This document shows, in pieces, positions 1 through 62,788 of a stretch of DNA of 62,788 nucleotides. Numbering within the stretch: position 1 is the first letter of the stretch; every line of letters starts with the position of its first letter. The notes under the pieces were generated by a model. That model did not search any database. It saw only the letters and a program-made list of their open reading frames with translations, and was not told the DNA's origin. The stretch comes from Faecalibacter macacae. Lineage in GTDB: Bacteria > Bacteroidota > Bacteroidia > Flavobacteriales > Weeksellaceae. Location of the stretch: the NCBI RefSeq assembly GCF_003687725.1, contig NZ_RDOJ01000019.1, positions 1-62,788 of the forward strand. The letters are read 5' to 3'. The position numbers and the translations under genes were made by a program.

Positions 1-1
1 T

Positions 2-643
2 TCTGAAGGAGATACGCGTATAAATCAAGTTATGATTGGTTATTTTGAAGGTGCAACTGATGATGAAGATTTTCAGCGAGATGCACGTACTGTAGAAACG
101 GGATCAAAAAAAATCTATACATTAATAGATGAAAATCAGTTTTCAATTCAATCAAGAACTTATCCATTAAATCAAGAGGATGTTGTTAAATTAGGATTTG
201 TAACAGATAAACACGGTCAATTAAAAATTTCATTAGGTGATACTGAAGGGATTTTTGGCAATGAGCAGAGTGTTTATTTAAAAGATAATTTATTAGGTAT
301 TATTCATGATTTAAAAGATTCTGATTATGTATTTGAATCTGAGGAAGGAAAGTTTGATAATCGATTTGAAGTTTTATATACAAAAGGAAGTTTAAGTACA
401 ACAAATGAAATTAATGAGAATTCGAATGTATTAATTTATAATGATGTTACGGGAGTTATTATAAAGTCTAATATTGATTTATTACATGATCTATTTGTTT
501 ACAATCAAAATGGTCAATTGGTTTATTTGAAGAATAATTTAAATTCTAAAGTTTTATCTTTAAATTTAACATCAGGAATATATTTTATAAAAGTTATTTT
601 AAAAAATAATAACGTATTCAATAAAAAAATAATAGTTTTGTAA
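2..643 (+). CDS. C-terminal part of a T9SS-sorted surface protein (5' end outside window)
   Basis: The reading frame is open from base 2, before the first ATG at 32, so the true start lies outside the window and this is a partial gene. The last 70-80 residues look like a type IX secretion (por) sorting domain: a beta-rich segment with an FVYNQNGQLVY core, then LTSGIYFIKV, and ending in KKIIVL. Such domains direct proteins through the outer membrane in Bacteroidota. The visible upstream part is acidic and not recognised; the whole protein is probably a large secreted or surface-anchored adhesin or enzyme. The next gene starts 24 bases downstream on the same strand and may be co-transcribed. 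Confidence 0.7.
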   Translation, partial: SEGDTRINQVMIGYFEGATDDEDFQRDARTVETGSKKIYTLIDENQFSIQSRTYPLNQEDVVKLGFVTDKHGQLKISLGDTEGIFGNEQSVYLKDNLLGIIHDLKDSDYVFESEEGKFDNRFEVLYTKGSLSTTNEINENSNVLIYNDVTGVIIKSNIDLLHDLFVYNQNGQLVYLKNNLNSKVLSLNLTSGIYFIKVILKNNNVFNKKIIVL

Positions 644-667
644 TAAATAAGATTTGATTTAAACGAT

Positions 668-946
668 ATGAATAAATTAATACTAATATTATTAGGTTTT
701 TCTTTGAGTGTATCTACATTGAAAGCTAATGATTTAAATGAAGGTTCTGATGATGTTTCATTTTTCCAGACTACATCTAATCCAGGAACAGGAGGAGGTA
801 GTGACGGAGATGGAGACGGAGATGGAGATCCTATGGATAATGATGATTATGCTCCAATTGATGATTATTATCCGTTATTATTTTTAGGTGCGATTGGATT
901 AGCACTTTACTATAAAAAAGATTTACAGAATATAGTTACTAAATAA
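668..946 (+). CDS. Small exported protein with Gly/Asp-rich linker and C-terminal membrane segment
   Basis: The 92-residue product begins with a Sec signal peptide (LILILLGFSLSVSTLKA). A low-complexity Gly-Asp linker follows (repeated GDGD, residues about 42-54), then a hydrophobic segment (YYPLLFLGAIGLALYY, about 67-82) and a lysine-containing tail. That layout suggests a small membrane-anchored envelope protein, possibly a partner of the preceding T9SS protein. I do not recognise a family. It ends just before a strong bidirectional hairpin. Confidence 0.6.
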   Translation: MNKLILILLGFSLSVSTLKANDLNEGSDDVSFFQTTSNPGTGGGSDGDGDGDGDPMDNDDYAPIDDYYPLLFLGAIGLALYYKKDLQNIVTK

Positions 947-950
947 AAAA

Positions 951-972
951 AAGCCTCTTATTAAAGAGGCTT
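951..972. terminator. Bidirectional terminator between convergent genes
   Basis: AAGCCTCTT pairs with AAGAGGCTT around a 4-base loop, with A-run and T-run flanks. It serves the gene ending at 946 (+) and the one ending at 976 (-). Confidence 0.85.
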
Positions 973-975
973 TTT

Positions 976-1218
976 TTATTTAGTAATAGTTATATTATAA
1001 TGTTTAGCATCTTGGTCAACTTTATAATTGAATTTAAGATTTAATTCTTGACTGTGTTTTATACAGAAATAATCAATATCAATTGTTTCAGGAAAAATAT
1101 CTTTATTTAAACTAAAATACAGTTTATTCCAATTTGTATTCTGTTGTAGAATTAAATCAAATCTTCTTTCCCAGTATTTTAAAAAGTGATTTTCTTTGGC
1201 TTTAATTGTTTCTTTCAT
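976..1218 (-). CDS. Small conserved hypothetical protein, paralogue of 8705-8947
   Basis: 80 residues, charged and soluble, with no signal peptide. The shared pattern with the second copy at 8705-8947 is K-YWE-RF--IL-QNTNW-KL near the N-terminus, then FC-K-SQ, NYK-D, and a final -ITIT. Both copies are on the minus strand and each ends at a bidirectional hairpin. The function is unknown. Two single-gene paralogues about 7.5 kb apart suggest an old duplication. The start ATG at 1218 is the only sensible one. Confidence 0.65.
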   Translation of the reverse strand: MKETIKAKENHFLKYWERRFDLILQQNTNWNKLYFSLNKDIFPETIDIDYFCIKHSQELNLKFNYKVDQDAKHYNITITK

Positions 1219-1406
1219 AGGAGTTAGTTTGTTAGATTGTAAAAATACATTAATTATTTTATTTAAATAATTAACATAATAAATATTGTATTAAAACGTA
1301 AATTATTGATATGCAGTAGGTTTTGTTTATTTGATTTATTGTATTATATCTAATTGTAATACAAGTTATTACTTGTTGAATAAGAGTTTAAAAATATTAT
1401 AAATTT

Positions 1407-1437
1407 TTGATTTATAAAGTTGTTTTAAGTATATTTG
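1407..1437 (+). promoter_or_regulatory. Bacteroidota-type promoter for the 1527-4363 gene pair
   Basis: A -33 TTG at 1407-1409 and a -7 element TATATTTG at 1430-1437 are separated by 20 bases, which fits the flavobacterial consensus TTG-N17-23-TAnnTTTG. It sits in an otherwise empty, very AT-rich 308-base gap (1219-1526) and implies a leader of about 80 bases. Confidence 0.6.
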
Positions 1438-1526
1438 CCGCGTTTAATTAATTCCTAAAAATAAATACTTACATCTAATTAATTTTCATTAATAACAAAA
1501 AAGTTACGACCAAAGAATATCAAATT

Positions 1527-3800
1527 ATGAAGAAAACATTTAGTTTTTTATTGCTATTTATTATAATAATAGCACAAGCTCAATCAATTACACCCAAGAA
1601 TAATATTATTTTTAATGAAGATTTTGGAGAATCTGAAATTAGAGAGGTTTCACAATATGTTCCTCAATCTGGATTAGATTTATTGTTATCTGGACAATTT
1701 TCTCACGGTTCAAAGTTTTATCGTTTTGCAAAAATTACAAAAACTGTAGATGAAGAATTTAAATCATTATCAATTGATGATGGGTATTACGCTGTTACTA
1801 AGCCACAGAGAATTTATAAATATGTAGAATCTGTTTTTCCAAAAGTTAATTTTCCACACAAATGGTGGTTGACTTTAGATGGAGAATATACAGTTCCATA
1901 TTATAATCAACCTCCGCGTTATAATGGAGATGATTATAAACAAGGAAATGTGTTAGTAGTTAACGGAGGGATGGTTTTAAATCAATATTATCGTCGTGGA
2001 GTGCAATTAGAACGCGGAAAAACTTATGAACTTTCGGCAGATTTTTATGCTTTAGATACTAGTTTTGGAATTCATTTTGAAGCGCAGAGTTTAACAACAG
2101 AGAAAGTATTAGGTAAAACAACTAAAGCATTAACTTTACAAAATATTCGTACTTGGGAAAATAAGAAATGGGTATTTAAAGTACCTGAAGATTCAAGATG
2201 TTCAGATCAAATTGCAGTATCAATAAGAAATGCCGTTGCAAGAAATTCTGGAAATGATTTTTATGTTGATAATATTATATTAAAAGAAGTAGAAGATCAA
2301 GATATTCCGCCAATCGATTGTTACGATCCAACAACAACAACTATTGTAGCAAATGATGATTTTGGTACTTATGTTAATGATACATCTAATAATTTAGTAA
2401 TGTTATCTGGTGTTACTGTATTAGATTTTATTAAAAATGATATTAATAATGGAAACTTAATTACAGACTATAATAGTATTAAATTTGTACAATTAGATCA
2501 AAATGAAAACTTTAGATTAAATTTAGATGGGTCAGTATCTGTTTTAGAAAATTTAGCTGATGGTCAATATATAATTAATTACTTAATTTGTAATAGTGTT
2601 GAATGTTCTCGTGCTAAGGTTTTTGTTACTGTAGGAGATGATGTAGAAATAGTTCCAGATATAGATGGAGACGGTATTCCAGATAATATTGATTTGGATA
2701 ATGATAATGATGGAATTTTAGATATTGATGAAGGTATAGGAGGAAGCTGTATTTCAGGTTTAAATGGAGATTTAAATGAAGAAGTATGGAGTTTTAATGG
2801 ATTTGATGTAACAGTTGATACTGGATCTCAATATTCTCCAACTCAATATGAACCTAATTCTCCAATTGAAGCTGTTAGGGGATCTGAAATTTCATATAGT
2901 TTTTCAGAGATAGCTAAGAATGTAAGTTTTAAAATATCAGAACTTAATGAAGGTGAAGTTATAAAAGTTAGATTTAAGAATAACGGAAAGATTGTACCTA
3001 TAAACTCTTATAACTTAATTAAAAGTTCAAGCTCAATTACTACATCTATTTCGCAAGGTGAATTAACTTTGAGAGCTTTACAAGGTGGTAATGAGGAAAA
3101 TATTATCGTTAAATCAGGATTTGATTTTATAGATCGTATAGAACTTGTATTTACAACAGAAACGCCTCCGTTCATTGGAGATAACGTTATTCCAACTGCT
3201 GTATATGACTTTGAAGGATTATGTTATGGACCAGATTTGGATACTGATGGAGATGGTATTCCTGATTATTTAGATACAGATTCTGATGGAGATGGTTGTC
3301 CAGATGCTTTAGAAGCTGCAGTGAGAGGAGGTAAAATTATTATTGCAAATTTAGATAGTAAAGGTAGTATTATCGGAGATGTAGATAATAATGGGGTTCC
3401 TGTTTTAGCTAATGGAGGAAATGGAGTTGGTAGCTCAAAAGATGTTGCAATTTCTGTGTGTAAAACTTTAGCTCATTGTACTAATTCAGCAACTAGTCTT
3501 GGGGCTTTTGAGGAATCAGTTGTTGGTATATCTACTTTCTCTACAACAGCAAATGCTTTTATTAATGGAGATAGTACAACTAAACAAAGAGAATCATGGC
3601 CAAAATTAGTTAAAAATGCATATTTACATCTAGATACTGGAAATAAAGGATTTATTATTACTAATGCAATAGCTGAAGATATAAAAGAGCCATTACCAGG
3701 AATGTTAATTTATGATACAAAAGATAAATGTATCAAGTTACGTAATGGTAAAGAATGGAAATGTATTAAATCAACATGTGATATAACTAATAATTACTAA
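1527..3800 (+). CDS. Secreted protein with thrombospondin type 3-like calcium repeats
   Basis: 757 residues with a signal peptide ending near AQAQ. An N-terminal beta-rich region of about 240 residues resembles a carbohydrate-binding or jelly-roll module (FYALDTSFGIHFEAQ; DFYVDNIILKEVE). Two acidic Asp-Gly-Asp clusters follow: DIDGDGIPDNIDLDNDNDG at about residues 379-397 and DTDGDGIPDYLDTDSDGDG at about 572-590. These are classic calcium-binding TSP3-type linkers of Bacteroidota surface proteins. The C-terminus (PGMLIYDTKDKCIKLRNGKEWKC) resembles the tails of cell-surface proteins that end in a short trimer or collar-like motif, and the same theme recurs in the next gene. It is probably an outer-surface adhesin, co-transcribed with 3812-4363. 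Confidence 0.65.
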   Translation: MKKTFSFLLLFIIIIAQAQSITPKNNIIFNEDFGESEIREVSQYVPQSGLDLLLSGQFSHGSKFYRFAKITKTVDEEFKSLSIDDGYYAVTKPQRIYKYVESVFPKVNFPHKWWLTLDGEYTVPYYNQPPRYNGDDYKQGNVLVVNGGMVLNQYYRRGVQLERGKTYELSADFYALDTSFGIHFEAQSLTTEKVLGKTTKALTLQNIRTWENKKWVFKVPEDSRCSDQIAVSIRNAVARNSGNDFYVDNIILKEVEDQDIPPIDCYDPTTTTIVANDDFGTYVNDTSNNLVMLSGVTVLDFIKNDINNGNLITDYNSIKFVQLDQNENFRLNLDGSVSVLENLADGQYIINYLICNSVECSRAKVFVTVGDDVEIVPDIDGDGIPDNIDLDNDNDGILDIDEGIGGSCISGLNGDLNEEVWSFNGFDVTVDTGSQYSPTQYEPNSPIEAVRGSEISYSFSEIAKNVSFKISELNEGEVIKVRFKNNGKIVPINSYNLIKSSSSITTSISQGELTLRALQGGNEENIIVKSGFDFIDRIELVFTTETPPFIGDNVIPTAVYDFEGLCYGPDLDTDGDGIPDYLDTDSDGDGCPDALEAAVRGGKIIIANLDSKGSIIGDVDNNGVPVLANGGNGVGSSKDVAISVCKTLAHCTNSATSLGAFEESVVGISTFSTTANAFINGDSTTKQRESWPKLVKNAYLHLDTGNKGFIITNAIAEDIKEPLPGMLIYDTKDKCIKLRNGKEWKCIKSTCDITNNY

Positions 3801-3811
3801 TAAACCTAAAA

Positions 3812-4363
3812 ATGAAAAAATATATATATTTGTTGTCACTATTTTGCTTAGCAAATTTTACATCTGCTCAAATGAAAATAGGTGAAAATAATAAAATTAC
3901 TAACTCATCTGTCTTATTAGAATTTGATAATTTAAATGGGGCTAATAAAAAAGGTATAGTTTTACCAGTTTATTATATGCCACCATCTAGAAGATCTCTT
4001 GAGAATATTAAAAATGGAACTTTTGTAGTTGATTATGCATCTAATCAAATAAAAGTATATGAAAATGATAAATGGGTATTCTTAACTCCAACAGATAGAA
4101 ATATTTTGAGAAAGCCAATCAGAAATGATGATAGTAATAATATTGGTAAAGGTGTCTTAATTACAGATGATAAGAATGTTTCAGAAAATTATGAGTCTCA
4201 AGGAGGTTTAGAATTAGTGTCTGAAACTAAAGCTTTAGTTTTACCTCATATTAAAAATCCTCATTTGAATGTAACACGACCTATTATGGGGTTTATGTGT
4301 TATGATACAGTTACTGAATCAATAGCTATGTTCGATGGAACATATTGGCATTATTGGAAATAA
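3812..4363 (+). CDS. Secreted hypothetical protein, partner of the preceding gene
   Basis: 183 residues with a signal peptide (IYLLSLFCLANFTSAQ). The body contains two related units, GIVLPVYYMP...GTFVVDYASNQIKVYENDKWVFL and ALVLPHI...PIMGFMCYDTVTESIAMFDGTYWHYW. Each describes a short beta element ending in an aromatic W-x motif. The same theme closes the upstream 757-residue protein, which lies only 11 bases away, so the two are probably one operon making associated surface proteins. The specific function is unknown. The gene ends at a strong hairpin. Confidence 0.6.
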   Translation: MKKYIYLLSLFCLANFTSAQMKIGENNKITNSSVLLEFDNLNGANKKGIVLPVYYMPPSRRSLENIKNGTFVVDYASNQIKVYENDKWVFLTPTDRNILRKPIRNDDSNNIGKGVLITDDKNVSENYESQGGLELVSETKALVLPHIKNPHLNVTRPIMGFMCYDTVTESIAMFDGTYWHYWK

Positions 4364-4370
4364 ATAAAAA

Positions 4371-4397
4371 AAAACGCTTAGAAAATCTAAGCGTTTT
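4371..4397. terminator. Bidirectional terminator
   Basis: AACGCTTAGA pairs with TCTAAGCGTT over a 3-base loop, flanked by an A-run on the left and a T-run on the right. It separates convergent genes. Confidence 0.88.
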
Positions 4398-4406
4398 TTT
4401 TTGTTA

Positions 4407-4706
4407 TTATTTTTTGTCTATCTTTTTATGAAGTGATAATGTTGCAAATGGTATAAATGCAAACATTATATAGAATATAAAATCTTCATCATCCCATTTA
4501 TAAAACTTTTTAGTCACAAATAGTAATATTAAGTATGCTGAAAACCAAAATCCATGAAAAATACCAGCAAATGGCATTTGAAGTACATAACCAAATTGAT
4601 ATTTTATAGGCATAGCAATCAAAAATAGAATTGCACAACTAATAGCTTCCCATGTACATGTGATTCTAAACCATTTTTTTAATTTTTCTTCGGATATATT
4701 TTTCAT
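4407..4706 (-). CDS. DUF3817-family small membrane protein
   Basis: 99 residues. The order of motifs FRITCTWEAISCAILFLIAMPIKY, then a short loop, GIFHGFWFSAYLILLF, and a final hydrophobic segment is that of DUF3817 integral membrane proteins, which have three predicted membrane helices. The role of the family is not established. The gene stands alone, convergent with 1527-4363 and divergent from the antiporter gene at 4854. Confidence 0.75.
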   Translation of the reverse strand: MKNISEEKLKKWFRITCTWEAISCAILFLIAMPIKYQFGYVLQMPFAGIFHGFWFSAYLILLFVTKKFYKWDDEDFIFYIMFAFIPFATLSLHKKIDKK

Positions 4707-4821
4707 GTTGCAAATTTACATTCTTCTTTCTCCAAAATATCTAACATTTATCACATTACTATTTCTTTTTGTATTATATATAAAAATGATAATTGTTATT
4801 TACTTTATCAATAATATTTAT

Positions 4822-4829
4822 TAAATTTG
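4822..4829 (+). promoter_or_regulatory. -7 promoter element for the antiporter gene
   Basis: TAAATTTG at 4822-4829 matches TAnnTTTG. The nearest TTG (4793-4795) is 26 bases upstream, longer than usual. Because an in-frame TTG at 4827 lies inside this element, it is a poor start codon; the ATG at 4854 is preferred. Confidence 0.4.
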
Positions 4830-4853
4830 AACTATTCAAAATTCATATATTTA

Positions 4854-5966
4854 ATGCAAGTTAATAACATTTTATCAAAAAAATTAAATCTTGACTTACC
4901 TATTTGGACCATATTGTGTCCAATAGTGGCTGTCTTGGCTATATTCACAATTTCTAGTGATAGTATATTTGTTTCAATTGCTTTAGGAGCTGCATTAATT
5001 GCTTCTGTTCTATCTGCCGTACATCATGCAGAGGTTGTTGCACATAAAGTAGGAGAGCCCTTTGGTACAATTATTTTAGCGTTAGCAATAACTGTTATAG
5101 AAGTTTCATTAATTGTTGCTCTAATGATTTCTGAAACTGGAAATACACCTTCTGTATTAGCAAGAGATACTGTTTTTGCTGCTATTATGATTATTCTTAC
5201 CGGAATTATAGGTGTTTGTCTATGGGTTGGAAGTGTGAGATATCGTGAACAAAACTTTATTAAACAAGGTGTTTCTACAGCTTTAATTACATTAATTGCT
5301 ATTTCTGTATTAACATTGATTTTACCAAACTTCACTACTTCTGAAGTTGTAGGTGTATATTCAGAAAGTCAATTAATATTCGTTGCAATTATTTCATTAA
5401 TATTATATGGTGGCTTTATTTCATTACAAACAATTAGACACCGTGACTATTTTTTACCACAACAAAATAAGGATGGTACTGCATCAGAGTTACACGTAGC
5501 TCCACCTAATGGTTTAACAACTACTGCATCATTAGTATTGTTAGTAATAGCATTAGTAGCTGTTGTGTTGTTATCGAAGAAATTATCGCCAACTATTGAA
5601 GACATGGTGTTTAATTTAGGTGCTCCTAAATCTTTAGTAGGTATTATTATTGCAACTGTAATTTTATTGCCTGAAGGATTAGCTGCTTTTAAGGCTGCAA
5701 GACAAGATCGTTTACAAACAAGCCTAAACTTGGCCCTAGGATCTGCATTAGCATCTATTGGATTAACAATTCCGGCTGTAGCAATTGTATGTTACTTTAC
5801 CGGAATGCAAGTGACTTTAGGAATCGATGCTAAATCTGTTTTATTGTTAGTCTTATCATTGTTTACAGTTTTCCTATCATTAATCTCTGGCCGAACTAAC
5901 ATTCAGCAAGGAATTGTATTATTAGTATTGTTTGCGACATATTTGTTTACGACAATTGTACCTTAA
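4854..5966 (+). CDS. chaA: Calcium/proton antiporter (ChaA/CAX family)
   Basis: A 370-residue polytopic membrane protein with about eleven hydrophobic segments. Two diagnostic repeated acidic motifs of cation/proton exchangers are visible: AEVVAHKVGEPFGTIILALAITVIE in the first half, and VILLPEGLAAFKAARQDRLQTSLNLALGSALAS in the second. The conserved glutamates of these repeats carry Ca2+ (or Na+/K+) in exchange for H+ across the inner membrane. The start at ATG 4854 was chosen over an upstream TTG at 4827, which overlaps the -7 promoter element. It is monocistronic and ends at a hairpin. Confidence 0.88.
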   Translation: MQVNNILSKKLNLDLPIWTILCPIVAVLAIFTISSDSIFVSIALGAALIASVLSAVHHAEVVAHKVGEPFGTIILALAITVIEVSLIVALMISETGNTPSVLARDTVFAAIMIILTGIIGVCLWVGSVRYREQNFIKQGVSTALITLIAISVLTLILPNFTTSEVVGVYSESQLIFVAIISLILYGGFISLQTIRHRDYFLPQQNKDGTASELHVAPPNGLTTTASLVLLVIALVAVVLLSKKLSPTIEDMVFNLGAPKSLVGIIIATVILLPEGLAAFKAARQDRLQTSLNLALGSALASIGLTIPAVAIVCYFTGMQVTLGIDAKSVLLLVLSLFTVFLSLISGRTNIQQGIVLLVLFATYLFTTIVP

Positions 5967-5986
5967 TAGAATTTATAAAATAACAA

Positions 5987-6010
5987 AAAGCCTCCCAATC
6001 GGGAGGCTTT
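5987..6010. terminator. Bidirectional terminator
   Basis: AAAGCCTCCC and GGGAGGCTTT form a perfect 10-bp stem with an AATC loop between the convergent genes ending at 5966 and 6012. Confidence 0.9.
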
Positions 6011-6011
6011 G

Positions 6012-7058
6012 TTATTTTAAAGTATTGTACTGATTAATCGTATGTATAATGGATTGTTCTAAAATATCGCCCATAGATGTGCAGTCATCAAACTGTGTTG
6101 TTTTATATAATTTTTTAAAACCAGTTTTCAATTGATCAATATGTTCAGTTGGTGAAATATTATCTCCTTTCATTACCCTTAAAAGATGTTTAATTCGCTT
6201 TTGACTATTAGAAATTCTTTTTACAGTAATAGCTCTAACTTCTTTACGGTATTGTTCTATAGAATTTGGTTTTAATCTATTATTAACCAATTCTACCATT
6301 GCTTTATTTTCCTTAAAATATTGTGGACGATAGATTTTAAGGTTTCCTTCATAATTCTGTTGGTCAAAATCTATCGGTCGTATGCGATAAAAAACTTGGT
6401 CAAAATCGTGCATCGGAATCACCACATAATTATACGAACGCATATCGCCAAGTAATCCAATAAAACAACGTTCATTAAATTTTACAAACTCTTTTGCAAT
6501 TTGATTTTTCTCTAATTCGCCACAATCATCCAAATATTTTTTTATAAAAACATCACCTGGTATTCCAAGAATATGTTCTTCAATTAAAGTATCGCTATCA
6601 ACTAAAAAATTAATTCGGTGTGGAGATAAAATTTCTTCCATTTCTAAACCATAAATTCTGGATGCATCTGCTTTTTTAATATAATAATTGGTGTAATTAT
6701 CATTCAGAATATTTCGAACTCGAATTCTAAATGGTTTCGAATTTCCGAAAGTGCAATAATCGATAGAGTCAACTGTTAGATATGGTAAAGAATCCTCATC
6801 GCCGTCCGAATGTAATAACGTATAAATCTTATTCAGGCTCGCTTCAATTTCTTTATGCTCAAATTCTGTATAGTAAACTCCCAACCAATGCGTGTCATTT
6901 CCTTCTTTATCTTCTAAATTTACAAAGTCGGTAAAACGTAATAAATCGTCGTATTGCAACGAAGTTTTTGTTAATCGATGGTATTTGTTCAAATACTCAT
7001 TTAATTCTTTATTAATTGGATATATAGGTTTTCTAAACTCAATTTTTACATCTTTCAT
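6012..7058 (-). CDS. Uncharacterised protein with a kinase-like fold signature
   Basis: 348 residues, soluble, no signal peptide. The motif order resembles the protein-kinase-like fold: a lysine in YYIKKADASR (about K128/K129), a following helix with glutamates (GLEMEEIL), a hinge-like LIEEHILGIPGD (about 158-169), a catalytic-loop-like LLGDMRSYNYVV (D205, N210), and a metal-binding-like PIDFDQ (D230, D232). I see these as D-x4-N and DFD counterparts of HRDxxxxN and DFG. It is divergent from the GNAT-nitrilase gene at 7168, 109 bases away. Family members are, as I recall, annotated only as hypothetical in flavobacteria. Kinase activity is inferred from motif order alone. Confidence 0.55.
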   Translation of the reverse strand: MKDVKIEFRKPIYPINKELNEYLNKYHRLTKTSLQYDDLLRFTDFVNLEDKEGNDTHWLGVYYTEFEHKEIEASLNKIYTLLHSDGDEDSLPYLTVDSIDYCTFGNSKPFRIRVRNILNDNYTNYYIKKADASRIYGLEMEEILSPHRINFLVDSDTLIEEHILGIPGDVFIKKYLDDCGELEKNQIAKEFVKFNERCFIGLLGDMRSYNYVVIPMHDFDQVFYRIRPIDFDQQNYEGNLKIYRPQYFKENKAMVELVNNRLKPNSIEQYRKEVRAITVKRISNSQKRIKHLLRVMKGDNISPTEHIDQLKTGFKKLYKTTQFDDCTSMGDILEQSIIHTINQYNTLK

Positions 7059-7167
7059 AGCGAAGTTCTATTTTACGAAGTTAAGTAGTTTATGGATTAA
7101 TTTCAAGATAATATAGTTGGTTCAGATTTTGATACTACAATATCCTAAATACTTAAAATTAAACTTT

Positions 7168-8676
7168 ATGAATATAGAAGTTAGAAAATTGACTATAGAA
7201 GATTATAATGATGTAACTCAATCGACTTTGGAAGCCTACGAAAATAAGCTTGGAGTTTGGTCTAAAGAAGAAATTTCTGAATTGTTAGCTATTTTTCCAG
7301 AAGGTCAGATTTGTGTATCTGTTGATGGCAAAGTTGTTGCAACAGCTCTTAGTATTATTATTAATTCTAAGAAAACAAATCTTCATTCTAATTACGATTC
7401 TATTATTTCTAACGGAAAGTTTTTAAAGCACGATCCTGAAGGTGATATTTTGTATGGAATAGAAGTTTTCGTACATCCCAATTATCGTCAGTTACGATTG
7501 GGACGTAGATTGTATGATATTCGTAAAGAATTATGTGAGGAGCGAAATCTGAAATCTATTGTTGCTGGTGGACGAATTCCTAATTATCATCAATATTCTA
7601 GTGAGATGTCTCCACGAGAATATATTGAAAAAGTGAAACGAAAAGAGATTTATGATTCAACTTTAGCTTTTCAATTATCCAATGATTTTAATGTGAAAAA
7701 GATTCTAAAAAATTATCTAAAAGATGATAAAGAATCGATGGAATATGCAACGCTTTTAGAATGGAATAACATTTATTACGAGCCTAATTTATATTCTAAT
7801 TCTCCAACAAAGCGTAACATACGTTTAGGACTTGTTCAGTGGGAAATGCGTTTGTTTAATGGATTACAAGATTTTTATGATCAGGTAGAATTTTTTGTTA
7901 GGACTGTTAGTGATTATGGTTCCGATTTTATCTTATTTCCAGAGTTTTTCAATACGCCATTAATGAGCCCGTATAATCACTTAAAAGAAGTAGATGCTAT
8001 GCATCAATTGGCTCGTATGACAGATGAAATTGTTAAGAAAATTCAAGAATTTGCAATTACATATAATGTAAATATAATAGCGGGATCGATGCCAAATCTG
8101 ATTGATGAAAAATTATACAATACAAGTTTCTTGTGTCATCGTTCAGGAAAATTAGATTCGTTTAGTAAAATACATATTACACCAAACGAGTTTAAGTATT
8201 ATGCGATGGAAGGAGGGAATGAAATTAAAGTTTTTGATACAGATTGTGGAAAAGTTGGACTTTTGATTTGTTATGATGTTGAATTTCCAGAAGTGAGCCG
8301 CATTTTAGCAGATCAGGGTATGCAGATTCTATTTGTTCCTTATATGACTGATACGCAAAATGGATATACACGTGTAAGAAGTTGTGCACAAGCTCGTGCC
8401 ATAGAAAACGAATGTTATGTTGCAATAGCAGGTTCTGTGGGTAATTTACCCAAAGTAAATAATATGGATATCCAGTATTCGCAATCGGCAGTTTTTACAC
8501 CTTCAGATTTTTCATTTCCAAATAATGGAGTAAAATCAGAAGCAACTCCTAATGCTGAAATGGTTTTAATTTCGGATGTAGATCTTTATTTATTGAAAGA
8601 ATTACATGAATATGGAACTGTAAAAACTATGAAAGATAGACGCAAAGATTTGTATGATGTGATATTAAGGAAATAA
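7168..8676 (+). CDS. Bifunctional GNAT acetyltransferase / carbon-nitrogen hydrolase (nitrilase) fusion
   Basis: 502 residues from ATG 7168; the upstream TTG/GTG extension adds only a 17-residue unlikely leader. The N-terminal ~190 residues are a GNAT domain (MNIEVRKLTIEDYNDV at the start; acetyl-CoA loop region GIEVFVHPNYRQLRLGRRLYD). From about residue 218 a nitrilase-superfamily domain follows with the Glu-Lys-Cys triad: FPEFF (E259), SKIHI (K334), LICYDVEFPE (C368). This GNAT-CN-hydrolase architecture is a known fusion, annotated as bifunctional GNAT/carbon-nitrogen hydrolase; the substrate is not known. It likely acts in the cytoplasm on an amide or acyl-amine metabolite. It is monocistronic and ends at a hairpin. 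Confidence 0.88.
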   Translation: MNIEVRKLTIEDYNDVTQSTLEAYENKLGVWSKEEISELLAIFPEGQICVSVDGKVVATALSIIINSKKTNLHSNYDSIISNGKFLKHDPEGDILYGIEVFVHPNYRQLRLGRRLYDIRKELCEERNLKSIVAGGRIPNYHQYSSEMSPREYIEKVKRKEIYDSTLAFQLSNDFNVKKILKNYLKDDKESMEYATLLEWNNIYYEPNLYSNSPTKRNIRLGLVQWEMRLFNGLQDFYDQVEFFVRTVSDYGSDFILFPEFFNTPLMSPYNHLKEVDAMHQLARMTDEIVKKIQEFAITYNVNIIAGSMPNLIDEKLYNTSFLCHRSGKLDSFSKIHITPNEFKYYAMEGGNEIKVFDTDCGKVGLLICYDVEFPEVSRILADQGMQILFVPYMTDTQNGYTRVRSCAQARAIENECYVAIAGSVGNLPKVNNMDIQYSQSAVFTPSDFSFPNNGVKSEATPNAEMVLISDVDLYLLKELHEYGTVKTMKDRRKDLYDVILRK

Positions 8677-8680
8677 AAAA

Positions 8681-8698
8681 ACTCAGCTAATGCTGAGT
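8681..8698. terminator. Bidirectional terminator
   Basis: ACTCAGC-TAAT-GCTGAGT with A- and T-rich flanks, between convergent genes. Confidence 0.82.
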
Positions 8699-8704
8699 CT
8701 TATT

Positions 8705-8947
8705 TTATCTTGTAATTGTTAAATCAAAATTGTTAGAGTTTACGTCTAATTTGTAGTTGATTGTCAATTGGAAATCTTGACTATATTTTGAACAAAATTT
8801 GTCAATATTTAAGTTAGTTGGCAATGAGTTTTGTTCTAATGTCAAAAATAACTTTGTCCAATTTGTGTTTTGTTCTAAAATTCGATTAAATCTTTGTTCC
8901 CAATATTTAATAAATTTTAAAGTATTTTCATCTTTAATCTCTTCCAT
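8705..8947 (-). CDS. Small conserved hypothetical protein, paralogue of 976-1218
   Basis: 80 residues, same length and strand as the copy at 976-1218. Shared features are IKYWEQRFNRILEQNTNW, an FCSKYSQ segment, NYKLD and a terminal LTITR. No known domain or cofactor motif is visible. Conserved Trp, Asn and Cys positions are maintained although overall identity looks only moderate, so both copies are probably under selection rather than a recent duplication. Confidence 0.65.
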   Translation of the reverse strand: MEEIKDENTLKFIKYWEQRFNRILEQNTNWTKLFLTLEQNSLPTNLNIDKFCSKYSQDFQLTINYKLDVNSNNFDLTITR

Positions 8948-9173
8948 GATTATTCAAATAGGGCACAAATTTAAGATATAATCATGATAAAGTGTTGTTA
9001 AATCAATTTTATAAATGTTAATTATCTGTTTTAAATAGATAAAATAATGATATTTAAAATTTTAGCTAAAATGATTTTTTACAAAAAAATATTAAATCAA
9101 TAAATTATATAGGTAATTTTATCTGGTTCGATATTTGTTGCTTTATTTTTAATCAACTATTAATAATTATTAT

Positions 9174-9380
9174 ATGGAAGAACATTTTTATTCAAATGGT
9201 GAAATCACTGTTGTATGGAAGCCAAAATTATGCGAACATGCCGGAATTTGCGTTAAATTGTTACCCAAGGTTTATAATCCAAAAGCAAGACCATGGATTC
9301 AACCAGAAAACGCAACTTCAGACGAATTACGAAATCAAGTATCAAAATGCCCATCAGGCGCTTTATCAATCAAAGAATAA
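9174..9380 (+). CDS. yjdI: YjdI-like mono-cluster 4Fe-4S protein
   Basis: 68 residues with a divergent ferredoxin arrangement: VVWKPKLCEHAGICVKLLPKVYNP followed by VSKCPSGALSI. The cysteines at C21 and C27 and the CPSGAL cysteine match the Fer4_19/YjdI family of small iron-sulfur proteins, which often sit beside GNAT or redox genes. The role is presumably electron transfer or iron-sulfur storage and is not established. An imperfect -7 element, GATATTTG, lies at 9130-9137. The gene ends just before its own hairpin terminator. Confidence 0.75.
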   Translation: MEEHFYSNGEITVVWKPKLCEHAGICVKLLPKVYNPKARPWIQPENATSDELRNQVSKCPSGALSIKE

Positions 9381-9387
9381 TAGAAAG

Positions 9388-9416
9388 CTCTTTCATTTTA
9401 AATGGAAGAGTTTTTT
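9388..9416 (+). terminator. Terminator of the yjdI-like gene
   Basis: CTCTTTCATTT and AAATGGAAGAG can pair (one G-T wobble, inner bases open), followed by TTTTTTC. Confidence 0.7.
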
Positions 9417-9460
9417 CTTTTGATTCTATTATCTTTGCACCACTTATTTTTATAGAATTT

Positions 9461-11092
9461 ATGATTACAGTTAATGATATCGCCGTTCAATTTGGTTCTA
9501 CAACTTTATTTAGTGGTGTAAGTTTCGTGGTAAACGAAAATGATAAGATTGCCTTAATGGGAAAAAATGGTGCTGGTAAATCTACTTTATTAAAGATTGT
9601 TGCCGGAATCAATAAACCATCTCAAGGAAATATTGCTGCGCCAAAAGATGCCGTTATTGCTTATTTACCACAACATTTATTGACCGAAGATAATTGTACC
9701 GTTCGCGAAGAAACATCTAAAGCTTTCGCTGAATATCTTGCAATGAAAAACGAAATTGACGAGATTAACGAGCAATTAACTGTAAGAACAGATTACGAAA
9801 GTGATGCGTACATGAAATTGATTGAACGTGTTTCTGAAGTAAGCGAAAAGTTTTATTCTATTGAAGAAGTAAATTACGAAGCCGAAGTAGAAAAGGTTTT
9901 AAAAGGAATGGGATTTTCACAAGAAGATTTAGATCGTTCAACTTCTGAATTTTCTGGAGGTTGGCGTATGCGCATCGAATTAGCTAAAATATTATTAAAA
10001 CAACCTGATTTAATTTTATTAGATGAGCCAACCAATCACTTAGATATCGAATCGATTCAGTGGTTAGAGGATTTCTTAAAAAATCAAGCGAAAGCGGTAA
10101 TGGTTATTTCTCACGACCGTGCGTTTGTGGATAATATTACAAATCGTACAATTGAGGTAACAATGGGACGTATTTATGATTATAAAGCGAAATATTCAGA
10201 TTACTTAGTTTTACGTCAAGATCGTAGAATTCATCAGCAAAAAGCTTACGACGAGCAACAAAAATTTATTGCAGAAAATAAACAATTTATCGAACGTTTC
10301 CGAGGAACTTTCTCAAAAACAGAACAAGTGCAATCGCGTGTTCGTATGTTAGAGAAGTTAGAAATTATCGAGATTGATGAAGTAGATACTTCTGCTTTAA
10401 AATTAAAATTTCCACCTGCAGCAAGATCTGGTCAATATCCAATTACGGTGGAAGCGTTGTCTAAAAACTACGGAGATCATGTGGTGTTTAAAGATGCTGA
10501 TATGGTAATTGAACGAGGTCAGAAAGTAGCTTTAGTTGGTAAAAATGGTGAAGGTAAATCGACAATGATTAAAGCAATTATGGGCGAAATTGATTTCGAA
10601 GGTAAATTAGAAATCGGTCATAATGTACAAATCGGATATTTTGCACAAAATCAAGCGGCTTTATTAGACGGAGATTTAACAATTTTTGAAACGGTTGATC
10701 AAATCGCTAAAGGAGATATCAGAACTCAAATTAAGAGTATTTTAGGTGCTTTTATGTTTAAAGGTGATGATATCGATAAAAAAGTAAAAGTGCTTTCAGG
10801 AGGTGAAAAAACTCGTTTAGCAATGGTGAAATTATTATTAGAACCTTATAACGTTTTAATTTTAGATGAGCCCACGAATCACTTAGACATGAAAACGAAA
10901 GATATCATTAAAGATGCGTTACGTGAATTTGAAGGAACTGTGATATTAGTATCTCACGACCGTGATTTCTTAGATGGTTTAGCTGAAAAGGTGTTCGAAT
11001 TTGGAAACAAACGAGTGAAAGAACATTTTGAAGATATTAAAGGTTTCTTAGAAACGAAGAAAATGGAATCTCTTAACGAGATTGATAAATAA
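9461..11092 (+). CDS. ABC-F family ATP-binding protein (ribosome-associated type)
   Basis: 543 residues from ATG 9461. The longer upstream frame from 9293 overlaps the yjdI-like gene and a terminator and is rejected; TATCTTTG at 9430-9437 could be the -7 element. Two ATPase cassettes in one chain and no membrane segments define ABC-F. The first has GKNGAGKST, signature FSGGWRMR and Walker B LILLDEPTNHLD; the second has GKNGEGKST, signature LSGGEKTRL and LILDEPTNHLD. Both are joined by a charged linker (RIHQQKAYDEQQKF...). ABC-F proteins act on ribosomes as translation factors, and some confer antibiotic protection. The subclass cannot be assigned from sequence alone. Confidence 0.9.
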   Translation: MITVNDIAVQFGSTTLFSGVSFVVNENDKIALMGKNGAGKSTLLKIVAGINKPSQGNIAAPKDAVIAYLPQHLLTEDNCTVREETSKAFAEYLAMKNEIDEINEQLTVRTDYESDAYMKLIERVSEVSEKFYSIEEVNYEAEVEKVLKGMGFSQEDLDRSTSEFSGGWRMRIELAKILLKQPDLILLDEPTNHLDIESIQWLEDFLKNQAKAVMVISHDRAFVDNITNRTIEVTMGRIYDYKAKYSDYLVLRQDRRIHQQKAYDEQQKFIAENKQFIERFRGTFSKTEQVQSRVRMLEKLEIIEIDEVDTSALKLKFPPAARSGQYPITVEALSKNYGDHVVFKDADMVIERGQKVALVGKNGEGKSTMIKAIMGEIDFEGKLEIGHNVQIGYFAQNQAALLDGDLTIFETVDQIAKGDIRTQIKSILGAFMFKGDDIDKKVKVLSGGEKTRLAMVKLLLEPYNVLILDEPTNHLDMKTKDIIKDALREFEGTVILVSHDRDFLDGLAEKVFEFGNKRVKEHFEDIKGFLETKKMESLNEIDK

Positions 11093-11112
11093 AATTATAT
11101 AAAAAATGAAAA

Positions 11113-11135
11113 CCCTACAAATTTACCTTGTAGGG
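11113..11135 (+). terminator. Terminator of the ABC-F gene (unit A of a repeated segment)
   Basis: CCCTACAA and TTGTAGGG pair around a 7-base loop, followed by a T-rich tract. The hairpin and the next 45 bases recur near 17834-17911. Confidence 0.85.
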
Positions 11136-11139
11136 TTGT

Positions 11140-11258
11140 TTTATTATTACTTGCCACACGATACAGTCGTGCGGGAGCGGGGATTCATTCTGCTTTTGGG
11201 CATTATTTATAAAAACTTTATAAAATAACAAAAGGCAAACTAACGTTTGCCTTTTGTA
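11140..11258. repeat. REP-like repeat segment, units A and B adjacent
   Basis: Unit A continues with an ATTATTACTTGCCACACG stretch containing the hairpin CACGA-TACAG-TCGTG and GCGGGAGCGGGG. Unit B follows (ATTCATTCTGCTTTTGGGCA to a GGCAAAC/GTTTGCC hairpin at 11230-11255). At 17112-17195 and 17834-17911 the same two units lie on either side of a broken Y1 transposase gene, and a partial unit B recurs at 18030-18085. Confidence 0.6.
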
Positions 11259-11291
11259 TTATTGTGAACATTGGGTTGAGAATTGTATCTT

Positions 11292-11633
11292 CTATAACTT
11301 TTTAAACAAAAAAATAAATTTTTCATTATTTTTTATTAGGATAAGAGAATCTGAATATTCTTTTTTTATTATTATATCTCCCTCTTTTGCCATATGATCA
11401 AAAATAACTCCTTTATCTGTGTAAGGTAAGAAAACAAACTTTCTATTGTCTACTAAAGTTATTTTAGTACCACCTGTTCCTGCAGATATAGATTTTAGTT
11501 TTGAATTTATTGATGTTGAATAAAATAATTCAAATTCCTTTTTCCCTATTTGTCTATATTTAACCTGTATTAAAGTAACTAATACACCCATAATTATAAA
11601 AATAATGGATCCAATCGTCATTGTTTTTTTCAT
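11292..11633 (-). CDS. Small membrane-anchored hypothetical protein downstream of the broken Rhs gene
   Basis: 113 residues with an N-terminal membrane helix (MTIGSIIFIIMGVLVTLIQVKY), then a beta-rich soluble part (KITLVDNRKFVFLPYTDKG; EGDIIIKKEYSDSLILIKNNEKFIFLF). It starts 2 bases after the Rhs remnant ends, on the same strand. That position is typical of an immunity or accessory protein for an Rhs C-terminal domain, by analogy with the lipoprotein at 18133-18534 after the intact Rhs gene. No immunity family is recognised, so this role is inferred. Confidence 0.55.
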   Translation of the reverse strand: MKKTMTIGSIIFIIMGVLVTLIQVKYRQIGKKEFELFYSTSINSKLKSISAGTGGTKITLVDNRKFVFLPYTDKGVIFDHMAKEGDIIIKKEYSDSLILIKNNEKFIFLFKKL

Positions 11634-11635
11634 AA

Positions 11636-13140
11636 TTATTTTTTAAAATCTTTTAGAATGAAAGTATTGCTAATACCTCCCGAACCATTAACAGGAAATG
11701 GACCTGCAGGTATACCTAATCCTATGTTAATTTGACCTCCAATTATTCCATAACCAGTAGTTGTAGTTGTATATGTTCTAGTTACACCTATTTTACCTCC
11801 TTCTGTTAACCCTGCACTTCCCCAAAGAGTAGGGAAATCTCCATTTGCTGTATTAGTTTGAATCATACTTCTAGTAATATCATTTGAAGAACCTAAATAA
11901 TATGATTTTCCTATATTAAAAGTAGCGTCTAAATTAAAACCACCACCAACAGGAGTTGTAGTGCTTAATATAGGTAAAATAGATGCTTCAGGTCCATGTA
12001 AAACCCAATTAAATTCAAAACTTGCTCCAGAACCAGTACCTACAATACCTGTAAAACCTACTCCTATATTTACAAAATCGCCTATAACACTCCTTACAAG
12101 ATTACTATCCCATAAATTACCTAAAGAACTTTTAGTTTGTGAACCCTGTATAACAGTCTCTCCCAAACTATAAGATTCATTTAATATATTTTCAGAACCA
12201 TTTTTTCCTACCCAAAGATTTTGTTTACTATCAAATTCCCATTGCCCAGTACTATCTTTATGAACTTGACCATTTTGAGGATTTCCTCCTATAGGAGGGT
12301 CTGGATTTCCTATAAAATGTGGTTCTCTATTAAGATTAAATATTTTTTGTTCTCGATCTTCATCAATTACGTCAATTGCTATCATCCCATCAGGGTCTAT
12401 AAACCTTATAGGATTATTAAAAGCGTAGTTGTAAGGAGAATGAAGTCTCATTTTTTCTGCCAGCGGGTCGATGTTAAACCAACGCCCGATTGCGGGGTCG
12501 TAATTTATAGCACCGTAGTCGTAAAGATTTAGGTTTAATTCATCTTGCAGTTCATCACTTCGTTTGGTATGTTCGTCAAAAACTTTATTAAATTTTTTGC
12601 TCCATAATCGTTGTATTTGTACTTATAGTTCGGATTAGCTGTATTTGCAATTGTTTGGTTATCGTGCTTTAATCCAAATGGATAATAGTTATTTTCATCT
12701 ACTATTTTAAGGTTCCCATCTTCACCTTTCTTATAACTCACGCGAACGTTTCCTAAATGATCGGTATAATTATAGACATATTCAAAAACACCTTCATTTA
12801 CATTTACATATTCTTCTGCAGTAGGAAAGAATTGTAAAGCGATGTTATTACTACGTCCTGGTACTTGTTTGTATTGGAACCCATTATCGTAGAAAGTGTT
12901 TTCAGAATAAAGGATTAATAAATCGTTATATACATACTTTGAAACTTTAACACCAGAAGCATCATAATTATATAGAATTTTACTTAGTACACCATCATTA
13001 TTAAAAAGAACTTCTATTGGTAAATTTAAGTAATTATAAACAATATTGGTGATTCCTTTGTTTAAATCTTTTATTAGATTTCCGTTTAAATAACCTTCTG
13101 CGGTAGGAAAGAATTGTAATTCTAAGTTATTACTTTTTGT
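11636..13140 (-). pseudogene. Rhs/YD-repeat protein remnant, 5'-truncated and frameshifted
   Basis: Reading on the minus strand, Rhs core sequence runs from about 13140 (LQFFPTAEGYLNGNLIKDLNKGITN) through HLGNVRVSYKKGEDGN and the Rhs hallmark [18 protein letters not shown]. It then enters a variable glycine-rich C-terminal domain ending in LKDFKK. The frame is open but has no start codon, so the N-terminal ~900 residues are missing. A frameshift lies in a T6 run (12593-12598; one base short), splitting the frame into 12535-12741 and 11636-12451. Homology is to the intact gene at 18547-22167, but the C-terminal domain differs, as expected for polymorphic Rhs tips. The 5' junction is chimeric: an LQFFPTAEGY motif is joined directly to GNLIKD, whereas these are far apart in the intact gene. 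Confidence 0.8.
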
Positions 13141-13226
13141 TTTAAGTTTATGAAGCTTGTAAATTATAATTTAATATACAATATCTATTTAGAGTCAATT
13201 TAATAAAAAAATATGGTTCATAAGAT

Positions 13227-13415
13227 TTAATTACTTATAATTTTCACCCCCAAATACTCTCCTAATTCTTCCCAGGTAATAACTTGATGAGGTTGTTTGT
13301 TGTAGTGCTTTTTGATCTGATTATAGATGCGAAGCGATTGCCTATAACTTTTGCCTGTTATGATTTGGATATCCTTTGGGTAAACGCAAATCCGTTGTAG
13401 CTTCTTGTTTTGCAT
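13227..13415 (-). CDS. Small putative DNA-binding protein, cassette copy 1
   Basis: 62 residues, basic, nearly identical to 27022-27231 for the first 60 residues (MQNKKLQRICVYPKDIQIIT...). The segment YPKDIQIITGKSYRQSLRIYNQI looks like an HTH/MerR-type recognition unit, and a second short helix pair follows (ITWEELGEYLGVKI). The gene starts 13 bases from a phased 11-bp repeat array (13429-13483) in the divergent region shared with the 13609 gene, so an autoregulating repressor is plausible. The family is, as I recall, a common unnamed flavobacterial hypothetical. Function is inferred. Confidence 0.6.
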   Translation of the reverse strand: MQNKKLQRICVYPKDIQIITGKSYRQSLRIYNQIKKHYNKQPHQVITWEELGEYLGVKIISN

Positions 13416-13428
13416 AATTATACATTTT

Positions 13429-13483
13429 CATATACTATCCATACTTCATCTATGCTGTATCTATACTTCACCTATAGGTCATT
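13429..13483. promoter_or_regulatory. Five phased 11-bp repeats (operator/iteron-like), copy 1
   Basis: Consecutive 11-mers CATATACTATC, CATACTTCATC, TATGCTGTATC, TATACTTCACC and TATAGGTCATT share the pattern yATactTcAtC at an exact 11-base period. They lie between the divergent 62-aa gene and the MARQKG gene. Such one-turn phasing fits cooperative protein binding on one DNA face. The same array is at 27245-27299. Confidence 0.6.
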
Positions 13484-13608
13484 TAGGGACATTAAATGAT
13501 AATAACGCCATTCGGTATTTGCTGGTTTTAATAAAGTTACGGTTTTTTCTATACTTGTATTATATACCGGTAGAATATAGAATGTTGAATGATTAAAATG
13601 TTGAAGAA

Positions 13609-14150
13609 ATGGCAAGGCAAAAGGGCATTATTAAGCTATTAGGTACTGTTGGTGACATTACTTTTTATAAAGCGAAAGAAGGATTTTTAGCACGAGAAAA
13701 AGGTGGCGTGGATAAAAGCCGAATTATGAATGATCCAAATTTTCAGCGTACTCGTGAAAATGGAGCAGAGTTTGGATGAGCAGGTGCATCTGGAAAGATG
13801 TTGAGAACTGTGTTTCGTGCGGTGTTGTTGAAATCAGCTGATTCGAGAATGGTTGGTAGTTTAACGCGTGATATGGTCAAAGTGATTAAGACTGATACGG
13901 TGAGTGAACGTGGTCAATGTAATGTGAATAACGGTGATTTATCGTTGTTGAAAGGTTTTGATTTCAATATCAATGGGAAATTATCTACAACCCTTTATGC
14001 TCCGTATACGACAAGTTTAGATCGTGTTGATGGGGAAGTGGTGGTAGATATACCGGCATTCGTTCCGATTAATATGATTAATGCTCCTTCAGGAACAACT
14101 CATTTTAAATTAAAAGGAGAAGCGACGGTGTGGCTTAGGTATTCTAAATT
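13609..14150 (+). pseudogene. MARQKG-family conserved hypothetical protein, broken by stop and 3' repeat insertion
   Basis: The frame starts MARQKGIIKLLGTVGDITFY at 13609, continues ...GGVDKSRIMNDPNFQRTRENGAEFG, and meets an in-frame TGA at 13777-13779. This is consistent with a CGA-to-TGA change, since the next residues are AGASGKMLRTVFRAVL. It then stays open. Homology-like sequence continues to SGTTHFKLKGEATVWLR near 14145, after which the frame runs into a dispersed hairpin repeat up to 14355. The family, as I recall, is a ~200-residue Bacteroidota protein of unknown function found in multicopy cassettes. It is inactive here. Confidence 0.7.
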
Positions 14151-14157
14151 TCTTTAT

Positions 14158-14347
14158 CACTTTTTTCTTGATAAAAAAGTAATCAATACTTCGACAGGCT
14201 CAGCACAAGCAATCAAGGCTTCAATTCTCGACGGTCAATCATCATTTCGCTACTCTAAAATGTTTAAATCGCTCCCTCTGGTCGGTAAACATTTTTACGT
14301 TACTCTCAATGGATTGACGCTCGTCTGCGAATTGTTATGCCGTTTTT
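14158..14347 (+). repeat. Dispersed hairpin repeat, copy A
   Basis: 5' hairpin ACTTTTTT-CTTG-ATAAAAAAGT, then (after an inserted 25-base TTCGACAGGCTCAG repeat) AATCAAGGCTTCAATTCTCG. The stem GACGGTCAAT (14230-14239) pairs with the later ATTGACGCTCGTC, enclosing AAAATGTTTA/TAAACATTTT. It ends GTTATGCCG. It has truncated the 13609 gene. Confidence 0.75.
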
Positions 14348-14454
14348 ATTTCTGAAATGATTTTCTTAACGGTATCGTTTTAATGCCAGATTCTTGAAAA
14401 GAAAAAACATAAAAAAAGAAAGCTAATCTGCTTTATCAGAAGCATTTTTAAGGG

Positions 14455-14524
14455 CAAGGTTTTACATCCAAATACGACCTATTAAGGTGGAGATTTTGAT
14501 GTAAACCTGTAAGGCTTGACCTTG
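14455..14524. repeat. Long stem-loop at the 3' end of cassette copy 1
   Basis: CAAGG-TTTTACATC (14455-14468) is complementary to GATGTAAA (14498-14505) and CCTTG (14520-14524). The same structure is at 28363-28432 with changes mostly in the loop. The rest of the 14356-14759 gap holds only this and the csp terminator. Confidence 0.6.
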
Positions 14525-14652
14525 GCAAAAAATGAAGCTGATAGACCTCTGCGATTTTTTTGTTGGATTTGTAATTAATTTAATTAATGAAATGAATAAT
14601 AGATATTCTTAGAGTTTAATCTTAGTTAAGTATTTTTTTATTGTAAAAAAAA

Positions 14653-14679
14653 AAGCTGATTCCCTTACGGAAACAGCTT
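14653..14679 (-). terminator. Terminator of the cold-shock gene
   Basis: AAGCTG-TTCC and GGAA-CAGCTT form the stem. A run of A on the + strand at 14645-14652 gives U-run termination for minus-strand transcription. Confidence 0.75.
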
Positions 14680-14759
14680 ATTATGATTTATTCGAAATTA
14701 AATTTAAGTTTACAACGTTTAGATGTTTACTCCATATTTAATCACTAAAGAAATTCAAT

Positions 14760-14951
14760 TTATATTCTTTTCACATTTGTAGCCATAAGCCCTTTTTGAC
14801 CTTGCTCAATTTTAAAAGAAACCTTATCGTCTTCTCTAATATTATCAATTATTTGTGATGTATGAACAAAAATTTCATTTCCTGTTTCTTTTACTGTAAT
14901 GAAACCAAAACCTTTTGCATCATTAAAAAATTTAACTGTACCTTCTTGCAT
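14760..14951 (-). CDS. cspA: Cold-shock domain protein (CspA family)
   Basis: 63 residues covering the whole single OB-fold of a bacterial Csp: GTVKFFNDAKGFGFI (RNP1, KGFGFI), then EIFVHTSQI (RNP2-type FVH), with a conserved C-terminal ATNVKRI. It binds single-stranded RNA/DNA as an RNA chaperone. A promoter match about 290 bases upstream (TTG at 15279-15281, TACATTTG at 15249-15256 on the minus strand) predicts an unusually long leader, typical of thermoregulated csp genes. Confidence 0.92.
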   Translation of the reverse strand: MQEGTVKFFNDAKGFGFITVKETGNEIFVHTSQIIDNIREDDKVSFKIEQGQKGLMATNVKRI

Positions 14952-15248
14952 AATATATATTTTTAAAAAAAAGAGAATAAATCAAAACATCATTCATACT
15001 TAAAGGAACTATTTTTTAATCAAAATCGTTCATCATTATTCTCAAAATAATATCAACTTAACGTGTGATAAAAAACGTTTAATATTTGAGATGAATCAAT
15101 TTTGGAATTGAAATATTTTAAATTATAAATTGAAAAAAGAAGAATACGATAGTTTAAGAAGTGTTTAGCTTTACGCCAAAAGTATAAAAAATGGTATGTC
15201 AAACTATTTTGTTTGTTAATAAATAATATCTTATCTCTGATATTGGTA

Positions 15249-15281
15249 CAAATGTATGACGAATTTTTAAATAAATAACAA
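15249..15281 (-). promoter_or_regulatory. Promoter of the 14760-14951 csp gene, giving a ~290-base leader
   Basis: On the minus strand TTG (15281-15279) and TACATTTG (15256-15249) are 22 bases apart. The 837-base gap 14952-15788 holds the two csp leaders and no convincing gene. Confidence 0.5.
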
Positions 15282-15584
15282 TTTAATAATGAAATAAATA
15301 TTTTATTGAATTTTATATAAAATTTCGTTTAGATAATTAATAGTTTTTTAATGTTTTGAATTGGTGCTTAATTAACGCTTTTTATTCGTCGAATTCATCT
15401 CTATCAGGTAAATTACAAAGAATTGAATTTTAACAAAGTTGCTTTTTAATTTCTGTAAAATATCAAATATAAGTTATGATTATATAATTCTTAATTTTTG
15501 CGTATAATTATTTATATCTTCTAACAAAAGCTTTAATTTATTATTAAATTTTTATTTCAGATTAGTTCCATAAAATATTTATTG

Positions 15585-15592
15585 TATATTTG
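15585..15592 (+). promoter_or_regulatory. -7 element of the second csp gene, giving a ~190-base leader
   Basis: TATATTTG at 15585-15592. The leader that follows contains an ATCAC-TTTTC-GTGAT hairpin followed by TTTTTTA (about 15617-15637), which could act as an attenuator. No clean TTG was found at the expected -33 distance. Confidence 0.45.
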
Positions 15593-15788
15593 CATCAAAT
15601 AAAAGTTACTTCTTTCATCACTTTTCGTGATTTTTTAATAATGAAATTACAATCCTCATTAATCTGGATTTTACTTCTTCATACATTGGTACTTATTTAT
15701 TTTCACAAACAATTTAATATAACATTACGTTATAATCGCTTATTTATATGCAGAATTTTTAGAAATCGCATTAACCAAAATTTAATTT

Positions 15789-16175
15789 ATGAATAGAAAA
15801 CAACAACACACAACATTATCAAACATTACATTAGAAGATTATATCATAAACAATAGTGCAAACGGATGGTTACTTCAGGTAGCGCCGGCTATTACAAATT
15901 ATCTTCAGAATTTAACTTCAAAGATTACGGATTATTTTACTGTAATTGATTGGGGAAATTTATTATCAAATAATAATAGGCAAGAAGGAACTGTGAAGTT
16001 TTTTAATAAGACTAAACGCTTCGGGTTTATTACAACTGATCAAAAAGATATTTTTGTACACATTAGTGGTTTAAAAGATAATATCAGACAAAATGATGAA
16101 GTTATTTTTGAAATCGAAACTGGTAATAATGGTCTTAATGCAGTAAATGTTAGATTAGCTAATAATCATCATTAA
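15789..16175 (+). CDS. Cold-shock domain protein with an N-terminal extension
   Basis: 128 residues. The last ~65 are a cold-shock domain: QEGTVKFFNKTKRFGFITTDQKDIFVHISGL, with RNP1-like KRFGFI and RNP2 IFVHI. The N-terminal ~60 residues (NITLEDYIINNSANGWLLQVAPAITNYLQNL...) are not part of the domain and look amphipathic; no family recognised. The lead base of RNP1 is changed (KRFGF instead of KGFGF). It is divergent from the first csp gene with its own long leader. Confidence 0.8.
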   Translation: MNRKQQHTTLSNITLEDYIINNSANGWLLQVAPAITNYLQNLTSKITDYFTVIDWGNLLSNNNRQEGTVKFFNKTKRFGFITTDQKDIFVHISGLKDNIRQNDEVIFEIETGNNGLNAVNVRLANNHH

Positions 16176-16400
16176 ACCGCAATACTTTACAAAACTTTTA
16201 TAGCATTCAGCTATACTATTTAATCAATTTTAATAATAACTCATTTTAATTCTTCGTATCAAGTTATTATTAAAATTATGATTGAAAATATTATTTCTTA
16301 TTTATAAAATCTTTCTAATAGATTGTTGTAAAATAAAATATTTGAGATTTTTTCAATGTACATGAGTACTTATATCCAATTTCTCTACAATTTTAAATAA

Positions 16401-16736
16401 TTAGAAATTATCATTAAACTGAGTTATCATAAGTTCTGGTTTTTCTGTTGAATATTTAACCATTACACTATCTCCTTTATTTATATTATCTCTTTCATCT
16501 ATTCCGTCAGATTCTATGTAAGATTTACCATTTACGATATATTTTACATTAATAGAACGACTTTTATAAACCGTTTTCTTAATGACTATACCTTTAGTAA
16601 AATCAAACGAATTATTTATTATTTCTATATCTTCTTTTCTTGAATTTCTTAAATAGAAATAAATCCCCATTATTATAAGAGATAGTAGTAAAATAGTTAA
16701 TAAACTTAAAATTTTATCTTTTATTTCTTTTGTCAT
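16401..16736 (-). CDS. DUF3592-like single-pass membrane protein
   Basis: 111 residues from ATG 16736. The longer upstream frame to 16937 runs through an att-like site and a terminator and is rejected. A membrane helix (ILSLLTILLLSLIIMGIYFYL) precedes a small beta domain: FDFTKGIVIKKTVYKSRSINVKYIVNGKSYIE, then INKGDSVMVKYSTEKPELMI. The last motif is typical of DUF3592-like domains. Function unknown. It is the last chromosomal gene before the putative island. Confidence 0.55.
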   Translation of the reverse strand: MTKEIKDKILSLLTILLLSLIIMGIYFYLRNSRKEDIEIINNSFDFTKGIVIKKTVYKSRSINVKYIVNGKSYIESDGIDERDNINKGDSVMVKYSTEKPELMITQFNDNF

Positions 16737-16865
16737 AATCCAAACACTACTCTCGTTCTTGATATACTTTTCATTTTGATAAATATAAATATTTAAAAAT
16801 TTAATTCCAGTTAAAGTTTGTTTGAATGTAGGCAAAGCGTAGATTGAAAATCTTAATCCATAAAA

Positions 16866-16893
16866 AAAGCCTCGAAGTAATACTTCAAGGCTT
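16866..16893 (-). terminator. tRNA-type terminator next to the left att core
   Basis: AAAGCCT-GAAGT-AAT-ACTTC-AGGCTTT forms a strong hairpin. The A-run on the left gives a U-run for minus-strand transcription. It directly follows the 13-bp tRNA 3'-end copy, as a tRNA's own terminator would. Confidence 0.65.
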
Positions 16894-16896
16894 TCA

Positions 16897-16909
16897 GCGG
16901 AGAGTGAGG
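16897..16909. other. Putative left attachment core of the island (copy of tRNA-Ser 3' end)
   Basis: GCGGAGAGTGAGG at 16897-16909 is identical, in the same orientation, to 54678-54690, which is the 3' end of the tRNA-Ser gene. Sequence diverges on both sides, as expected of an att core. An AGCGACC-N4-AGCGACC site (minus strand; 16970-16987) lies just inside, mirrored at 54559-54576. Confidence 0.65.
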
Positions 16910-16969
16910 CTCCGGAACTATATTTTGAAAGTACCATTAATAGCTGAATGAAAACCTTTGGTTTTAAAA

Positions 16970-16987
16970 GGTCGCTATTTGGTCGCT
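16970..16987. promoter_or_regulatory. Arm-type site: paired GGTCGCT repeat near the left att
   Basis: GGTCGCT-ATTT-GGTCGCT. The only other pair seen, GGTCGCT-ATTG-GGTCGCT, is at 54559-54576, upstream of the integrase. Both are inside the island and may bind integrase or excisionase. Confidence 0.5.
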
Positions 16988-17224
16988 TATTTCTAAAAAT
17001 TGATGTAAAATGAACTTCTTGATTGAGTTACAAAGGTATGAAATCTATTGTTTTAATAGTGATTTACTTAGCCGAATTTTGGTAAAGTAAACGTTAAAAA
17101 TTATGATGCAGAGTATTCATTTTGCTTTTGGGCATTATTTATAAACTTATAAAATAACAAAAGGTAAACCAATGTTTGCCTTTTGTATTATTGTATCGTT
17201 TAGACTTTAAAGATTTGATTTTAC

Positions 17225-17783
17225 TTATAAAGCATAAACTATCAAATTATCTACCATTCCTTTATTACCTGCATAGTCTATCGCACTACTATAAAGATAA
17301 TCTTCTGGTTTACTAACAATTCCATCTTTCACGGGATTATAATGAATATAGTTGATTTTTTCTATAATAACACCATGGCTCCAAAGTTCAATAGGTTTAT
17401 TGTCATGTCTCCAAAATTGATATTTCTTAACATTAGAAGATGCTGCACCTGCTTTGGCAAATTGTTCTAAAAGATTTTCCTTTCTACTTTCTGCTGGATT
17501 TTCTGTTATAGCTTTTACAATTTTTTTACTTGTAAATCGTATGAAATCTCCTAAAAGTAATTCTGGTTTTTATTCCTTCAGTACTTCTAAATATCAGGTG
17601 TACATGATTGGTCATAATGCACCATGTTATGATTTTCATTCCTTTTTCATTCTGACAATAGTTAAGGCTTTCAACCAAAATATCTTTGTATTCTTTCCTA
17701 GTAAAGACATCTAACCATTCTACCACAGCAAAACTGACAAAATATAATCCGTTGGGATTATGAAATTTATAATTTCTGCTCAT
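17225..17783 (-). pseudogene. Y1 (REP-associated) transposase, frameshifted
   Basis: The N-terminal part MSRNYKFHNPNGLYFVSFAVVEWLDVFTR...WCIMTNHVHLIFRS shows the HUH metal-binding motif (NHVHLI) of TnpA_REP/RAYT enzymes. After STEGIK the frame shifts in an A-run (about 17560-17566 on +). The remainder is readable in another frame: LLLGDFIRFTSKKIVKAI, YQFWRHDNKPIELW, YIHYNPVKDGIV, and a stop at 17225. These are the expected C-terminal motifs, including the catalytic helix region. One indel therefore inactivates an otherwise complete gene. The A and B repeats lie on each side. Confidence 0.75.
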
Positions 17784-17833
17784 TAGTCTTAGGTTTTTAG
17801 TTGAAGATATTAAAAAATAATAGTTTTATAAAA

Positions 17834-17911
17834 TAACAAACCCTACAAATATTACTTTGTAGGATTGTTTTATTATTACTTGCTACAAGATACAATCGTG
17901 CGGTAGCGGGG
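17834..17911. repeat. Unit A of the REP-like repeat (second copy)
   Basis: CCCTACAA-ATATTACT-TTGTAGG hairpin, ATTATTACTTGCTAC, and a CGTGCGGTAGCGGGG tail, matching 11113-11174. Unit B copies are at 17112-17195 and, truncated, 18030-18085. Confidence 0.55.
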
Positions 17912-18013
17912 GCTAATGAACGTTTAAAATTACTTGAACAACTTGAAGAAGAGGATAAAAATGCAGTTTATCGTATTATAGATACTATGCTGACTAAATC
18001 TAAGTTCAAGTAA
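17912..18013 (+). pseudogene. C-terminal fragment of an XRE-family regulator
   Basis: A 33-codon open stretch reads ANERLKLLEQLEEEDKNAVY followed by RIIDTMLTKSKFK and TAA. Such Leu/Glu-rich tails (LLEKYEQLDEEDR-AL--IID-LL-K) close many Bacteroidota XRE regulators. The HTH domain is absent: unit A of the repeat abuts directly upstream. Confidence 0.45.
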
Positions 18014-18049
18014 TTTTTCAATAAAAATGTAGCTACTTTATAAAATAAC

Positions 18050-18075
18050 AAAAGGCAAACGTTTGTTTGCCTTTT
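18050..18075. terminator. Hairpin terminator (unit B type) after the Rhs operon
   Basis: AAAAGGCAAAC and GTTTGCCTTTT pair. It lies downstream of the minus-strand operon ending at 18133. The rest of the 17784-18132 gap is accounted for by the repeats and the XRE fragment. Confidence 0.6.
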
Positions 18076-18132
18076 GTGTTATTGTGAATTAAAACGTTGT
18101 GTAAAAACAATACATTTTGAAAAGTATCCAGC

Positions 18133-18534
18133 TTATTTAATACTATCTCTTATCTTAATCTTTAAAACTTTGTTTTGGTCATATTTAGTCTTATCACAAA
18201 AATTTTCATAGCTTATAGAAACGACAGTATCTTTTTTATAAATATACATAATAGCTTCACCTTTCTTTTTTATTACTGTATCTCCTATTGAAATATATTG
18301 TGCGAATGGCTGCCATCCTCTGTCTCCATGAAATTTTTCATTTTCATTTGTTTTAATATTTCTTCCTTGAATTTTTAGAGTACCTAAAGCAAAAGAAGAC
18401 TTTTCTGTATTATAATTTTTATCTATAATGAGGTTACAATGTTCTTTGAGTAATAATTCTTGACTTTTTTCACAGCCATATTTTCCACACGAATAAAATA
18501 CAAATAATGTGATTAATAATAATATTTTTTTCAT
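18133..18534 (-). CDS. Lipoprotein following the Rhs gene (possible immunity/accessory protein)
   Basis: 133 residues. The N-terminus MKKILLLITLFVFYSCGKYG has a lipobox with Cys16. The soluble part is beta-rich (SSFALGTLKIQGRNIKTNENEKF; YISIGDTVIKKKGEAIMYIYKKDTVVSISYENFC). It starts 12 bases after the intact Rhs gene and is the last gene of a four-gene operon. Position alone suggests an immunity or accessory role. No immunity family is recognised. Confidence 0.6.
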   Translation of the reverse strand: MKKILLLITLFVFYSCGKYGCEKSQELLLKEHCNLIIDKNYNTEKSSFALGTLKIQGRNIKTNENEKFHGDRGWQPFAQYISIGDTVIKKKGEAIMYIYKKDTVVSISYENFCDKTKYDQNKVLKIKIRDSIK

Positions 18535-18546
18535 TTTTTTATTTTT

Positions 18547-21500
18547 TTATTTTTTGAAAGGTCTCCATATTATAGAATTAGAAAATTGTTGACTAACTCC
18601 TAACCCTGGTTTCCCTAATCCTAAACTAACACTTTTTGTACCTGTTCTAGTATTATAAGTACCATTATCTGTCATTGATTGTGAATAATTAGTATTAAGT
18701 GGCCCTAATGTAGTATTAGTATTTAAAGCTTTCCCTTGCATACCATCTATAACATCTGTCGTTGTGCCATATTTATCATGAAAGCCAACAGATCCATACA
18801 GACCAACAGAAGGACTTATACCCGAAAATCCAAAACCACCAGAATAATTAAAACCACCAGCAATTTCTCCTGGAGCAAATATTAAAGATATAGAAACATC
18901 ATAATGCCCCACAATACCATTTGCACCAGCGCCAAAATTTAAAGATACAGCATCAGGATTATATGGAGAAAATCTAGAATCATAATTACCACTCATGTAA
19001 GCTCTACGGGCAAATCCTGTCATTGAAGTATCATTATCTATATTTGATATTACAGTTCCTGCCCCTGTTTTAAATTCACTGCTCATAGATGAACCTTGAT
19101 TATCCATAACTGAACCATCAGCGTTTAAGGAATAGTTATAATTACCATTAGCTTCATCATTTGTTGTACTAAATATATTTCCCGCTTCCATATATTCAGA
19201 AAATCCTAAACTTTCAAAATTATCTTTAGTTATATGTTTACTGTATTCCCAATATGACGTACCATTTTTATCTATTCTATTACCCCAACCTTCAGCCTGC
19301 ATCCCATCAGGATCTATAAAGAAAACAGGATTATTAAAAGCGTAGTTGTAAGGAGAATGACGTCTCATTTTTTCTGCCAGCGGGTCGATGTTAAACCAAC
19401 GTCCGATAGCAGGATCGTAGTTTCGTGCGCCGTAGTCGTAAAGATTGATATCTAAGTCTGTTTGCAGTTCCTTCCCGTTGTATTTGTAATTATACGTCGC
19501 AGAACCTGTTGTGATAGGACTATTTTCAATTAAACCAAAATCACCACCTATAGCAGCTTTAGCAACAATTGATGTACGCGCACCATCTATCGGATCTGTT
19601 GGTGTAATAATTACTTGTTGTAAAGGTTGATACCCTGTGTGTTTTAAACCGAATGGGTAATAATGGGATTCATCCAGAATCTTTAATTTATTTTCTGTGT
19701 CATCCCAAGCATAAGATGTTCTTACGTTACCTAAATGATCGTTGTAGTTATACACATAACTGTAAGTTCTACTATTCTGACAAGTATCACACGTTACCAC
19801 ATTTACATATCCTTCGGCTGTTGGGAAGAATTGTAAATTGTTATTCACGTATTGGAAACTTCCTAAGTAATCTGTTGTTGTTACATTCGATCCATCCGTT
19901 ACAATCTTACGAAGTTTAACCCCTGTTGCATCATAATCGTACTTAATCTTCTTTGTGCTATTCCAAATAACTTCTGTAGGTAAATTTAAGTAATTATAAA
20001 CAATATTGGTAATTCCTTTGTTTAAATCTTTGGTTAAATTCCCATTTACATCGTAATCGTAATCTAATCCATTAGTATTGCCATCCGAAAAACCATTGGT
20101 ATTGTTGGATGAATCAGTTACTCGATTTAAACGATTTGAGAGCTCCGTTAATTGATTCTCTTTATTGGCGTATTTATAGCTTAATTGATCAATTAAAATA
20201 GGTTGTGTTTCATTGCTACCATAACGAACTAATGATTGAATGTTACCATTTTTATCATAGGTTAATCCTTCATTATAGTATTTAATTTGAGTTCCTCCAG
20301 ATCCTTTATAGAAAAAAGCATCTTCTAAGCGATTTAGCCCATCATATTTATAATCATAGCTTCTAACTGATTGGTTTGGCGTTTTCCAAAATGTTTGACT
20401 GATATTCCCATTGTATAAAGGTTTAGAAGTTTGAGATCTTGGACCAGGATATTTAATTTTATCATAACTTAATTTAAAACTAAATAATTGTCCTCCTTTG
20501 TTTAAATTATTGGTTTGATCTACATTATTAATATCCGTTAGCCATCCGCGTACGTTGTATTTATAGCTAATGGTTTGGTAAGGATCGTCTTTTAAATTCC
20601 CTACTTTTTTAGTCATTAGCTGCCCAATGGAATTGTATGTATTATCGGCCAGATATTCTTTTCTACCTCCATTGATTTGATGTGTATGCGTTAATACACG
20701 TCCAAATTCGTCGTAAGAAAATTCTTCTATAATTGTAACCTCTTCTGTATTTGTTTTTTGACGATGTTTTGTTATGGTTTTTGTTACTTTACCCGCAAAG
20801 TCTAATTCAGTTGAAGTCTTGGTATAGCCTTCTAAATGATTATAACTAATTGCATATACAGGACGAATTTTGATCGCATCATAAAAAGAGTAATTTATAT
20901 TCCAATTATTAGTTCCTAATACACGAGCGAATGATGCTATCGGTAAACCTTTTAATTTGATGTTATTTCCTTGTACTAATAACTGTCCATCTAAGCTGTT
21001 ATAATCAGGATCTAAATTATCGTAGGTGTCGTAATAATTTACAGTTAAAATTTTATCCAACTCTAATAGTGCGCCCGCATTATTCGTATATAAAAATTTA
21101 GCTTTTGCATTTCCTAAATTGGAACCAGCTGAAGTTACTCTCTCTTCAAATAATATAGTTGCATTATTATAAATACTTTGTAAACTACTTCGTTCTGATT
21201 TTGGATAAGTACCCGAATAAATTACACGCCCGAATTTATCGTATTTAGTAATGATCCAATCATTCATACTATCACGTGTTGCTACAAGACGATCTTGTTT
21301 GTCATAGACCATGTATTCCCATTCTTTCCCGGGAAGTTTTTTCTCGATTAAGCGATTCTTATGGTCATAAACATATTGATAACCTAATTCGTTTAAATGA
21401 GTAGTATAACTACCTGATTGCACCAATAAAGGAGGAAGAACGTAAGTAAGATTTCCGTAAACATCATAAATGTAATAAGTATCGTGTTTGCCTGAAGAAT

Positions 21501-22167
21501 TCCCATCTTTTGTAGGTTCAATATCAATACGTTTTAAAATGACTTTACCTTCTTTGTCTTTAAATTCTTGTATTGGTTGCCCATTTTCGTCGATGGTAAC
21601 AGTTTTGTATAAGGTACCATCTTGATATGTTCCATTTTGATTTAATGATGGTGTTAAATTATTAGATAAAGTAACCTCAAATCTTAAAACATTATCAACA
21701 GTATTATTTGTTTCGTATTTGAATTCTATAGCCTTACCACCATCAACTTTCCACGTTGCACCTGGAGCACCTTGTTTTTCAACACGATTAAGAGGAGAAT
21801 TCTCGTATTGCTTTTGAGTATATAAATTGGACGTTTCAGGGTAATCAGTATAGTTAAAACTTTCTGTATAGCCTAAAGAAGGAGATAAACTACCTGGTAA
21901 AAATTCTTGATCCACGCGGCCAAATCCATCATAGGTTATCTTGGATCCAATGGCAGAAGTAGAATTGTCGTTATTCGCTTTAGTAATGGTCACTTTTTCT
22001 CTTCCTAGACCATCTAAATAGACAATAGATTGTGTTTTGTTTTCGCAATCATCTGTTTGACAAATTGTGCTAAGTACATAATTTTTAGTACGATCTTGTG
22101 CAAAATTTTCGTGTGTACAACCAAAATAAAAAGCTGCACTCAAAATTAGTGTTAATTGATTTTTCAT
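18547..22167 (-). CDS. Rhs/YD-repeat protein with DUF6443-like N-terminus
   Basis: 1206 residues with a signal peptide (about 1-24). An N-terminal module of the DUF6443 type (NYVLSTICQTDD...QSIVYLDGLGREKV) is followed by many YD repeats (YIYDVYGNLTYV; YDKFGRVIYSGTY; YDEFGRVLTH). The Rhs core hallmark [20 protein letters not shown] occurs at about residue 930. After DPDGM a variable C-terminal ~250 residues is glycine-rich, ends WRPFKK and matches no toxin fold I recognise. These proteins form a beta-barrel shell around a C-terminal effector. It begins 9 bases after the 22176-25370 gene, and a lipoprotein follows. Confidence 0.85.
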   Translation of the reverse strand: MKNQLTLILSAAFYFGCTHENFAQDRTKNYVLSTICQTDDCENKTQSIVYLDGLGREKVTITKANNDNSTSAIGSKITYDGFGRVDQEFLPGSLSPSLGYTESFNYTDYPETSNLYTQKQYENSPLNRVEKQGAPGATWKVDGGKAIEFKYETNNTVDNVLRFEVTLSNNLTPSLNQNGTYQDGTLYKTVTIDENGQPIQEFKDKEGKVILKRIDIEPTKDGNSSGKHDTYYIYDVYGNLTYVLPPLLVQSGSYTTHLNELGYQYVYDHKNRLIEKKLPGKEWEYMVYDKQDRLVATRDSMNDWIITKYDKFGRVIYSGTYPKSERSSLQSIYNNATILFEERVTSAGSNLGNAKAKFLYTNNAGALLELDKILTVNYYDTYDNLDPDYNSLDGQLLVQGNNIKLKGLPIASFARVLGTNNWNINYSFYDAIKIRPVYAISYNHLEGYTKTSTELDFAGKVTKTITKHRQKTNTEEVTIIEEFSYDEFGRVLTHTHQINGGRKEYLADNTYNSIGQLMTKKVGNLKDDPYQTISYKYNVRGWLTDINNVDQTNNLNKGGQLFSFKLSYDKIKYPGPRSQTSKPLYNGNISQTFWKTPNQSVRSYDYKYDGLNRLEDAFFYKGSGGTQIKYYNEGLTYDKNGNIQSLVRYGSNETQPILIDQLSYKYANKENQLTELSNRLNRVTDSSNNTNGFSDGNTNGLDYDYDVNGNLTKDLNKGITNIVYNYLNLPTEVIWNSTKKIKYDYDATGVKLRKIVTDGSNVTTTDYLGSFQYVNNNLQFFPTAEGYVNVVTCDTCQNSRTYSYVYNYNDHLGNVRTSYAWDDTENKLKILDESHYYPFGLKHTGYQPLQQVIITPTDPIDGARTSIVAKAAIGGDFGLIENSPITTGSATYNYKYNGKELQTDLDINLYDYGARNYDPAIGRWFNIDPLAEKMRRHSPYNYAFNNPVFFIDPDGMQAEGWGNRIDKNGTSYWEYSKHITKDNFESLGFSEYMEAGNIFSTTNDEANGNYNYSLNADGSVMDNQGSSMSSEFKTGAGTVISNIDNDTSMTGFARRAYMSGNYDSRFSPYNPDAVSLNFGAGANGIVGHYDVSISLIFAPGEIAGGFNYSGGFGFSGISPSVGLYGSVGFHDKYGTTTDVIDGMQGKALNTNTTLGPLNTNYSQSMTDNGTYNTRTGTKSVSLGLGKPGLGVSQQFSNSIIWRPFKK

Positions 22168-22175
22168 TGCATTAG

Positions 22176-25100
22176 TTATTGAGGTTGTGCATAATTGTAT
22201 TCGAATTTCTTTAAAACTTCGCCTTGATCATTTTTGATTTCTTGTAAGCGATTGGCTGTATCATATTTGTAATGTTCAGCAATTCCATTCGGTTGGATAA
22301 TCATAGTTACTCCAACTAATGGATTGTAAATGTAACCTGTAACTAACGCATTAGGGAATGCATTGCGTAAAGCGTCAAAAGAAGTTTTAGTTAATGAATT
22401 ACTATTACTCGCTGTTTTTAAATCATTTTCAAAACTTGAAACTAGATCAAAACTTGCTCCTTCAATTTTAGCAATTGGATATTGACCATTATAACCCCAA
22501 ATGATTGAAACAGGAATACCATTTTCAACAGTATATTGAGTTAGATTTCCTTGAGTATCATAACTGTTGTAGGTAATTTTACGATCATCATTATTCACAT
22601 CGGTACCCATAGCACCTTTTTTTGTATATACATACTGAGGTAAAATCAATTGAGTATTGTTTGTGCCTGGGTAGTAATTGAATTTAGTACGTTGCTCTGA
22701 AAGAACTGTTGTGTTGTTAGAAACTTTTGTTTCAACAGGAGTAGCAATCATATTACGTTCAACCATTTTATCCCAAATAGAATTTGTATTGGATGCTAAA
22801 TCCACAGGGTATTTGTATTCTGTAGTAATTGTTTCTCCTTTGGAGTTGGTTGTAGTTTGTTTGGTTAATTGTAAATGATGTTGGCTGTCATAATTGTAAT
22901 TAATTTCTGTTATGACAGGGGGTGTAGAATCTTCGAAATATTCAGTAACAGTTGATTTTGATAAATATACTTGTTCACTAGATGATTGAGAAATTAATGG
23001 TACAGACCATCCCATAGATTGATCTATATTAAAATTATAATCATATTTACCATTTAATTCATCGTATGTAAAAATATAATTATTCGATATTTCTTTTATT
23101 AGAGTATTATTCTTATAAAATAATTGAGATTTTAATAAATTTTGTCTCCATTGTGGTACATAAGGGTATATAGTTGGAATTAATGGGAGTCCTCTCAGAT
23201 TGAAAATAATTTGAACAGGAGTATTTCTCTTAGGTACAAGTGAAAATTCTAATGGAGGAAAATAAGTATTGATTATTTTATGTTCTAGATTATTTTTTAC
23301 ATCTTTAATAATTTCTGATACTCTAGTATAAATAATGCCATTAAAATTAATTGCATTCTTAGAATATGAATTCAATCTTACATAATACCCTGCATTTTCT
23401 GTAAAATGAACACTTGAAAATAAACCTAAATCAGTATATTCACCTGTTGAAATTCCATTTTTATCATTATAATTATATAATTTTTCTAAAATTCTATCAC
23501 CATTGTTGTCATAATGAGAAATTGATTTAACTCTTAGTCCATTTGCATATTTATTTTTTTTAGCTTCATTTTTAATTTTGTTTTCGATACTAACAACTAT
23601 GTTTTTTCTTTGGAATTGATTTGGAGATAGATTTTCTACCACCAAAGTGTAGTTACCTGATTCTAACCATGTTAAAGAATTGTCATCTATTTCATATAAA
23701 TTAATTGAAAAATTATTTCCTAATATGTATACTTTTGGGCAAGTACTATTTAATGAAATACAGTTATCATCTCCAATAAATTGTTTAATTAACCTTATAT
23801 TTACTAAAGATCGTTCATTCAAAGCAAAATTTTCATGGTAAGATGTAGGAAAATTACTATTTTCATTCATCTCAGGTCCTAATACAGGTTCTGTTATAAT
23901 TTTCGCAATGCTTTCATAATTATAATCTTCTTCATCTTCTAAATGCAACATTAATCCACCAACATTTGTCAATCCTATATTTAAATTCTCGAGTAATTCT
24001 CTTTTAACATCATTTGGTTCTGTATCAATTAGAATTTTACCTTTTGTAGGTAATGTAATAGATTTAAGAATTCCAAATTTCAAATTATCAGAATTAACTT
24101 TTCTATCAGAATTATTATAGATTTTATTTTGAAAAACATACGATGGTATTATAGTTGAATTATTAGCATTGTTGTAAAACCCCCATAAATCTAACTTTAG
24201 AGATAATCTTCCTGGCAAACCGGATGGGTTAAAATAATCAAATGAATAATAATCTTCTATTTTATTATTATCATACTTTATTGAAATTTTATCTAAAAAT
24301 GTACGAATTGTAGTATTATTAGTATGATCGTAAGAAGTGTAATTACTCATATTGAATAAATATTTATAAACTTCTTTACTATTTTGTAAAACTGTTATAT
24401 TTTCAATCTTTTTTAAGCCTGTATGATTATCATTATTTATATAAGAAAAATTAACATGGAGGTTTTCATAATGAATATTTGTAATATATGGTTTATAGAT
24501 AATATTAGTTGAATATAATTTATTACTAGGATATGGATTGTATGGTTCATTTCCTTGAAACGTATGGGTTTCTATAGTTTTATATTCATCTACAAAAGAT
24601 TGATAGACAGTTTTTAAATTATCATAATCAAAAGTTACAATGTTGTTATTATTAATTATTTTAGTTACATACCAACTTGTTGTATAATTACTAGAATTTA
24701 TTTCTCTAGACTCTTCTAAATCTCCAAAATGATATTCAGTTCCGTTAGAATCAACAATTTTTATTGAATTAGGGAGGTCTGGATAAATTTTCAAATCTTG
24801 AAAAGGATACGTAATTATTTCATAATTTTCATCTTTAAACATGAAATAACCACTTTTTCCATTAATGTTAAAGTAAAACTTATCAGCTTGTAAATCATAT
24901 TCACCTATGCCTGCACGGTTATAGATATCAACTTGAATACTAATATCATTATCAGGATGTATAGTAGGATTATTTGGGTTTACTCTAAAAGCTTTATCAG
25001 CCATGTTTGCTGTGCTATATCCAGTTTGAGGATTTAAGTAACCAAAACTAAATTCATCGGGTATGCCCCTTACTTCTCTTGAAATTTTAGGAATATTTAA

Positions 25101-25370
25101 AGACCAATCATGACCAAATTCATTTGAAATATCTCCAACCTTAACACCATAAGAAGAATAATTTAAGTTAAAACTAATATCGTTATTTTTTAATTGAACA
25201 TTAAAAAGAGGTATACTGTATGAAATTCCACCTGTATTTAAATTAATAGGATAATCTATATTTTTTGAAAACTTTTTAAATTCGGGAGTTGTAGGGAAAT
25301 TAATATTTGGTTCTTGCGCAAACAATATATTCATCATACTTAAGAAAAGTATGAAGTAAAGATTTTTCAT
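22176..25370 (-). CDS. Large secreted YD-repeat protein, upstream partner of the Rhs protein
   Basis: 1064 residues with a signal peptide ending near FAQ. The N-terminal part reads PTTPEFKKFSKNIDYPINLNTGGISYSIPLFNVQLKNND, matching the opening of Bacteroidota YD/Rhs-type surface proteins (SpvB-like prelude with a tandem beta layout). The C-terminal ~150 residues contain YD units (YDTQGNLTQY; YKYDTANRLQEI) and end at KKFEYNYAQPQ, without the Rhs core or a tip domain. It lies 3 bases after the T9SS gene and 9 bases before the Rhs gene, so the pair may assemble together like a TcB/TcC shell. That assembly is an inference. Confidence 0.75.
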   Translation of the reverse strand: MKNLYFILFLSMMNILFAQEPNINFPTTPEFKKFSKNIDYPINLNTGGISYSIPLFNVQLKNNDISFNLNYSSYGVKVGDISNEFGHDWSLNIPKISREVRGIPDEFSFGYLNPQTGYSTANMADKAFRVNPNNPTIHPDNDISIQVDIYNRAGIGEYDLQADKFYFNINGKSGYFMFKDENYEIITYPFQDLKIYPDLPNSIKIVDSNGTEYHFGDLEESREINSSNYTTSWYVTKIINNNNIVTFDYDNLKTVYQSFVDEYKTIETHTFQGNEPYNPYPSNKLYSTNIIYKPYITNIHYENLHVNFSYINNDNHTGLKKIENITVLQNSKEVYKYLFNMSNYTSYDHTNNTTIRTFLDKISIKYDNNKIEDYYSFDYFNPSGLPGRLSLKLDLWGFYNNANNSTIIPSYVFQNKIYNNSDRKVNSDNLKFGILKSITLPTKGKILIDTEPNDVKRELLENLNIGLTNVGGLMLHLEDEEDYNYESIAKIITEPVLGPEMNENSNFPTSYHENFALNERSLVNIRLIKQFIGDDNCISLNSTCPKVYILGNNFSINLYEIDDNSLTWLESGNYTLVVENLSPNQFQRKNIVVSIENKIKNEAKKNKYANGLRVKSISHYDNNGDRILEKLYNYNDKNGISTGEYTDLGLFSSVHFTENAGYYVRLNSYSKNAINFNGIIYTRVSEIIKDVKNNLEHKIINTYFPPLEFSLVPKRNTPVQIIFNLRGLPLIPTIYPYVPQWRQNLLKSQLFYKNNTLIKEISNNYIFTYDELNGKYDYNFNIDQSMGWSVPLISQSSSEQVYLSKSTVTEYFEDSTPPVITEINYNYDSQHHLQLTKQTTTNSKGETITTEYKYPVDLASNTNSIWDKMVERNMIATPVETKVSNNTTVLSEQRTKFNYYPGTNNTQLILPQYVYTKKGAMGTDVNNDDRKITYNSYDTQGNLTQYTVENGIPVSIIWGYNGQYPIAKIEGASFDLVSSFENDLKTASNSNSLTKTSFDALRNAFPNALVTGYIYNPLVGVTMIIQPNGIAEHYKYDTANRLQEIKNDQGEVLKKFEYNYAQPQ

Positions 25371-25373
25371 ATA

Positions 25374-26912
25374 TTACTTTTTAATAACTTTAATAGATTC
25401 TGATTGACCATCGTATTTTACATTTACAATGTACACTCCGGATGGTAAATTAGTTAAATTAATAGGAGTAGTATGGTATTTAACTTGTTGAGATTTTATA
25501 AATTGACCATTTAAATTGAAAACTTCAATTGTAGCGTTTACAAAATCTTTATTGATGATTACGTTTGTAAAATCAGCAGTAGGATTAGGATAAGCTTCTA
25601 TAAATTGACGCGATGAAGTAGTTGTTTTGTCGCCTAATTTAACAATCAAGAAGTCTTGCCCTCCATTTGTTGAAGAAAATTTATTACCACTTTGATTTGA
25701 GTCAGAATTTCCAATTAATACTAATGATCCATCGCGTGTAGTGATTGCTTTGGATAGAAAATCATAGTGTCCGCCTGAAACTATTTTGGACCAAATAACT
25801 TCTCCGTTTTTATTGTAAATTTCAGATTTGAAACTACTAACAGCATTAATGTTACCATTTTTATTTTGGTATTTTACATTGTTTCCACTGATTAAGAAGG
25901 TTGTAGAATCCAATAATGAAATATCCTTTATAACATTTGCAGTTTCTATTTTTTGTTTAAATTTTTTATTTAATATCAAATCTTGATTAATCGAAGAAAC
26001 AAATATTTCTCTTTGCTCATCTTTAATTTGAGTACCTACTAGTATTATTTCATTTAAATTTTGATCAACATAAATGTTATCTAGTTGTTGTTCCTTCTCT
26101 GCATAATGATTGTATTGATCAACTAATTCTCCTTTATCATTTAATTTAGAAACTTGCCAATATTTAATCTTCTCTCTTATTATATCTGTTTCAGAATTTG
26201 AATTACCGAGAATAAAATAACTATCATTGATTTCAGTAACACCTATAATTTCTTCTATTCCATTACCTCCGAATGAATTTTCCCAAACTATTATCCCATT
26301 AGCATCTAGTTTTATGACCCAATAGTCTAATGATTCATTTGCGCTTACTGATTTTACAGAAGATTTAGGAGAATCAGAAGTACCAGCAACTAAAAAACCA
26401 CCATCTGAAGTTTGCATTATTTTATTTAGGTATTCATTTCCTAAACCACCAATCGATTTTTGCCATTGGATTTCGCCTTTAGGATTTAGTTTAATAATCC
26501 AATAATCAGAATAACCAAAATTTGGCTCTGTTTTATCGCCAGATAAATCGGAATTAGAATATCCCGCTAAAAGATATCCACCATCTTTAGTTAAAATGGC
26601 AGTTGAAAGAATATCGTCTTTATTTCCTCCAAAAGAATTCTGCCATTCTTGTTTTCCGTTTTCATCCATTTTCCAGATGAAGTAATCTAAACCACCTTGG
26701 TTATTTTTTTGAATATCTCCTGATGCATTTGAAGTTGAACTTCCGATAAGTAGAAAACCATAATCGGGTGTAGCAATTGCGTCAAAAAGATATTCTCCAT
26801 TTTCACCACCTATACTTTTTTCCCATAAAACATCATCAAATTTATATTTTTGATGATCTTGAGCATATATAAAAGAAGATATGGTGAAAAGAAGTAGAAA
26901 TTTTCTTTTCAT
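25374..26912 (-). CDS. T9SS-sorted beta-propeller protein, first gene of the Rhs operon
   Basis: 512 residues with a signal peptide (FLLLFTISSFIYAQ). Repeated blades follow, with variants of SIGGENGEYLFDAIATPDYGFLLIGSS and DYWIIKLNPKGEIQWQKSIGG (five to six copies through residue ~420), a Kelch-like propeller of Bacteroidota surface proteins. The last ~75 residues are a type A T9SS sorting domain: AYPNPTADFTNVIIN, IEVFNLNGQ, LPSGVYIVNVKYDGQ, KVIKK. It heads an operon with 3- and 9-base gaps to the two YD-repeat genes and may be the surface-anchoring or export partner. Confidence 0.82.
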   Translation of the reverse strand: MKRKFLLLFTISSFIYAQDHQKYKFDDVLWEKSIGGENGEYLFDAIATPDYGFLLIGSSTSNASGDIQKNNQGGLDYFIWKMDENGKQEWQNSFGGNKDDILSTAILTKDGGYLLAGYSNSDLSGDKTEPNFGYSDYWIIKLNPKGEIQWQKSIGGLGNEYLNKIMQTSDGGFLVAGTSDSPKSSVKSVSANESLDYWVIKLDANGIIVWENSFGGNGIEEIIGVTEINDSYFILGNSNSETDIIREKIKYWQVSKLNDKGELVDQYNHYAEKEQQLDNIYVDQNLNEIILVGTQIKDEQREIFVSSINQDLILNKKFKQKIETANVIKDISLLDSTTFLISGNNVKYQNKNGNINAVSSFKSEIYNKNGEVIWSKIVSGGHYDFLSKAITTRDGSLVLIGNSDSNQSGNKFSSTNGGQDFLIVKLGDKTTTSSRQFIEAYPNPTADFTNVIINKDFVNATIEVFNLNGQFIKSQQVKYHTTPINLTNLPSGVYIVNVKYDGQSESIKVIKK

Positions 26913-27021
26913 ATTTTAGTGTTATTGCGTATAAAATTAAGTAATTACATGATAAACAATTATTTAGTTGGTAAATATTTGTATTTTTTGACGAATAATT
27001 TCTTTAATTTTAAAATTTATA

Positions 27022-27231
27022 TTATTGATTTTCAGCATCTTGTAGATTGCGAATAATTTTCACCCCCAAATACTCTCCTAATTCTTCCCAGGTAATAACT
27101 TGATGAGGTTGTTTGTTGTAGTGCGCTTTGATTTTGTTATAGATGCGAAGTGATTGCCTATAACTTTTACCGGTGATGATTTGAATGTCCTTTGGGTAAA
27201 CGCAAATCCGTTGTAGCTTCTTGTTTTGCAT
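27022..27231 (-). CDS. Small putative DNA-binding protein, cassette copy 2
   Basis: 69 residues, almost identical to 13227-13415 through residue 60, with a different C-terminal tail (RNLQDAENQ versus SN). The two differ by few substitutions (N/Q and A/K in the second helix). It starts next to the second 11-bp repeat array. The intact frame in both copies, while neighbours are broken, suggests that this gene is selected or recently copied. Confidence 0.6.
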   Translation of the reverse strand: MQNKKLQRICVYPKDIQIITGKSYRQSLRIYNKIKAHYNKQPHQVITWEELGEYLGVKIIRNLQDAENQ

Positions 27232-27244
27232 AATTATACATTTT

Positions 27245-27299
27245 CATATACTATCCATACTTCATCTATGCTGTATATATACTTCATCTATAGGTCATT
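27245..27299. promoter_or_regulatory. Phased 11-bp repeats, copy 2
   Basis: CATATACTATC, CATACTTCATC, TATGCTGTATA, TATACTTCATC and TATAGGTCATT at an 11-base period, matching 13429-13483 with two base changes. Confidence 0.58.
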
Positions 27300-27424
27300 T
27301 AGGGACATTAAATGATATAAACGCCATTCGGTATTTGCTGGTTTTAATAAAGTTACGGTTTTTTCTATACTTGTATTATATACCGGTAGAATATAGAATG
27401 TTGAATGATTAAAATGTTGAAGAA

Positions 27425-27601
27425 ATGGCAAGACAAAAGGGCATTATTAAGCTATTAGGTACTGTTGGAGACATTACCTTTTACAAAGCAAAGGAAGGTT
27501 TTTTAGCACGCGAGAAAGGTGGCGTGGATAAAAGCCGAATAATGAATGATTCCTTTCAGTCACTAATTTATTCTAATCCTACTCACGTTTCATTTTCTTA
27601 A
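27425..27601 (+). pseudogene. MARQKG-family gene fragment, 3' deleted
   Basis: 58 codons. The first ~43 match copy 1 (MARQKGIIKLLGTVG...GGVDKSRIMND), then an unrelated tail SFQSLIYSNPTHVSFS and stop. The break is at the same NDP position where copy 1 continues PNFQRTRENG, so most of the protein is gone. Confidence 0.65.
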
Positions 27602-27657
27602 CGGTATCGTTTTAAGGCCAATGCTTTTTAGTAATGTTTAATTTTAAAAATTATCGG

Positions 27658-27885
27658 ATGAAAATAGTTGATCGAATTCAATCCCCGACGCCTAAGTTGT
27701 TTCAATTGCTCCGAAATATTGGTTTGGTATTAGCTGCAATTGGTGGAGCGCTTTTAGCCTCTCCAGTAGATTTACCAAGTTGGTTAAATGATCTTGGCGG
27801 ATACTTAACTGTTGCAGGTGGAATACTAAGTTCTGTCAGTCAATTGACCGTTGTAGATGGTGTCAATACACATGATTCAGGATAG
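27658..27885 (+). CDS. Small membrane protein of the repeated cassette
   Basis: 75 residues from ATG 27658 (an alternative in-frame ATG is at 27634). It starts MKIVDRIQSPTPKLFQLLRNIGLVLAAIGGALLAS, with two hydrophobic segments separated by LPSWLNDLGG, then LTVAGGILSSVSQLTVV. The arrangement resembles small holin-like proteins, but no holin family is recognised. It overlaps the next small gene by 14 bases, which suggests translational coupling. Confidence 0.55.
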   Translation: MKIVDRIQSPTPKLFQLLRNIGLVLAAIGGALLASPVDLPSWLNDLGGYLTVAGGILSSVSQLTVVDGVNTHDSG

Positions 27886-28036
27886 TCAATTGAAAATGGG
27901 TACACTTTGGGGTACACTATTTAGTATTGCGGGGAACTTAGGCATAAATGATTTAGTACAAACTGCGGTTTTAGCTGGTGTAGGTGCATTTGTGAGTTTC
28001 GTAGTTTCGTATATTCTTAAAAAATTAGAAAAATAA
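27872..28036 (+). CDS. Very small single-pass membrane protein of the repeated cassette
   Basis: 54 residues, MIQDSQLKMGTLWGTLFSIA, then NLGINDLVQTAVLAGVGAFV and a basic end (ILKKLEK). The segment LVQTAVLAGVGAFVSFVVSYIL is a likely membrane helix. The start overlaps the preceding gene; a second ATG at 27896 is also possible. A terminator follows immediately. Function unknown. Confidence 0.5.
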   Translation: MIQDSQLKMGTLWGTLFSIAGNLGINDLVQTAVLAGVGAFVSFVVSYILKKLEK

Positions 28037-28039
28037 ATA

Positions 28040-28065
28040 AAAGGCTCTTCGTTGGAAGGGCCTTT
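28040..28065 (+). terminator. Terminator of the small membrane-protein pair
   Basis: AAAGGCTCTTC-GTTG-GAAGGGCCTTT hairpin with one mismatch, followed by a T-rich tract. Confidence 0.75.
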
Positions 28066-28087
28066 ATTTATTAAATATCTTTATGTT

Positions 28088-28256
28088 CTTTTTTCCTTGA
28101 TGAAAAAAGGAACCAAAAAAATCAAGGCTTCAATTCTCGACGGTCAATCATCATTTCGTTTCTCTAAAATGTTTAAATCACTCCTTTCAGTCGGTAAACA
28201 TTTTTACGTTACTCTTAATGGATTGACGCTCGTCTGCGAATTATTATGCCGTTTTT
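28088..28256 (+). repeat. Dispersed hairpin repeat, copy B
   Basis: 5' hairpin variant TTTTTTCCTTGATGAAAAAA, in which both stem sides differ from copy A. Then ATCAAGGCTTCAATTCTCGA, the CGGTCAAT arm, AAAATGTTTA/TAAACATTTT, ATTGACGCTCGTC and TTATGCCG. Confidence 0.75.
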
Positions 28257-28362
28257 ATTTATGAAAATGATTTTCTTAACGGTATCATTTTAAGGCCTAT
28301 TTTAAAATTAAAAAAAGGAAAAAAAAGAAAGCTCTACGATATAGCAGGAGCATTTTTTAAGG

Positions 28363-28432
28363 CAAGGTTTTACATCCAAATACGACCTGTATAGGTGGAG
28401 ATTTTGATGTAAATCTTCAAGGCTTGACCTTG
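28363..28432. repeat. Long stem-loop at the 3' end of cassette copy 2
   Basis: CAAGG-TTTTACATC (28363-28376) with GATGTAAA (28406-28413) and CCTTG (28428-28432), as at 14455-14524. Confidence 0.55.
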
Positions 28433-28482
28433 ACTAAAAATGAAACTGATAGACCTTTGCGGTTCTTTTTGTTGGATTTTTG

Positions 28483-29300
28483 GAAAATCGAATTGTCTTG
28501 ATTCCAGGTTTTAATTTGGAAGTGGAATTGTCTTTTTTCAATGTGGGATTTGTTAGCATTAAAAATTTCAATCGGGGAAATATGCGCAGGCGAAGAAAAG
28601 CATGCTTCTATTTTAAAAAGGTGGTGAGGATATGTAGTGGAACATCCTTCAGGATGTTTTACTACACCGAACCAATTTGTGTGGGCTAATAAGCAATCAA
28701 GCAGCACAAAAGTGAGGGGTTACGAATTGCTTGCAATGGAGTACTGAACGATGTGATGCGACTTGCTGTTTAGCGCAATCACAAATGAACCTTGTATAAA
28801 ACTTTGCTTTTCTGAGCCTGTAGCTACTAATGGGGTGGCGGGGAAATGTGGAAATCTTATCGCTTATCAAGCATTTTTTGTGTAGAACGAAAGCCCTTAT
28901 CAGCATTGGTTGCTTTTGTTTTTCTGCTTTGTGAAAAACAGTTCTTAGCAACGAATGCAAGGGCTGGTTTGTGGAGTTTGGTGAATGAAACGACACGTAA
29001 TGAAATGGAAGTACATTATTTTCATACTGAAAATGGAATGAAGTAAAGTGGAATGAACCTAACGGAGTAAATCGTTTGTGCAAAAATGCTTGTTGCGATA
29101 ATTTAAAACCTCAACAAGTGCAAAAAACGACATGAGATGTTTAGATCTTCGGACAGTTAAAGGAGCCGCTATTTTACATAATGTGATTATAGCGGGCTTG
29201 TCCCCGTTAGCCCGTCAGGTGGCTATAATGCCACGTTATGTAACTTAGCTAGGCTTCGAGTTGTGGGTTTTGAGTGATGAGTTTTGAGTTATTTTGCTGT
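28483..29300. other. GC-richer, hairpin-rich remnant of foreign DNA without a convincing gene
   Basis: About 820 bases whose base composition is visibly higher in G+C than the flanks (half G/C around 29161-29220). It contains GTAGTG-AACATCCT-TC-AGGATGTT-ACTAC (about 28634-28666) and a large cruciform (29174-29242). The open frames here (28697-29083 on -, 28846-29046 on +) have no start context, domain or signal peptide. It may be a control or transfer-origin region from a mobile element; this is a guess. Confidence 0.35.
29174..29242. repeat. Long inverted repeat with nested hairpin
   Basis: TTACATAATGTGATTATAGC pairs with GCTATAATGCCACGTTATGTAA (two unpaired bases), and inside it GGGCT...AGCCC. 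The whole can fold as one cruciform of about 70 bases. It is not a terminator, because no U-run follows. Recombination or nickase sites have this shape. Confidence 0.6.
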
Positions 29301-29316
29301 TGTTGGCAGCTAAAAA

Positions 29317-29350
29317 ATCCCCAACTGAATTTGAAATTGAGTTGGGGATT
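29317..29350 (-). terminator. Terminator after the DUF3761 gene
   Basis: AATCCCCAACT and AGTTGGGGATT pair. The A-run on the + strand at 29312-29317 provides the U-run for minus-strand transcription. Confidence 0.75.
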
Positions 29351-29372
29351 TATATTTTATTATTGTTCAAAA

Positions 29373-29705
29373 TTAATTAAGCCAATATGCAACACCGCCA
29401 TGATGAGAACAAGCTCCCCTACCAGTAGCTGAAGATTGAGTACCATCATTACAAATTGCTCCAGATCTATAATTAAAATTAGTTTCATTATAATCATAAT
29501 TATTCCGAATAGTTTCGATATCATTCACATCATAATTATTTTTAAAATCAATAGATTTATCTATTTCATAATTTGATTCTAATACTTTATTATCTGATTT
29601 ATTTGGTTCATTTTTATTTTGGAATAAAGAGGTTACAATAGCCATAAATAAACAAAATAAAAGTAGAATAATAGATGAGAATATAATCTGTAAGCACCCT
29701 TTCAT
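29373..29705 (-). CDS. Membrane-anchored DUF3761-like protein
   Basis: 110 residues with an N-terminal membrane helix (LQIIFSSIILLLFCLFMAIVTSLF), a variable polar linker, and a C-terminal module GAICNDGTQSSATGRGACSH followed by HGGVAYWL. This is the core of the DUF3761 domain found in small secreted or anchored proteins and on the C-terminus of nuclease-like proteins; its function is unknown. It abuts the helicase remnant (stop at 29706 and this ATG at 29705 are adjacent). Confidence 0.7.
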   Translation of the reverse strand: MKGCLQIIFSSIILLLFCLFMAIVTSLFQNKNEPNKSDNKVLESNYEIDKSIDFKNNYDVNDIETIRNNYDYNETNFNYRSGAICNDGTQSSATGRGACSHHGGVAYWLN

Positions 29706-31777
29706 TTATTCGATTTCTAAAATTTCGACTGAATTCGATGTGTTAGGAATATTTAAAACAGCACCCACTTGTTTCTCAAGTAATTGTTGGGCAATAGGTG
29801 TAGTATAATGAATACCAATAATATCATTTTTAGTTATTGCATCTTTTGGTAAAGCAACTATTTTTAAGGTTACAATTTTTTCATCTAATGCATATTTGAC
29901 TGTAACAAGAGAGTTTATTTTTACCTTAGGAGTAGTATCAATTATAGTTGTTATAGATACTTCATCTTCCTCTACTATCAAATCATCAATATAATTTTTC
30001 TCTATTGATGGGATATTTAATTCAATTTCATTAGGATCAAATAAAATCTCATCACTATTATCTTCAAAAAGAATTTCTTCTTCTTGAAAATCTAATTCTT
30101 CAAGCTTTAAACGTTTTTTCTCAATTTCGTCTTTGTAAGTTTCAATAAAATCTTTTAAACGATTAAATTCAAATTCTGGATTTCTCCACCAGTCTGTACT
30201 CCATATTCTATGAAAAACAAAACCATAACCTTCTAGAATTTTTTGTCTATGAATATCGTGTAGATAAGCTTCATCGCTTGAATGGTATTTAGCACCATCG
30301 CATTCAATTGCTATTTTAGGAATACCAGCTACCTTAAAATCATACACAATATCAATTCTGAAACCTCCAAATTTATACTGTGTATACAGATTGTCTACAC
30401 CAAAATATTCTGCTAAGTATTGATAAACTTCATCTTCAAATGGAGATTCTGTTTCTGCGTATAAGAAAGTAGAAGGCCCTACCTTATTTAAAGTATTTTC
30501 TTTTAAAGCTTCTAAAACATTATTTTTAAGTTCTTCATTGTTTTCACTAACTGCCTTAGCATATGCTAAATATGCCATAAAAACAGCTTTACGGTTATTT
30601 GATTTTTCTAATGCTAAGTACTGTCTAAAATTTAAAATTTTATCTTCAGGTATAGAAGTAACCACAAAACATTTATTTTTAGCACGAGTGACAATAACAT
30701 TTAATAATTTGTACCCTTTTTGGAAATTTAATAATCCATATCTTTCACTTTGTCTGCCATCCTTATCTTTTCCGTATGTAGTAGAAATAATTATAATATC
30801 TCTTTCATCCCCTTGAATATTTTCTAAGTTTTTAACAAACATTCCATTCTCTAATAATTTATTTATTTTATTAGAAAATTTTACCAATTTTGGATCTTGT
30901 TGTTTTTCCAAAATAAGCTTCTTAATATAATTACGTTGCTCTATGTTAAATGTTGCAATCCCTACAGATGGATATGATCCATCTTTATTTGGATGAATGT
31001 CATTTTGTAAAATTTCTAAAACTTTAATAGCTTCCGCTTTATTAATACGATCAATAAACGCCCCATCCATATTATCATATTGAATTGCATTGTATTGATG
31101 TGACGGAGGTAATGCAATTAATTTATTGTTATAAAAAGCAGCATTCGAAAATTCTATTAAATCTGGGTGTTTCGATCTATAATGAAAATCAAGTGAGATA
31201 TTTTCAAATTTTAATAAAGATGCAAAGTCTAATAATGAAACAGCATTTAATATTTGCGCTTCAAAATTATTTTTATCGTCAATAAATATATTTTCATCAT
31301 CTTCTAAATCATCTTCACTATCAATTTGACCATCAAGAATTTTTGTAAAGAAACTTGAAGGTGGCATTTGATGTTCATCACCAGCAATAATTATTTGTTT
31401 ACCTTTCATCATTGCTGGTAAATTATCCTCTAATCTTAACTGGCTGGCCTCATCAAAGATTATTATATCAAAATATTTATTTCTATTTCTAAATAAATTA
31501 CTTGCTACTTCAGGAGTAGTTAAAATGATAGGGAAATAAGTTGTAAATAGATCAATATCCTTTTCTACAATTTTTCGTAATGGATTTCTAGAAACACCAT
31601 TTGAACCTCTCTTATTATATAAATTTTTAGCTTGTAAATAAGGATTATTAGCATTATATCTTAATAAAGCTAGTTCTTGATTTTTATACCAAATCTTGTT
31701 TATTTTATCAATCTGTTTCTCTTCAATACTTTTTTTAATGATTTTACTTCAGAAGATGTTAGAGAATAATTACTAAC
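29706..31777 (-). pseudogene. Superfamily 1 helicase-nuclease with GreA/B-like C-terminal domain, N-terminus deleted
   Basis: The frame is open from 31777 but has no start codon before the internal ATG at 31412. Residues upstream of that ATG are in frame and real: DIDLFTTYFPIILTTPEVAS and DIIIFDEASQ (Walker B). They are followed by QIIIAGDEHQMPPSSFF, helicase motifs (ENIQGDERDIIIISTTYG; LLNVIVTRAKNKCFVVTS), a DUF559/Vsr-like nuclease domain (IAIECDGAKYHSS, HDIHRQKILEGYGFVFHRIW) and a C-terminal GreA/GreB-like module (NDIIGIHYTTPIAQQLLEKQVG). The Walker A and N-terminal region, normally many hundreds of residues, is absent. The break lies just before a terminator-like hairpin repeat. Confidence 0.75.
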
Positions 31778-31801
31778 TTATAATCCAATAATTATCAAAT
31801 T

Positions 31802-31832
31802 AACCGCTGATAAATCTATATTATCAGCGGTT
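31802..31832. terminator. Hairpin, copy 1 of a shared element
   Basis: AACCGCTGATAA and TTATCAGCGGTT pair. A nearly identical hairpin is at 39193-39223. Each lies just downstream of a small minus-strand gene. Confidence 0.75.
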
Positions 31833-31845
31833 TATTAAGTTAGAA

Positions 31846-32076
31846 TTAACTTCTTTTATTCCAAGTTCTACCTTCGTTTTTAGAATAATATAATCCTTTA
31901 CTTGTTTTGGCAAGTAATTCTTTACCATTATCAATTAACTCTATAAAGTTTCCATATGAAGACCCTGAGAATCTTGTGTTCCATGTTCTCCCATCATTTT
32001 TAGAATATTCTAATTTGTTTGAGTTTGTTGAATTGATACGAATCATTTCGCCATTGTAATTAATCATTTGTGACAT
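31846..32076 (-). CDS. Small protein with two BNR/Asp-box-like repeats
   Basis: 76 residues with two near-identical blades: LEYSKNDGRTWNTRF and LYYSKNEGRTWNKRS, separated by GNFIELIDNGKELLAKTSKG. The S-x-D/E-G-x-T-W pattern is that of sialidase-type Asp boxes, but two repeats are too few for a propeller. No signal peptide. Its role in this cassette is unknown. Confidence 0.55.
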   Translation of the reverse strand: MSQMINYNGEMIRINSTNSNKLEYSKNDGRTWNTRFSGSSYGNFIELIDNGKELLAKTSKGLYYSKNEGRTWNKRS

Positions 32077-32163
32077 AATTTATAATATTTATAGTTTTTG
32101 TTAATTTGGATAGGTTAATCCATGTTTTAAATATATTTTTACGGTTTAACGTAATTGTATTAT

Positions 32164-32478
32164 TTAATTCTCTTTTAAATAATAAAGTGATAATTCATAA
32201 TCGTAATTTTCTGTAATATCATGTTCTTCAATATGCATTACAATAGAAGCTTTATTAAGCATTTCTTTTTGAATAGTATCATTCAATAATCCAATATCAT
32301 CCATCGTAATTTCTTTAGATTGATCGCATCTAATTTTTAAAATAATTTTTTCTTGGAATGATTTATCATTTAAAAATGATGATATTTCATTTATTATTTG
32401 TTCAAAACCTCCTCTAAAAGTTTCTTTTAAACCATTTTCTAAAATGTGCTTTTCAATTTTATCTTCGCCTTCTTTCAT
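32164..32478 (-). CDS. Small acidic protein, paralogue of 39235-39561
   Basis: 104 residues. Shared with the 108-residue copy are ILENGLKETFRGGFEQIINE, DQSKEITMDDIGLLNDTIQ and ASIVMHI, ending in (L)SLYYL. No known domain. The upstream region also resembles that of the other copy (TTAATTTTG-GAAATAAATA on the minus strand and a CATAGTATG motif). The two copies bracket the WYL-DUF262-AAA block in direct orientation. Confidence 0.6.
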   Translation of the reverse strand: MKEGEDKIEKHILENGLKETFRGGFEQIINEISSFLNDKSFQEKIILKIRCDQSKEITMDDIGLLNDTIQKEMLNKASIVMHIEEHDITENYDYELSLYYLKEN

Positions 32479-32502
32479 GATTATTTATTTATTTATTTAT
32501 TT

Positions 32503-32536
32503 CAAAATTAATCTGAGGTATGGACATAGTATGGTC
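32503..32536 (-). promoter_or_regulatory. Promoter/operator of the 104-aa gene
   Basis: On the minus strand TAATTTTG (32510-32503) matches TAnnTTTG. Just upstream is CCATACTATGTCCATACC, an imperfect repeated CATAC motif also seen near 39600 and 52148-52170. Confidence 0.4.
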
Positions 32537-32625
32537 TTGGCTTTAAATAAATTTGAAAATAATTTTTTTTTAAAAATTATGCACGTCTCAATATCTCATA
32601 CATTGATATAAAAAATTTCAAAAAA

Positions 32626-32847
32626 ATGATTGAAGAAAATATCAACAAAGTTGATGAATTAGTAGAATTGATAAAAGAATATTCATCTAAAAATCCTGAA
32701 CAACGATTTACACAAATCTTATTTAATTTAAAAATAAACGAATTTAAAGCTGACGATTTTACTCAGGGTTTGAGAGATAACTACCATGATCTTGATCAAA
32801 ATGTATTGAAAAGAATTCGAGAACGATTAGAATTATTGGAATCTTAA
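32626..32847 (+). CDS. Small hypothetical protein
   Basis: 73 residues, helical and charged (INKVDELVELIKEYSSKNPEQRF; LKINEFKADDFTQGLRDNYHDLDQNVLKRIRERLELL). No motif recognised. It lies 68 bases upstream of the WYL regulator, on the same strand, but a promoter lies between, so it may be its own unit. Confidence 0.5.
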   Translation: MIEENINKVDELVELIKEYSSKNPEQRFTQILFNLKINEFKADDFTQGLRDNYHDLDQNVLKRIRERLELLES

Positions 32848-32869
32848 TTTTAAGAATAGCTAAAAGACA

Positions 32870-32898
32870 TTGCTTGTCTGTTAACTATTTTATGTTTG
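32870..32898 (+). promoter_or_regulatory. Promoter of the WYL regulator gene
   Basis: TTG (32870-32872), 18 bases, TATGTTTG (32891-32898). It predicts a start of transcription about 10 bases before the ATG at 32916 and argues against the longer frame from 32874. Confidence 0.6.
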
Positions 32899-32915
32899 CA
32901 TTAAAATTACAAAAT

Positions 32916-33839
32916 ATGGCTAAAAGAGAACAAATGTTTCGGTTGATGAACATATCCAACTTCCTAAAATCAAAACCAAAAGGAGTTAGTTTTAGAGAAG
33001 TACAGAATTATTTAGAAGAAAAATATTATCATGATGAAGACTTTGATGGTGAATTAGCTTTCAGTGAAAAAACGTTTAAGCGTGATCGAAAATTACTTAA
33101 AGAACTTTTTAAATTAGAAACGAAGTTTAATCGTTCTACTATGCTTTACCAAATTGTAGATGAAATAGAACCTAATCAAACAATTTTTGATAATTTATTA
33201 TTAGTTAATGCTTATAAAAAGGCAGCTGACCAAGCGAACATCTTACTTTTTGAAAAAAGACAAGCTTCTGGATTGGAAAATCTTGATGGACTAATTCATG
33301 CGATTAAAAACACAAAAATTATTAGTTGCACTTATACGAAATATTGGGAAGGTATTCCTAATAAAAAGGTTTTAGAACCTTATGCGATGAAAGAATTTAG
33401 AAATCGTTGGTATTTGATTGCTAAAGATCGTAATGATAATGACTTTACTTTGAAAACGTATGGATTGGACAGAATTTCAAATTTAGAAATTCATTCTTCA
33501 ACTTTTGTAAAGAATAATATTGTGAATGTTGAAGATATGTTTGTCAATTCGTTTGGTATTATTTCGACATTAGGACAAGAGCCAACTAAAATCACTTTAT
33601 CTCTGATTCCATGGCAAGGAATGTATGTAAAATCCTTACCCATTCATCATTCTCAAAAGATTCTTGTAGACAATGAAAATGAGTTGAAACTTGAACTAAA
33701 TTTAGTTCCAACTTATGATTTTTACCAAGAAATCTTAACGCATAATGAACGTTTATTATCATTAGAACCAAAAGTTGTAAGAGAGAAATTTTTAAAATTT
33801 TTGGAGGTAGGATTAAATAATCTTAAGAACCAAAAATAA
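32916..33839 (+). CDS. WYL-domain transcriptional regulator
   Basis: 307 residues from ATG 32916. The N-terminal ~95 residues hold an HTH-type unit (AKREQMFRLMNISNFLKSKPKGVSFREVQNYL) and a second winged part. From about residue 135 there is a WYL domain (IISCTYTKYWEGIPNKKVLEPYAMKEFRNRWYLIAKD, with W-Y-L), and then a WCX-like C-terminal part. WYL proteins often control defence clusters and sense ligands or nucleic acid. It precedes the DUF262 pair on the same strand and probably regulates it. Confidence 0.85.
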   Translation: MAKREQMFRLMNISNFLKSKPKGVSFREVQNYLEEKYYHDEDFDGELAFSEKTFKRDRKLLKELFKLETKFNRSTMLYQIVDEIEPNQTIFDNLLLVNAYKKAADQANILLFEKRQASGLENLDGLIHAIKNTKIISCTYTKYWEGIPNKKVLEPYAMKEFRNRWYLIAKDRNDNDFTLKTYGLDRISNLEIHSSTFVKNNIVNVEDMFVNSFGIISTLGQEPTKITLSLIPWQGMYVKSLPIHHSQKILVDNENELKLELNLVPTYDFYQEILTHNERLLSLEPKVVREKFLKFLEVGLNNLKNQK

Positions 33840-33915
33840 AATTTTCAATTACGTAAAACCGTAAAATAAATTTTTAGAAATAAAATATTTTTGAATAATT
33901 ACTAAAACCAAAATT

Positions 33916-34245
33916 ATGAAACAAATAGAGTCGCTTTTTGATACCTATAATAAATTATATGAAGAGCTTGACAATGATAATTATGATGTTGAAGATGAAG
34001 TTTATGAGTTAGAAGATGAGGTAAGACTTTTGTTAGATGAATATAGTTTTCAGGATGAACCTATGTTTGAAAATCAAGAAACTGAATTAATTAAGCTTAG
34101 AGAACTTAATAGTTTAGTAAAAGAAATGAAACAAGAGTTTGATTTTTATAATGAAGAAGCTGAATTAGATATGATGTTTCCAAATAGACATGATGATGAT
34201 TTTGATGAAGATGATATGAGTTGGCGTAATGTTTTTGGAGAATAA
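33916..34245 (+). CDS. Small strongly acidic protein of the DUF262 cassette
   Basis: 109 residues, rich in Asp/Glu (DNDNYDVEDEVYELEDEV; MFPNRHDDDFDEDDMSW). No known domain. It starts 76 bases after the WYL gene and ends 15 bases before the first DUF262 gene, so it is likely in the same operon. Very acidic small proteins can be DNA mimics or regulators; that is only an inference here. Confidence 0.55.
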   Translation: MKQIESLFDTYNKLYEELDNDNYDVEDEVYELEDEVRLLLDEYSFQDEPMFENQETELIKLRELNSLVKEMKQEFDFYNEEAELDMMFPNRHDDDFDEDDMSWRNVFGE

Positions 34246-34260
34246 GTAAAGAATTTTAAA

Positions 34261-35604
34261 ATGAATGAATCAAGAATAGCAAAACAAGAAATAAAATCAC
34301 TAAAAGAAATTATTTCTAATAATAGTTTAAAAATACCTCCATATCAGCGACCTTACAAATGGGACGAAAAACACGTAACACAATTATTAGATGATATTTA
34401 TGAACATATTATTATACAAGAAAAAACATATAGAATTGGCAGTGTTATTTTACATGAAGTAAATAAGAATGAATTAAATATTGTTGATGGACAACAGCGT
34501 TTAACGACTATTTCTATTCTTTTAAAAGCATTAGACAAGGAAGATTGTTTATTATTAAATCAAAAATATAAACATAAAATATCGAAAGAAAATATTGTTT
34601 ACAATTATAGAGTTATTAATAATTGGAAACAAAAAATATCAAAAGAAAATATCGAATTTTTCTATAATAAATTGATTGAGAACTGTGAGTTTGTTTTATT
34701 TACGGTTTTTAATCAAGATGAAGCATTTCAATTATTCGATTCTCAAAATGCAAGAGGAAAAGAATTAGAACCTTATGATCTCTTAAAAGCATTTCATCTT
34801 AGAGAAATGAAGTATAATACTGAAGAAGAAAAATCTAATTGTGTGAAAAAATGGGAAGAATCTATCGAAAACCATACTTTGAAACCAATTTTTGATAATC
34901 ATCTTTTTAAAATTAGAAAATGGGCTAAAAATGAATCTATTTATAATTTTACTAAAAAAGATATTGATGAATTTAAAGGGATTTCATTATATGAAAAGCA
35001 ACAATTTCCTTATGAAGAAAGTTTGCGTACACTTGATGGGGTTATAACAAATGCTCAAAATGATTATTATCTTAAGAATCATAAAATGTCCCAAACCTAT
35101 CCTTTTTCTATAACAATGCCTATTATTAATGGTAAACGATTTTTTGAGTATATAGAACATTATATAGAACTAAAAAATAACTTGATTCCGTTAGAGCAAA
35201 AAATGGAGGTGTCTGCATTTAATAAGTTTTATAAAAAGTATTGTTTATATTATCAATCTGACCGCGCTGGAGATCAGAAAGTAAGGAATTTATACGAAAA
35301 TATTCTTTTACAATTTATAGATAGATTTGGTTTTGTGAGTGATTTTGAAAACTATTACATAGCATTTTATAAAGAAGTGTTTTTTATTAGATGTAACTCT
35401 AAATCTATTCGTTTAGAAACAATTTTGAATAGCCCATCAAGAAAAATTATTCAAGAAATAAATAATTCATTAGATCCTAATCAATTGAGAAACTATATTT
35501 TCAAACCAATTAAAATTAAGGAAGATTTGGATTTAGTGAATAATATTGAATTTATTAAAGAAGCCATAAACACAAATAATTTTAGAGAAAATGAATCAAA
35601 ATAA
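34261..35604 (+). CDS. DUF262 protein (GmrS-like, without nuclease domain)
   Basis: 447 residues. DUF262 signature: PYQRPYKWDEKHVTQLLDDI (residues about 27-46), YRIGSVIL and LNIVDGQQRLTT (DGQQR at 76-80, the NTPase-type motif), with FQLFDSQNARGKELEPYDLLKAFHLRE later. It is shorter than GmrSD and lacks the DUF1524 HNH motif (H-x-P/N). It overlaps the next gene by 14 bases, so the two are coupled. The GmrS-like part binds nucleotide in type IV systems that cut modified DNA. Confidence 0.82.
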   Translation: MNESRIAKQEIKSLKEIISNNSLKIPPYQRPYKWDEKHVTQLLDDIYEHIIIQEKTYRIGSVILHEVNKNELNIVDGQQRLTTISILLKALDKEDCLLLNQKYKHKISKENIVYNYRVINNWKQKISKENIEFFYNKLIENCEFVLFTVFNQDEAFQLFDSQNARGKELEPYDLLKAFHLREMKYNTEEEKSNCVKKWEESIENHTLKPIFDNHLFKIRKWAKNESIYNFTKKDIDEFKGISLYEKQQFPYEESLRTLDGVITNAQNDYYLKNHKMSQTYPFSITMPIINGKRFFEYIEHYIELKNNLIPLEQKMEVSAFNKFYKKYCLYYQSDRAGDQKVRNLYENILLQFIDRFGFVSDFENYYIAFYKEVFFIRCNSKSIRLETILNSPSRKIIQEINNSLDPNQLRNYIFKPIKIKEDLDLVNNIEFIKEAINTNNFRENESK

Positions 35605-37381
35605 AGCTATTTCGTTAAAAAATATATTATCTCAAAACCAATATGTAATTCCTATTTATCAAAGAAATTATTCATGGGGAAAGGGAGAAATATCGCAGTT
35701 GATTACAGATATTAAAGAGTATTTTTCGGGAGATAAAACAGATGAAGATAAAACAGATGGAGATAAAACTTATTATTTAGGTTCCTTAGTTTATTTTAAA
35801 AGAGATAATGGAGATTTAGAATTGATTGATGGTCAACAAAGACACACGACTTTAACACTAATAAATCTTGTTTTAATGAGTAATGATTACGGTCAAGTTA
35901 AATCAACAAATTTAAAATTCGATTCAAGAAAAAATATTCAAAATTATATAGAAAAATTATACAGTAATTTTTCTGATTTCGATAAAATATCATCACAAGG
36001 TGTAAAAAATATACAAGCAGCAATCAATATTATACAAGAAGAATTGAGTCATATTGATATGCAGAAATTTTCAACCAACTTCTATGAGAACGTGAAAGTT
36101 TTTTTGGTTGAAGTACCTCAAGATACCGATTTGAATCATTATTTTGAAATTATGAATAATCGTGGAGAGCAGTTAGAAAAACACGAAATTGTAAAATCTT
36201 TGTTAATGGGGAAAATTGATGATAATGATAATGAAACAAAACAAGTAAAACAGGAAAAGTTTGCCAAAATTTGGGACGCTTGTTCTGATATGACTGATTA
36301 CGTTTGGTCTAATTTTAATTCAGATGAAAGGGAAATAATTTTTAAAGAACAGGAAAACATAATTTTTGATGAGATTAATTTTAAAACCAATTATTCAATA
36401 GATCAAGAAAAGACATTGAGTGAAATTCTTAACGATGAAAAATCTATTGACTTAAGCAGTTTATCTCAAGAAAAAAAAGAAATAAAAGCAAAATATCGTT
36501 CTATAATTGACTTTCCAAATTTTTTAATGCAAGTTCTAAAACTTGTAGATGAAAATACACCATTAGATGATAAAAAATTATTAGAATATTTTCAGCATAA
36601 AGACGAAGTCTTTTCATTAAAATTTATTAATTATTTATTGAAATACCGTATTGTTTTTGATAAATATGTCATTAAGCAAGATTTGACAGTATCAGAAGAA
36701 GATAGACAAAATTGGGGGATTAGGAAATATAATGAAACATTAGATTATAATGTTAAAACATTTTCTGAAAATGATGATGAATTAATAAAACTTCTAACAA
36801 TGTTATATTATTCGAATCCATCAAATTCAAATAATAATTGGTTACATGATATTTTAAAATTTAATGATTTTTCATTGAATGGATATATTGAAAAATTATT
36901 GAGCATTGCTAAAGATAAATATGATGGAAAAAAAATAACCTACCCAGAAATTACTATTTATAATTTCTATTACATTGATTTTTTACTTTGGAAATTGTAT
37001 AAAGAAGATGAATTAAATAAAGAAGATAAATTATATTCATTAAAGGAAAAAATCAATCGTAAAAAATTATGGTTTAAGGATTTTAAATTTAGCCAACTCA
37101 ATTCTAAAGAGCATTTATTACCACAGTCTAAAATAAATGAGAATACGGAGGAAGCTAATTACTTAAATAACTTGGGTAATTTATGTTTGATTTCAGTTTC
37201 ACAAAATTCATCAGCTAATGACCAACACCCAGAATATAAGAAGAGGCATTTTGCTAATGATAATTCATCCTTAAAACGTTTAGTGATGTTTGAAAGTTAT
37301 GATAACGAAAATTGGGGAAGTACTCAAATAAAAGCTCATGAAAAAGAAATTTTACAACTATTAGAGAAATATAATAATTAA
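35591..37381 (+). CDS. DUF262-DUF1524 protein (GmrSD-type restriction enzyme)
   Basis: 596 residues. The N-terminal DUF262 has IPIYQRNYSWGKGEISQLITD and LELIDGQQRHTTL (DGQQR at 80-84). In the C-terminal 90 residues, a DUF1524 HNH-like nuclease shows EHLLPQ (H508), YLNNLGNLCLIS and SVSQNSSANDQHPEYKKRHF. This is the GmrSD layout: an NTPase plus an HNH nuclease against phage DNA, often glucosylated or otherwise modified. A terminator follows at 37394. Confidence 0.85.
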   Translation: MNQNKAISLKNILSQNQYVIPIYQRNYSWGKGEISQLITDIKEYFSGDKTDEDKTDGDKTYYLGSLVYFKRDNGDLELIDGQQRHTTLTLINLVLMSNDYGQVKSTNLKFDSRKNIQNYIEKLYSNFSDFDKISSQGVKNIQAAINIIQEELSHIDMQKFSTNFYENVKVFLVEVPQDTDLNHYFEIMNNRGEQLEKHEIVKSLLMGKIDDNDNETKQVKQEKFAKIWDACSDMTDYVWSNFNSDEREIIFKEQENIIFDEINFKTNYSIDQEKTLSEILNDEKSIDLSSLSQEKKEIKAKYRSIIDFPNFLMQVLKLVDENTPLDDKKLLEYFQHKDEVFSLKFINYLLKYRIVFDKYVIKQDLTVSEEDRQNWGIRKYNETLDYNVKTFSENDDELIKLLTMLYYSNPSNSNNNWLHDILKFNDFSLNGYIEKLLSIAKDKYDGKKITYPEITIYNFYYIDFLLWKLYKEDELNKEDKLYSLKEKINRKKLWFKDFKFSQLNSKEHLLPQSKINENTEEANYLNNLGNLCLISVSQNSSANDQHPEYKKRHFANDNSSLKRLVMFESYDNENWGSTQIKAHEKEILQLLEKYNN

Positions 37382-37393
37382 TTTCTACATATA

Positions 37394-37420
37394 GACTCAT
37401 CTTTAGATGAGTCTTTTTTT
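37394..37420 (+). terminator. Terminator after the DUF262 pair
   Basis: GACTCATCT and AGATGAGTC pair, followed by seven T. Confidence 0.88.
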
Positions 37421-37464
37421 ATTCTCTAATTTTTTAATAGACACATATTGTCTTTATCTAAAAA

Positions 37465-37472
37465 TACATTTG
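37465..37472 (+). promoter_or_regulatory. -7 element of the AAA+ gene
   Basis: TACATTTG at 37465-37472, about 18 bases before the ATG at 37490. A TTG at 37448-37450 is only 14 bases upstream, so the -33 is uncertain. Confidence 0.45.
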
Positions 37473-37489
37473 TTACAAATAATTAGATA

Positions 37490-39160
37490 ATGGAAAACCT
37501 TAACAAAAATCAAATCTTAGAAAATATTGGTCTTTTATATGAAAAAGCTGAAAATTGTAAATTAGAAAACTCATTTTTTGAAAGAGCAAAAGATGAAATA
37601 AATTTACTACAACGTTATTTTAAATTATCTGAAAGTCAAATATTATTCATAACTGTTATTATTGCTTTAAATTATAAAGGGAGAACTGTTGATTTGAATG
37701 ATTTAATTCAATATTTTGATTGTAATCCAATGAGAATTCTTGAATTTTCAGACGATTTAGATTTTTTGCGAAAGCAGAAATTTATAAAAAAAGAGAAGTC
37801 TAGACACCGAATAAAACTTCAAGGAATTTATGATGAGTTTACAATCAATGAAGAAATTACTAATGCCATTCTTAATAATAAACCTTTTCCTAAAATTCTG
37901 GATGAGAGAAAAAATGATGTCATAGATTGTTTGGAAGAAATATACAATTTGGGAAATCGTAGAGATGAAGACGAAATTTCTACTTCTGAGTTATTTAGAT
38001 ATACAAGACAAATAATTAATCTTCATGTCGATTTTCCATTAATTAGAAAAGTGAAACAATTTAATTTTACTATCGATGAAAATTATCTTTTCCTGTATTT
38101 GATTTGGAAAACAATTACGGGTAAAGAATCTACACATATTGGTAGAGCATTAGAAGGAATCTATGAAAATGCTGGTAAGCGAATTGATGTAATGCAAAAT
38201 TTAATAAATGCTAATCATGTATTATTAGAAAACAATTTAATTGAAATTGTGGAAGCGAAGTTTTTTAACGATACTGAAATGAAATTATCGAGTAAATCGT
38301 ATCAACTTCTATTTGATTGTGGAATTAAATTAATGCACAATAAAGTAAAAAAAGATAATGTTATTGAACCATTAGAAATTGTTGCACGTGAATTGATTTT
38401 TGATCAAGATGAGATGAAGCAACTTAGTTTTTTAGAAAATTTATTAGAAGAAAGCAAGTTTAAAGAAACACAAAGTAGATTAAAGGAAAAAGGTTTACCA
38501 AAAGGAATTTCAATATTACTGCATGGATTTCCTGGTACAGGTAAAACAGAAGTAGTTAAACAATTAGCAAAATCAACAAATCGCTCAATCATGAAAGTTG
38601 ATATCAGTCAATCAAAATCAATGTGGTTTGGCGAAAGTGAAAAAGTCATTAAACGTGTTTTTACATCATATAAATCGTTTTTAAATGAATGTAATCACAC
38701 ACCTATTTTGTTATTTAACGAAGCTGATGCGATATTTTCTACAAGAAAAGAAATTAATAGCTCTAATGTTGCCCAAACGGAAAATACAATTCAGAATATT
38801 CTTTTGGAAGAACTGGAGAATTTTGACGGAATTTTGATGGCCACTACAAATTTGGCAACGAATTTAGATACCGCATTTGAAAGAAGGTTTTTGTATAAAA
38901 TATTTTTTGATCAACCAAAAGAATCAATTAAAGCTAAAATTTGGAAATCAAAATTTCCTTATTTAACGAAAGATTCCTGCAAAAAATTAGCTGCAACATT
39001 TAATTTCTCTGGAGGGCAAATTGAGAATATTTACCGTAAAAGTGAGATTAACGAAGTGCTTTATGATAAGAAATGTAATATTAACGAAATACAACAATTT
39101 TGTAATGACGAATTAATAAATTCTGAAAGTCCTAAAATTGGTTTTGGGAAAAGCAATTAG
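37490..39160 (+). CDS. AAA+ ATPase with N-terminal helical region and altered Walker B
   Basis: 556 residues. The N-terminal ~300 residues are helical with no recognised domain (KLENSFFERAKDEINLLQRYF). The AAA+ module follows: Walker A GFPGTGKT (346-353), Walker B ILLFNEAD (407-414), sensor-like GILMATTN and an arginine-finger ERRF. In Walker B the usual D before E is N (FNEAD instead of FDEAD), while the catalytic Glu is kept. It has its own promoter after a terminator and is followed by a 108-aa gene of the 104-aa family on the other strand. Substrate and partner are unknown; a defence or chaperone role is possible. Confidence 0.72.
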   Translation: MENLNKNQILENIGLLYEKAENCKLENSFFERAKDEINLLQRYFKLSESQILFITVIIALNYKGRTVDLNDLIQYFDCNPMRILEFSDDLDFLRKQKFIKKEKSRHRIKLQGIYDEFTINEEITNAILNNKPFPKILDERKNDVIDCLEEIYNLGNRRDEDEISTSELFRYTRQIINLHVDFPLIRKVKQFNFTIDENYLFLYLIWKTITGKESTHIGRALEGIYENAGKRIDVMQNLINANHVLLENNLIEIVEAKFFNDTEMKLSSKSYQLLFDCGIKLMHNKVKKDNVIEPLEIVARELIFDQDEMKQLSFLENLLEESKFKETQSRLKEKGLPKGISILLHGFPGTGKTEVVKQLAKSTNRSIMKVDISQSKSMWFGESEKVIKRVFTSYKSFLNECNHTPILLFNEADAIFSTRKEINSSNVAQTENTIQNILLEELENFDGILMATTNLATNLDTAFERRFLYKIFFDQPKESIKAKIWKSKFPYLTKDSCKKLAATFNFSGGQIENIYRKSEINEVLYDKKCNINEIQQFCNDELINSESPKIGFGKSN

Positions 39161-39192
39161 GTAAGTATTTTACAGATTTTCTAGTTAAATAT

Positions 39193-39223
39193 AACCGCTG
39201 ATAAAGCTATATTATCAGCGGTT
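39193..39223. terminator. Hairpin, copy 2 of a shared element
   Basis: AACCGCTGATAA and TTATCAGCGGTT, as at 31802-31832, here between convergent genes. Confidence 0.78.
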
Positions 39224-39234
39224 AATAATAAGAT

Positions 39235-39561
39235 TTATTCTTCCAACAAGTAATAAAGTGCTAATTCGAAGCCATTATTTTCGGAAAATGGTTCATCATT
39301 AATATGCATAACAATTGAAGCCTTATTATTCATTCCATCTTGAATTGTGTCACTAATTAATCCAATATCATCCATAGTAACTTCTTTCGATTCATCACAT
39401 TTAATTATTAAGAGGACTTTTTCTTGAATAGAAATTCCAAGTCTATTTGTACTAAAAAAGGATGTCATTTCGTTTATTACCTGTTCCAATCCTCCAGTAA
39501 AAGTTTTCTTTAAACCATTCTGTAAAATTTCTTTTTCGATTTCATTAAAGTGCTCTTCCAT
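39235..39561 (-). CDS. Small acidic protein, paralogue of 32164-32478
   Basis: 108 residues, aligned with the 104-aa copy through ILQNGLKKTFTGGLEQVINE, DESKEVTMDDIGLISDTIQ and ASIVMHINDE. A short insertion (FFSTNRLGIS) is the main length difference. The 3' hairpin copies are also shared. Function unknown. Confidence 0.6.
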   Translation of the reverse strand: MEEHFNEIEKEILQNGLKKTFTGGLEQVINEMTSFFSTNRLGISIQEKVLLIIKCDESKEVTMDDIGLISDTIQDGMNNKASIVMHINDEPFSENNGFELALYYLLEE

Positions 39562-39661
39562 ATGTATTATTTATTTCTAAAATTAACTTAAGAAACAGAC
39601 ATACTGTGACGTTTAAAAAATCTCTATTCAAAGGGATTTTACTTAAAAAAATAATTAAAAA

Positions 39662-40354
39662 TTACTCTTCAACACTAACAAGTTCAAACAATTTATTTGC
39701 AATATCAGTTAAAGAATCTTCTTTCGTGCTTAATCCACTTCTTGAACCAAGCAATGGGCTAACTTCACGCAGTTCATCATAAGTAGTCTCATGTACAATT
39801 GGTACTAATAAATCACGTGCTAATAAAGCAGAAAGTTCTTTATCCGCAATTCCTTCTCCTTTTATACGTTTCAAAAAAGAAGGAGTTACAAGCACAATTC
39901 CAACACGAGATTTGGCTAAACCTTTATCAATTTCTCTTAATAAAGATGATCCTAATAAAACGTCTTTTTCGCTAAACCATACTGTAATTCCTTTTTCTTC
40001 TAAAAGGTCATGTAATTGTTTTGCAGATTCTTTACGATCATCCCACGCATGACAAAGAAAAACATCTCTTAAGTCAGGTAATTCTATACGTTTTTCTACA
40101 TTTTCTCGAATTGGAGTTAGTGTACGAATTTCAGAAGGAGTGTAAAGAACAATAGAAGTAGGAGATGACCATCTAGCTTTTGTTTTACCACTACTACTAT
40201 TGCCTGAACTACTTCTGGTAGATCCGTATGATCTAGAATAAGACGATGAGTAATCTGAGTAGCCTCTATAACTACTGTAACCACCACAAGCAGGGCAGTT
40301 TGCTCTTGCACTTGCAGAGCGATGTCCATTAACTGGAGCTGTACATCTTGCCAT
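39662..40354 (-). CDS. TIR-domain protein with a zinc-type N-terminus
   Basis: 230 residues from ATG 40354; an in-frame ATG 13 codons upstream is less likely. The N-terminus MARCTAPVNGHRSASARANC followed by PACGG has Cys4, His11, Cys20 and Cys23 in a zinc-ribbon-like pattern; a Ser-rich linker follows. A TIR domain runs from about 97: DVFLCHAWDDR, GITVWFSEKDVLLGSSLL, GIVLVTPSFL, and ADKELSALL with E173 as the probable catalytic glutamate. Bacterial TIR proteins usually cleave NAD+ or make signalling nucleotides during phage defence. No effector or sensor gene is adjacent, so it may act alone. Confidence 0.82.
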   Translation of the reverse strand: MARCTAPVNGHRSASARANCPACGGYSSYRGYSDYSSSYSRSYGSTRSSSGNSSSGKTKARWSSPTSIVLYTPSEIRTLTPIRENVEKRIELPDLRDVFLCHAWDDRKESAKQLHDLLEEKGITVWFSEKDVLLGSSLLREIDKGLAKSRVGIVLVTPSFLKRIKGEGIADKELSALLARDLLVPIVHETTYDELREVSPLLGSRSGLSTKEDSLTDIANKLFELVSVEE

Positions 40355-40464
40355 AATACTATTATTAATTTCTATTGCAAGTTTACAGCTCATCAGTGCA
40401 GTCTATTTGCATAGATGTTTTTATTAAAAAATAAACCACATTTTTAAAATATTAGTTCATAAAA

Positions 40465-40493
40465 AAACCTCAACAGGTTTTCTGTTGAGGTTT
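40465..40493 (-). terminator. Terminator at the end of the fic-hsdR unit
   Basis: AAACCTCAACAG and CTGTTGAGGTTT form a 12-bp stem with a 5-base loop; the A-run on the left serves minus-strand transcription. Confidence 0.85.
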
Positions 40494-40519
40494 ATATTTA
40501 AAATATATGTTATCTAATT

Positions 40520-43500
40520 TTACGCAACACAATTATCATTTATTTCTCTGATAGTTCCTGCAATCTTAGTTGAAACTTCTTGACCAAATAAGTTAATAAT
40601 ACCTCCTGAATACACATCCGAAAAAGGTGGATTAAAAAGTTGATTTAAGTCCATCACTCCATTTACTGCAAAGTAATCTATAACTAAGTCCATAAACTGA
40701 ATTTGCTGATTATTTAAATTGGCAAAGTTGACCAATTTAGCAAATGCATTTTTCGCTTCTAACTTATCTAATCCAACTACTGAACGTATAAACTCACCTA
40801 ATGGCTTATCTCCATAAACTTCCTGAAATAATGATTTAGAACCTAGACTTCCTTTCTCAAATAAGAAGCTTTCTATATAATTTAAGTCAGCAGGAGTTAT
40901 CTTAATGTTCTTTTTAATTTTATCTATGGTTAAATCATACTGATTCTCCTTGATATATCTTTCTACCTTTTCTTTGTAAGCTTCTTTATCAAATGAATGA
41001 GCTTCATAGATTTCAGGTGATTCTTTAACAGAAGTTATATTATCCTCGAAGCTTGTAGTTACTATTTTCTTCGCTTCTTCTGTTAAAAACTTTATCAAAT
41101 CTCTTAGTTCAACTCTTATATGTTCTAAACCTAATACACTCATATCACTCCAATAATCCTCTTGTGTAATATGATTTAAGGTATTCAACTTTGCTTTTAC
41201 TTGAGGAACTGAAGTTTGCTTCTTTAATTTATTCGATATTCCAATCACTTTCTCAGTTAAATAAACTTGTCTTCTTTCTCCATTAAGATTAGCTGTCATA
41301 AAATCTAACATCATCAAATCAAAAGATAATGCAGAAGTATCTTGACTCTTTTCAAAGACTAAAGGAGCTAAGTCATTTAATAACTCATAAGTATCAGCTT
41401 TAGACAGGTCATACCATTTCTTCTTTTCCAGGTATTTGTCTAATGTTTTTAGATAAGGTTTTACGACAAAGCTTTTACGCTTTTCATTGTTGATATTTAC
41501 TACTTGTTGATGAACATAAGCTAATATTTCTTCACCTAAAGCTTTTAATTCTTCGTCTTCTTGAATTAATAAAACTTGTGCAAGATTCAGTCTTATTCTG
41601 AAAATACGTTCAGCTAAAGACATCTGTTTTACAGGTTCTATTCCTTTTGGATTTTCCTCAAAAAATTCAAAATTTTGACAAAAATCTAAGATTAAGAAAT
41701 CCTTTTTATGCTCACCAAATCCAAATAGATTTTCGCATAATCGAGTTCCTCTACCGATCATTTGCCAGAATTTCACCCTACTTTTTACAGGTTTTAGAAA
41801 GACTAAATTTACAATTTCAGGCACATCAATTCCAGTATCTAGCATATCTACAGAACAAGCTATTTGAGGATTTTTGTATTTAATCTTGAAATCATTTAAT
41901 AAGTCGTGTCTGTATTCTACTGTATAATCAATTACTTTTAAGAATTGATCTCCATATTCAGGATAAGTAGCATTGAACCTTTGTCTTAAAAATTCTGCAT
42001 GTTTATTTTTCTTTGCAAATATGATGGTCTTCCCTAATTTATTACCACCATCTACTTTTATTCCATGCTCCATCAGATACTCTAAAATGGCATCAGCAGT
42101 ATTGGTGTTATAAATCCATTGGTCTAAAGCTGTAGATTCTATTTCATCAGGAAATTCTCCTGTGATTGGGTCTGCAAATTCTTCTTCGTATTCTTTCTGT
42201 TCTTCGGGAGATAATTCACTATACTTAATTCCTTCACGTTGAAATTTTGTCTGAACAGAAAATGACTTATAAGGTACTAAATATCCATCTTTTATGGCTT
42301 TATCTAAATCATAGTTATACGTAGGATTTCCTACAGTTAATCCAAATAATTCGTAGGTATTTCTTTCAGAAAAATCGACAGGAGTTGCAGTTAAACCAAT
42401 CTTTAACCCATCAAAATAATTAAAAATTGCTTTGTATTTGTTGTAAATAGAACGGTGAATTTCATCAAAAATAATCACATCAAAATGTCCAACTCCATAA
42501 GTGCGAGTATCTCCTGTTTTATCTTCGTCTATTAAATTGATTAACGTTTGATAGGTAGAAAACACAATTCTACTTCCTACATCTTCTTTTTCTTCTCGTA
42601 AATCTACAGAAGGAAGATTAGGCAAATAATCGTTTAAGTTGTTCTTGGCTTGTGTAACTAAAGCTGTTCTATCTGCTAAAAATAAAATCTTCTTTGCCCA
42701 ATTGGCTTTTGATAACACATCTACCAAAGAAGCAGAAGCTCTTGTTTTTCCTGTACCTGTTGCCATTACCAATAAAGCACCTCTGTGTCTGTCTTCAAAT
42801 CTTTCGGCAACAGCTTTAATAGCTTCTATCTGATAATAACGATTGGTAATATCTTCATCAATAGGCATCTCATTTAGATTACGCTTATTGGTTCTTCTTT
42901 GGATGTTAAGTTGTAACTCATCTTTGGTGTAATATCCTTGAACTTCTCTAATTGGATAAAACCAATCGTAAAAAGAAATTTCGTACCCATTTGTTAAGAA
43001 GATATTTGGTAATTGACCAAAAGTTTTTTCTAAACATTTGGCATATAATTCGGCTTGATGTCTACCTGAATTTAGATCTCTTGAAGTTCTTTTTGCTTCT
43101 ACAACGGCTAAAGGCTTTCCGTTATCTCCCCAAAGGACATAATCTGCAAAACCTTCTTCTTTGTTGTTTGGCATTCCTTCTACCCTAAACTCTTTGACAT
43201 TGGCTTGAGAGATATCCCAACCCATTTCCTCTAACATATAATCGATTAGAAGTTCTCTTGTTTTGGCTTCATTAGGATCGGCAGGTGGTAAGATTTGTTG
43301 TTGGGTTTCTTTTCTGTTGGCTTCTAAAGCTTCTTGTTCCTCTTTTTGTTTTTTCTCAAGTTCTGTCTTTGCATTTAATTCTTCTTGCAGTTGTTGAATC
43401 ATCTTTTTTTGCTCATTCACCTGAGAAGAAAAAGATTGTGGAATTAAATCTTCTTGAAAAAGAGGTTTGCTAACAACATCTCCACTATATAAGGTCATTA

Positions 43501-43864
43501 AATAATAACTAACCGAATGCAAAAGTTGCAAAACATGTAAAGCTTGGTCTTCTGTTATCTTGGTTTTACCTGTATTATGCACTGCTTTATTCCCTAATTG
43601 GCGAATAGCGTGCATCATAGACAACAGTTCTGGACTTTCTATAATTTCTATAAAGGCAGGTTCTTTCATCAAAGAATTGATGGAAGTGTCATAAGGCAAA
43701 CGCAAAGTAGGCTCACTCTCGTAGATAAAGTTTACCCACGTTTCTAATGTTTTCCTCAAATATAAACCTGCAATGTCTAAATTCTCGTAGATGTATTTTT
43801 CTGCTTCTTTGGCAGATGAAATAACAAATTCGAATTCAGTAGGATAATTATAAAAATTACTCAT
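40520..43864 (-). CDS. hsdR: Type I restriction enzyme, R subunit (with DUF4145)
   Basis: 1114 residues. Order: DUF4145-like region (about 5-120), a coiled coil (150-190, QKKMIQQLQEELNAKTELEKKQ), then the HSDR_N nuclease core with D241 (ADYVLWGD) and E256-x-K258 (VEAKRT). The superfamily 2 motor follows, with Walker A ATGTGKTRAS (about 367-376) and DEIH (467-470), then TATPVDFSER and a QMIGRGTR motif VI. It translocates DNA and cuts it when modification is absent. It lies 6 bases downstream of the fic gene, as part of a fic-hsdR unit behind a terminator at 45139. Confidence 0.93.
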   Translation of the reverse strand: MSNFYNYPTEFEFVISSAKEAEKYIYENLDIAGLYLRKTLETWVNFIYESEPTLRLPYDTSINSLMKEPAFIEIIESPELLSMMHAIRQLGNKAVHNTGKTKITEDQALHVLQLLHSVSYYLMTLYSGDVVSKPLFQEDLIPQSFSSQVNEQKKMIQQLQEELNAKTELEKKQKEEQEALEANRKETQQQILPPADPNEAKTRELLIDYMLEEMGWDISQANVKEFRVEGMPNNKEEGFADYVLWGDNGKPLAVVEAKRTSRDLNSGRHQAELYAKCLEKTFGQLPNIFLTNGYEISFYDWFYPIREVQGYYTKDELQLNIQRRTNKRNLNEMPIDEDITNRYYQIEAIKAVAERFEDRHRGALLVMATGTGKTRASASLVDVLSKANWAKKILFLADRTALVTQAKNNLNDYLPNLPSVDLREEKEDVGSRIVFSTYQTLINLIDEDKTGDTRTYGVGHFDVIIFDEIHRSIYNKYKAIFNYFDGLKIGLTATPVDFSERNTYELFGLTVGNPTYNYDLDKAIKDGYLVPYKSFSVQTKFQREGIKYSELSPEEQKEYEEEFADPITGEFPDEIESTALDQWIYNTNTADAILEYLMEHGIKVDGGNKLGKTIIFAKKNKHAEFLRQRFNATYPEYGDQFLKVIDYTVEYRHDLLNDFKIKYKNPQIACSVDMLDTGIDVPEIVNLVFLKPVKSRVKFWQMIGRGTRLCENLFGFGEHKKDFLILDFCQNFEFFEENPKGIEPVKQMSLAERIFRIRLNLAQVLLIQEDEELKALGEEILAYVHQQVVNINNEKRKSFVVKPYLKTLDKYLEKKKWYDLSKADTYELLNDLAPLVFEKSQDTSALSFDLMMLDFMTANLNGERRQVYLTEKVIGISNKLKKQTSVPQVKAKLNTLNHITQEDYWSDMSVLGLEHIRVELRDLIKFLTEEAKKIVTTSFEDNITSVKESPEIYEAHSFDKEAYKEKVERYIKENQYDLTIDKIKKNIKITPADLNYIESFLFEKGSLGSKSLFQEVYGDKPLGEFIRSVVGLDKLEAKNAFAKLVNFANLNNQQIQFMDLVIDYFAVNGVMDLNQLFNPPFSDVYSGGIINLFGQEVSTKIAGTIREINDNCVA

Positions 43865-43870
43865 GTTGTT

Positions 43871-45031
43871 TTAATTATCATTAACTGGTAAAAACCCCTC
43901 TATATCTAACAAATGTATAACTCCTCTTAGAAGGTGATTGTTTTGAAACATCAAAATATATCTTCTTGCACCTTCTTCTTCTGGTATCAGCATCTTTTTA
44001 TCAACTAATTTTTTAATTTCTCTAGAAATTTGAGAAGTGTTTTTATTCGATAAAATATCTTTTAAATCATCGTTTTTGATGACTTGTAATTCTACCGTTT
44101 TTTTTAGAATTTTTGCTTCTACGTCTGTAACAAATTTTCTTTCTAAAGAATAATTAATTGCAGGAATAAGAATTTTAGATTTCAGGTAATTATAATCAGA
44201 TAATTTATCTACTTTTTCTATTTCTTCTTTTAATCCTCTCAATACATATTCGCACCATTCTAAGATTCCTTCTTTTGTTCCTGTATCAGCTTTTGATAAC
44301 ATATCGTAGTATATGTTTCTGTTACTACAAAAAACGGCAGTTGGATTTATGATACGACCAGCATTTATGTTAAGTCCACTTTTTACAAGCATAGCATAAG
44401 TAAAAAGGCGTACTGTTCTTCCATTTCCGTTGCCAAAAGGATGTATCCAAACAAAACGATGATGCGCAATTGCTGCTTTTAACAAATCGTATTTGGTTGA
44501 ATTTTCTGAATTAATAAACGAAAATAATTCTTCCATATAACTTTCTACCAAATAAGGTTCTGGTGGCAAATGGGTAGAATTATTAATTTTTAAAGAATGA
44601 TTTCTATATGCTCCAGGTGTTAAATCGCCTTCACCATGAGGTGGAGGAGGTAAATTGTTAACAGCTATTTTATGCAATTCGCTAATCATTATTCTGTTGA
44701 TAGGATATTCTTTTACCTTGTCTTCTATAAACTCCATTGCTTCATCAATGTTATCTATTTCTAATAATTTTGACGTTAGCGCTCTTGGAGAATCATCAAT
44801 TTTGGTTTCTACATATTCAGCAATTGTTGTATTGTTTCCTTCAATCCTTGCAGATCCCATACTTTCTAACCAATGAAAAATACTTTTTAACTGAAAAAAA
44901 ACAGCAGGATGTGTAGAACCACCAAGGTCTTTTTTACGTAAATGTTCTAACTCTATGATGAGGTCGGTAAGAGGCGAATCGAAATCTGGTTGAATTAGAC
45001 TTAATTCGTAAGGACTAAACGTTGCTGACAT
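43871..45031 (-). CDS. Fic-family protein with C-terminal winged helix
   Basis: 386 residues. The Fic core HPFGNGNGRTVR (197-208) is the canonical HPFx(D/E)GN(G/K)R-type motif, here with Asn in place of the acidic residue. An inhibitory-helix motif SARIEGN sits at residues 60-66 (S-x-x-x-E-G/N). The C-terminal ~100 residues form a wHTH-like region (DVEAKILKKTVELQVIKNDD; SQISREIKKLVDKKMLI), which may bind the three 22-bp-phased repeats just upstream. Fic proteins transfer AMP or other nucleotides to proteins. This gene often accompanies type I R-M genes. Confidence 0.87.
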   Translation of the reverse strand: MSATFSPYELSLIQPDFDSPLTDLIIELEHLRKKDLGGSTHPAVFFQLKSIFHWLESMGSARIEGNNTTIAEYVETKIDDSPRALTSKLLEIDNIDEAMEFIEDKVKEYPINRIMISELHKIAVNNLPPPPHGEGDLTPGAYRNHSLKINNSTHLPPEPYLVESYMEELFSFINSENSTKYDLLKAAIAHHRFVWIHPFGNGNGRTVRLFTYAMLVKSGLNINAGRIINPTAVFCSNRNIYYDMLSKADTGTKEGILEWCEYVLRGLKEEIEKVDKLSDYNYLKSKILIPAINYSLERKFVTDVEAKILKKTVELQVIKNDDLKDILSNKNTSQISREIKKLVDKKMLIPEEEGARRYILMFQNNHLLRGVIHLLDIEGFLPVNDN

Positions 45032-45036
45032 GATAA

Positions 45037-45093
45037 AATTATTTGCACCAAATTAAACAATTATTTGCCAATAAAAAAATAATTATTTGCCAA
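45037..45093 (-). promoter_or_regulatory. Three direct repeats at a 22-bp period upstream of fic
   Basis: AATTATTTGC occurs at 45037, 45059 and 45081, the latter two continuing to CAA. The exact 22-base spacing means two helical turns. Fic proteins with a C-terminal wHTH commonly autoregulate, so this is a likely operator. Confidence 0.6.
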
Positions 45094-45138
45094 ACAACAA
45101 CAACAAATGCTCTACTATCAAGAGTTTATATAAAAAAA

Positions 45139-45162
45139 AATCGTGCAATTTTTTGCACGATT
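45139..45162 (-). terminator. Terminator between hsdS and fic
   Basis: AATCGTGCAA and TTGCACGATT form the stem, with a run of A (45130-45138) on the + strand, i.e. U-run for the minus-strand transcript. It separates hsdMS from fic-hsdR. Confidence 0.72.
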
Positions 45163-45204
45163 AAAATAAAACATTTGCGTATTTACGTAATTTTATTTGC
45201 TTTT

Positions 45205-46308
45205 TTATGTGAAGCTAAAACTTTCTTGTAACAAGGCTTGGAATAAGTTTTCTGATGCTTCAGCTTGTTTCTTCACCAATTCTTTTTGTGCTTCTATATT
45301 CTTGATTTTTTCTGCAAATTGGTTTTGGAGTTCAACTTTAATATTAGGTATGAATTCTTTATGAACTATTTTTCTGTCTAAAGTAGGAACACCTGCCCCA
45401 TGAGCAAATCTATCTATTCTTAGATTATTTAATAGATATTCTAAATAAGTAATGTTATTATCATAAATTTCATAACTATATAATGTAGTATTTAAAGGCC
45501 AACAATTTTGTTCAGTTCTATGAACTTTCCCTATTGTACCTGATCTACCTGTAACAATACAAGGCTTGTTAGTTTTTGAAATTGTATGATAATCTAAAAT
45601 TCCATTTGAGCCATAAACAGGTATATTACCATTTTGATTTCTATCTTGAACTGGTAAGTCATATCCCCTTTTTAACTTTAAAACTTCTTCAAAATTTATT
45701 AAATCCCACCCTTTCTCATTTTGCACAGGGTCACCAAACATATCGATAAAAATAGATTGGGCTAACTCATCATATTGCTTTAACAATTCTTGGTCTTTTT
45801 TGCGTAAAGCATCAGCTTTGTCTAACTTTTCTGCAATTGCTTTTTGAGTTGCTAGTGGTGGAAGGGGGATTTGGATTTTTCTTAAATTTCCAACAGATAA
45901 CTGTTTTAAAGCTGTACCTGTAGTATTATTATCTAATTGATTTTTAACAAATGGTATAGAAAAACTATGCATTAAATATTTAGGATAACAATTTTCCTTA
46001 CATCTCAATAATACTATCTGAGCATTAATATTAGAATTTTCATGTCTTTTTGGAACTAATGCAGTTTTACCAATATTCCCTCTAGTAGTAATTAAAACAT
46101 CATTATATTTTAGATGTCCTTTTGTAATTGTAGAATGCTTTTCCTTTGAAATAAATAACATATCCTTATCAGATATTGTTGAGTTTTCAAAATTATTTGC
46201 ACGTATAAAAGGTACACCTTCACTTATAAATTCATCATTTCTAGGATATTTTGACGAATAATTACCATCTGCAATAAAAGCAATAGATTCAATTGATACT
46301 ATATCCAT
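45205..46308 (-). CDS. hsdS: Type I restriction specificity subunit
   Basis: 367 residues with two target-recognition domains. The first holds PFIRANNFENSTISDKDMLFISKE, DVLITTRGNIGKTALVP and LPPLATQKAIAEKLDKADALRKK (conserved helix). The second has LKRGYDLPVQDRNQNGNIPVYGSNG, TGRSGTIGKV and FAHGAGVPTLDRK. It binds the asymmetric target and directs HsdM/HsdR. It overlaps hsdM by one base (46308). The target sequence cannot be predicted. Confidence 0.9.
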   Translation of the reverse strand: MDIVSIESIAFIADGNYSSKYPRNDEFISEGVPFIRANNFENSTISDKDMLFISKEKHSTITKGHLKYNDVLITTRGNIGKTALVPKRHENSNINAQIVLLRCKENCYPKYLMHSFSIPFVKNQLDNNTTGTALKQLSVGNLRKIQIPLPPLATQKAIAEKLDKADALRKKDQELLKQYDELAQSIFIDMFGDPVQNEKGWDLINFEEVLKLKRGYDLPVQDRNQNGNIPVYGSNGILDYHTISKTNKPCIVTGRSGTIGKVHRTEQNCWPLNTTLYSYEIYDNNITYLEYLLNNLRIDRFAHGAGVPTLDRKIVHKEFIPNIKVELQNQFAEKIKNIEAQKELVKKQAEASENLFQALLQESFSFT

Positions 46309-47765
46309 TATAATAAATCTGTTAATATTTTAATCAAATCATTTCTCTCCTTATCCAATTGCTGAATAGAAGCTATAATATCCGCAGGTTTTGCATACAC
46401 CTTTTGCTCATAGATTACTTCTTTGTATTTGTTAATACTTAAGTCGTACGCATTCTTTGCAATTTCTTCTTTTGGTACACAAAAGCTTTGGTCTGTTCTT
46501 GCTCTGTCCACTTCGTTCTCTCTTGTATGGAATCTTGTAATAATATCTGGGATATCATTTTCCTTAACAGGTGCACGTTTATCATCTAAACTATACCCAT
46601 CTGCTTTCATATCATAAAACCATACATTTTCTGTACCACCTGCATTGGTTTTTGTAAACACTAAGATGGCAGTAGAAACTCCTGCATACGGTTTGAACAC
46701 ACCACTTGGCATAGAAATAACTGCTTCTAACGCTTGGTTTTCTACAATTTCTTTTCTAATCTTTTTATGTGCAGTAGAAGAACCAAATAATACCCCATCA
46801 GGAATAATTACGGCACATCGACCTCCAACTTTTAGTCCTTTTAGTATTAAACCAAGAAAAAGTAATTCTGTTTTCTTAGAATCAACTAAAGCAATTACTT
46901 TTTCGTCTACAGCATCTTTATCTAAACTTCCTTTAAAAGGAGGATTAGCTAAGATTAAAGATACTTTTTCTTCAAAATCTGCATTAGCTTGTGATAAAGA
47001 ATCTACATCTTTTAGTTGAGGATTTTCAATCCCATGTAGAATTAAGTTCATTGCCCCAATTCTAATCATGGTTGGGTCAAACTCCATTCCTGTAAACATT
47101 TCATTTAAGTAATGTTTTTGTACTTCAGGTTTTAGCAAATCCTCTTTATAATTTTCTTGTAGATATTCTGCAGCACCAACTAAAAATCCACAACTTCCCG
47201 ATGATGGGTCGCAAATAGTATCTTCAGGAGTTGGCTTCATCATTTCTACCATCATTTTGATGATATGTCTTGGTGTACGGAATTGTCCATTACTTCCTGC
47301 AGAAGCAATCTTACCTAACATATACTCGTATACATCACCTTTGGTATCTTTGTCATCCATGTCAATTTTATCTAACATCTCTACCACTTGTGCTAATAAA
47401 CGAGCAGTAGGAATCATAAAGTTGGCATTCTTCATAAACTTAGAAAAAGCAGTACTTTTCCCTCCAAAGTTTTTCATAAAGTCGAAGACTCCATTCTCTT
47501 TTTGGAAAAGCTTATACATTTCTTCAGGAGAAACATTCTTAAAGTTACTCCATCTTAAATCCTGGTTTTCTTCTGTGTATATGTAGTTTGATGTATTACC
47601 TGTAATAATAGCTTGTTGCTCGGCTCTATTCTGTAACTCATCTAATTGTTTGATAAAAAGTAAAAAAGTGATTTGCTCTATAACAGATAAAGGATTTGAT
47701 AATCCTCCACTGTGAAAAGCTAACCAAACTTGGTCTATTTTAGACTGTAATTCTTGTGTGAACAT
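46308..47765 (-). CDS. hsdM: Type I restriction methylase subunit (N6-adenine)
   Basis: 485 residues. HsdM N-terminal helical domain (FHSGGLSNPLSVIEQITFLLFIKQLDEL), AdoMet motif I DPSSGSCGFLV (186-196) and catalytic motif IV NPPF (274-277), then IIPDGVLFGSS. It methylates adenine at the target chosen by HsdS. It is in one unit with HIRAN and WYL genes upstream (61-base gaps). Confidence 0.93.
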   Translation of the reverse strand: MFTQELQSKIDQVWLAFHSGGLSNPLSVIEQITFLLFIKQLDELQNRAEQQAIITGNTSNYIYTEENQDLRWSNFKNVSPEEMYKLFQKENGVFDFMKNFGGKSTAFSKFMKNANFMIPTARLLAQVVEMLDKIDMDDKDTKGDVYEYMLGKIASAGSNGQFRTPRHIIKMMVEMMKPTPEDTICDPSSGSCGFLVGAAEYLQENYKEDLLKPEVQKHYLNEMFTGMEFDPTMIRIGAMNLILHGIENPQLKDVDSLSQANADFEEKVSLILANPPFKGSLDKDAVDEKVIALVDSKKTELLFLGLILKGLKVGGRCAVIIPDGVLFGSSTAHKKIRKEIVENQALEAVISMPSGVFKPYAGVSTAILVFTKTNAGGTENVWFYDMKADGYSLDDKRAPVKENDIPDIITRFHTRENEVDRARTDQSFCVPKEEIAKNAYDLSINKYKEVIYEQKVYAKPADIIASIQQLDKERNDLIKILTDLL

Positions 47766-47826
47766 GGTAAAAGTTTGAAGGGTAAAGATAGATAAAAATG
47801 CATAGTATATGAGTGTTTGCGACTGA

Positions 47827-48165
47827 TTAGATATTTTCTGGATTATTATGTTTTAAATGCACAACCACACGAATTTGTTGTTCTGGATGCTCGGTCGGAT
47901 CTATTTGTTGTATCGCTGCGTCAAAGATTTTATTATAGTTCATCGTAAGCAATTTATAAAAGACTCTATTTTCGGTACGTGGTACAAAACCTAATTTGTA
48001 ATCTTTGTAATATATAGCTACGGCTCTGGCATCGAATTTATTTTCGGTTTCTAATTCTAACCTAAGTTCTGTTCCAACTTTTAGTTTTTTGAAACATAAT
48101 GCAGCTTCGTAAAATGTAAGTCCTGCAATATGAAAGTTTGCTAAATGTTCTCTTTTTGTTTTCAT
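47827..48165 (-). CDS. Stand-alone HIRAN-domain protein
   Basis: 112 residues, nearly all one HIRAN domain: FHIAGLTFYEAALCFKKLKVGTELRLELETENKFDARAVAIYY, KLGFVPRTEN. HIRAN domains bind 3' DNA ends or stalled structures in helicases such as HLTF. It lies between the WYL and hsdM genes in the R-M operon and is not fused to a helicase here, so it may act as a separate DNA-end sensor. Confidence 0.82.
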   Translation of the reverse strand: MKTKREHLANFHIAGLTFYEAALCFKKLKVGTELRLELETENKFDARAVAIYYKDYKLGFVPRTENRVFYKLLTMNYNKIFDAAIQQIDPTEHPEQQIRVVVHLKHNNPENI

Positions 48166-48226
48166 GATTTGAATTTTTTAAAAGATTATTTTGCAAACTA
48201 GTTTTGATCTATGCAGCTTAATTGCA

Positions 48227-49213
48227 TTAGTATAAATCTTGTAATTTTTCAATTCTTTCTTTTAATCTCTGAACTAATTCTATTGGTTCTATTACTTTCA
48301 TATTTTCGCCATACGAAAGAATTAAAGATTCTAATTCGTAATTTAACTTAACTTTAATTTGTAATCTATTCTCTGCTATTTTTTGAGAACCATGAATCGG
48401 TTTTGATTTGATGTAGGGGATGATATGATCTGACAGCTCTATCCTAACAGAAACAAGTTTATTCTCTATATTATTTGTAACCCCAATGATATCCTCAAAA
48501 TACTCATCAAAATCCACCTCTGTTGGAATGTAAGTTTCCTTATTAATTTCGATCCCTTGAATTCGATCTAATGCCAAATTTTGAAGGTATTGATCCTTAT
48601 GGTTCCACCCAAATAAAAACCAACGTTTATTGAATTGTTTTAAGTGATAAGGTGAAATACAGAATTCTTGTTCATTTTCTGTTTTAAATGATTGATAAAC
48701 TATTTTGATTGTTTGGTTGTTTTTGATGAAATTATATAAGGGTGTTAGATGTTCTAATCCTATCAAAAATTCGCTTTCCTCGAATGAAATTAATTTTTGA
48801 TTGCCTTTGTTATCTTTCACTTCATTTAATTTAGCTTCAATATTTTCTATTGCATCAATCCCAGGAATCCCTTTCATACGAGAAAGTAATTCTAACGTAT
48901 TTTCTAAGGCTAGTTGTTCTTCTTGGTTTAATGGTTTATTTTGAATTGTAAAATTAGGATCTTCATAACGGTAAAATTTTTTACGGCCGTCTTTTATTCC
49001 AATGATAGGTGCTTCATATCCTGCATCGCTTTCCATAAACTCCATATCATATAAAATTTGACGACGAGAAACAGATGTATCTTCTCCATAAAGTTCTTTT
49101 AAAACAATAGAACATTCATTGATTAAATCATCGATATAATAGTTACGAAATTGATTGCTAAAACATTTGTCTAATGTTTTGTAACGAATTAATGCATTTT
49201 TATTGACTGCCAT
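48227..49213 (-). CDS. WYL-domain regulator of the R-M operon
   Basis: 328 residues. The N-terminal HTH part includes DDLINECSIVLKELYGEDTSVSRRQILYDMEFM. The WYL domain (about 160-230) has IKIVYQSFKTENEQEFCISPYHLKQFNKRWFLFGWN, with W-F-L in place of W-Y-L. The C-terminal WCX-like part ends YGENMKVIEPIELVQRLKERIEKL. It is the first gene of the WYL-HIRAN-hsdM-hsdS run on the minus strand and is a distant relative of the 32916 regulator. Confidence 0.85.
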   Translation of the reverse strand: MAVNKNALIRYKTLDKCFSNQFRNYYIDDLINECSIVLKELYGEDTSVSRRQILYDMEFMESDAGYEAPIIGIKDGRKKFYRYEDPNFTIQNKPLNQEEQLALENTLELLSRMKGIPGIDAIENIEAKLNEVKDNKGNQKLISFEESEFLIGLEHLTPLYNFIKNNQTIKIVYQSFKTENEQEFCISPYHLKQFNKRWFLFGWNHKDQYLQNLALDRIQGIEINKETYIPTEVDFDEYFEDIIGVTNNIENKLVSVRIELSDHIIPYIKSKPIHGSQKIAENRLQIKVKLNYELESLILSYGENMKVIEPIELVQRLKERIEKLQDLY

Positions 49214-49404
49214 AAACGAATACGAATAGTTGTAAATTTAATAAAATAAAAAATGCTTCGAACGGCAAAATAATTAAAAAAGTGTGTAAAATGTTTTATT
49301 AGGTTTTGGATTATATGTTTTGTGTGTAATGGTATTATGATTTAGTTTACTTGATTAGATTGAAGAATTGATGTGATGAGGTCCTGATATGAGTTCGATG
49401 ACAT

Positions 49405-49580
49405 TACTTTTTTCTTGATAAAAAAGTAATCAAAAAATCAAGGCTACGATTTTCGACGGTCAATTTGCATCTTGTTTCATTAAAATGATTAAATGATTCG
49501 CTATCGCTCACTAATCATTTTTACATTTCATTTCGATGAATTGACACTCGTCTGCTAATCGTTATGCCGGATTTACTATT
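49405..49580 (+). repeat. Dispersed hairpin repeat, copy C
   Basis: ACTTTTTT-CTTG-ATAAAAAAGT, ATCAAGGCTACGATTTTCGA, CGGTCAAT arm, AAAATGATTA/TAATCATTTT (stem differs from copies A, B and D on both sides), ATTGACACTCGTC, GTTATGCCG. It is bracketed by GATGTGATGAG-CCTGA repeats (about 49368 and 49598). It occupies most of the 49214-49634 gap. Confidence 0.75.
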
Positions 49581-49634
49581 TGATTAAATTAGTGAATTGA
49601 TGTGATGAGACCCTGAAATAAATTCAGGGTGACA

Positions 49635-50240
49635 TCAGGATCGTTTGTCTTTACGGTCTGCAGGAACTGCTAATACATTCATCATTTGGCGAAGGCGAGA
49701 GCGTACACGTTCGGTGTAATACTTTTCGATTTCGGAAGCTGATAGGTTAGTGGTGATGTGGGTTTTGATGTTGAGGTTCATGAATAGATCGTAACGGCTA
49801 AGAATGATTTCTGCCATTACATTGCATTCGTTGCCGAAATATTTGATGTTGTTTTCTGTTCCTAGATCATCAAAGCAAATGTTTTTCATTGGGAAATCGA
49901 AAGGAATTCCTTTGCTGTACTTGTTAATAGTTTGATATCCGTCTCGGATAAATTCAAATGAAATATCTCTGCATGTTGTGTAATAGAATTTTTGTTCTTT
50001 GACCATAATCGTTTGCATTAATCGAAACCAGGTTGTTTTCCCAATACCGATAGGTCCAGTTAATAAAATCCCTTTGCTGAGATCTATGTTTAATTCTTTG
50101 CACTTTTCTTCATCGTTAAGAAAATATGCAGCTAAACGAACGATGTAAGGAAAATCATCTTTGTGAATGGTATAATTTGGATGAATTTGTTTACGTGCAT
50201 GTTGTTCTAAGTGAAATATAAGTTTTTGGTAATTGATCAT
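49635..50240 (-). CDS. DnaC/IstB-type helicase loader
   Basis: 201 residues with Walker A GILLTGPIGIGKTTW (about 54-68), Walker B ICFDDLGTE, sensor-like THITTNLSASEIEKYYTERV and arginine-rich RVRSRLRQMM. The layout is that of DnaC-like ATPases that load replicative helicases in phages, plasmids and islands. It lies 15 bases after the 50256-51119 gene, so they are likely co-transcribed. Confidence 0.8.
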   Translation of the reverse strand: MINYQKLIFHLEQHARKQIHPNYTIHKDDFPYIVRLAAYFLNDEEKCKELNIDLSKGILLTGPIGIGKTTWFRLMQTIMVKEQKFYYTTCRDISFEFIRDGYQTINKYSKGIPFDFPMKNICFDDLGTENNIKYFGNECNVMAEIILSRYDLFMNLNIKTHITTNLSASEIEKYYTERVRSRLRQMMNVLAVPADRKDKRS

Positions 50241-50255
50241 GGTTGTAAATTTTGG

Positions 50256-51119
50256 TTATAATGGTTCGTCGTATTTTTTGTTTGGTGATGTATCTAATGT
50301 TTTTTGTAATCCGTTGTTTTGATTTTTAGAGAATACGGTTGCGTTAATCATCCAATTATTTGCAGCAGCCTTCCAGTTTTTCATTTTGGTTTTTCCTCCA
50401 ACTAACCATCCATTGGATTCGAAATAGTAAAAAAACTTTTCAGCTTCGATTGATGTATTGTCTTTTTCTTGAAAGAATTCTTTGACTTGGTCTAATGTTG
50501 GATTTGTACCTTTTTCTTTTTTGACGGAACTTTTTTCTTTTTGGAGCATTTCAGATTTAACAGCTGATTGATTTTTAGCTATGTTATTTTTAAAATTTTT
50601 ATCAAAAATTAAAAAAGGAATTTGTGCTTGCTTACATAAGCTATTTATGTTTTCCTGTTTATTGTTTATATGTTTATATATAGGCTCTATGGGTGTGTTT
50701 ATAGGTGTGTCTATAACCTTGTTTATTGGTTTGTTCTTTTTTGGACTGGTTTGTTCTAAAGGTGTATCAATAACTGTGTTTATTGCTTTATTCTTTTTTG
50801 GTTGGGTTGTATTGTTGTTTTTTAATTCTAATGTTAGGTCTTTGAAATAGATTTGACTTCCTATGTATGGATTATAGGATGGAATGTAAATGATGTATTG
50901 ATTATTGTGTAATATTTTCATGGAGCGATGATAAGTGCTTTTGGATGTGATTTTGCTTAGTCGCATAACTTCATCTCGAATGATGTGTATTGGATTTTCA
51001 AACCTTTGTTTGTTCCAACATTGAAATAGTGCTAAATACAAAGCGATTTGACATGGTGCTATTTCGGGATCTATTTGTATTTTATTGTAGAAGTTATTAA
51101 GGTGTTTGATGTAGTTCAT
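50256..51119 (-). CDS. Replisome-organiser/initiator-like protein
   Basis: 287 residues. An N-terminal winged-helix region is IAPCQIALYLALFQCWNKQRFENPIHIIRDEVMRLS followed by KSTYHRSMKILHNNQYI. A low-complexity Lys/Thr/Pro-rich linker includes tandem NTPI/KVIDTP units (about 120-165). The C-terminal ~50 residues (FFYYFESNGWLVGGKTKMKNWKAAANNWM) match the C-terminal motif of phage/plasmid replication proteins that pair with DnaC loaders. It probably recruits the loader to an origin on this element. Confidence 0.72.
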   Translation of the reverse strand: MNYIKHLNNFYNKIQIDPEIAPCQIALYLALFQCWNKQRFENPIHIIRDEVMRLSKITSKSTYHRSMKILHNNQYIIYIPSYNPYIGSQIYFKDLTLELKNNNTTQPKKNKAINTVIDTPLEQTSPKKNKPINKVIDTPINTPIEPIYKHINNKQENINSLCKQAQIPFLIFDKNFKNNIAKNQSAVKSEMLQKEKSSVKKEKGTNPTLDQVKEFFQEKDNTSIEAEKFFYYFESNGWLVGGKTKMKNWKAAANNWMINATVFSKNQNNGLQKTLDTSPNKKYDEPL

Positions 51120-51177
51120 ATTTTTAGATTTTAGATTCTTCGATAGGTTCAGAATGACTAGTTTATATTTATTCTAC

Positions 51178-51350
51178 TTTCATTTTTGTCTTGACACAAA
51201 AACGAAACAAAAAAGTCAAGGCTACGATTTTCGACGGTCAATCATCATTTCGTTTCTCTAAAATGTTTAAATCACTCCTTTCAGTCGGTAAACATTTTTG
51301 CGATTCACTCAATGGATTGACACTCGTCTGCTAATCGTTATGCCATTCTT
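51178..51350 (+). repeat. Dispersed hairpin repeat, copy D
   Basis: The 5' stem is a different pair: TTTTTGT-CTTG-ACACAAAAA, with TTTC/GAAA outside. Then GTCAAGGCTACGATTTTCGA, CGGTCAAT arm, AAAATGTTTA/TAAACATTTT, ATTGACACTCGTC, GTTATGCC. Confidence 0.75.
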
Positions 51351-51524
51351 AAAATTTATCATTCTATTCCAATGCACTTTTGCTGAGCAACGAAAATCAC
51401 TCGAACTGACGAGAGATTCTTCGATAGGCTCAGGGTGACAGATTTTAATATTTACTTTATGTTCATTTTTTTCGTCATAAAAACATTTGAAATTAAAAGG
51501 AGAAGCTCTGGTAGAGCTTAGGTA

Positions 51525-51695
51525 TATTACTTTTTTCTTGATAAAAAAGTAATCAAAAAATCAAGGCTTCGATTTTCGACGGTCAATTTGCATCTTGTTA
51601 CATTAAAATGATTAAATGATTCGCTATCGCTCACTAATCATTTTTACATTTCACTTTGATGAATTGACACTCGTCTGCTAATCGTTATGCCATTT
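51525..51695 (+). repeat. Dispersed hairpin repeat, copy E
   Basis: ATTACTTTTTT-CTTG-ATAAAAAAGTAAT, TCGATTTTCGACGG, AAAATGATTA/TAATCATTTT, ATTGACACTCGTC, GTTATGCC. Copies D and E and a TTCGATAGGCTCAGG repeat at about 51420 fill the 51120-51820 gap; no gene is seen there. Confidence 0.75.
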
Positions 51696-51820
51696 ATTTA
51701 TAATTTCCCTTAAATAGAGGATGTAATTGATTAGGTTGAAATTAAAAGGCAGGAGAATTACTTTTTTGTCGTAATAAACCTGCCTAACCTAACCAACTTA
51801 AAACCAAATGAAATAAGATT

Positions 51821-52093
51821 TTACTGTAGAATTTTATCTACTTTATTTTGTTCGAGTATATGTAATATTTCGTCTGTGTCGTAATAAATGTTTCTTCCAA
51901 AATTTGAATAGGTGATGAGGTTTTGTTGTCTCATCTTTTGGAGTTTTGAATTTGAAACACCTAAAAGTTTTGAAACTTCTTTTGATGTAATCCATTTGCA
52001 GGATTGTTTAATTTCTAATTCTTTTTTTAGAAGGCTAATTACAGTTTCTGAAATTAGTTGAATGTCTTCTGGGTTAATTCGTTTTGTTTTCAT
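51821..52093 (-). CDS. Excisionase/HTH_17-type DNA-binding protein
   Basis: 90 residues. KWITSKEVSKLLGVSNSKLQKMRQQNLITYSNFGRNIYYDTDEI is the MerR-like HTH_17 module of Bacteroidota excisionases and small island regulators. The upstream region (52148-52170) has tandem CCATACTACG/ACATACTATGG repeats that may be its operator. It sits beside RteC and the integrase, as expected in mobile islands. Confidence 0.8.
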   Translation of the reverse strand: MKTKRINPEDIQLISETVISLLKKELEIKQSCKWITSKEVSKLLGVSNSKLQKMRQQNLITYSNFGRNIYYDTDEILHILEQNKVDKILQ

Positions 52094-52147
52094 TTGTTAT
52101 TAGGTTTATGACTCTTACAAATTTGAAAACTTTAGAATTTATTTTTT

Positions 52148-52170
52148 CCATACTACGGTACATACTATGG
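52148..52170. promoter_or_regulatory. Tandem CATAC-type operator upstream of the HTH gene
   Basis: CCATACTACG (52148-52157) and CATACTATGG (52161-52170) are two near-repeats in direct order. A similar CATAGTATGG occurs at 32525-32534 and CATACTGTG at 39600-39608. Confidence 0.4.
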
Positions 52171-52215
52171 TGTTATTTTTAATGAAAGTGTTTATTTATG
52201 GTAGTTATGTTAATA

Positions 52216-52253
52216 AAATAATCCGTAGCTGAATAACAACTACGGATTATTTT
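52216..52253 (-). terminator. Terminator of the rteC gene
   Basis: AAAATAATCCGTAG and CTACGGATTATTTT form a 14-bp stem that overlaps the end of the rteC frame. Confidence 0.8.
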
Positions 52254-53070
52254 ATGTATCTAATTTGTTTGAGAGGACTTCTTTTAATTGATCTAATAAC
52301 TTGAATTTATTTATCTTTCTCATTTTAATATCTTGAATGATGTTGTTATGATTATTGAGTTCAATATCAAAATTTGTTTCAAAAAATAGAACTAATTCTG
52401 TTAATTCAACTTTACCTTGATTTATAAATCCGATAAGGTATAATGAATATATAAGCTCCATTAATAATACTTTTGAAGCTGTCCATTTGAGTTGATATGT
52501 TGTTGGTGGTCTGCAATTTGATAATTCGTGAATTTTATTGTCTGAATAAATAATAAGTTTCTTAATGGCTTTGTGCTTGCCGACAACATTTGAAACAGTA
52601 TTAAATACGAATGATTCACTGATGAAATTAGTGAAATTTTTACGCCTCCATTTGTAATTTTTCCTGAGAAATAATTTTTTATCGATATTACCTGGTTCTG
52701 GTTTAAACAGTTTTAATACGTCTAAATTTGCATCGTTAATATATTTTAGTTTCTCTTTAAATTTGTTATAAAATTCTATCTCTTGCTCTTTAGTTAAACA
52801 TTTTTGATATTTTTCATTCTCTAAATTATATATCGTGGTGTAATAATAATGTACATTGAAATATTTGGGATAAAAGAATTTGAAGTATTCAATTTCACTT
52901 TGTTTTGAATGAAATTTATTGATTAATAATTGTTCTTCTAAAAGATTTAAGTACTTAATAGAAATGTTAATTGCTTGATAAGCTTTTTTGTTAATATCAA
53001 TATCAGTCATCTCTATTTTAGTAATTTCTTCTTCAAATTGGTAATACATTTCAAGTAATGGCGATTGCAT
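52252..53070 (-). CDS. rteC: RteC-family regulator
   Basis: 272 residues. The C-terminal part LKWTASKVLLMELIYSLYLIGFINQGKVELTELV, then FFETNFDIELNNHNNIIQDIKMRK and FLLDQLKEVL-type ending, is the RteC signature. In CTnDOT, RteC activates excision and transfer in response to tetracycline signalling through RteAB. No rteA or rteB is visible. It lies 64 bases downstream of the integrase gene on the same strand. Confidence 0.82.
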   Translation of the reverse strand: MQSPLLEMYYQFEEEITKIEMTDIDINKKAYQAINISIKYLNLLEEQLLINKFHSKQSEIEYFKFFYPKYFNVHYYYTTIYNLENEKYQKCLTKEQEIEFYNKFKEKLKYINDANLDVLKLFKPEPGNIDKKLFLRKNYKWRRKNFTNFISESFVFNTVSNVVGKHKAIKKLIIYSDNKIHELSNCRPPTTYQLKWTASKVLLMELIYSLYLIGFINQGKVELTELVLFFETNFDIELNNHNNIIQDIKMRKINKFKLLDQLKEVLSNKLDT

Positions 53071-53134
53071 GAGATATGGATTTAAGTAGTTAATTTAGAA
53101 TAAATTACAAAAAATAATTAATTAAACAATAAAT

Positions 53135-54385
53135 CTATATTGCATTTTTATTTATAATCGATTTATTTTCAATTACTTGTTTTAAGTTTTGCATATCATT
53201 GCTAATTTTTTGTTCTGTTATTCTTGCATAATGTTGCGTAGTTTTAATATTGGTATGTCCTAACATTTTAGAAACAGATTCGATAGGTACTCCGTTGGAT
53301 AAAGTAACGGTAGTAGCAAACGTATGTCTGGCGCAATGAAAGGTTAGATCTTTATTAATTTTCGTGATTGCAGTTATTTCTTTTAAATACTCGTTCATTT
53401 TTTGGTTCGAGTAAATAGGTAATAATTTTCCAGTAGCACATATTGGATTGTCCTTGTATTTTTCTAATATAGCAAGTGGTATTTCTAATAATGGAATTTT
53501 GGTTGGAGTTGAAGTTTTCTGTCTGTAGGTATGAATCCATAATTGTCCATCGATACCTTTTACAATATTGTTTTTTGTAAGATTTACAATGTCTATATAG
53601 GCTAAACCAGTAAAACATGAAAAAATGAAAATGTCTTTTACAAGTGTTAATCTATCTGTTGTATATTCTTTGTTGTATATGGATTGAATCTCTTCTGTTG
53701 ATAAGAATATTCTTTCAATTTTGTCTAACTTAGATTTGTAGTTTGTAAATGGATCTCTTTGAATCCAATCGTTTGCTATACATAAATTGATTATTTTCTT
53801 GAAGTTTTTAAGATATTTAATTGTTGTGTTATTGCTGCAATTACGTTCTGTTCTTAGGTAGAAATCATAATCCATGATAAACGCATGGTTAATTTCGTCC
53901 AGAGAAATATCTTCCTTTTTGTATTGATGCTTGATGAAGTTTTGTGTGTGCCTTAGTGAGGTTTCGTATCTTTCAAGTGTTCCTGGAGAATATTCTTTTG
54001 GAACTAAGGCTTTCATTTGTTTGTTATGATTTTGGAATATTGGAATAAGTGTTCGTTTATTCTTATTTGTTTTTCCTTGTATTTCTTCTTTTAATGTGTC
54101 AATAGTTAGGGTTTCGTTCTTGAAATTGTATTCTAAGAATATTGTATTAATCTTTGATTTTGTGATTTCAACTTGTGCATTTATTGTACTGGCTGTTTTG
54201 TTGTTGCCTTTAATTTTGGAATTTTTAGCATCCCAAGTTTTAGGATCAATGTATTGTTTTGTACTGAATTCCCATCTTTTTCCGTTTACTCGTACACAAA
54301 AATAAATAGGTTGTTGTCCTAGTTTATTGGCTTTGGCTTGTCTTGGGTAGACATGGATTTTAAAATTGTTCTTCATTTGATTCAA
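53135..54385 (-). CDS. int: Tyrosine integrase (Bacteroidota island type)
   Basis: 416 residues. Arm-binding N-terminal domain (HVYPRQAKANKLGQQPIYFCVRVNGKRWEF), SAM-like core-binding domain (LVPKEYSPGTLERYETSLRHTQNFI), and catalytic domain with R in FSCFTGLAYIDI, HCARHTFAT (HxxR) and HYARI (nucleophilic Tyr in TTQHYARI). It recombines attP with the tRNA-Ser gene, whose 3' end lies only 293 bases from the start codon. The 54386-54678 gap holds the arm-type GGTCGCT pair (54559-54576) and a terminator. Confidence 0.92.
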   Translation of the reverse strand: MNQMKNNFKIHVYPRQAKANKLGQQPIYFCVRVNGKRWEFSTKQYIDPKTWDAKNSKIKGNNKTASTINAQVEITKSKINTIFLEYNFKNETLTIDTLKEEIQGKTNKNKRTLIPIFQNHNKQMKALVPKEYSPGTLERYETSLRHTQNFIKHQYKKEDISLDEINHAFIMDYDFYLRTERNCSNNTTIKYLKNFKKIINLCIANDWIQRDPFTNYKSKLDKIERIFLSTEEIQSIYNKEYTTDRLTLVKDIFIFSCFTGLAYIDIVNLTKNNIVKGIDGQLWIHTYRQKTSTPTKIPLLEIPLAILEKYKDNPICATGKLLPIYSNQKMNEYLKEITAITKINKDLTFHCARHTFATTVTLSNGVPIESVSKMLGHTNIKTTQHYARITEQKISNDMQNLKQVIENKSIINKNAI

Positions 54386-54558
54386 TTTTTAATGGTTAGT
54401 AAAAAATTAACTGGTTATTTGTTTTGAATCAAGATGTTCATTTATCGAACTTGTTCGTGGTTAGGTTATGAGTACAGCTATAGTGATAGTTGTCCGTAAT
54501 CCTATTGTACGATTGAGATAGGGGAGATTTTGACGACCTTTTTTGATTTTATTTTTTA

Positions 54559-54576
54559 GGTCGCTATTGGGTCGCT
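54559..54576. promoter_or_regulatory. Arm-type site: paired GGTCGCT repeat near the right att
   Basis: GGTCGCT-ATTG-GGTCGCT, the counterpart of 16970-16987, lying between the integrase and the tRNA-Ser att core. Confidence 0.5.
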
Positions 54577-54621
54577 CTTGAAATGTGTTTAGATGTGTAG
54601 AATCTAATTTCAAGGCATAAA

Positions 54622-54655
54622 AAAATCCCTTATTTCATATGAAATAAGGGATTTT
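54622..54655 (-). terminator. Terminator downstream of tRNA-Ser
   Basis: AAAATCCCTTATTTC and GAAATAAGGGATTTT form a 15-bp stem with an ATAT loop. Confidence 0.82.
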
Positions 54656-54677
54656 ACTGTTACTTATTAAATAAGTT

Positions 54678-54690
54678 GCGGAGAGTGAGG
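54678..54690. other. Right attachment core of the island, inside the tRNA-Ser 3' end
   Basis: GCGGAGAGTGAGG, identical to 16897-16909. Confidence 0.65.
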
Positions 54691-54763
54691 GATTCGAACC
54701 CCCGGAGGTATGACCCTCAACAGTTTTCAAGACTGCCGCATTCGACCACTCTGCCAACTCTCC
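54679..54763 (-). tRNA. tRNA-Ser (UGA)
   Basis: 85 bases on the minus strand. Acceptor GGAGAGT/ACTCTCC with G discriminator, D-arm GGCAGAGTGGTCGAATGC, anticodon stem-loop CAGT-CTTGAAA-ACTG giving anticodon UGA, a long variable arm GAGGGTCATACCTC, and T-arm GGGGGTTCGAATCCC. No CCA is encoded. It is the integration target of the island and is intact. Confidence 0.95.
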
Positions 54764-54955
54764 AGTTGTAAACGCTGGTCTATTGCGTTAATTGTGGTGC
54801 AAATATAGAGCGATAATTTTAATTACCAAATCCTATTTAAAACTTTTTTTAATAAAATTATCTATTAAATTCATTATCAATGAAATATTTTTTAATAAAA
54901 ATTAAAATAATTATTCAAACTTGATTTTTTACCTTTACGCTTCTATTAATACAAC

Positions 54956-56119
54956 ATGCAAAACACAGTTTCTACGCCAAAATATCAATCCAAACAAATA
55001 CGTTTGGCTGTTACCATTTTCTATTTCTGTACAGGATTAATTTTTTCTTCTTGGGCAAGTCGAATACCAACGATTAAAAATGCATTAGGAATTTCCGAAG
55101 GCGAATTAGGTGGATTATTATTAGTCATGCCAATCGGTGAAGTTGTAACTTTAGCTTTAGTTGGTAAAATGGTTGCAACTTATGGTAGTAAAAATGTTTT
55201 TCGTATTGGGATTTTAGGATATGTATTTCTATTATTAGCGATTCCTTTTGCTACTTCATTCTTGACGCTTGCCGCTATTCTTACTTGTTTCGGAATATTT
55301 AGTAATTCGTGTAACATTGCAATCAATACACAAGGTGTTGATGTAGAGAAGGTGTATAATCGATCAATTATGTCGTCATTTCATGGCGCGTGGAGTTTAG
55401 CAGGATTTGTTGGTGCATTAATTGGTTTAGTTCTGATGAATTTTGATATTGATATATTAACTCATTTCATCATTATTTTAGTTATTATTTTAGGAATCTT
55501 CTTTTCTCAACAAAAATATTTATTCGATCACGAACCTGTTTCAGATGAGGAAAAGAAAGGTTTTGTGAAACCAGATAAAACTTTAATTCAATTAGGAATT
55601 ATTGGTTTCTTAGGTATGGCTACTGAAGGAACTATGTTCGATTGGAGTGGTGTTTATTTTCACGAAATTGTACAAGCGCCTGAAAAATGGACAACACTTG
55701 GTTATGCAGCATTTATGATTACGATGGCTTCAGGACGTTTTATTGGAGATAAGTTTATTGAAAGATTCGGTAAGCGTCGCGTGTTACAAGTAAGTGGAAT
55801 TTTGATGGGAACCGGATTATTGATTTCAGTATTTTTTCCTACGTTGATACTTTGTACAATGGCATTTATGTTAGTTGGTCTTGGAGTTGCTTGTACCGTT
55901 CCTACTGTTTATAGCGTTGCAGGGCAGCACAAAACAATTAATCCAGGTGTTGCTTTGGCTATGGTTTCTAGTATATCCTTTTTAGGATTTTTATTAGGAC
56001 CACCTTTAATTGGATACATTGCTGAGTTGTTTGATTTAAGATATTCTTATGCTTTATTCGCAATTTTCGGATACATTTTAGCGATGATGGTAACTAAAAT
56101 TAAATTATTTAAAGGATAA
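54956..56119 (+). CDS. Major facilitator superfamily transporter (YbjJ/FucP-like)
   Basis: 387 residues with about 12 hydrophobic segments in two six-helix halves. Motifs include SSWASRIPTIKNALGISEGELGGLLLVMPIGEV, GSKNVFRIG, NTQGVDVEKVYNRSIMSSFHGAWS, and FIGDKFIERFGKRRVLQVSG in the second half (motif A position). The SRIPTIK and SSFHGAWS features are typical of the YbjJ-type subgroup, whose substrates are poorly defined. It is monocistronic, just outside the island and divergent from the tRNA gene; a weak -7 TACCTTTA is near 54930. Confidence 0.8.
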   Translation: MQNTVSTPKYQSKQIRLAVTIFYFCTGLIFSSWASRIPTIKNALGISEGELGGLLLVMPIGEVVTLALVGKMVATYGSKNVFRIGILGYVFLLLAIPFATSFLTLAAILTCFGIFSNSCNIAINTQGVDVEKVYNRSIMSSFHGAWSLAGFVGALIGLVLMNFDIDILTHFIIILVIILGIFFSQQKYLFDHEPVSDEEKKGFVKPDKTLIQLGIIGFLGMATEGTMFDWSGVYFHEIVQAPEKWTTLGYAAFMITMASGRFIGDKFIERFGKRRVLQVSGILMGTGLLISVFFPTLILCTMAFMLVGLGVACTVPTVYSVAGQHKTINPGVALAMVSSISFLGFLLGPPLIGYIAELFDLRYSYALFAIFGYILAMMVTKIKLFKG

Positions 56120-56198
56120 TTCATTAATAACTATATAAAGATCTTACTTCATTTGTATTGGTTTTTAATTTTAAATAAAAAAATGTAATAATAGTAAA

Positions 56199-56226
56199 TT
56201 GAAAATCAATGTTTTTTGTATATTTA
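56199..56226 (+). promoter_or_regulatory. Promoter of the Lys/Glu-rich secreted protein
   Basis: TTG (56199-56201), 17 bases, TATATTTA (56219-56226), one mismatch to TAnnTTTG. Confidence 0.45.
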
Positions 56227-56251
56227 ATAAAATTAATTAAAAACACTAAAT

Positions 56252-56491
56252 ATGAAATTATTAAAAGTATTAGCATTGGTATTATTACCAGTTGCATCTT
56301 TTGCCCAAGAATCAAAAAGCGCAGCAACACAAGATTTAAAGTCAACAGTTTCTGCTGAGAAAAAAAATGAAACAAGAGCAGCTAAATTAGCAGAAGTATC
56401 TAAAGAAGAAGCGGCAATTAAAGAAGAAAAAAGAAAAAAAGTAGAAGCTGAAAAAGCAAGAGTTGAATCTCAGGCTAGAAAGAAAAAGTAA
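56252..56491 (+). CDS. Small secreted Lys/Glu/Ala-rich protein
   Basis: 79 residues: signal peptide (LLKVLALVLLPVASFAQ), then a single charged helix rich in K, E and A (AKLAEVSKEEAAIKEEKRKKVEAEKARVESQARKKK) that is likely coiled or unstructured. No family recognised; probably a periplasmic protein. A hairpin terminator follows. Confidence 0.6.
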   Translation: MKLLKVLALVLLPVASFAQESKSAATQDLKSTVSAEKKNETRAAKLAEVSKEEAAIKEEKRKKVEAEKARVESQARKKK

Positions 56492-56509
56492 CTAAATATA
56501 TTTTTTTAA

Positions 56510-56533
56510 AAACTCAATCGTTTGATTGAGTTT
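56510..56533 (+). terminator. Terminator after 56252-56491
   Basis: AAACTCAATC and GATTGAGTTT pair, followed by a T-run. Confidence 0.85.
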
Positions 56534-56578
56534 TTTTATGTTTAAAATGTATAAAGAATTGATTTTTAAGCTTTAGAT

Positions 56579-56920
56579 ATGAAGACGATATATTTATTAT
56601 TTATGATATTCATTCCAATGTGTAGTTTTGCTCAAGTAGATGTAAAAAATAATACAGTGAATAATAACTTGTGGTTTGAGTTTAATCAATCATCAGTTTC
56701 AATAAAACGTAAAGAAAATAGTGATTTATCACTCGAAAAAAGCAACGAACTTATTAATCAAAGTTTCATGAATTCAATCAATCAAAAAACAAGAATTTCA
56801 TCTCTGAAAAAAGTCGAAGAACACATTCCTTATGAATATGATGAGAAGATGTCATTCAGTCAAAATTTTGTACGATCAGTTATTCATGAAATGTTTTTTA
56901 GTAAACCAATTCGTTTGTAA
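56579..56920 (+). CDS. Small secreted hypothetical protein
   Basis: 113 residues with a signal peptide (IYLLFMIFIPMCSFAQ). The mature part is polar (NNLWFEFNQSSVSIKRKENSDLSLEKSNELINQSF) and ends VRSVIHEMFFSKPIRL. No motif recognised. It lies between terminators, so it is likely monocistronic. Confidence 0.5.
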   Translation: MKTIYLLFMIFIPMCSFAQVDVKNNTVNNNLWFEFNQSSVSIKRKENSDLSLEKSNELINQSFMNSINQKTRISSLKKVEEHIPYEYDEKMSFSQNFVRSVIHEMFFSKPIRL

Positions 56921-56937
56921 AATCTAAACTAAATAAA

Positions 56938-56963
56938 AAAGCCTAATCTTTCGATAAGGCTTT
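56938..56963. terminator. Bidirectional hairpin upstream of the lysA 3' end
   Basis: AAAGCCT and AGGCTTT with interior TATCGA-like pairing, between convergent genes. Confidence 0.72.
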
Positions 56964-57008
56964 AAAAATGAACTTGAACTATTAAATTTCTATTTAAGTA
57001 ATATTAAA

Positions 57009-58220
57009 TTAGAATTTGATTTCTTCTGTAGTACCGATTAAATCTTGTAAAGTTTCGCGACGACGAATTAAGTAATCTTTATCATCAATCAATAAAACTT
57101 CAGCTGGTTTTAATCGTGAGTTGTAGTTAGATGCCATAGAGAAACAGTACGCACCTGCATTGTGGAAACATAAAACATCTCCTTCGCTAATCTCATTAAT
57201 CTTACGGTTAGACCCGAAAGTATCTGTTTCACAAATGTATCCAACAACTGTATAATAACGGCTGCGTCCTTCTGGATTCGAAATGTTTTCAATTTCGTGA
57301 TGAGCGTTATAAAACATTGGACGAATTAAGTGGTTGAAACCAGTATCAATTCCAGCAAATACAGTAGAAGTTGTTTGTTTAACAACATTTACTTTTGCTA
57401 AGAAAGATCCAGCTTCAGAAACCATATATTTTCCTGGTTCAAACATTAATGTTAATGGCTTACCATAAGCTTTTTCAAATTCATTGAAACGAGCTGATAA
57501 TCTTTCACCTAAATACTCAATATCTGTTTCGTCAGCACCAGGGTAGTAAGGAACTTTAAATCCTGATCCGAAATCGATGTAAGATAAGTTTTTAAATTCT
57601 GCAGCAACTTCAAATAAAATTTCTGCTCCTTGTAAGAAAACATCAATATCTAAAATATCAGAACCTGTATGCATGTGAACACCGTCTAAATGTAAACCTG
57701 TATTCTCAACTACACGTTTAATGTGTGGTAATTGGTGAATAGAAATACCGAATTTAGAATCTATGTGTCCAACAGAGATGTTTGCATTTCCTCCAGCCAT
57801 AATGTGTGGATTAATACGAACACAAACTGGGTAATTAGGAAAATCGTGACCAAATAATTCTAAAACTGATAAATTATCAATATTGATACGAACTCCTAAA
57901 GCAATTACTTGTTTAATTTCTTCGTAAGAAACTCCGTTTGGCGTATAAATGATTTCTTTTGGTTTGAAACCTGCCATTAATCCTAATTCTACTTCCTGTA
58001 AAGAAACAGTATCTAATCCTGAACCAAGGGATTTGAAGTACTTTAAAATATTAAGATTAGTGTTTGCTTTACATGCATAATTTAACTTTAAACGCTTGAC
58101 AGTAGAAAAAGCATTCGTCATCTTCTCATATTGCGATTTAATTTTGTTCGCATCATATACATATAACGGCGCATCGTATTTTTGCACCAATTCTAATAGA
58201 CGTTCTCTATTCAGTTCCAT
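57009..58220 (-). CDS. lysA: Diaminopimelate decarboxylase
   Basis: 403 residues. PLP lysine in YACKANTN (K51), the substrate-binding GVHMHTGSDI, GSGFKVPYYPGADE, EPGKYMVSEAG (ExGR-like), CETDTFG and the C-terminal GAYCFSMASNYNSRLKPAEVL. It converts meso-diaminopimelate to L-lysine with release of CO2, the last step of lysine synthesis, and balances lysine against peptidoglycan precursor. It is the housekeeping flank of the island side. Confidence 0.95.
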   Translation of the reverse strand: MELNRERLLELVQKYDAPLYVYDANKIKSQYEKMTNAFSTVKRLKLNYACKANTNLNILKYFKSLGSGLDTVSLQEVELGLMAGFKPKEIIYTPNGVSYEEIKQVIALGVRINIDNLSVLELFGHDFPNYPVCVRINPHIMAGGNANISVGHIDSKFGISIHQLPHIKRVVENTGLHLDGVHMHTGSDILDIDVFLQGAEILFEVAAEFKNLSYIDFGSGFKVPYYPGADETDIEYLGERLSARFNEFEKAYGKPLTLMFEPGKYMVSEAGSFLAKVNVVKQTTSTVFAGIDTGFNHLIRPMFYNAHHEIENISNPEGRSRYYTVVGYICETDTFGSNRKINEISEGDVLCFHNAGAYCFSMASNYNSRLKPAEVLLIDDKDYLIRRRETLQDLIGTTEEIKF

Positions 58221-58423
58221 TTTGTCTAATTTTTTAATTGTTTAAAGTTAAATTTCAGATGGCAAAATTAAGTCGAATAATTGGGTTTTTGATGATAATT
58301 CAAAATAAACTTACTAAAAATCAATTATTTCGAATTTTATTAAGAATAGTTGTAGTTTAATTGAATAATGTTCAAAATTATTAAACTTCACATGATGGAT
58401 TTTTTTGTTAATTTTAGATGATT

Positions 58424-59542
58424 TTATTCTTTCCACCATTCTTTAAACTTAAAAATCGAATCATTTAGATTTAATTTCTCACCAATCATAGGTGTTAATA
58501 CATGGAAATAATTTTTTAAACCATTTTCAGTTACTTTTTCCAACGGTTCGTTCCAAGCATGTTTCGCTAGCGCGAATTTACCTGAATGGACAGGAATAGT
58601 ATATTTCACATTAAGGTCTTTTACAATTTGCGGAATATCATTAGGCATAGCATGAATGTATTTCCAAGCATCATTGTATTGTCCATTTTCTAAAATAGCA
58701 AAATCAAAAGGTCCATATTTTGTTCCGATATCTTTAAAATGTGTATCATATCCACTATCACCACCAATAAAAATTTTATGATGAGAAGTTGCTAAAACAT
58801 AAGAAGTCCAAAGAGTATTATTTCGTTTAAATTTTCGTCCTGAAAAATGTCGAGCAGGTGTAAATGTTATTTTGATTTGATTTTTTAATTCAATTTCAGT
58901 TTCCCATTCTTCTTCGATTAATTGAACAGGTTTATAATCCCAAAACTCGAAATGAGCGCCTACGCCTAATGGTAAAATCACTTTTTCAACTTTTGGTCGT
59001 AATTCTTTTACCGTTTCATAATCCAAATGATCGTAATGGTCATGTGTGATAATTAAATAATCGATATTCGGAAAATCATTTACGTGATAAGTATTTGCGC
59101 CTTTAAAAGCTTTATTGAAAATAGGCAAAGGAGAACCATATTCACTAAATACGGGATCAATTAAAAAATTAACTCCATCTACTTGCATGTAATAAGACGA
59201 ATGTCCTAACCAAATAAAAACATTTTCTGATTTTGGAATCGATTTTAGATCCGTTTTTTGATGAGGTATCGAATCTTTCGGATTAAGATTTGGATCTTTC
59301 TTTCCGAAAATAAAATCAATCATGACTGATTTTCCATCATATCCTTCAGCAAATGAAGGCGTGTGATTAATATTATAAAAAGTACCTTTTTTATAAAGTA
59401 TAGATTGTTGCATACGTTCTAAACGTTCACCAGAAGGTTCGGCTCCAAAAGTTTTTAAATTTAAAATGTAAAATCCTGCACCTAAAAGTAGGATTACTAT
59501 TGAGGATAGAATGTAAATCATTCTTTTGAATATTTTTTTCAT
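58424..59542 (-). CDS. Membrane-anchored metallo-beta-lactamase-fold hydrolase
   Basis: 372 residues. An N-terminal membrane helix (MIYILSSIVILLLGAGFYIL) is followed by the MBL metal motif THDHYDHLDYET (HxHxDH), with other ligands in HFSGRKFKRNN and GGDSGYD, and PVHSGKFALAKH. It is of the UlaG/NAPE-PLD-like type (VNFLIDPVFSEYGSPLP). It probably acts in the periplasm on a phosphoester or lipid-type substrate; the substrate is not known. Confidence 0.85.
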   Translation of the reverse strand: MKKIFKRMIYILSSIVILLLGAGFYILNLKTFGAEPSGERLERMQQSILYKKGTFYNINHTPSFAEGYDGKSVMIDFIFGKKDPNLNPKDSIPHQKTDLKSIPKSENVFIWLGHSSYYMQVDGVNFLIDPVFSEYGSPLPIFNKAFKGANTYHVNDFPNIDYLIITHDHYDHLDYETVKELRPKVEKVILPLGVGAHFEFWDYKPVQLIEEEWETEIELKNQIKITFTPARHFSGRKFKRNNTLWTSYVLATSHHKIFIGGDSGYDTHFKDIGTKYGPFDFAILENGQYNDAWKYIHAMPNDIPQIVKDLNVKYTIPVHSGKFALAKHAWNEPLEKVTENGLKNYFHVLTPMIGEKLNLNDSIFKFKEWWKE

Positions 59543-59659
59543 AACCTATTCAAAATTACATATTATCTTGAAACTGATATCAATTCGTGTCTATGTAACA
59601 TTTGTAACTTAACATATCAAAAACTTTCCTCAAATTTGCTTAAAATTAGATAGTAAAAT

Positions 59660-60208
59660 ATGGAAATAATCATGCAACCTTGGCCATGGTATATAGGTGG
59701 ACCAATTATAGCAATTGTAATGTTGCTTTTAATCTATTTCGGAAAAAGTTTTGGTTTTTCTTCCAATTTCAGAACTATTTGTTCTTCTTTAGGAGCTGGA
59801 AAATCTTGTGATTTTTTTGCTTTTGATTGGAAAGCTCAAAAATGGAATTTATTATTCTTAGTCGGAGCAGTTTTGGGTGGTGTGGTCTCTGTTTTATTTT
59901 TGTCCGATAATCAAATTCCAGCAATTTCAGAAACTACAATTGCTCAATTAAATGAGTTGGGTTTTGAAAGTGCAGGTAAAGCATATTCACCAACAGAAAT
60001 TTTTGAAACGATGTCAATCAAAAATATCATTTTATTATTAGTCGGAGGATTATTCGTAGGATTCGGAACACGCTACGCAGGTGGTTGTACTTCTGGACAT
60101 GCCATTTCAGGATTAAGCGATTTACAACTTCCATCTTTAATTGCTGTAATCGGATTCTTTATAGGTGGTCTTTTAATGACGCATATTTTATTCCCTTTAA
60201 TCTTCTAA
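59660..60208 (+). CDS. YeeE/YedE-family transporter subunit (first half)
   Basis: 182 residues, four to five hydrophobic segments. The diagnostic GTRYAGGCTSGHAISGLSDLQLPS (Cys near residue 144) is the YeeE/YedE thiosulfate-conducting motif. It begins with MEIIMQPWPWYIGGP; a second ATG four codons later is possible. It and the next gene are split halves of one YeeE-type channel. It starts a four-gene operon (3- and 1-base gaps). Confidence 0.88.
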   Translation: MEIIMQPWPWYIGGPIIAIVMLLLIYFGKSFGFSSNFRTICSSLGAGKSCDFFAFDWKAQKWNLLFLVGAVLGGVVSVLFLSDNQIPAISETTIAQLNELGFESAGKAYSPTEIFETMSIKNIILLLVGGLFVGFGTRYAGGCTSGHAISGLSDLQLPSLIAVIGFFIGGLLMTHILFPLIF

Positions 60209-60211
60209 AAA

Positions 60212-60625
60212 ATGAAAAATTTAATTTATATCATATTAGGTGTAGTTTTTGGTGTAACGATGTACAAAGCAGAAACGGCCTCTTGGTTCAGAATTTACGA
60301 AATGTTCAACTTTCAATCGTTCCACATGTACGGATTTATTGGTTCAGCTTTAGCTGTTGGATTAATCGGAGTACAGTTAATGAAAAAGAAAGAAGCAAAA
60401 GATATCGACGGAAATCAAATTAATATTCAACCAAAAACAAAATCAATTGCTCGTTATTTAATAGGTGGAATTTTCTTTGGATTAGGTTGGGCTTTAGTTG
60501 GTGCTTGTCCAGGTCCAATTTTTGTTCTTGTCGGAGCAGGTTTATATCCTATGTTAATTGTAATTTTTGGTGCATTAGCTGGGACATATTTATACGGGAT
60601 TATTAAAGATAAATTACCTCATTAA
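60212..60625 (+). CDS. YeeE/YedE-family transporter subunit (second half, DUF6691)
   Basis: 137 residues with four hydrophobic segments. The conserved IGGIFFGLGWALVGACPGPIFVLVGAG carries the second Cys-Gly-Pro motif (GACPGP). It likely completes the channel with the preceding subunit. Split YeeE pairs of this kind are common in Bacteroidota and import or conduct sulfur species. Confidence 0.86.
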   Translation: MKNLIYIILGVVFGVTMYKAETASWFRIYEMFNFQSFHMYGFIGSALAVGLIGVQLMKKKEAKDIDGNQINIQPKTKSIARYLIGGIFFGLGWALVGACPGPIFVLVGAGLYPMLIVIFGALAGTYLYGIIKDKLPH

Positions 60626-60626
60626 A

Positions 60627-61256
60627 ATGATTAAACAGAAAATAGAAGCAACGTATCCATTTCAATTCGAAGAAGAATTATTAATTGAAATTGACGAATT
60701 AGGTAATTTAATTGATTTTAAAGCGAATGATGTTTTAATCGATTTAAATCAATTCATCAAAGGAATGCCCGTTTTGTTAAATGGAGCTATTAAGGTTTTG
60801 CGCGAAGATTATGATGAAGGCGAATTGTTGTTGTATTTTCTTGAAAAAGGTGATACTTGTGCCATGACAATGGCGTGTTGTTTAGGTGATAAACAAAGTA
60901 AAATTAGAGCAGTTGCCGAAACTGATGGCCAATTGGTGATGATTCCTATTACCAAAATGGACGAATGGCTTGCGAAATATGCATCTTGGCGTCGCTTTAT
61001 TTTTGATAGTTACAACAATAGGATGGAGGAGATGCTTGGCGCAATTGATAATTTAGCTTTTAATGATATGAATGGTCGCTTGAAAAAATATCTTTTAGAC
61101 GTTGCAAGTATTAACAATGGAAATGTGATTAATAAAACGCATCAAGAAATTGCCTACGAATTAAATACTTCTCGTGTTGTGATTTCCCGTTTATTAAAAG
61201 CTTTAGAAAAGGAAGATTTTTTAACTTTAAATAGAAATGTAATTACTATCAATTAG
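60627..61256 (+). CDS. Crp/Fnr-family transcriptional regulator
   Basis: 209 residues. A cyclic-nucleotide-binding-type beta-barrel (INQF-I-GMPVLLNGAIKVLRED, LYFLEKGDTCAMTMACCLG) is followed by a long helix and a Crp-type HTH (NKTHQEIAYELNTSRVVISRLLKALEKEDFL). The paired Cys in ACCLG within the barrel could act as a redox or sulfur-sensing pair, but this is inference. It starts 1 base after the YeeE second-half gene, so it likely regulates this operon. Confidence 0.9.
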   Translation: MIKQKIEATYPFQFEEELLIEIDELGNLIDFKANDVLIDLNQFIKGMPVLLNGAIKVLREDYDEGELLLYFLEKGDTCAMTMACCLGDKQSKIRAVAETDGQLVMIPITKMDEWLAKYASWRRFIFDSYNNRMEEMLGAIDNLAFNDMNGRLKKYLLDVASINNGNVINKTHQEIAYELNTSRVVISRLLKALEKEDFLTLNRNVITIN

Positions 61257-61274
61257 TACTATTATCTTTATCTC

Positions 61275-61865
61275 ATGAATAAATTAATTGATTTCTTAAA
61301 AAAGAATCGTTCAAATATTTTTGTTTTAGCCATCGGAATCACGTTATTGATTTCAACAGAAGCTAAAGCGTTTTTACAACAAGGTTTGATGAAGGTTGGT
61401 TTGTTTCAGCCTAAAATAGAAAAGGAAATTGTTATAAAAGATAACTCGAATAATCTTAATTTCGAGATGAGAGATCTTAACGGTAACGTCGTTTCACTTT
61501 CAGATTTAAAAGGAAAAGTTGTTTTTCTTAATTTCTGGGCAACATGGTGTCCGCCTTGTATTGCCGAAATGCCATCGATTCAGCAACTCCATGATAAATT
61601 CAAAAATGATGATGAGGTTTTAATCCTAACTTTAGAGGTAGATGGAAAGCAGGAGAAAATTCAAAAGTTTATTAATCGTAAAAAACTAACAGTTCCGGTT
61701 TATATTCCAAATTCTTCGATTCCTACCGAACTTTTTGAAGGTACTTTACCAACGACAATAATTTTCGATAAACAAGGAAATATTGCACACACAACTTTAG
61801 GTATGGCAGATTATTCAGGTCAAGACATTGTCGATTTTTTGAATGAAGTCAAAGCTTTGCATTAA
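61275..61865 (+). CDS. TlpA-like thioredoxin-fold protein
   Basis: 196 residues with a membrane-anchor or signal segment (NRSNIFVLAIGITLLISTEAKA), then a TlpA/ResA-like domain. NFWATWCPPC (C92, C95) is the active-site CxxC, preceded by FEMRDLNGNVVSLSDLKGKVVFL and followed by FEGTLPTTIIFDKQG (cis-Pro). It is likely a periplasmic thiol-disulfide reductase, co-transcribed with YeeE and Crp genes; its link to sulfur handling is inferred from context. Confidence 0.86.
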   Translation: MNKLIDFLKKNRSNIFVLAIGITLLISTEAKAFLQQGLMKVGLFQPKIEKEIVIKDNSNNLNFEMRDLNGNVVSLSDLKGKVVFLNFWATWCPPCIAEMPSIQQLHDKFKNDDEVLILTLEVDGKQEKIQKFINRKKLTVPVYIPNSSIPTELFEGTLPTTIIFDKQGNIAHTTLGMADYSGQDIVDFLNEVKALH

Positions 61866-61890
61866 ACAGTCACTTAAATACAATAATATA

Positions 61891-61921
61891 AAAAGCTCTT
61901 TTTTCCCGGATTAGAGCTTTT
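61891..61921 (+). terminator. Terminator of the YeeE-Crp-TlpA operon
   Basis: AAAAGCTCT and AGAGCTTTT pair around a 13-base loop, followed by CCTTTTTTT. Confidence 0.8.
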
Positions 61922-62282
61922 CCTTTTTTTAATAGCTGCAATTTCATTTTCTAAATAAAATATTACAGTTACTATATATAATAAAGTATATGTATTATTT
62001 TAATAACGTTCGTTACTTCGCAACTCATTTTCCCGAGTCCTTTCATCTAAGTATTTCGTAACACCTGCTTTTTAATAAGCAGTTATTACAAAATAATCAA
62101 TCCAGGCTATCATTACCATTTTTTCTTTATAAAATATTTTCCGGTTCGTCATTACGAAGTATTTTATTCAACTGTCCTCCTGAACTTGTTTCAGGATCTC
62201 ATCATTATTTTTATCAGTAATCTGTCATTCCGAGGTATCGAGGAATTTCAAAAGTCTTTCGAAGCATTTTTTTATATAAACT

Positions 62283-62450
62283 GGCCTTCCGATTAGCAGA
62301 CGAGAGTCAATACATCGAAATGTAATGTTCGAAATAATTAGTGAGTGAAACGAATCATCTAATCATTTCCATGAAATGAGATGTAAATTGACCGTCGAAA
62401 ATTGTAGCCTTGATTTTTTGAATACTTTTTTATCAAGAAAAAAGTATTGA
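62283..62450 (-). repeat. Dispersed hairpin repeat, copy F (reverse orientation)
   Basis: Read on the minus strand: ATACTTTTTT-CTTG-ATAAAAAAGTAT (end pair changed relative to copy C), CAAGGCTACAATTTTCGACG, GAAATGATTAG/CTAATTATTTC, TTGACTCTCGTC. It is flanked by CCTCCTGAACTTGTTTCAGGA repeats at about 62168 and 62468. Confidence 0.72.
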
Positions 62451-62639
62451 CTATATAATATAAGTCAAGTCCTCCTGAACTTGTTTCAGGATCACATTAT
62501 ATATAAATAGTAGTGAAATGTCATTCCGAGATATCGAGAAATTTAAACTTTCTGTCGCTCTATTCAGTATACTAATTGTTGTCCTCTTTAACTTGTTTTA
62601 AAATCTCATTCCGAGGAGTCTAATTCACTTGTCATGCTT

Positions 62640-62788
62640 AGTATAATAAACTGACATTAAATCTATGACGTTACAAAATTAAATTGAATGAAGGGTATAA
62701 ATGAATTAGTGAGCGTTAGCGAATTATTTAATTCATTTCCGAAATGAGATTTAATTTTAGTCAAATAGATTTACAGTCTTGATTTTTT
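62640..62788 (-). repeat. Dispersed hairpin repeat, copy G, diverged and running off the window
   Basis: The minus-strand reading keeps AAAAAATCAAG and ATTCGCTAACGCTCACTAATTC but has lost several stem pairs. It is a decayed relative of copies A-F. The remainder of 61922-62788 contains short TTCATTCCGAG-type repeats and no gene. Confidence 0.5.

Follow-up and report, generated by a model that had tools for sequence, protein, structure and literature searches.

A 37.8-kb segment (positions 16897-54690) is located at the 3′ end of an intact tRNA-Ser(UGA) gene in a contig of Faecalibacter macacae, the whole of which (62,788 nt) is referred to here as the window; it carries a tyrosine integrase gene beside the tRNA, putative replication genes, a type I restriction-modification locus with further candidate defence genes and an Rhs trio (Table 1). 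The preliminary description had proposed an island here from a directly repeated 13-bp core whose second copy forms the tRNA 3′ end, a terminator facing the same way at each core and a GGTCGCT-N4-GGTCGCT pair just inside both ends, and all of these were recovered. The core GCGGAGAGTGAGG is present in two same-strand copies, with none on the opposite strand of the window, terminator-like inverted repeats in the same orientation lie at about 16866-16893 and 54626-54651, and the GGTCGCT pairs start at 16970/16981 and 54559/54570, the heptamer occurring six times in the window when both strands are counted.

Table 1. Features of the island and its borders (window positions).
Feature	Position	Strand	Remarks
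Original terminator of the tRNA, moved away by the island	16866..16893	-	Same element directly after the tRNA in G001
Distal copy of 13-bp core (attL)	16897..16909	+	
Left repeat pair GGTCGCT-N4-GGTCGCT	16970..16987	+	61 nt inside core; putative arm-type sites
Small gene after Rhs gene	18133..18534	-	Probable immunity gene, judged from its position
Rhs trio: sorting-domain protein, Rhs repeat protein, DUF6443/Rhs-core toxin gene	18547..26912	-	
AAA_12 / MTES_1575 nuclease / GreA protein	29706..31412	-	Probably truncated defence gene
WYL protein, small protein, two GmrSD-type proteins, AAA ATPase	32874..39160	+	Possible defence operon
TIR protein close to ThsB model	39662..40393	-	
Type I restriction-modification locus (HsdR, Fic, HsdS, HsdM)	40520..47765	-	
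HIRAN protein and WYL/WCX regulator	47827..49213	-	
DnaC-like helicase loader	49635..50240	-	
Probable replication protein (rep)	50256..51119	-	From position and C-terminal domain common to viral-contig proteins
HTH_17 protein	51821..52093	-	Likely excisionase
RteC-family protein	52252..53070	-	
Tyrosine integrase	53135..54385	-	Arm-DNA-bind_5, SAM_5, Phage_integrase
Right repeat pair GGTCGCT-N4-GGTCGCT	54559..54576	+	Putative arm-type sites
Island-borne terminator, now after the tRNA	54626..54651	-	Sequence; right end at G001 154201; G006 piece
Core copy within tRNA 3′ end (attR)	54678..54690	+	
tRNA-Ser(UGA), intact	54678/54679-54763	-	ARAGORN and Rfam; 3′ end is integration site, attR side

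It had been predicted that a relative lacking the island would have tRNA-Ser, the left terminator and the 16401-16736 gene in direct succession, and such an empty site is present in G001. The window flanks 14647-16909 and 54691-56119, joined at one core, align in one unbroken piece to G001 L043 11980-15672 (90.7% over all 3692 bases), the two flank matches overlapping exactly in the core. Directly next to tRNA-Ser in G001 comes a 16866-16893-type terminator and, after it, a homologue of the 16401-16736 gene (77/112 aligned positions identical), which bears out the reading of the left terminator as the displaced original one. The empty site demonstrates that the insertion was precise, upholds the proposed borders around the Rhs, defence and replication genes, and turns a guess from raw sequence into a base-exact island. 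In a DNA comparison of the flank with five relatives (G001, G008, G006, G004 and G010), only G001 shared the stretch 14647-16909 past the terminator, and identity drops at the 16401-16736 gene (68-88% identical to G001, with DNA of 99-100% just to the left and 94% to the right), so the left flank is itself changeable. A reciprocal empty site in G000 C12 was not obtained, as the flanks downstream of C12 and of the G001 154-kb site are unalignable past the terminator.

Across the genus, the core was found 54 times in 13 of 14 genomes, against no hits for a reversed control pattern, a distribution that is not due to chance. Of these cores, 38 are tRNA-Ser 3′ ends; the other 16 are displaced, and 13 of them lie on the same contig and strand as a tRNA-Ser(UGA) gene, on its 3′ side and within 40 kb; there are three tRNA-Ser(UGA) genes per genome. 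At a different copy of this tRNA, G001 has an island (154201) with the same five-gene backbone, identical to that of the window at 99.8% (integrase), 97.4% (RteC), 100% (HTH), 97.6% (rep) and 92.5% (DnaC). The right end of our island recurs there beside tRNA-Ser, and G006 has 77 bp of it at 95% identity. The cargo of the G001 island is mostly different, its restriction genes matching those of the window at only 24-27%, with the exception of window positions 27059-29360 (87-95% matches). In the window's own genome, a 2.1-kb unit follows a second tRNA-Ser(UGA) (C9), and the left end of this unit matches that of the island at 92-96% identity. As each genome offers three docks, and sister species carry the same backbone at different ones, these bacteria are a natural setting in which to follow island traffic.

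The integrase gene lies 292 nt from the core, and its product reads TGLAYID at the place where the first catalytic arginine is usual. The integrase family search yielded 29 loci in relatives (L057-L085); an intact tRNA-Ser(UGA) lies directly upstream of the integrase in 26 of them, and a bare tRNA-Ser-like core in the other three, variant in L064. The wider integrase group is not bound to a single target, because a 65% identical integrase is located at tmRNA and, among 20 hand-chosen integrases of lower identity (46-53%), 11 lie near tRNA-Asp, five near tRNA-Ser(UGA), two near other tRNAs and two near none. A repeat pair was found 102-108 nt inside the core in 29/29 of the loci in which a core was recognised, out of 32 examined (the window and its near copy L057 among them), compared with 2/638 control bins; the pattern was defined after inspection of the loci, and two genera supply 23 of the 29 family-search loci, so that 29/29 does not represent 29 independent cases. 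Left-end pairs accompany 7 of the 16 displaced cores. What is observed directly is the target used by the nearest integrases, the fixed geometry of the repeat pairs and the same backbone at another tRNA-Ser copy; the pairs are probably arm-type sites of the integrase. The integrases of CTnDOT and NBU use core- and arm-type sites; ours resembles them as a Bacteroidota tyrosine integrase with an arm-binding domain and putative arm sites, and differs in its target. A bounding rule for this integrase group, a tRNA-Ser 3′ core followed by a [CT]G[AT]C[CT] pair ~105 nt inside, could help to find the limits of these islands, and of their remnants, in draft assemblies.

Of the 30 island ORFs of ≥90 aa, 24 were scanned against Pfam. 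Relaxase and conjugation or type IV secretion genes were absent from these 24, as were packaging and capsid genes, except that the HTH protein weakly matched a terminase-small-subunit family; the relaxase model PF03432, which found a match in one of 14 genomes as a control, had none in this genome. The gene at 18133..18534 matched no Pfam family above the cut-off. The replication genes of the preliminary description encode a DnaC-like helicase loader and a protein that shares a domain with viral-contig proteins (relatives of its C-terminal part on 18 viral contigs) and whose role in replication is probable. A plasmid origin of rep, with one 32% match, was rejected.

Hallmarks of a tRNA-targeting genomic island are present, namely a direct repeat at both borders matching a tRNA 3′ end, an integrase beside the tRNA and an empty site in a relative, and 16897-54690 is almost certainly, judging from sequence comparison, a mobile island integrated at tRNA-Ser(UGA) by its tyrosine integrase. 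The integrase would recombine the 13-bp core of the island with the identical tRNA 3′ end, and integration would keep the tRNA intact, place the island terminator behind it and shift the original terminator 37.8 kb away. The HTH_17 protein may help excision and the rep and DnaC genes may replicate the excised circle. Entry into new cells could occur via the conjugation machinery of another element or a phage capsid, a borrowed route that we propose because the scanned island ORFs included neither transfer nor capsid genes. The cargo, including the Rhs toxin, type I restriction, TIR and GmrSD, would help the host to compete and to resist phages.

The island is a further case of a known kind of mobile DNA, and the less ordinary part is the bracketing of Rhs toxin tips by cores. 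In G000, G001 and G008, displaced cores flank units with orphan Rhs toxin tips, and homology from unit to unit ends at the last base of the core; in G008 the Rhs trio stands alone between two cores (9 kb). No recombinase was seen among the ORFs of the core-bracketed units, that of G008 having no integrase. The leader has 10 matches in the genus, nine of them within 75 bases of a core, and a search for the core-terminator-leader arrangement in 17 other Rhs loci yielded a single 31-base partial match. The core might double as a joint for exchanging Rhs tips, with tip-plus-partner units, each with its own terminator and leader, being put in and taken out at the three tRNA-Ser docks by island integrases in trans, as on a cassette platform for contact-dependent toxins; we regard this as rather doubtful, but if site-specific recombination does move bracketed tips, it would be a new route for bacteria to change weapons. 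Other Rhs tip arrays were considered as users of the same joint and rejected, none of 15 loci with internal repeats having the tRNA-Ser core. One of these 15 (G009) adjoins tRNA-Gly and tRNA-Leu genes. Rhs tips bracketed by attachment cores appeared in no title or abstract among the literature matches listed, most subscription papers lying outside that search.

Three other readings were weighed. That the 13-bp repeat arose by chance on either side of an ordinary variable region had been a concern for so short a core, and rightly so for the core alone, which is only suggestive because a stretch of ≥13 bases was shared with the tRNA in 7/300 first-order Markov sequences modelled on the window (one strand compared); the exact empty site in G001 refutes this reading, and with the genus-wide cores and zero control hits we consider it practically negligible. 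It is possible, although we do not favour it, that the island integrated site-specifically and is now a decayed patchwork of insertions, with the Rhs trio unit at the left and the integrase unit at the right, immobile as a whole, which is compatible with our preferred explanation as far as origin is concerned. The solitary Rhs trio of G008, a second rep/DnaC pair in the G001 154-kb island, two 98% identical 166-bp repeats flanking the rep/DnaC genes of the window and the protein of 29706-31412, whose match is limited to the C-terminal part of its defence model, all point this way. However, the integrase and HTH genes are open reading frames 99.8-100% identical to the G001 copy, both repeat pairs are present and the window's island contains no third core.

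For the transfer step only, movement by helper phages in the manner of a phage satellite is the alternative, which seems unlikely. Integrase, HTH, rep and DnaC genes are present in the island, the viral-contig relatives of rep alongside a DnaC-like loader would suit it, integrase relatives occur in 89 phage records (best 42%) and one viral contig, and the genome lacks a PF03432 relaxase. On the other hand, 37.8 kb is large for phage satellites, and the scanned ORFs hold no packaging or capsid gene beyond the weak terminase match. RteC is reported from conjugative elements (PMC6491836).

The integrated island that we propose has partial counterparts. Conjugative elements named ICEEaIII are located beside tRNA-Ser in Elizabethkingia anophelis (PMC10508104), likewise in a Flavobacteriales genome, a likeness by description rather than sequence, and no relaxase or conjugation gene was found here. 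Riemerella ICERanRCAD0133-1 (PMC6491836) shares 13-bp direct repeats and RteC, but has another insertion site and possesses conjugation genes; with relaxase and type IV secretion genes absent from the 24 of 30 ORFs, our island is not classed as an integrative and conjugative element. CDI/Rhs islands at tRNA 3′ ends (PMC4927057) are similarly tRNA-inserted with a polymorphic toxin and displaced orphan toxin-tip modules downstream, whereas in close relatives here, copies of the attachment core and of the terminator stand between the displaced tips. Bacteroidales rAID clusters (PMC12247911) also have a tyrosine recombinase nearby and orphan modules in a row with shared intervening sequence, but the core-bracketed units contain toxin tips in addition to small genes, show no recombinase among their ORFs, and share a tRNA-Ser attachment site as the intervening sequence; they are not classed as a rAID cluster, in which the orphan immunity genes are co-oriented.

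Outside the island, positions 11093-14646 form a further insert with an Rhs remnant, absent at the same place in G001. It was rejected as another core-bracketed unit, the best core-like sequences in 10800-17000, other than that at 16897, having 4/13 mismatches. The Rhs piece in this insert seems to continue into a longer Rhs gene.

The window makes up all of contig C11. The 13-bp core, identical to the 3' end of tRNA-Ser(UGA), occurs in it only at 16897 and 54678, on a single strand, and the second copy, as the preliminary description had claimed, forms the 3' terminus of an intact tRNA-Ser gene (tRNA-Ser(UGA), 54678-54763, minus strand) with an integrase beside it, a tyrosine integrase gene starting 292 nt inside this core. 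Window 14647-16909 aligned to positions 11980-14240 of locus L043 in the relative G001 and window 54678-56540 to 14228-16051 of the same locus, the overlap of the two matches being exactly the 13-bp core. A 3692-base model in which window 14647-16909 was joined to 54691-56119 aligned to G001 in one piece and end to end (90.7%), and the empty site predicted earlier is present there: behind the tRNA come a terminator of the 16866-16893 type and then a homologue of the 16401-16736 gene. Among five relatives compared by DNA, the left flank was common to G001 only. The analysis confirms the observation and supports the interpretation given to it; we regard the island as a further example of an already known type of mobile DNA.

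In G008 the orthologous site is occupied by a 2-kb unit flanked by a core on each side; in G006 a 77-bp piece of the island's right end (95% identical) survives there, with no integrase within the 6.1 kb up to the contig end. This dock, the tRNA gene serving as integration site, was therefore used more than once. Outside the left border, the gene at 16401-16736 has 68-88% identity with that of G001; identity is 99-100% in the DNA to its left and 94% in that to its right. The gene is perhaps a fast-changing, immunity-like one, and it resembles the small genes found in the Rhs tip units described below only weakly. Further out, a 3.5-kb insert (11093-14646) that carries an Rhs remnant along with a small gene is absent at this place in G001.

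The 14 genomes of the genus carry three tRNA-Ser(UGA) genes each (41 complete copies plus one truncated at a contig end), and flank comparison identified three orthologous docks in the window's own genome, G001 and G008. Across 13 of the 14 genomes the core pattern has 54 occurrences (reversed control, 0); the remaining genome has variant tRNA ends. Of these cores, 38 are tRNA ends and 16 are displaced; 13 of the latter lie within 40 kb on the 3' side of a tRNA-Ser(UGA) and on the same strand, the other three being in G006 (contig C4, without tRNA-Ser) and, twice, in G008 near 3.02 Mb. In G003 (locus L164, 441 and 609) there is another core at a distance of 168 bp from the one of tRNA-Ser, and the two have similar terminators next to them.

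Relatives of the integrase were found in 206 of 320 family genomes (E up to 1e-60). An intact tRNA-Ser(UGA) lies just upstream of the integrase in 26 of the 29 loci returned by the family search (L057-L085; 23 from two genera), and at the remaining three (L062, L064, L076) that place is taken by a bare 3' core of tRNA-Ser-like sequence, a pattern that tandem insertion would leave. Two further high-ranking integrases, both of G001, were not among these loci: a 68% identical one is located at tRNA-Ser(UGA) (position 1707796) and a 65% identical one at the tmRNA gene (L095, 5645-6039 and 6353-7576), where the other four backbone genes all have relatives as well; the latter is a target switch within the integrase group. 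Twenty hand-picked loci of lower identity, with tRNAs called by ARAGORN, had tRNA-Asp (11), tRNA-Ser(UGA) (5), tRNA-Val (1), tRNA-Phe (1) or none (2). Relatives of the integrase also occur in 89 phage records, with a best identity of 42%.

The repeat pair described inside the island ends recurs across relatives. It was examined in 32 loci, window included, of which 29 had a recognised core; left out of the count were L060 and L061, whose core is variant, and the locus at tmRNA. A direct pair of [CT]G[AT]C[CT], with a period of 11-12 bp, lies 102-108 nt inside the core in 29/29 loci, a figure that overstates independence because the loci are related to one another and had been inspected before the pattern was fixed; the control gave 2 of 638 bins in integrase genes. 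Of the 16 displaced cores, which mark the distal end, 7 have a pair 61-62 nt to the inside. By analogy with work on CTnDOT and lambda, we infer that the pairs are putative arm-type integrase sites.

Stretches between successive cores carry an orphan Rhs tip together with a small gene in the window's own genome (contig C9), G001 and G008 (Table), and the tips share a start point, PFGLK, in 6/6 cases. No tip was found in the inter-core stretches G001 1683705-1684549, G001 1681471-1683705 and G008 1760308-1768334. The leader between terminator and tip start gave 10 matches in 3 of 14 genomes, nine of them beside a core; 17 further Rhs loci yielded just one partial match of 31 bases. Where units have differing right neighbours (starting CTCC vs GATTCG; C9 vs G001 191851 and G008 3017672, and G008 208870 and 235226 vs 3017672), homology stops at the core's last base, which marks the core as the joint. 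This break would fit units moved by an integrase in trans as well as old remains beside which successive islands inserted. Other recombination can also build tip arrays, since the core is absent from all 15 orphan-tip array loci examined elsewhere in the genus. The two-tip unit of G008 was perhaps moved by rearrangement. Together with the fixed geometry of the repeat pairs, the tip units deserve specialist attention.

Core-bracketed Rhs units and copies of the dispersed repeat (repeat positions are those of the window)
Feature	Location	Remarks
Tip unit	Window's own genome, C9	2.1 kb
Tip unit	G001 191851-193899	2.0 kb
Tip unit	G008 208870-210826	2.0 kb
Tip unit	G008 235226-237166	1.9 kb; tip in two reading frames
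Tip unit	G008 3017672-3021105 (L171 2685 and 6118)	3.4 kb; two tips, one small gene; no tRNA-Ser nearby
Full Rhs trio between cores	G008 226232-235226	
Dispersed repeat	14211-14371	
Dispersed repeat	28081-28303	
Dispersed repeat	49403-49568	
Dispersed repeat	51172-51350	
Dispersed repeat	51526-51691	
Dispersed repeat	62269-62443	

An island also sits in the G001 dock at 154201, and its int-RteC-HTH-rep-DnaC block has 92-100% protein identity to that of the window, so one backbone entered different docks in sister species. Most of the remainder of that island differs and includes a type I restriction locus of another kind and a UmuCD-like pair, although window 27059-29360 has 87-95% matches there. 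Of the window island's 30 ORFs of at least 90 aa, 24 were scanned with Pfam, which revealed no relaxase, conjugation or capsid gene, and a search of the window's own genome for the relaxase family PF03432 gave none; the C-terminal part of the rep protein has relatives on 18 viral contigs.

At the left end the cargo has an Rhs trio. It further comprises a type I restriction locus that includes a Fic gene, genes for HIRAN and WYL proteins, and an AAA_12/MTES_1575 protein that matches part of a longer model. The TIR protein at 39662-40393 agrees with the ThsB model along its length; nine further island proteins were compared with defence models and none fitted a ThsA model, and scanning assigned no family to the TIR neighbour at 39235-39561. 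The run at 32626-39160, encoding a WYL protein, a small acidic protein, two GmrSD-type proteins (one with DUF7834) and an IetA-like AAA ATPase, is a possible defence system. Just inside the left end, 17227-17790 reads, by our own inspection and identified by no scan, like a frame-broken REP-type transposase gene. A dispersed repeat of ~165 bp occurs in and around the island and also in G001, and two copies, 98% identical, lie on either side of the rep and DnaC genes.
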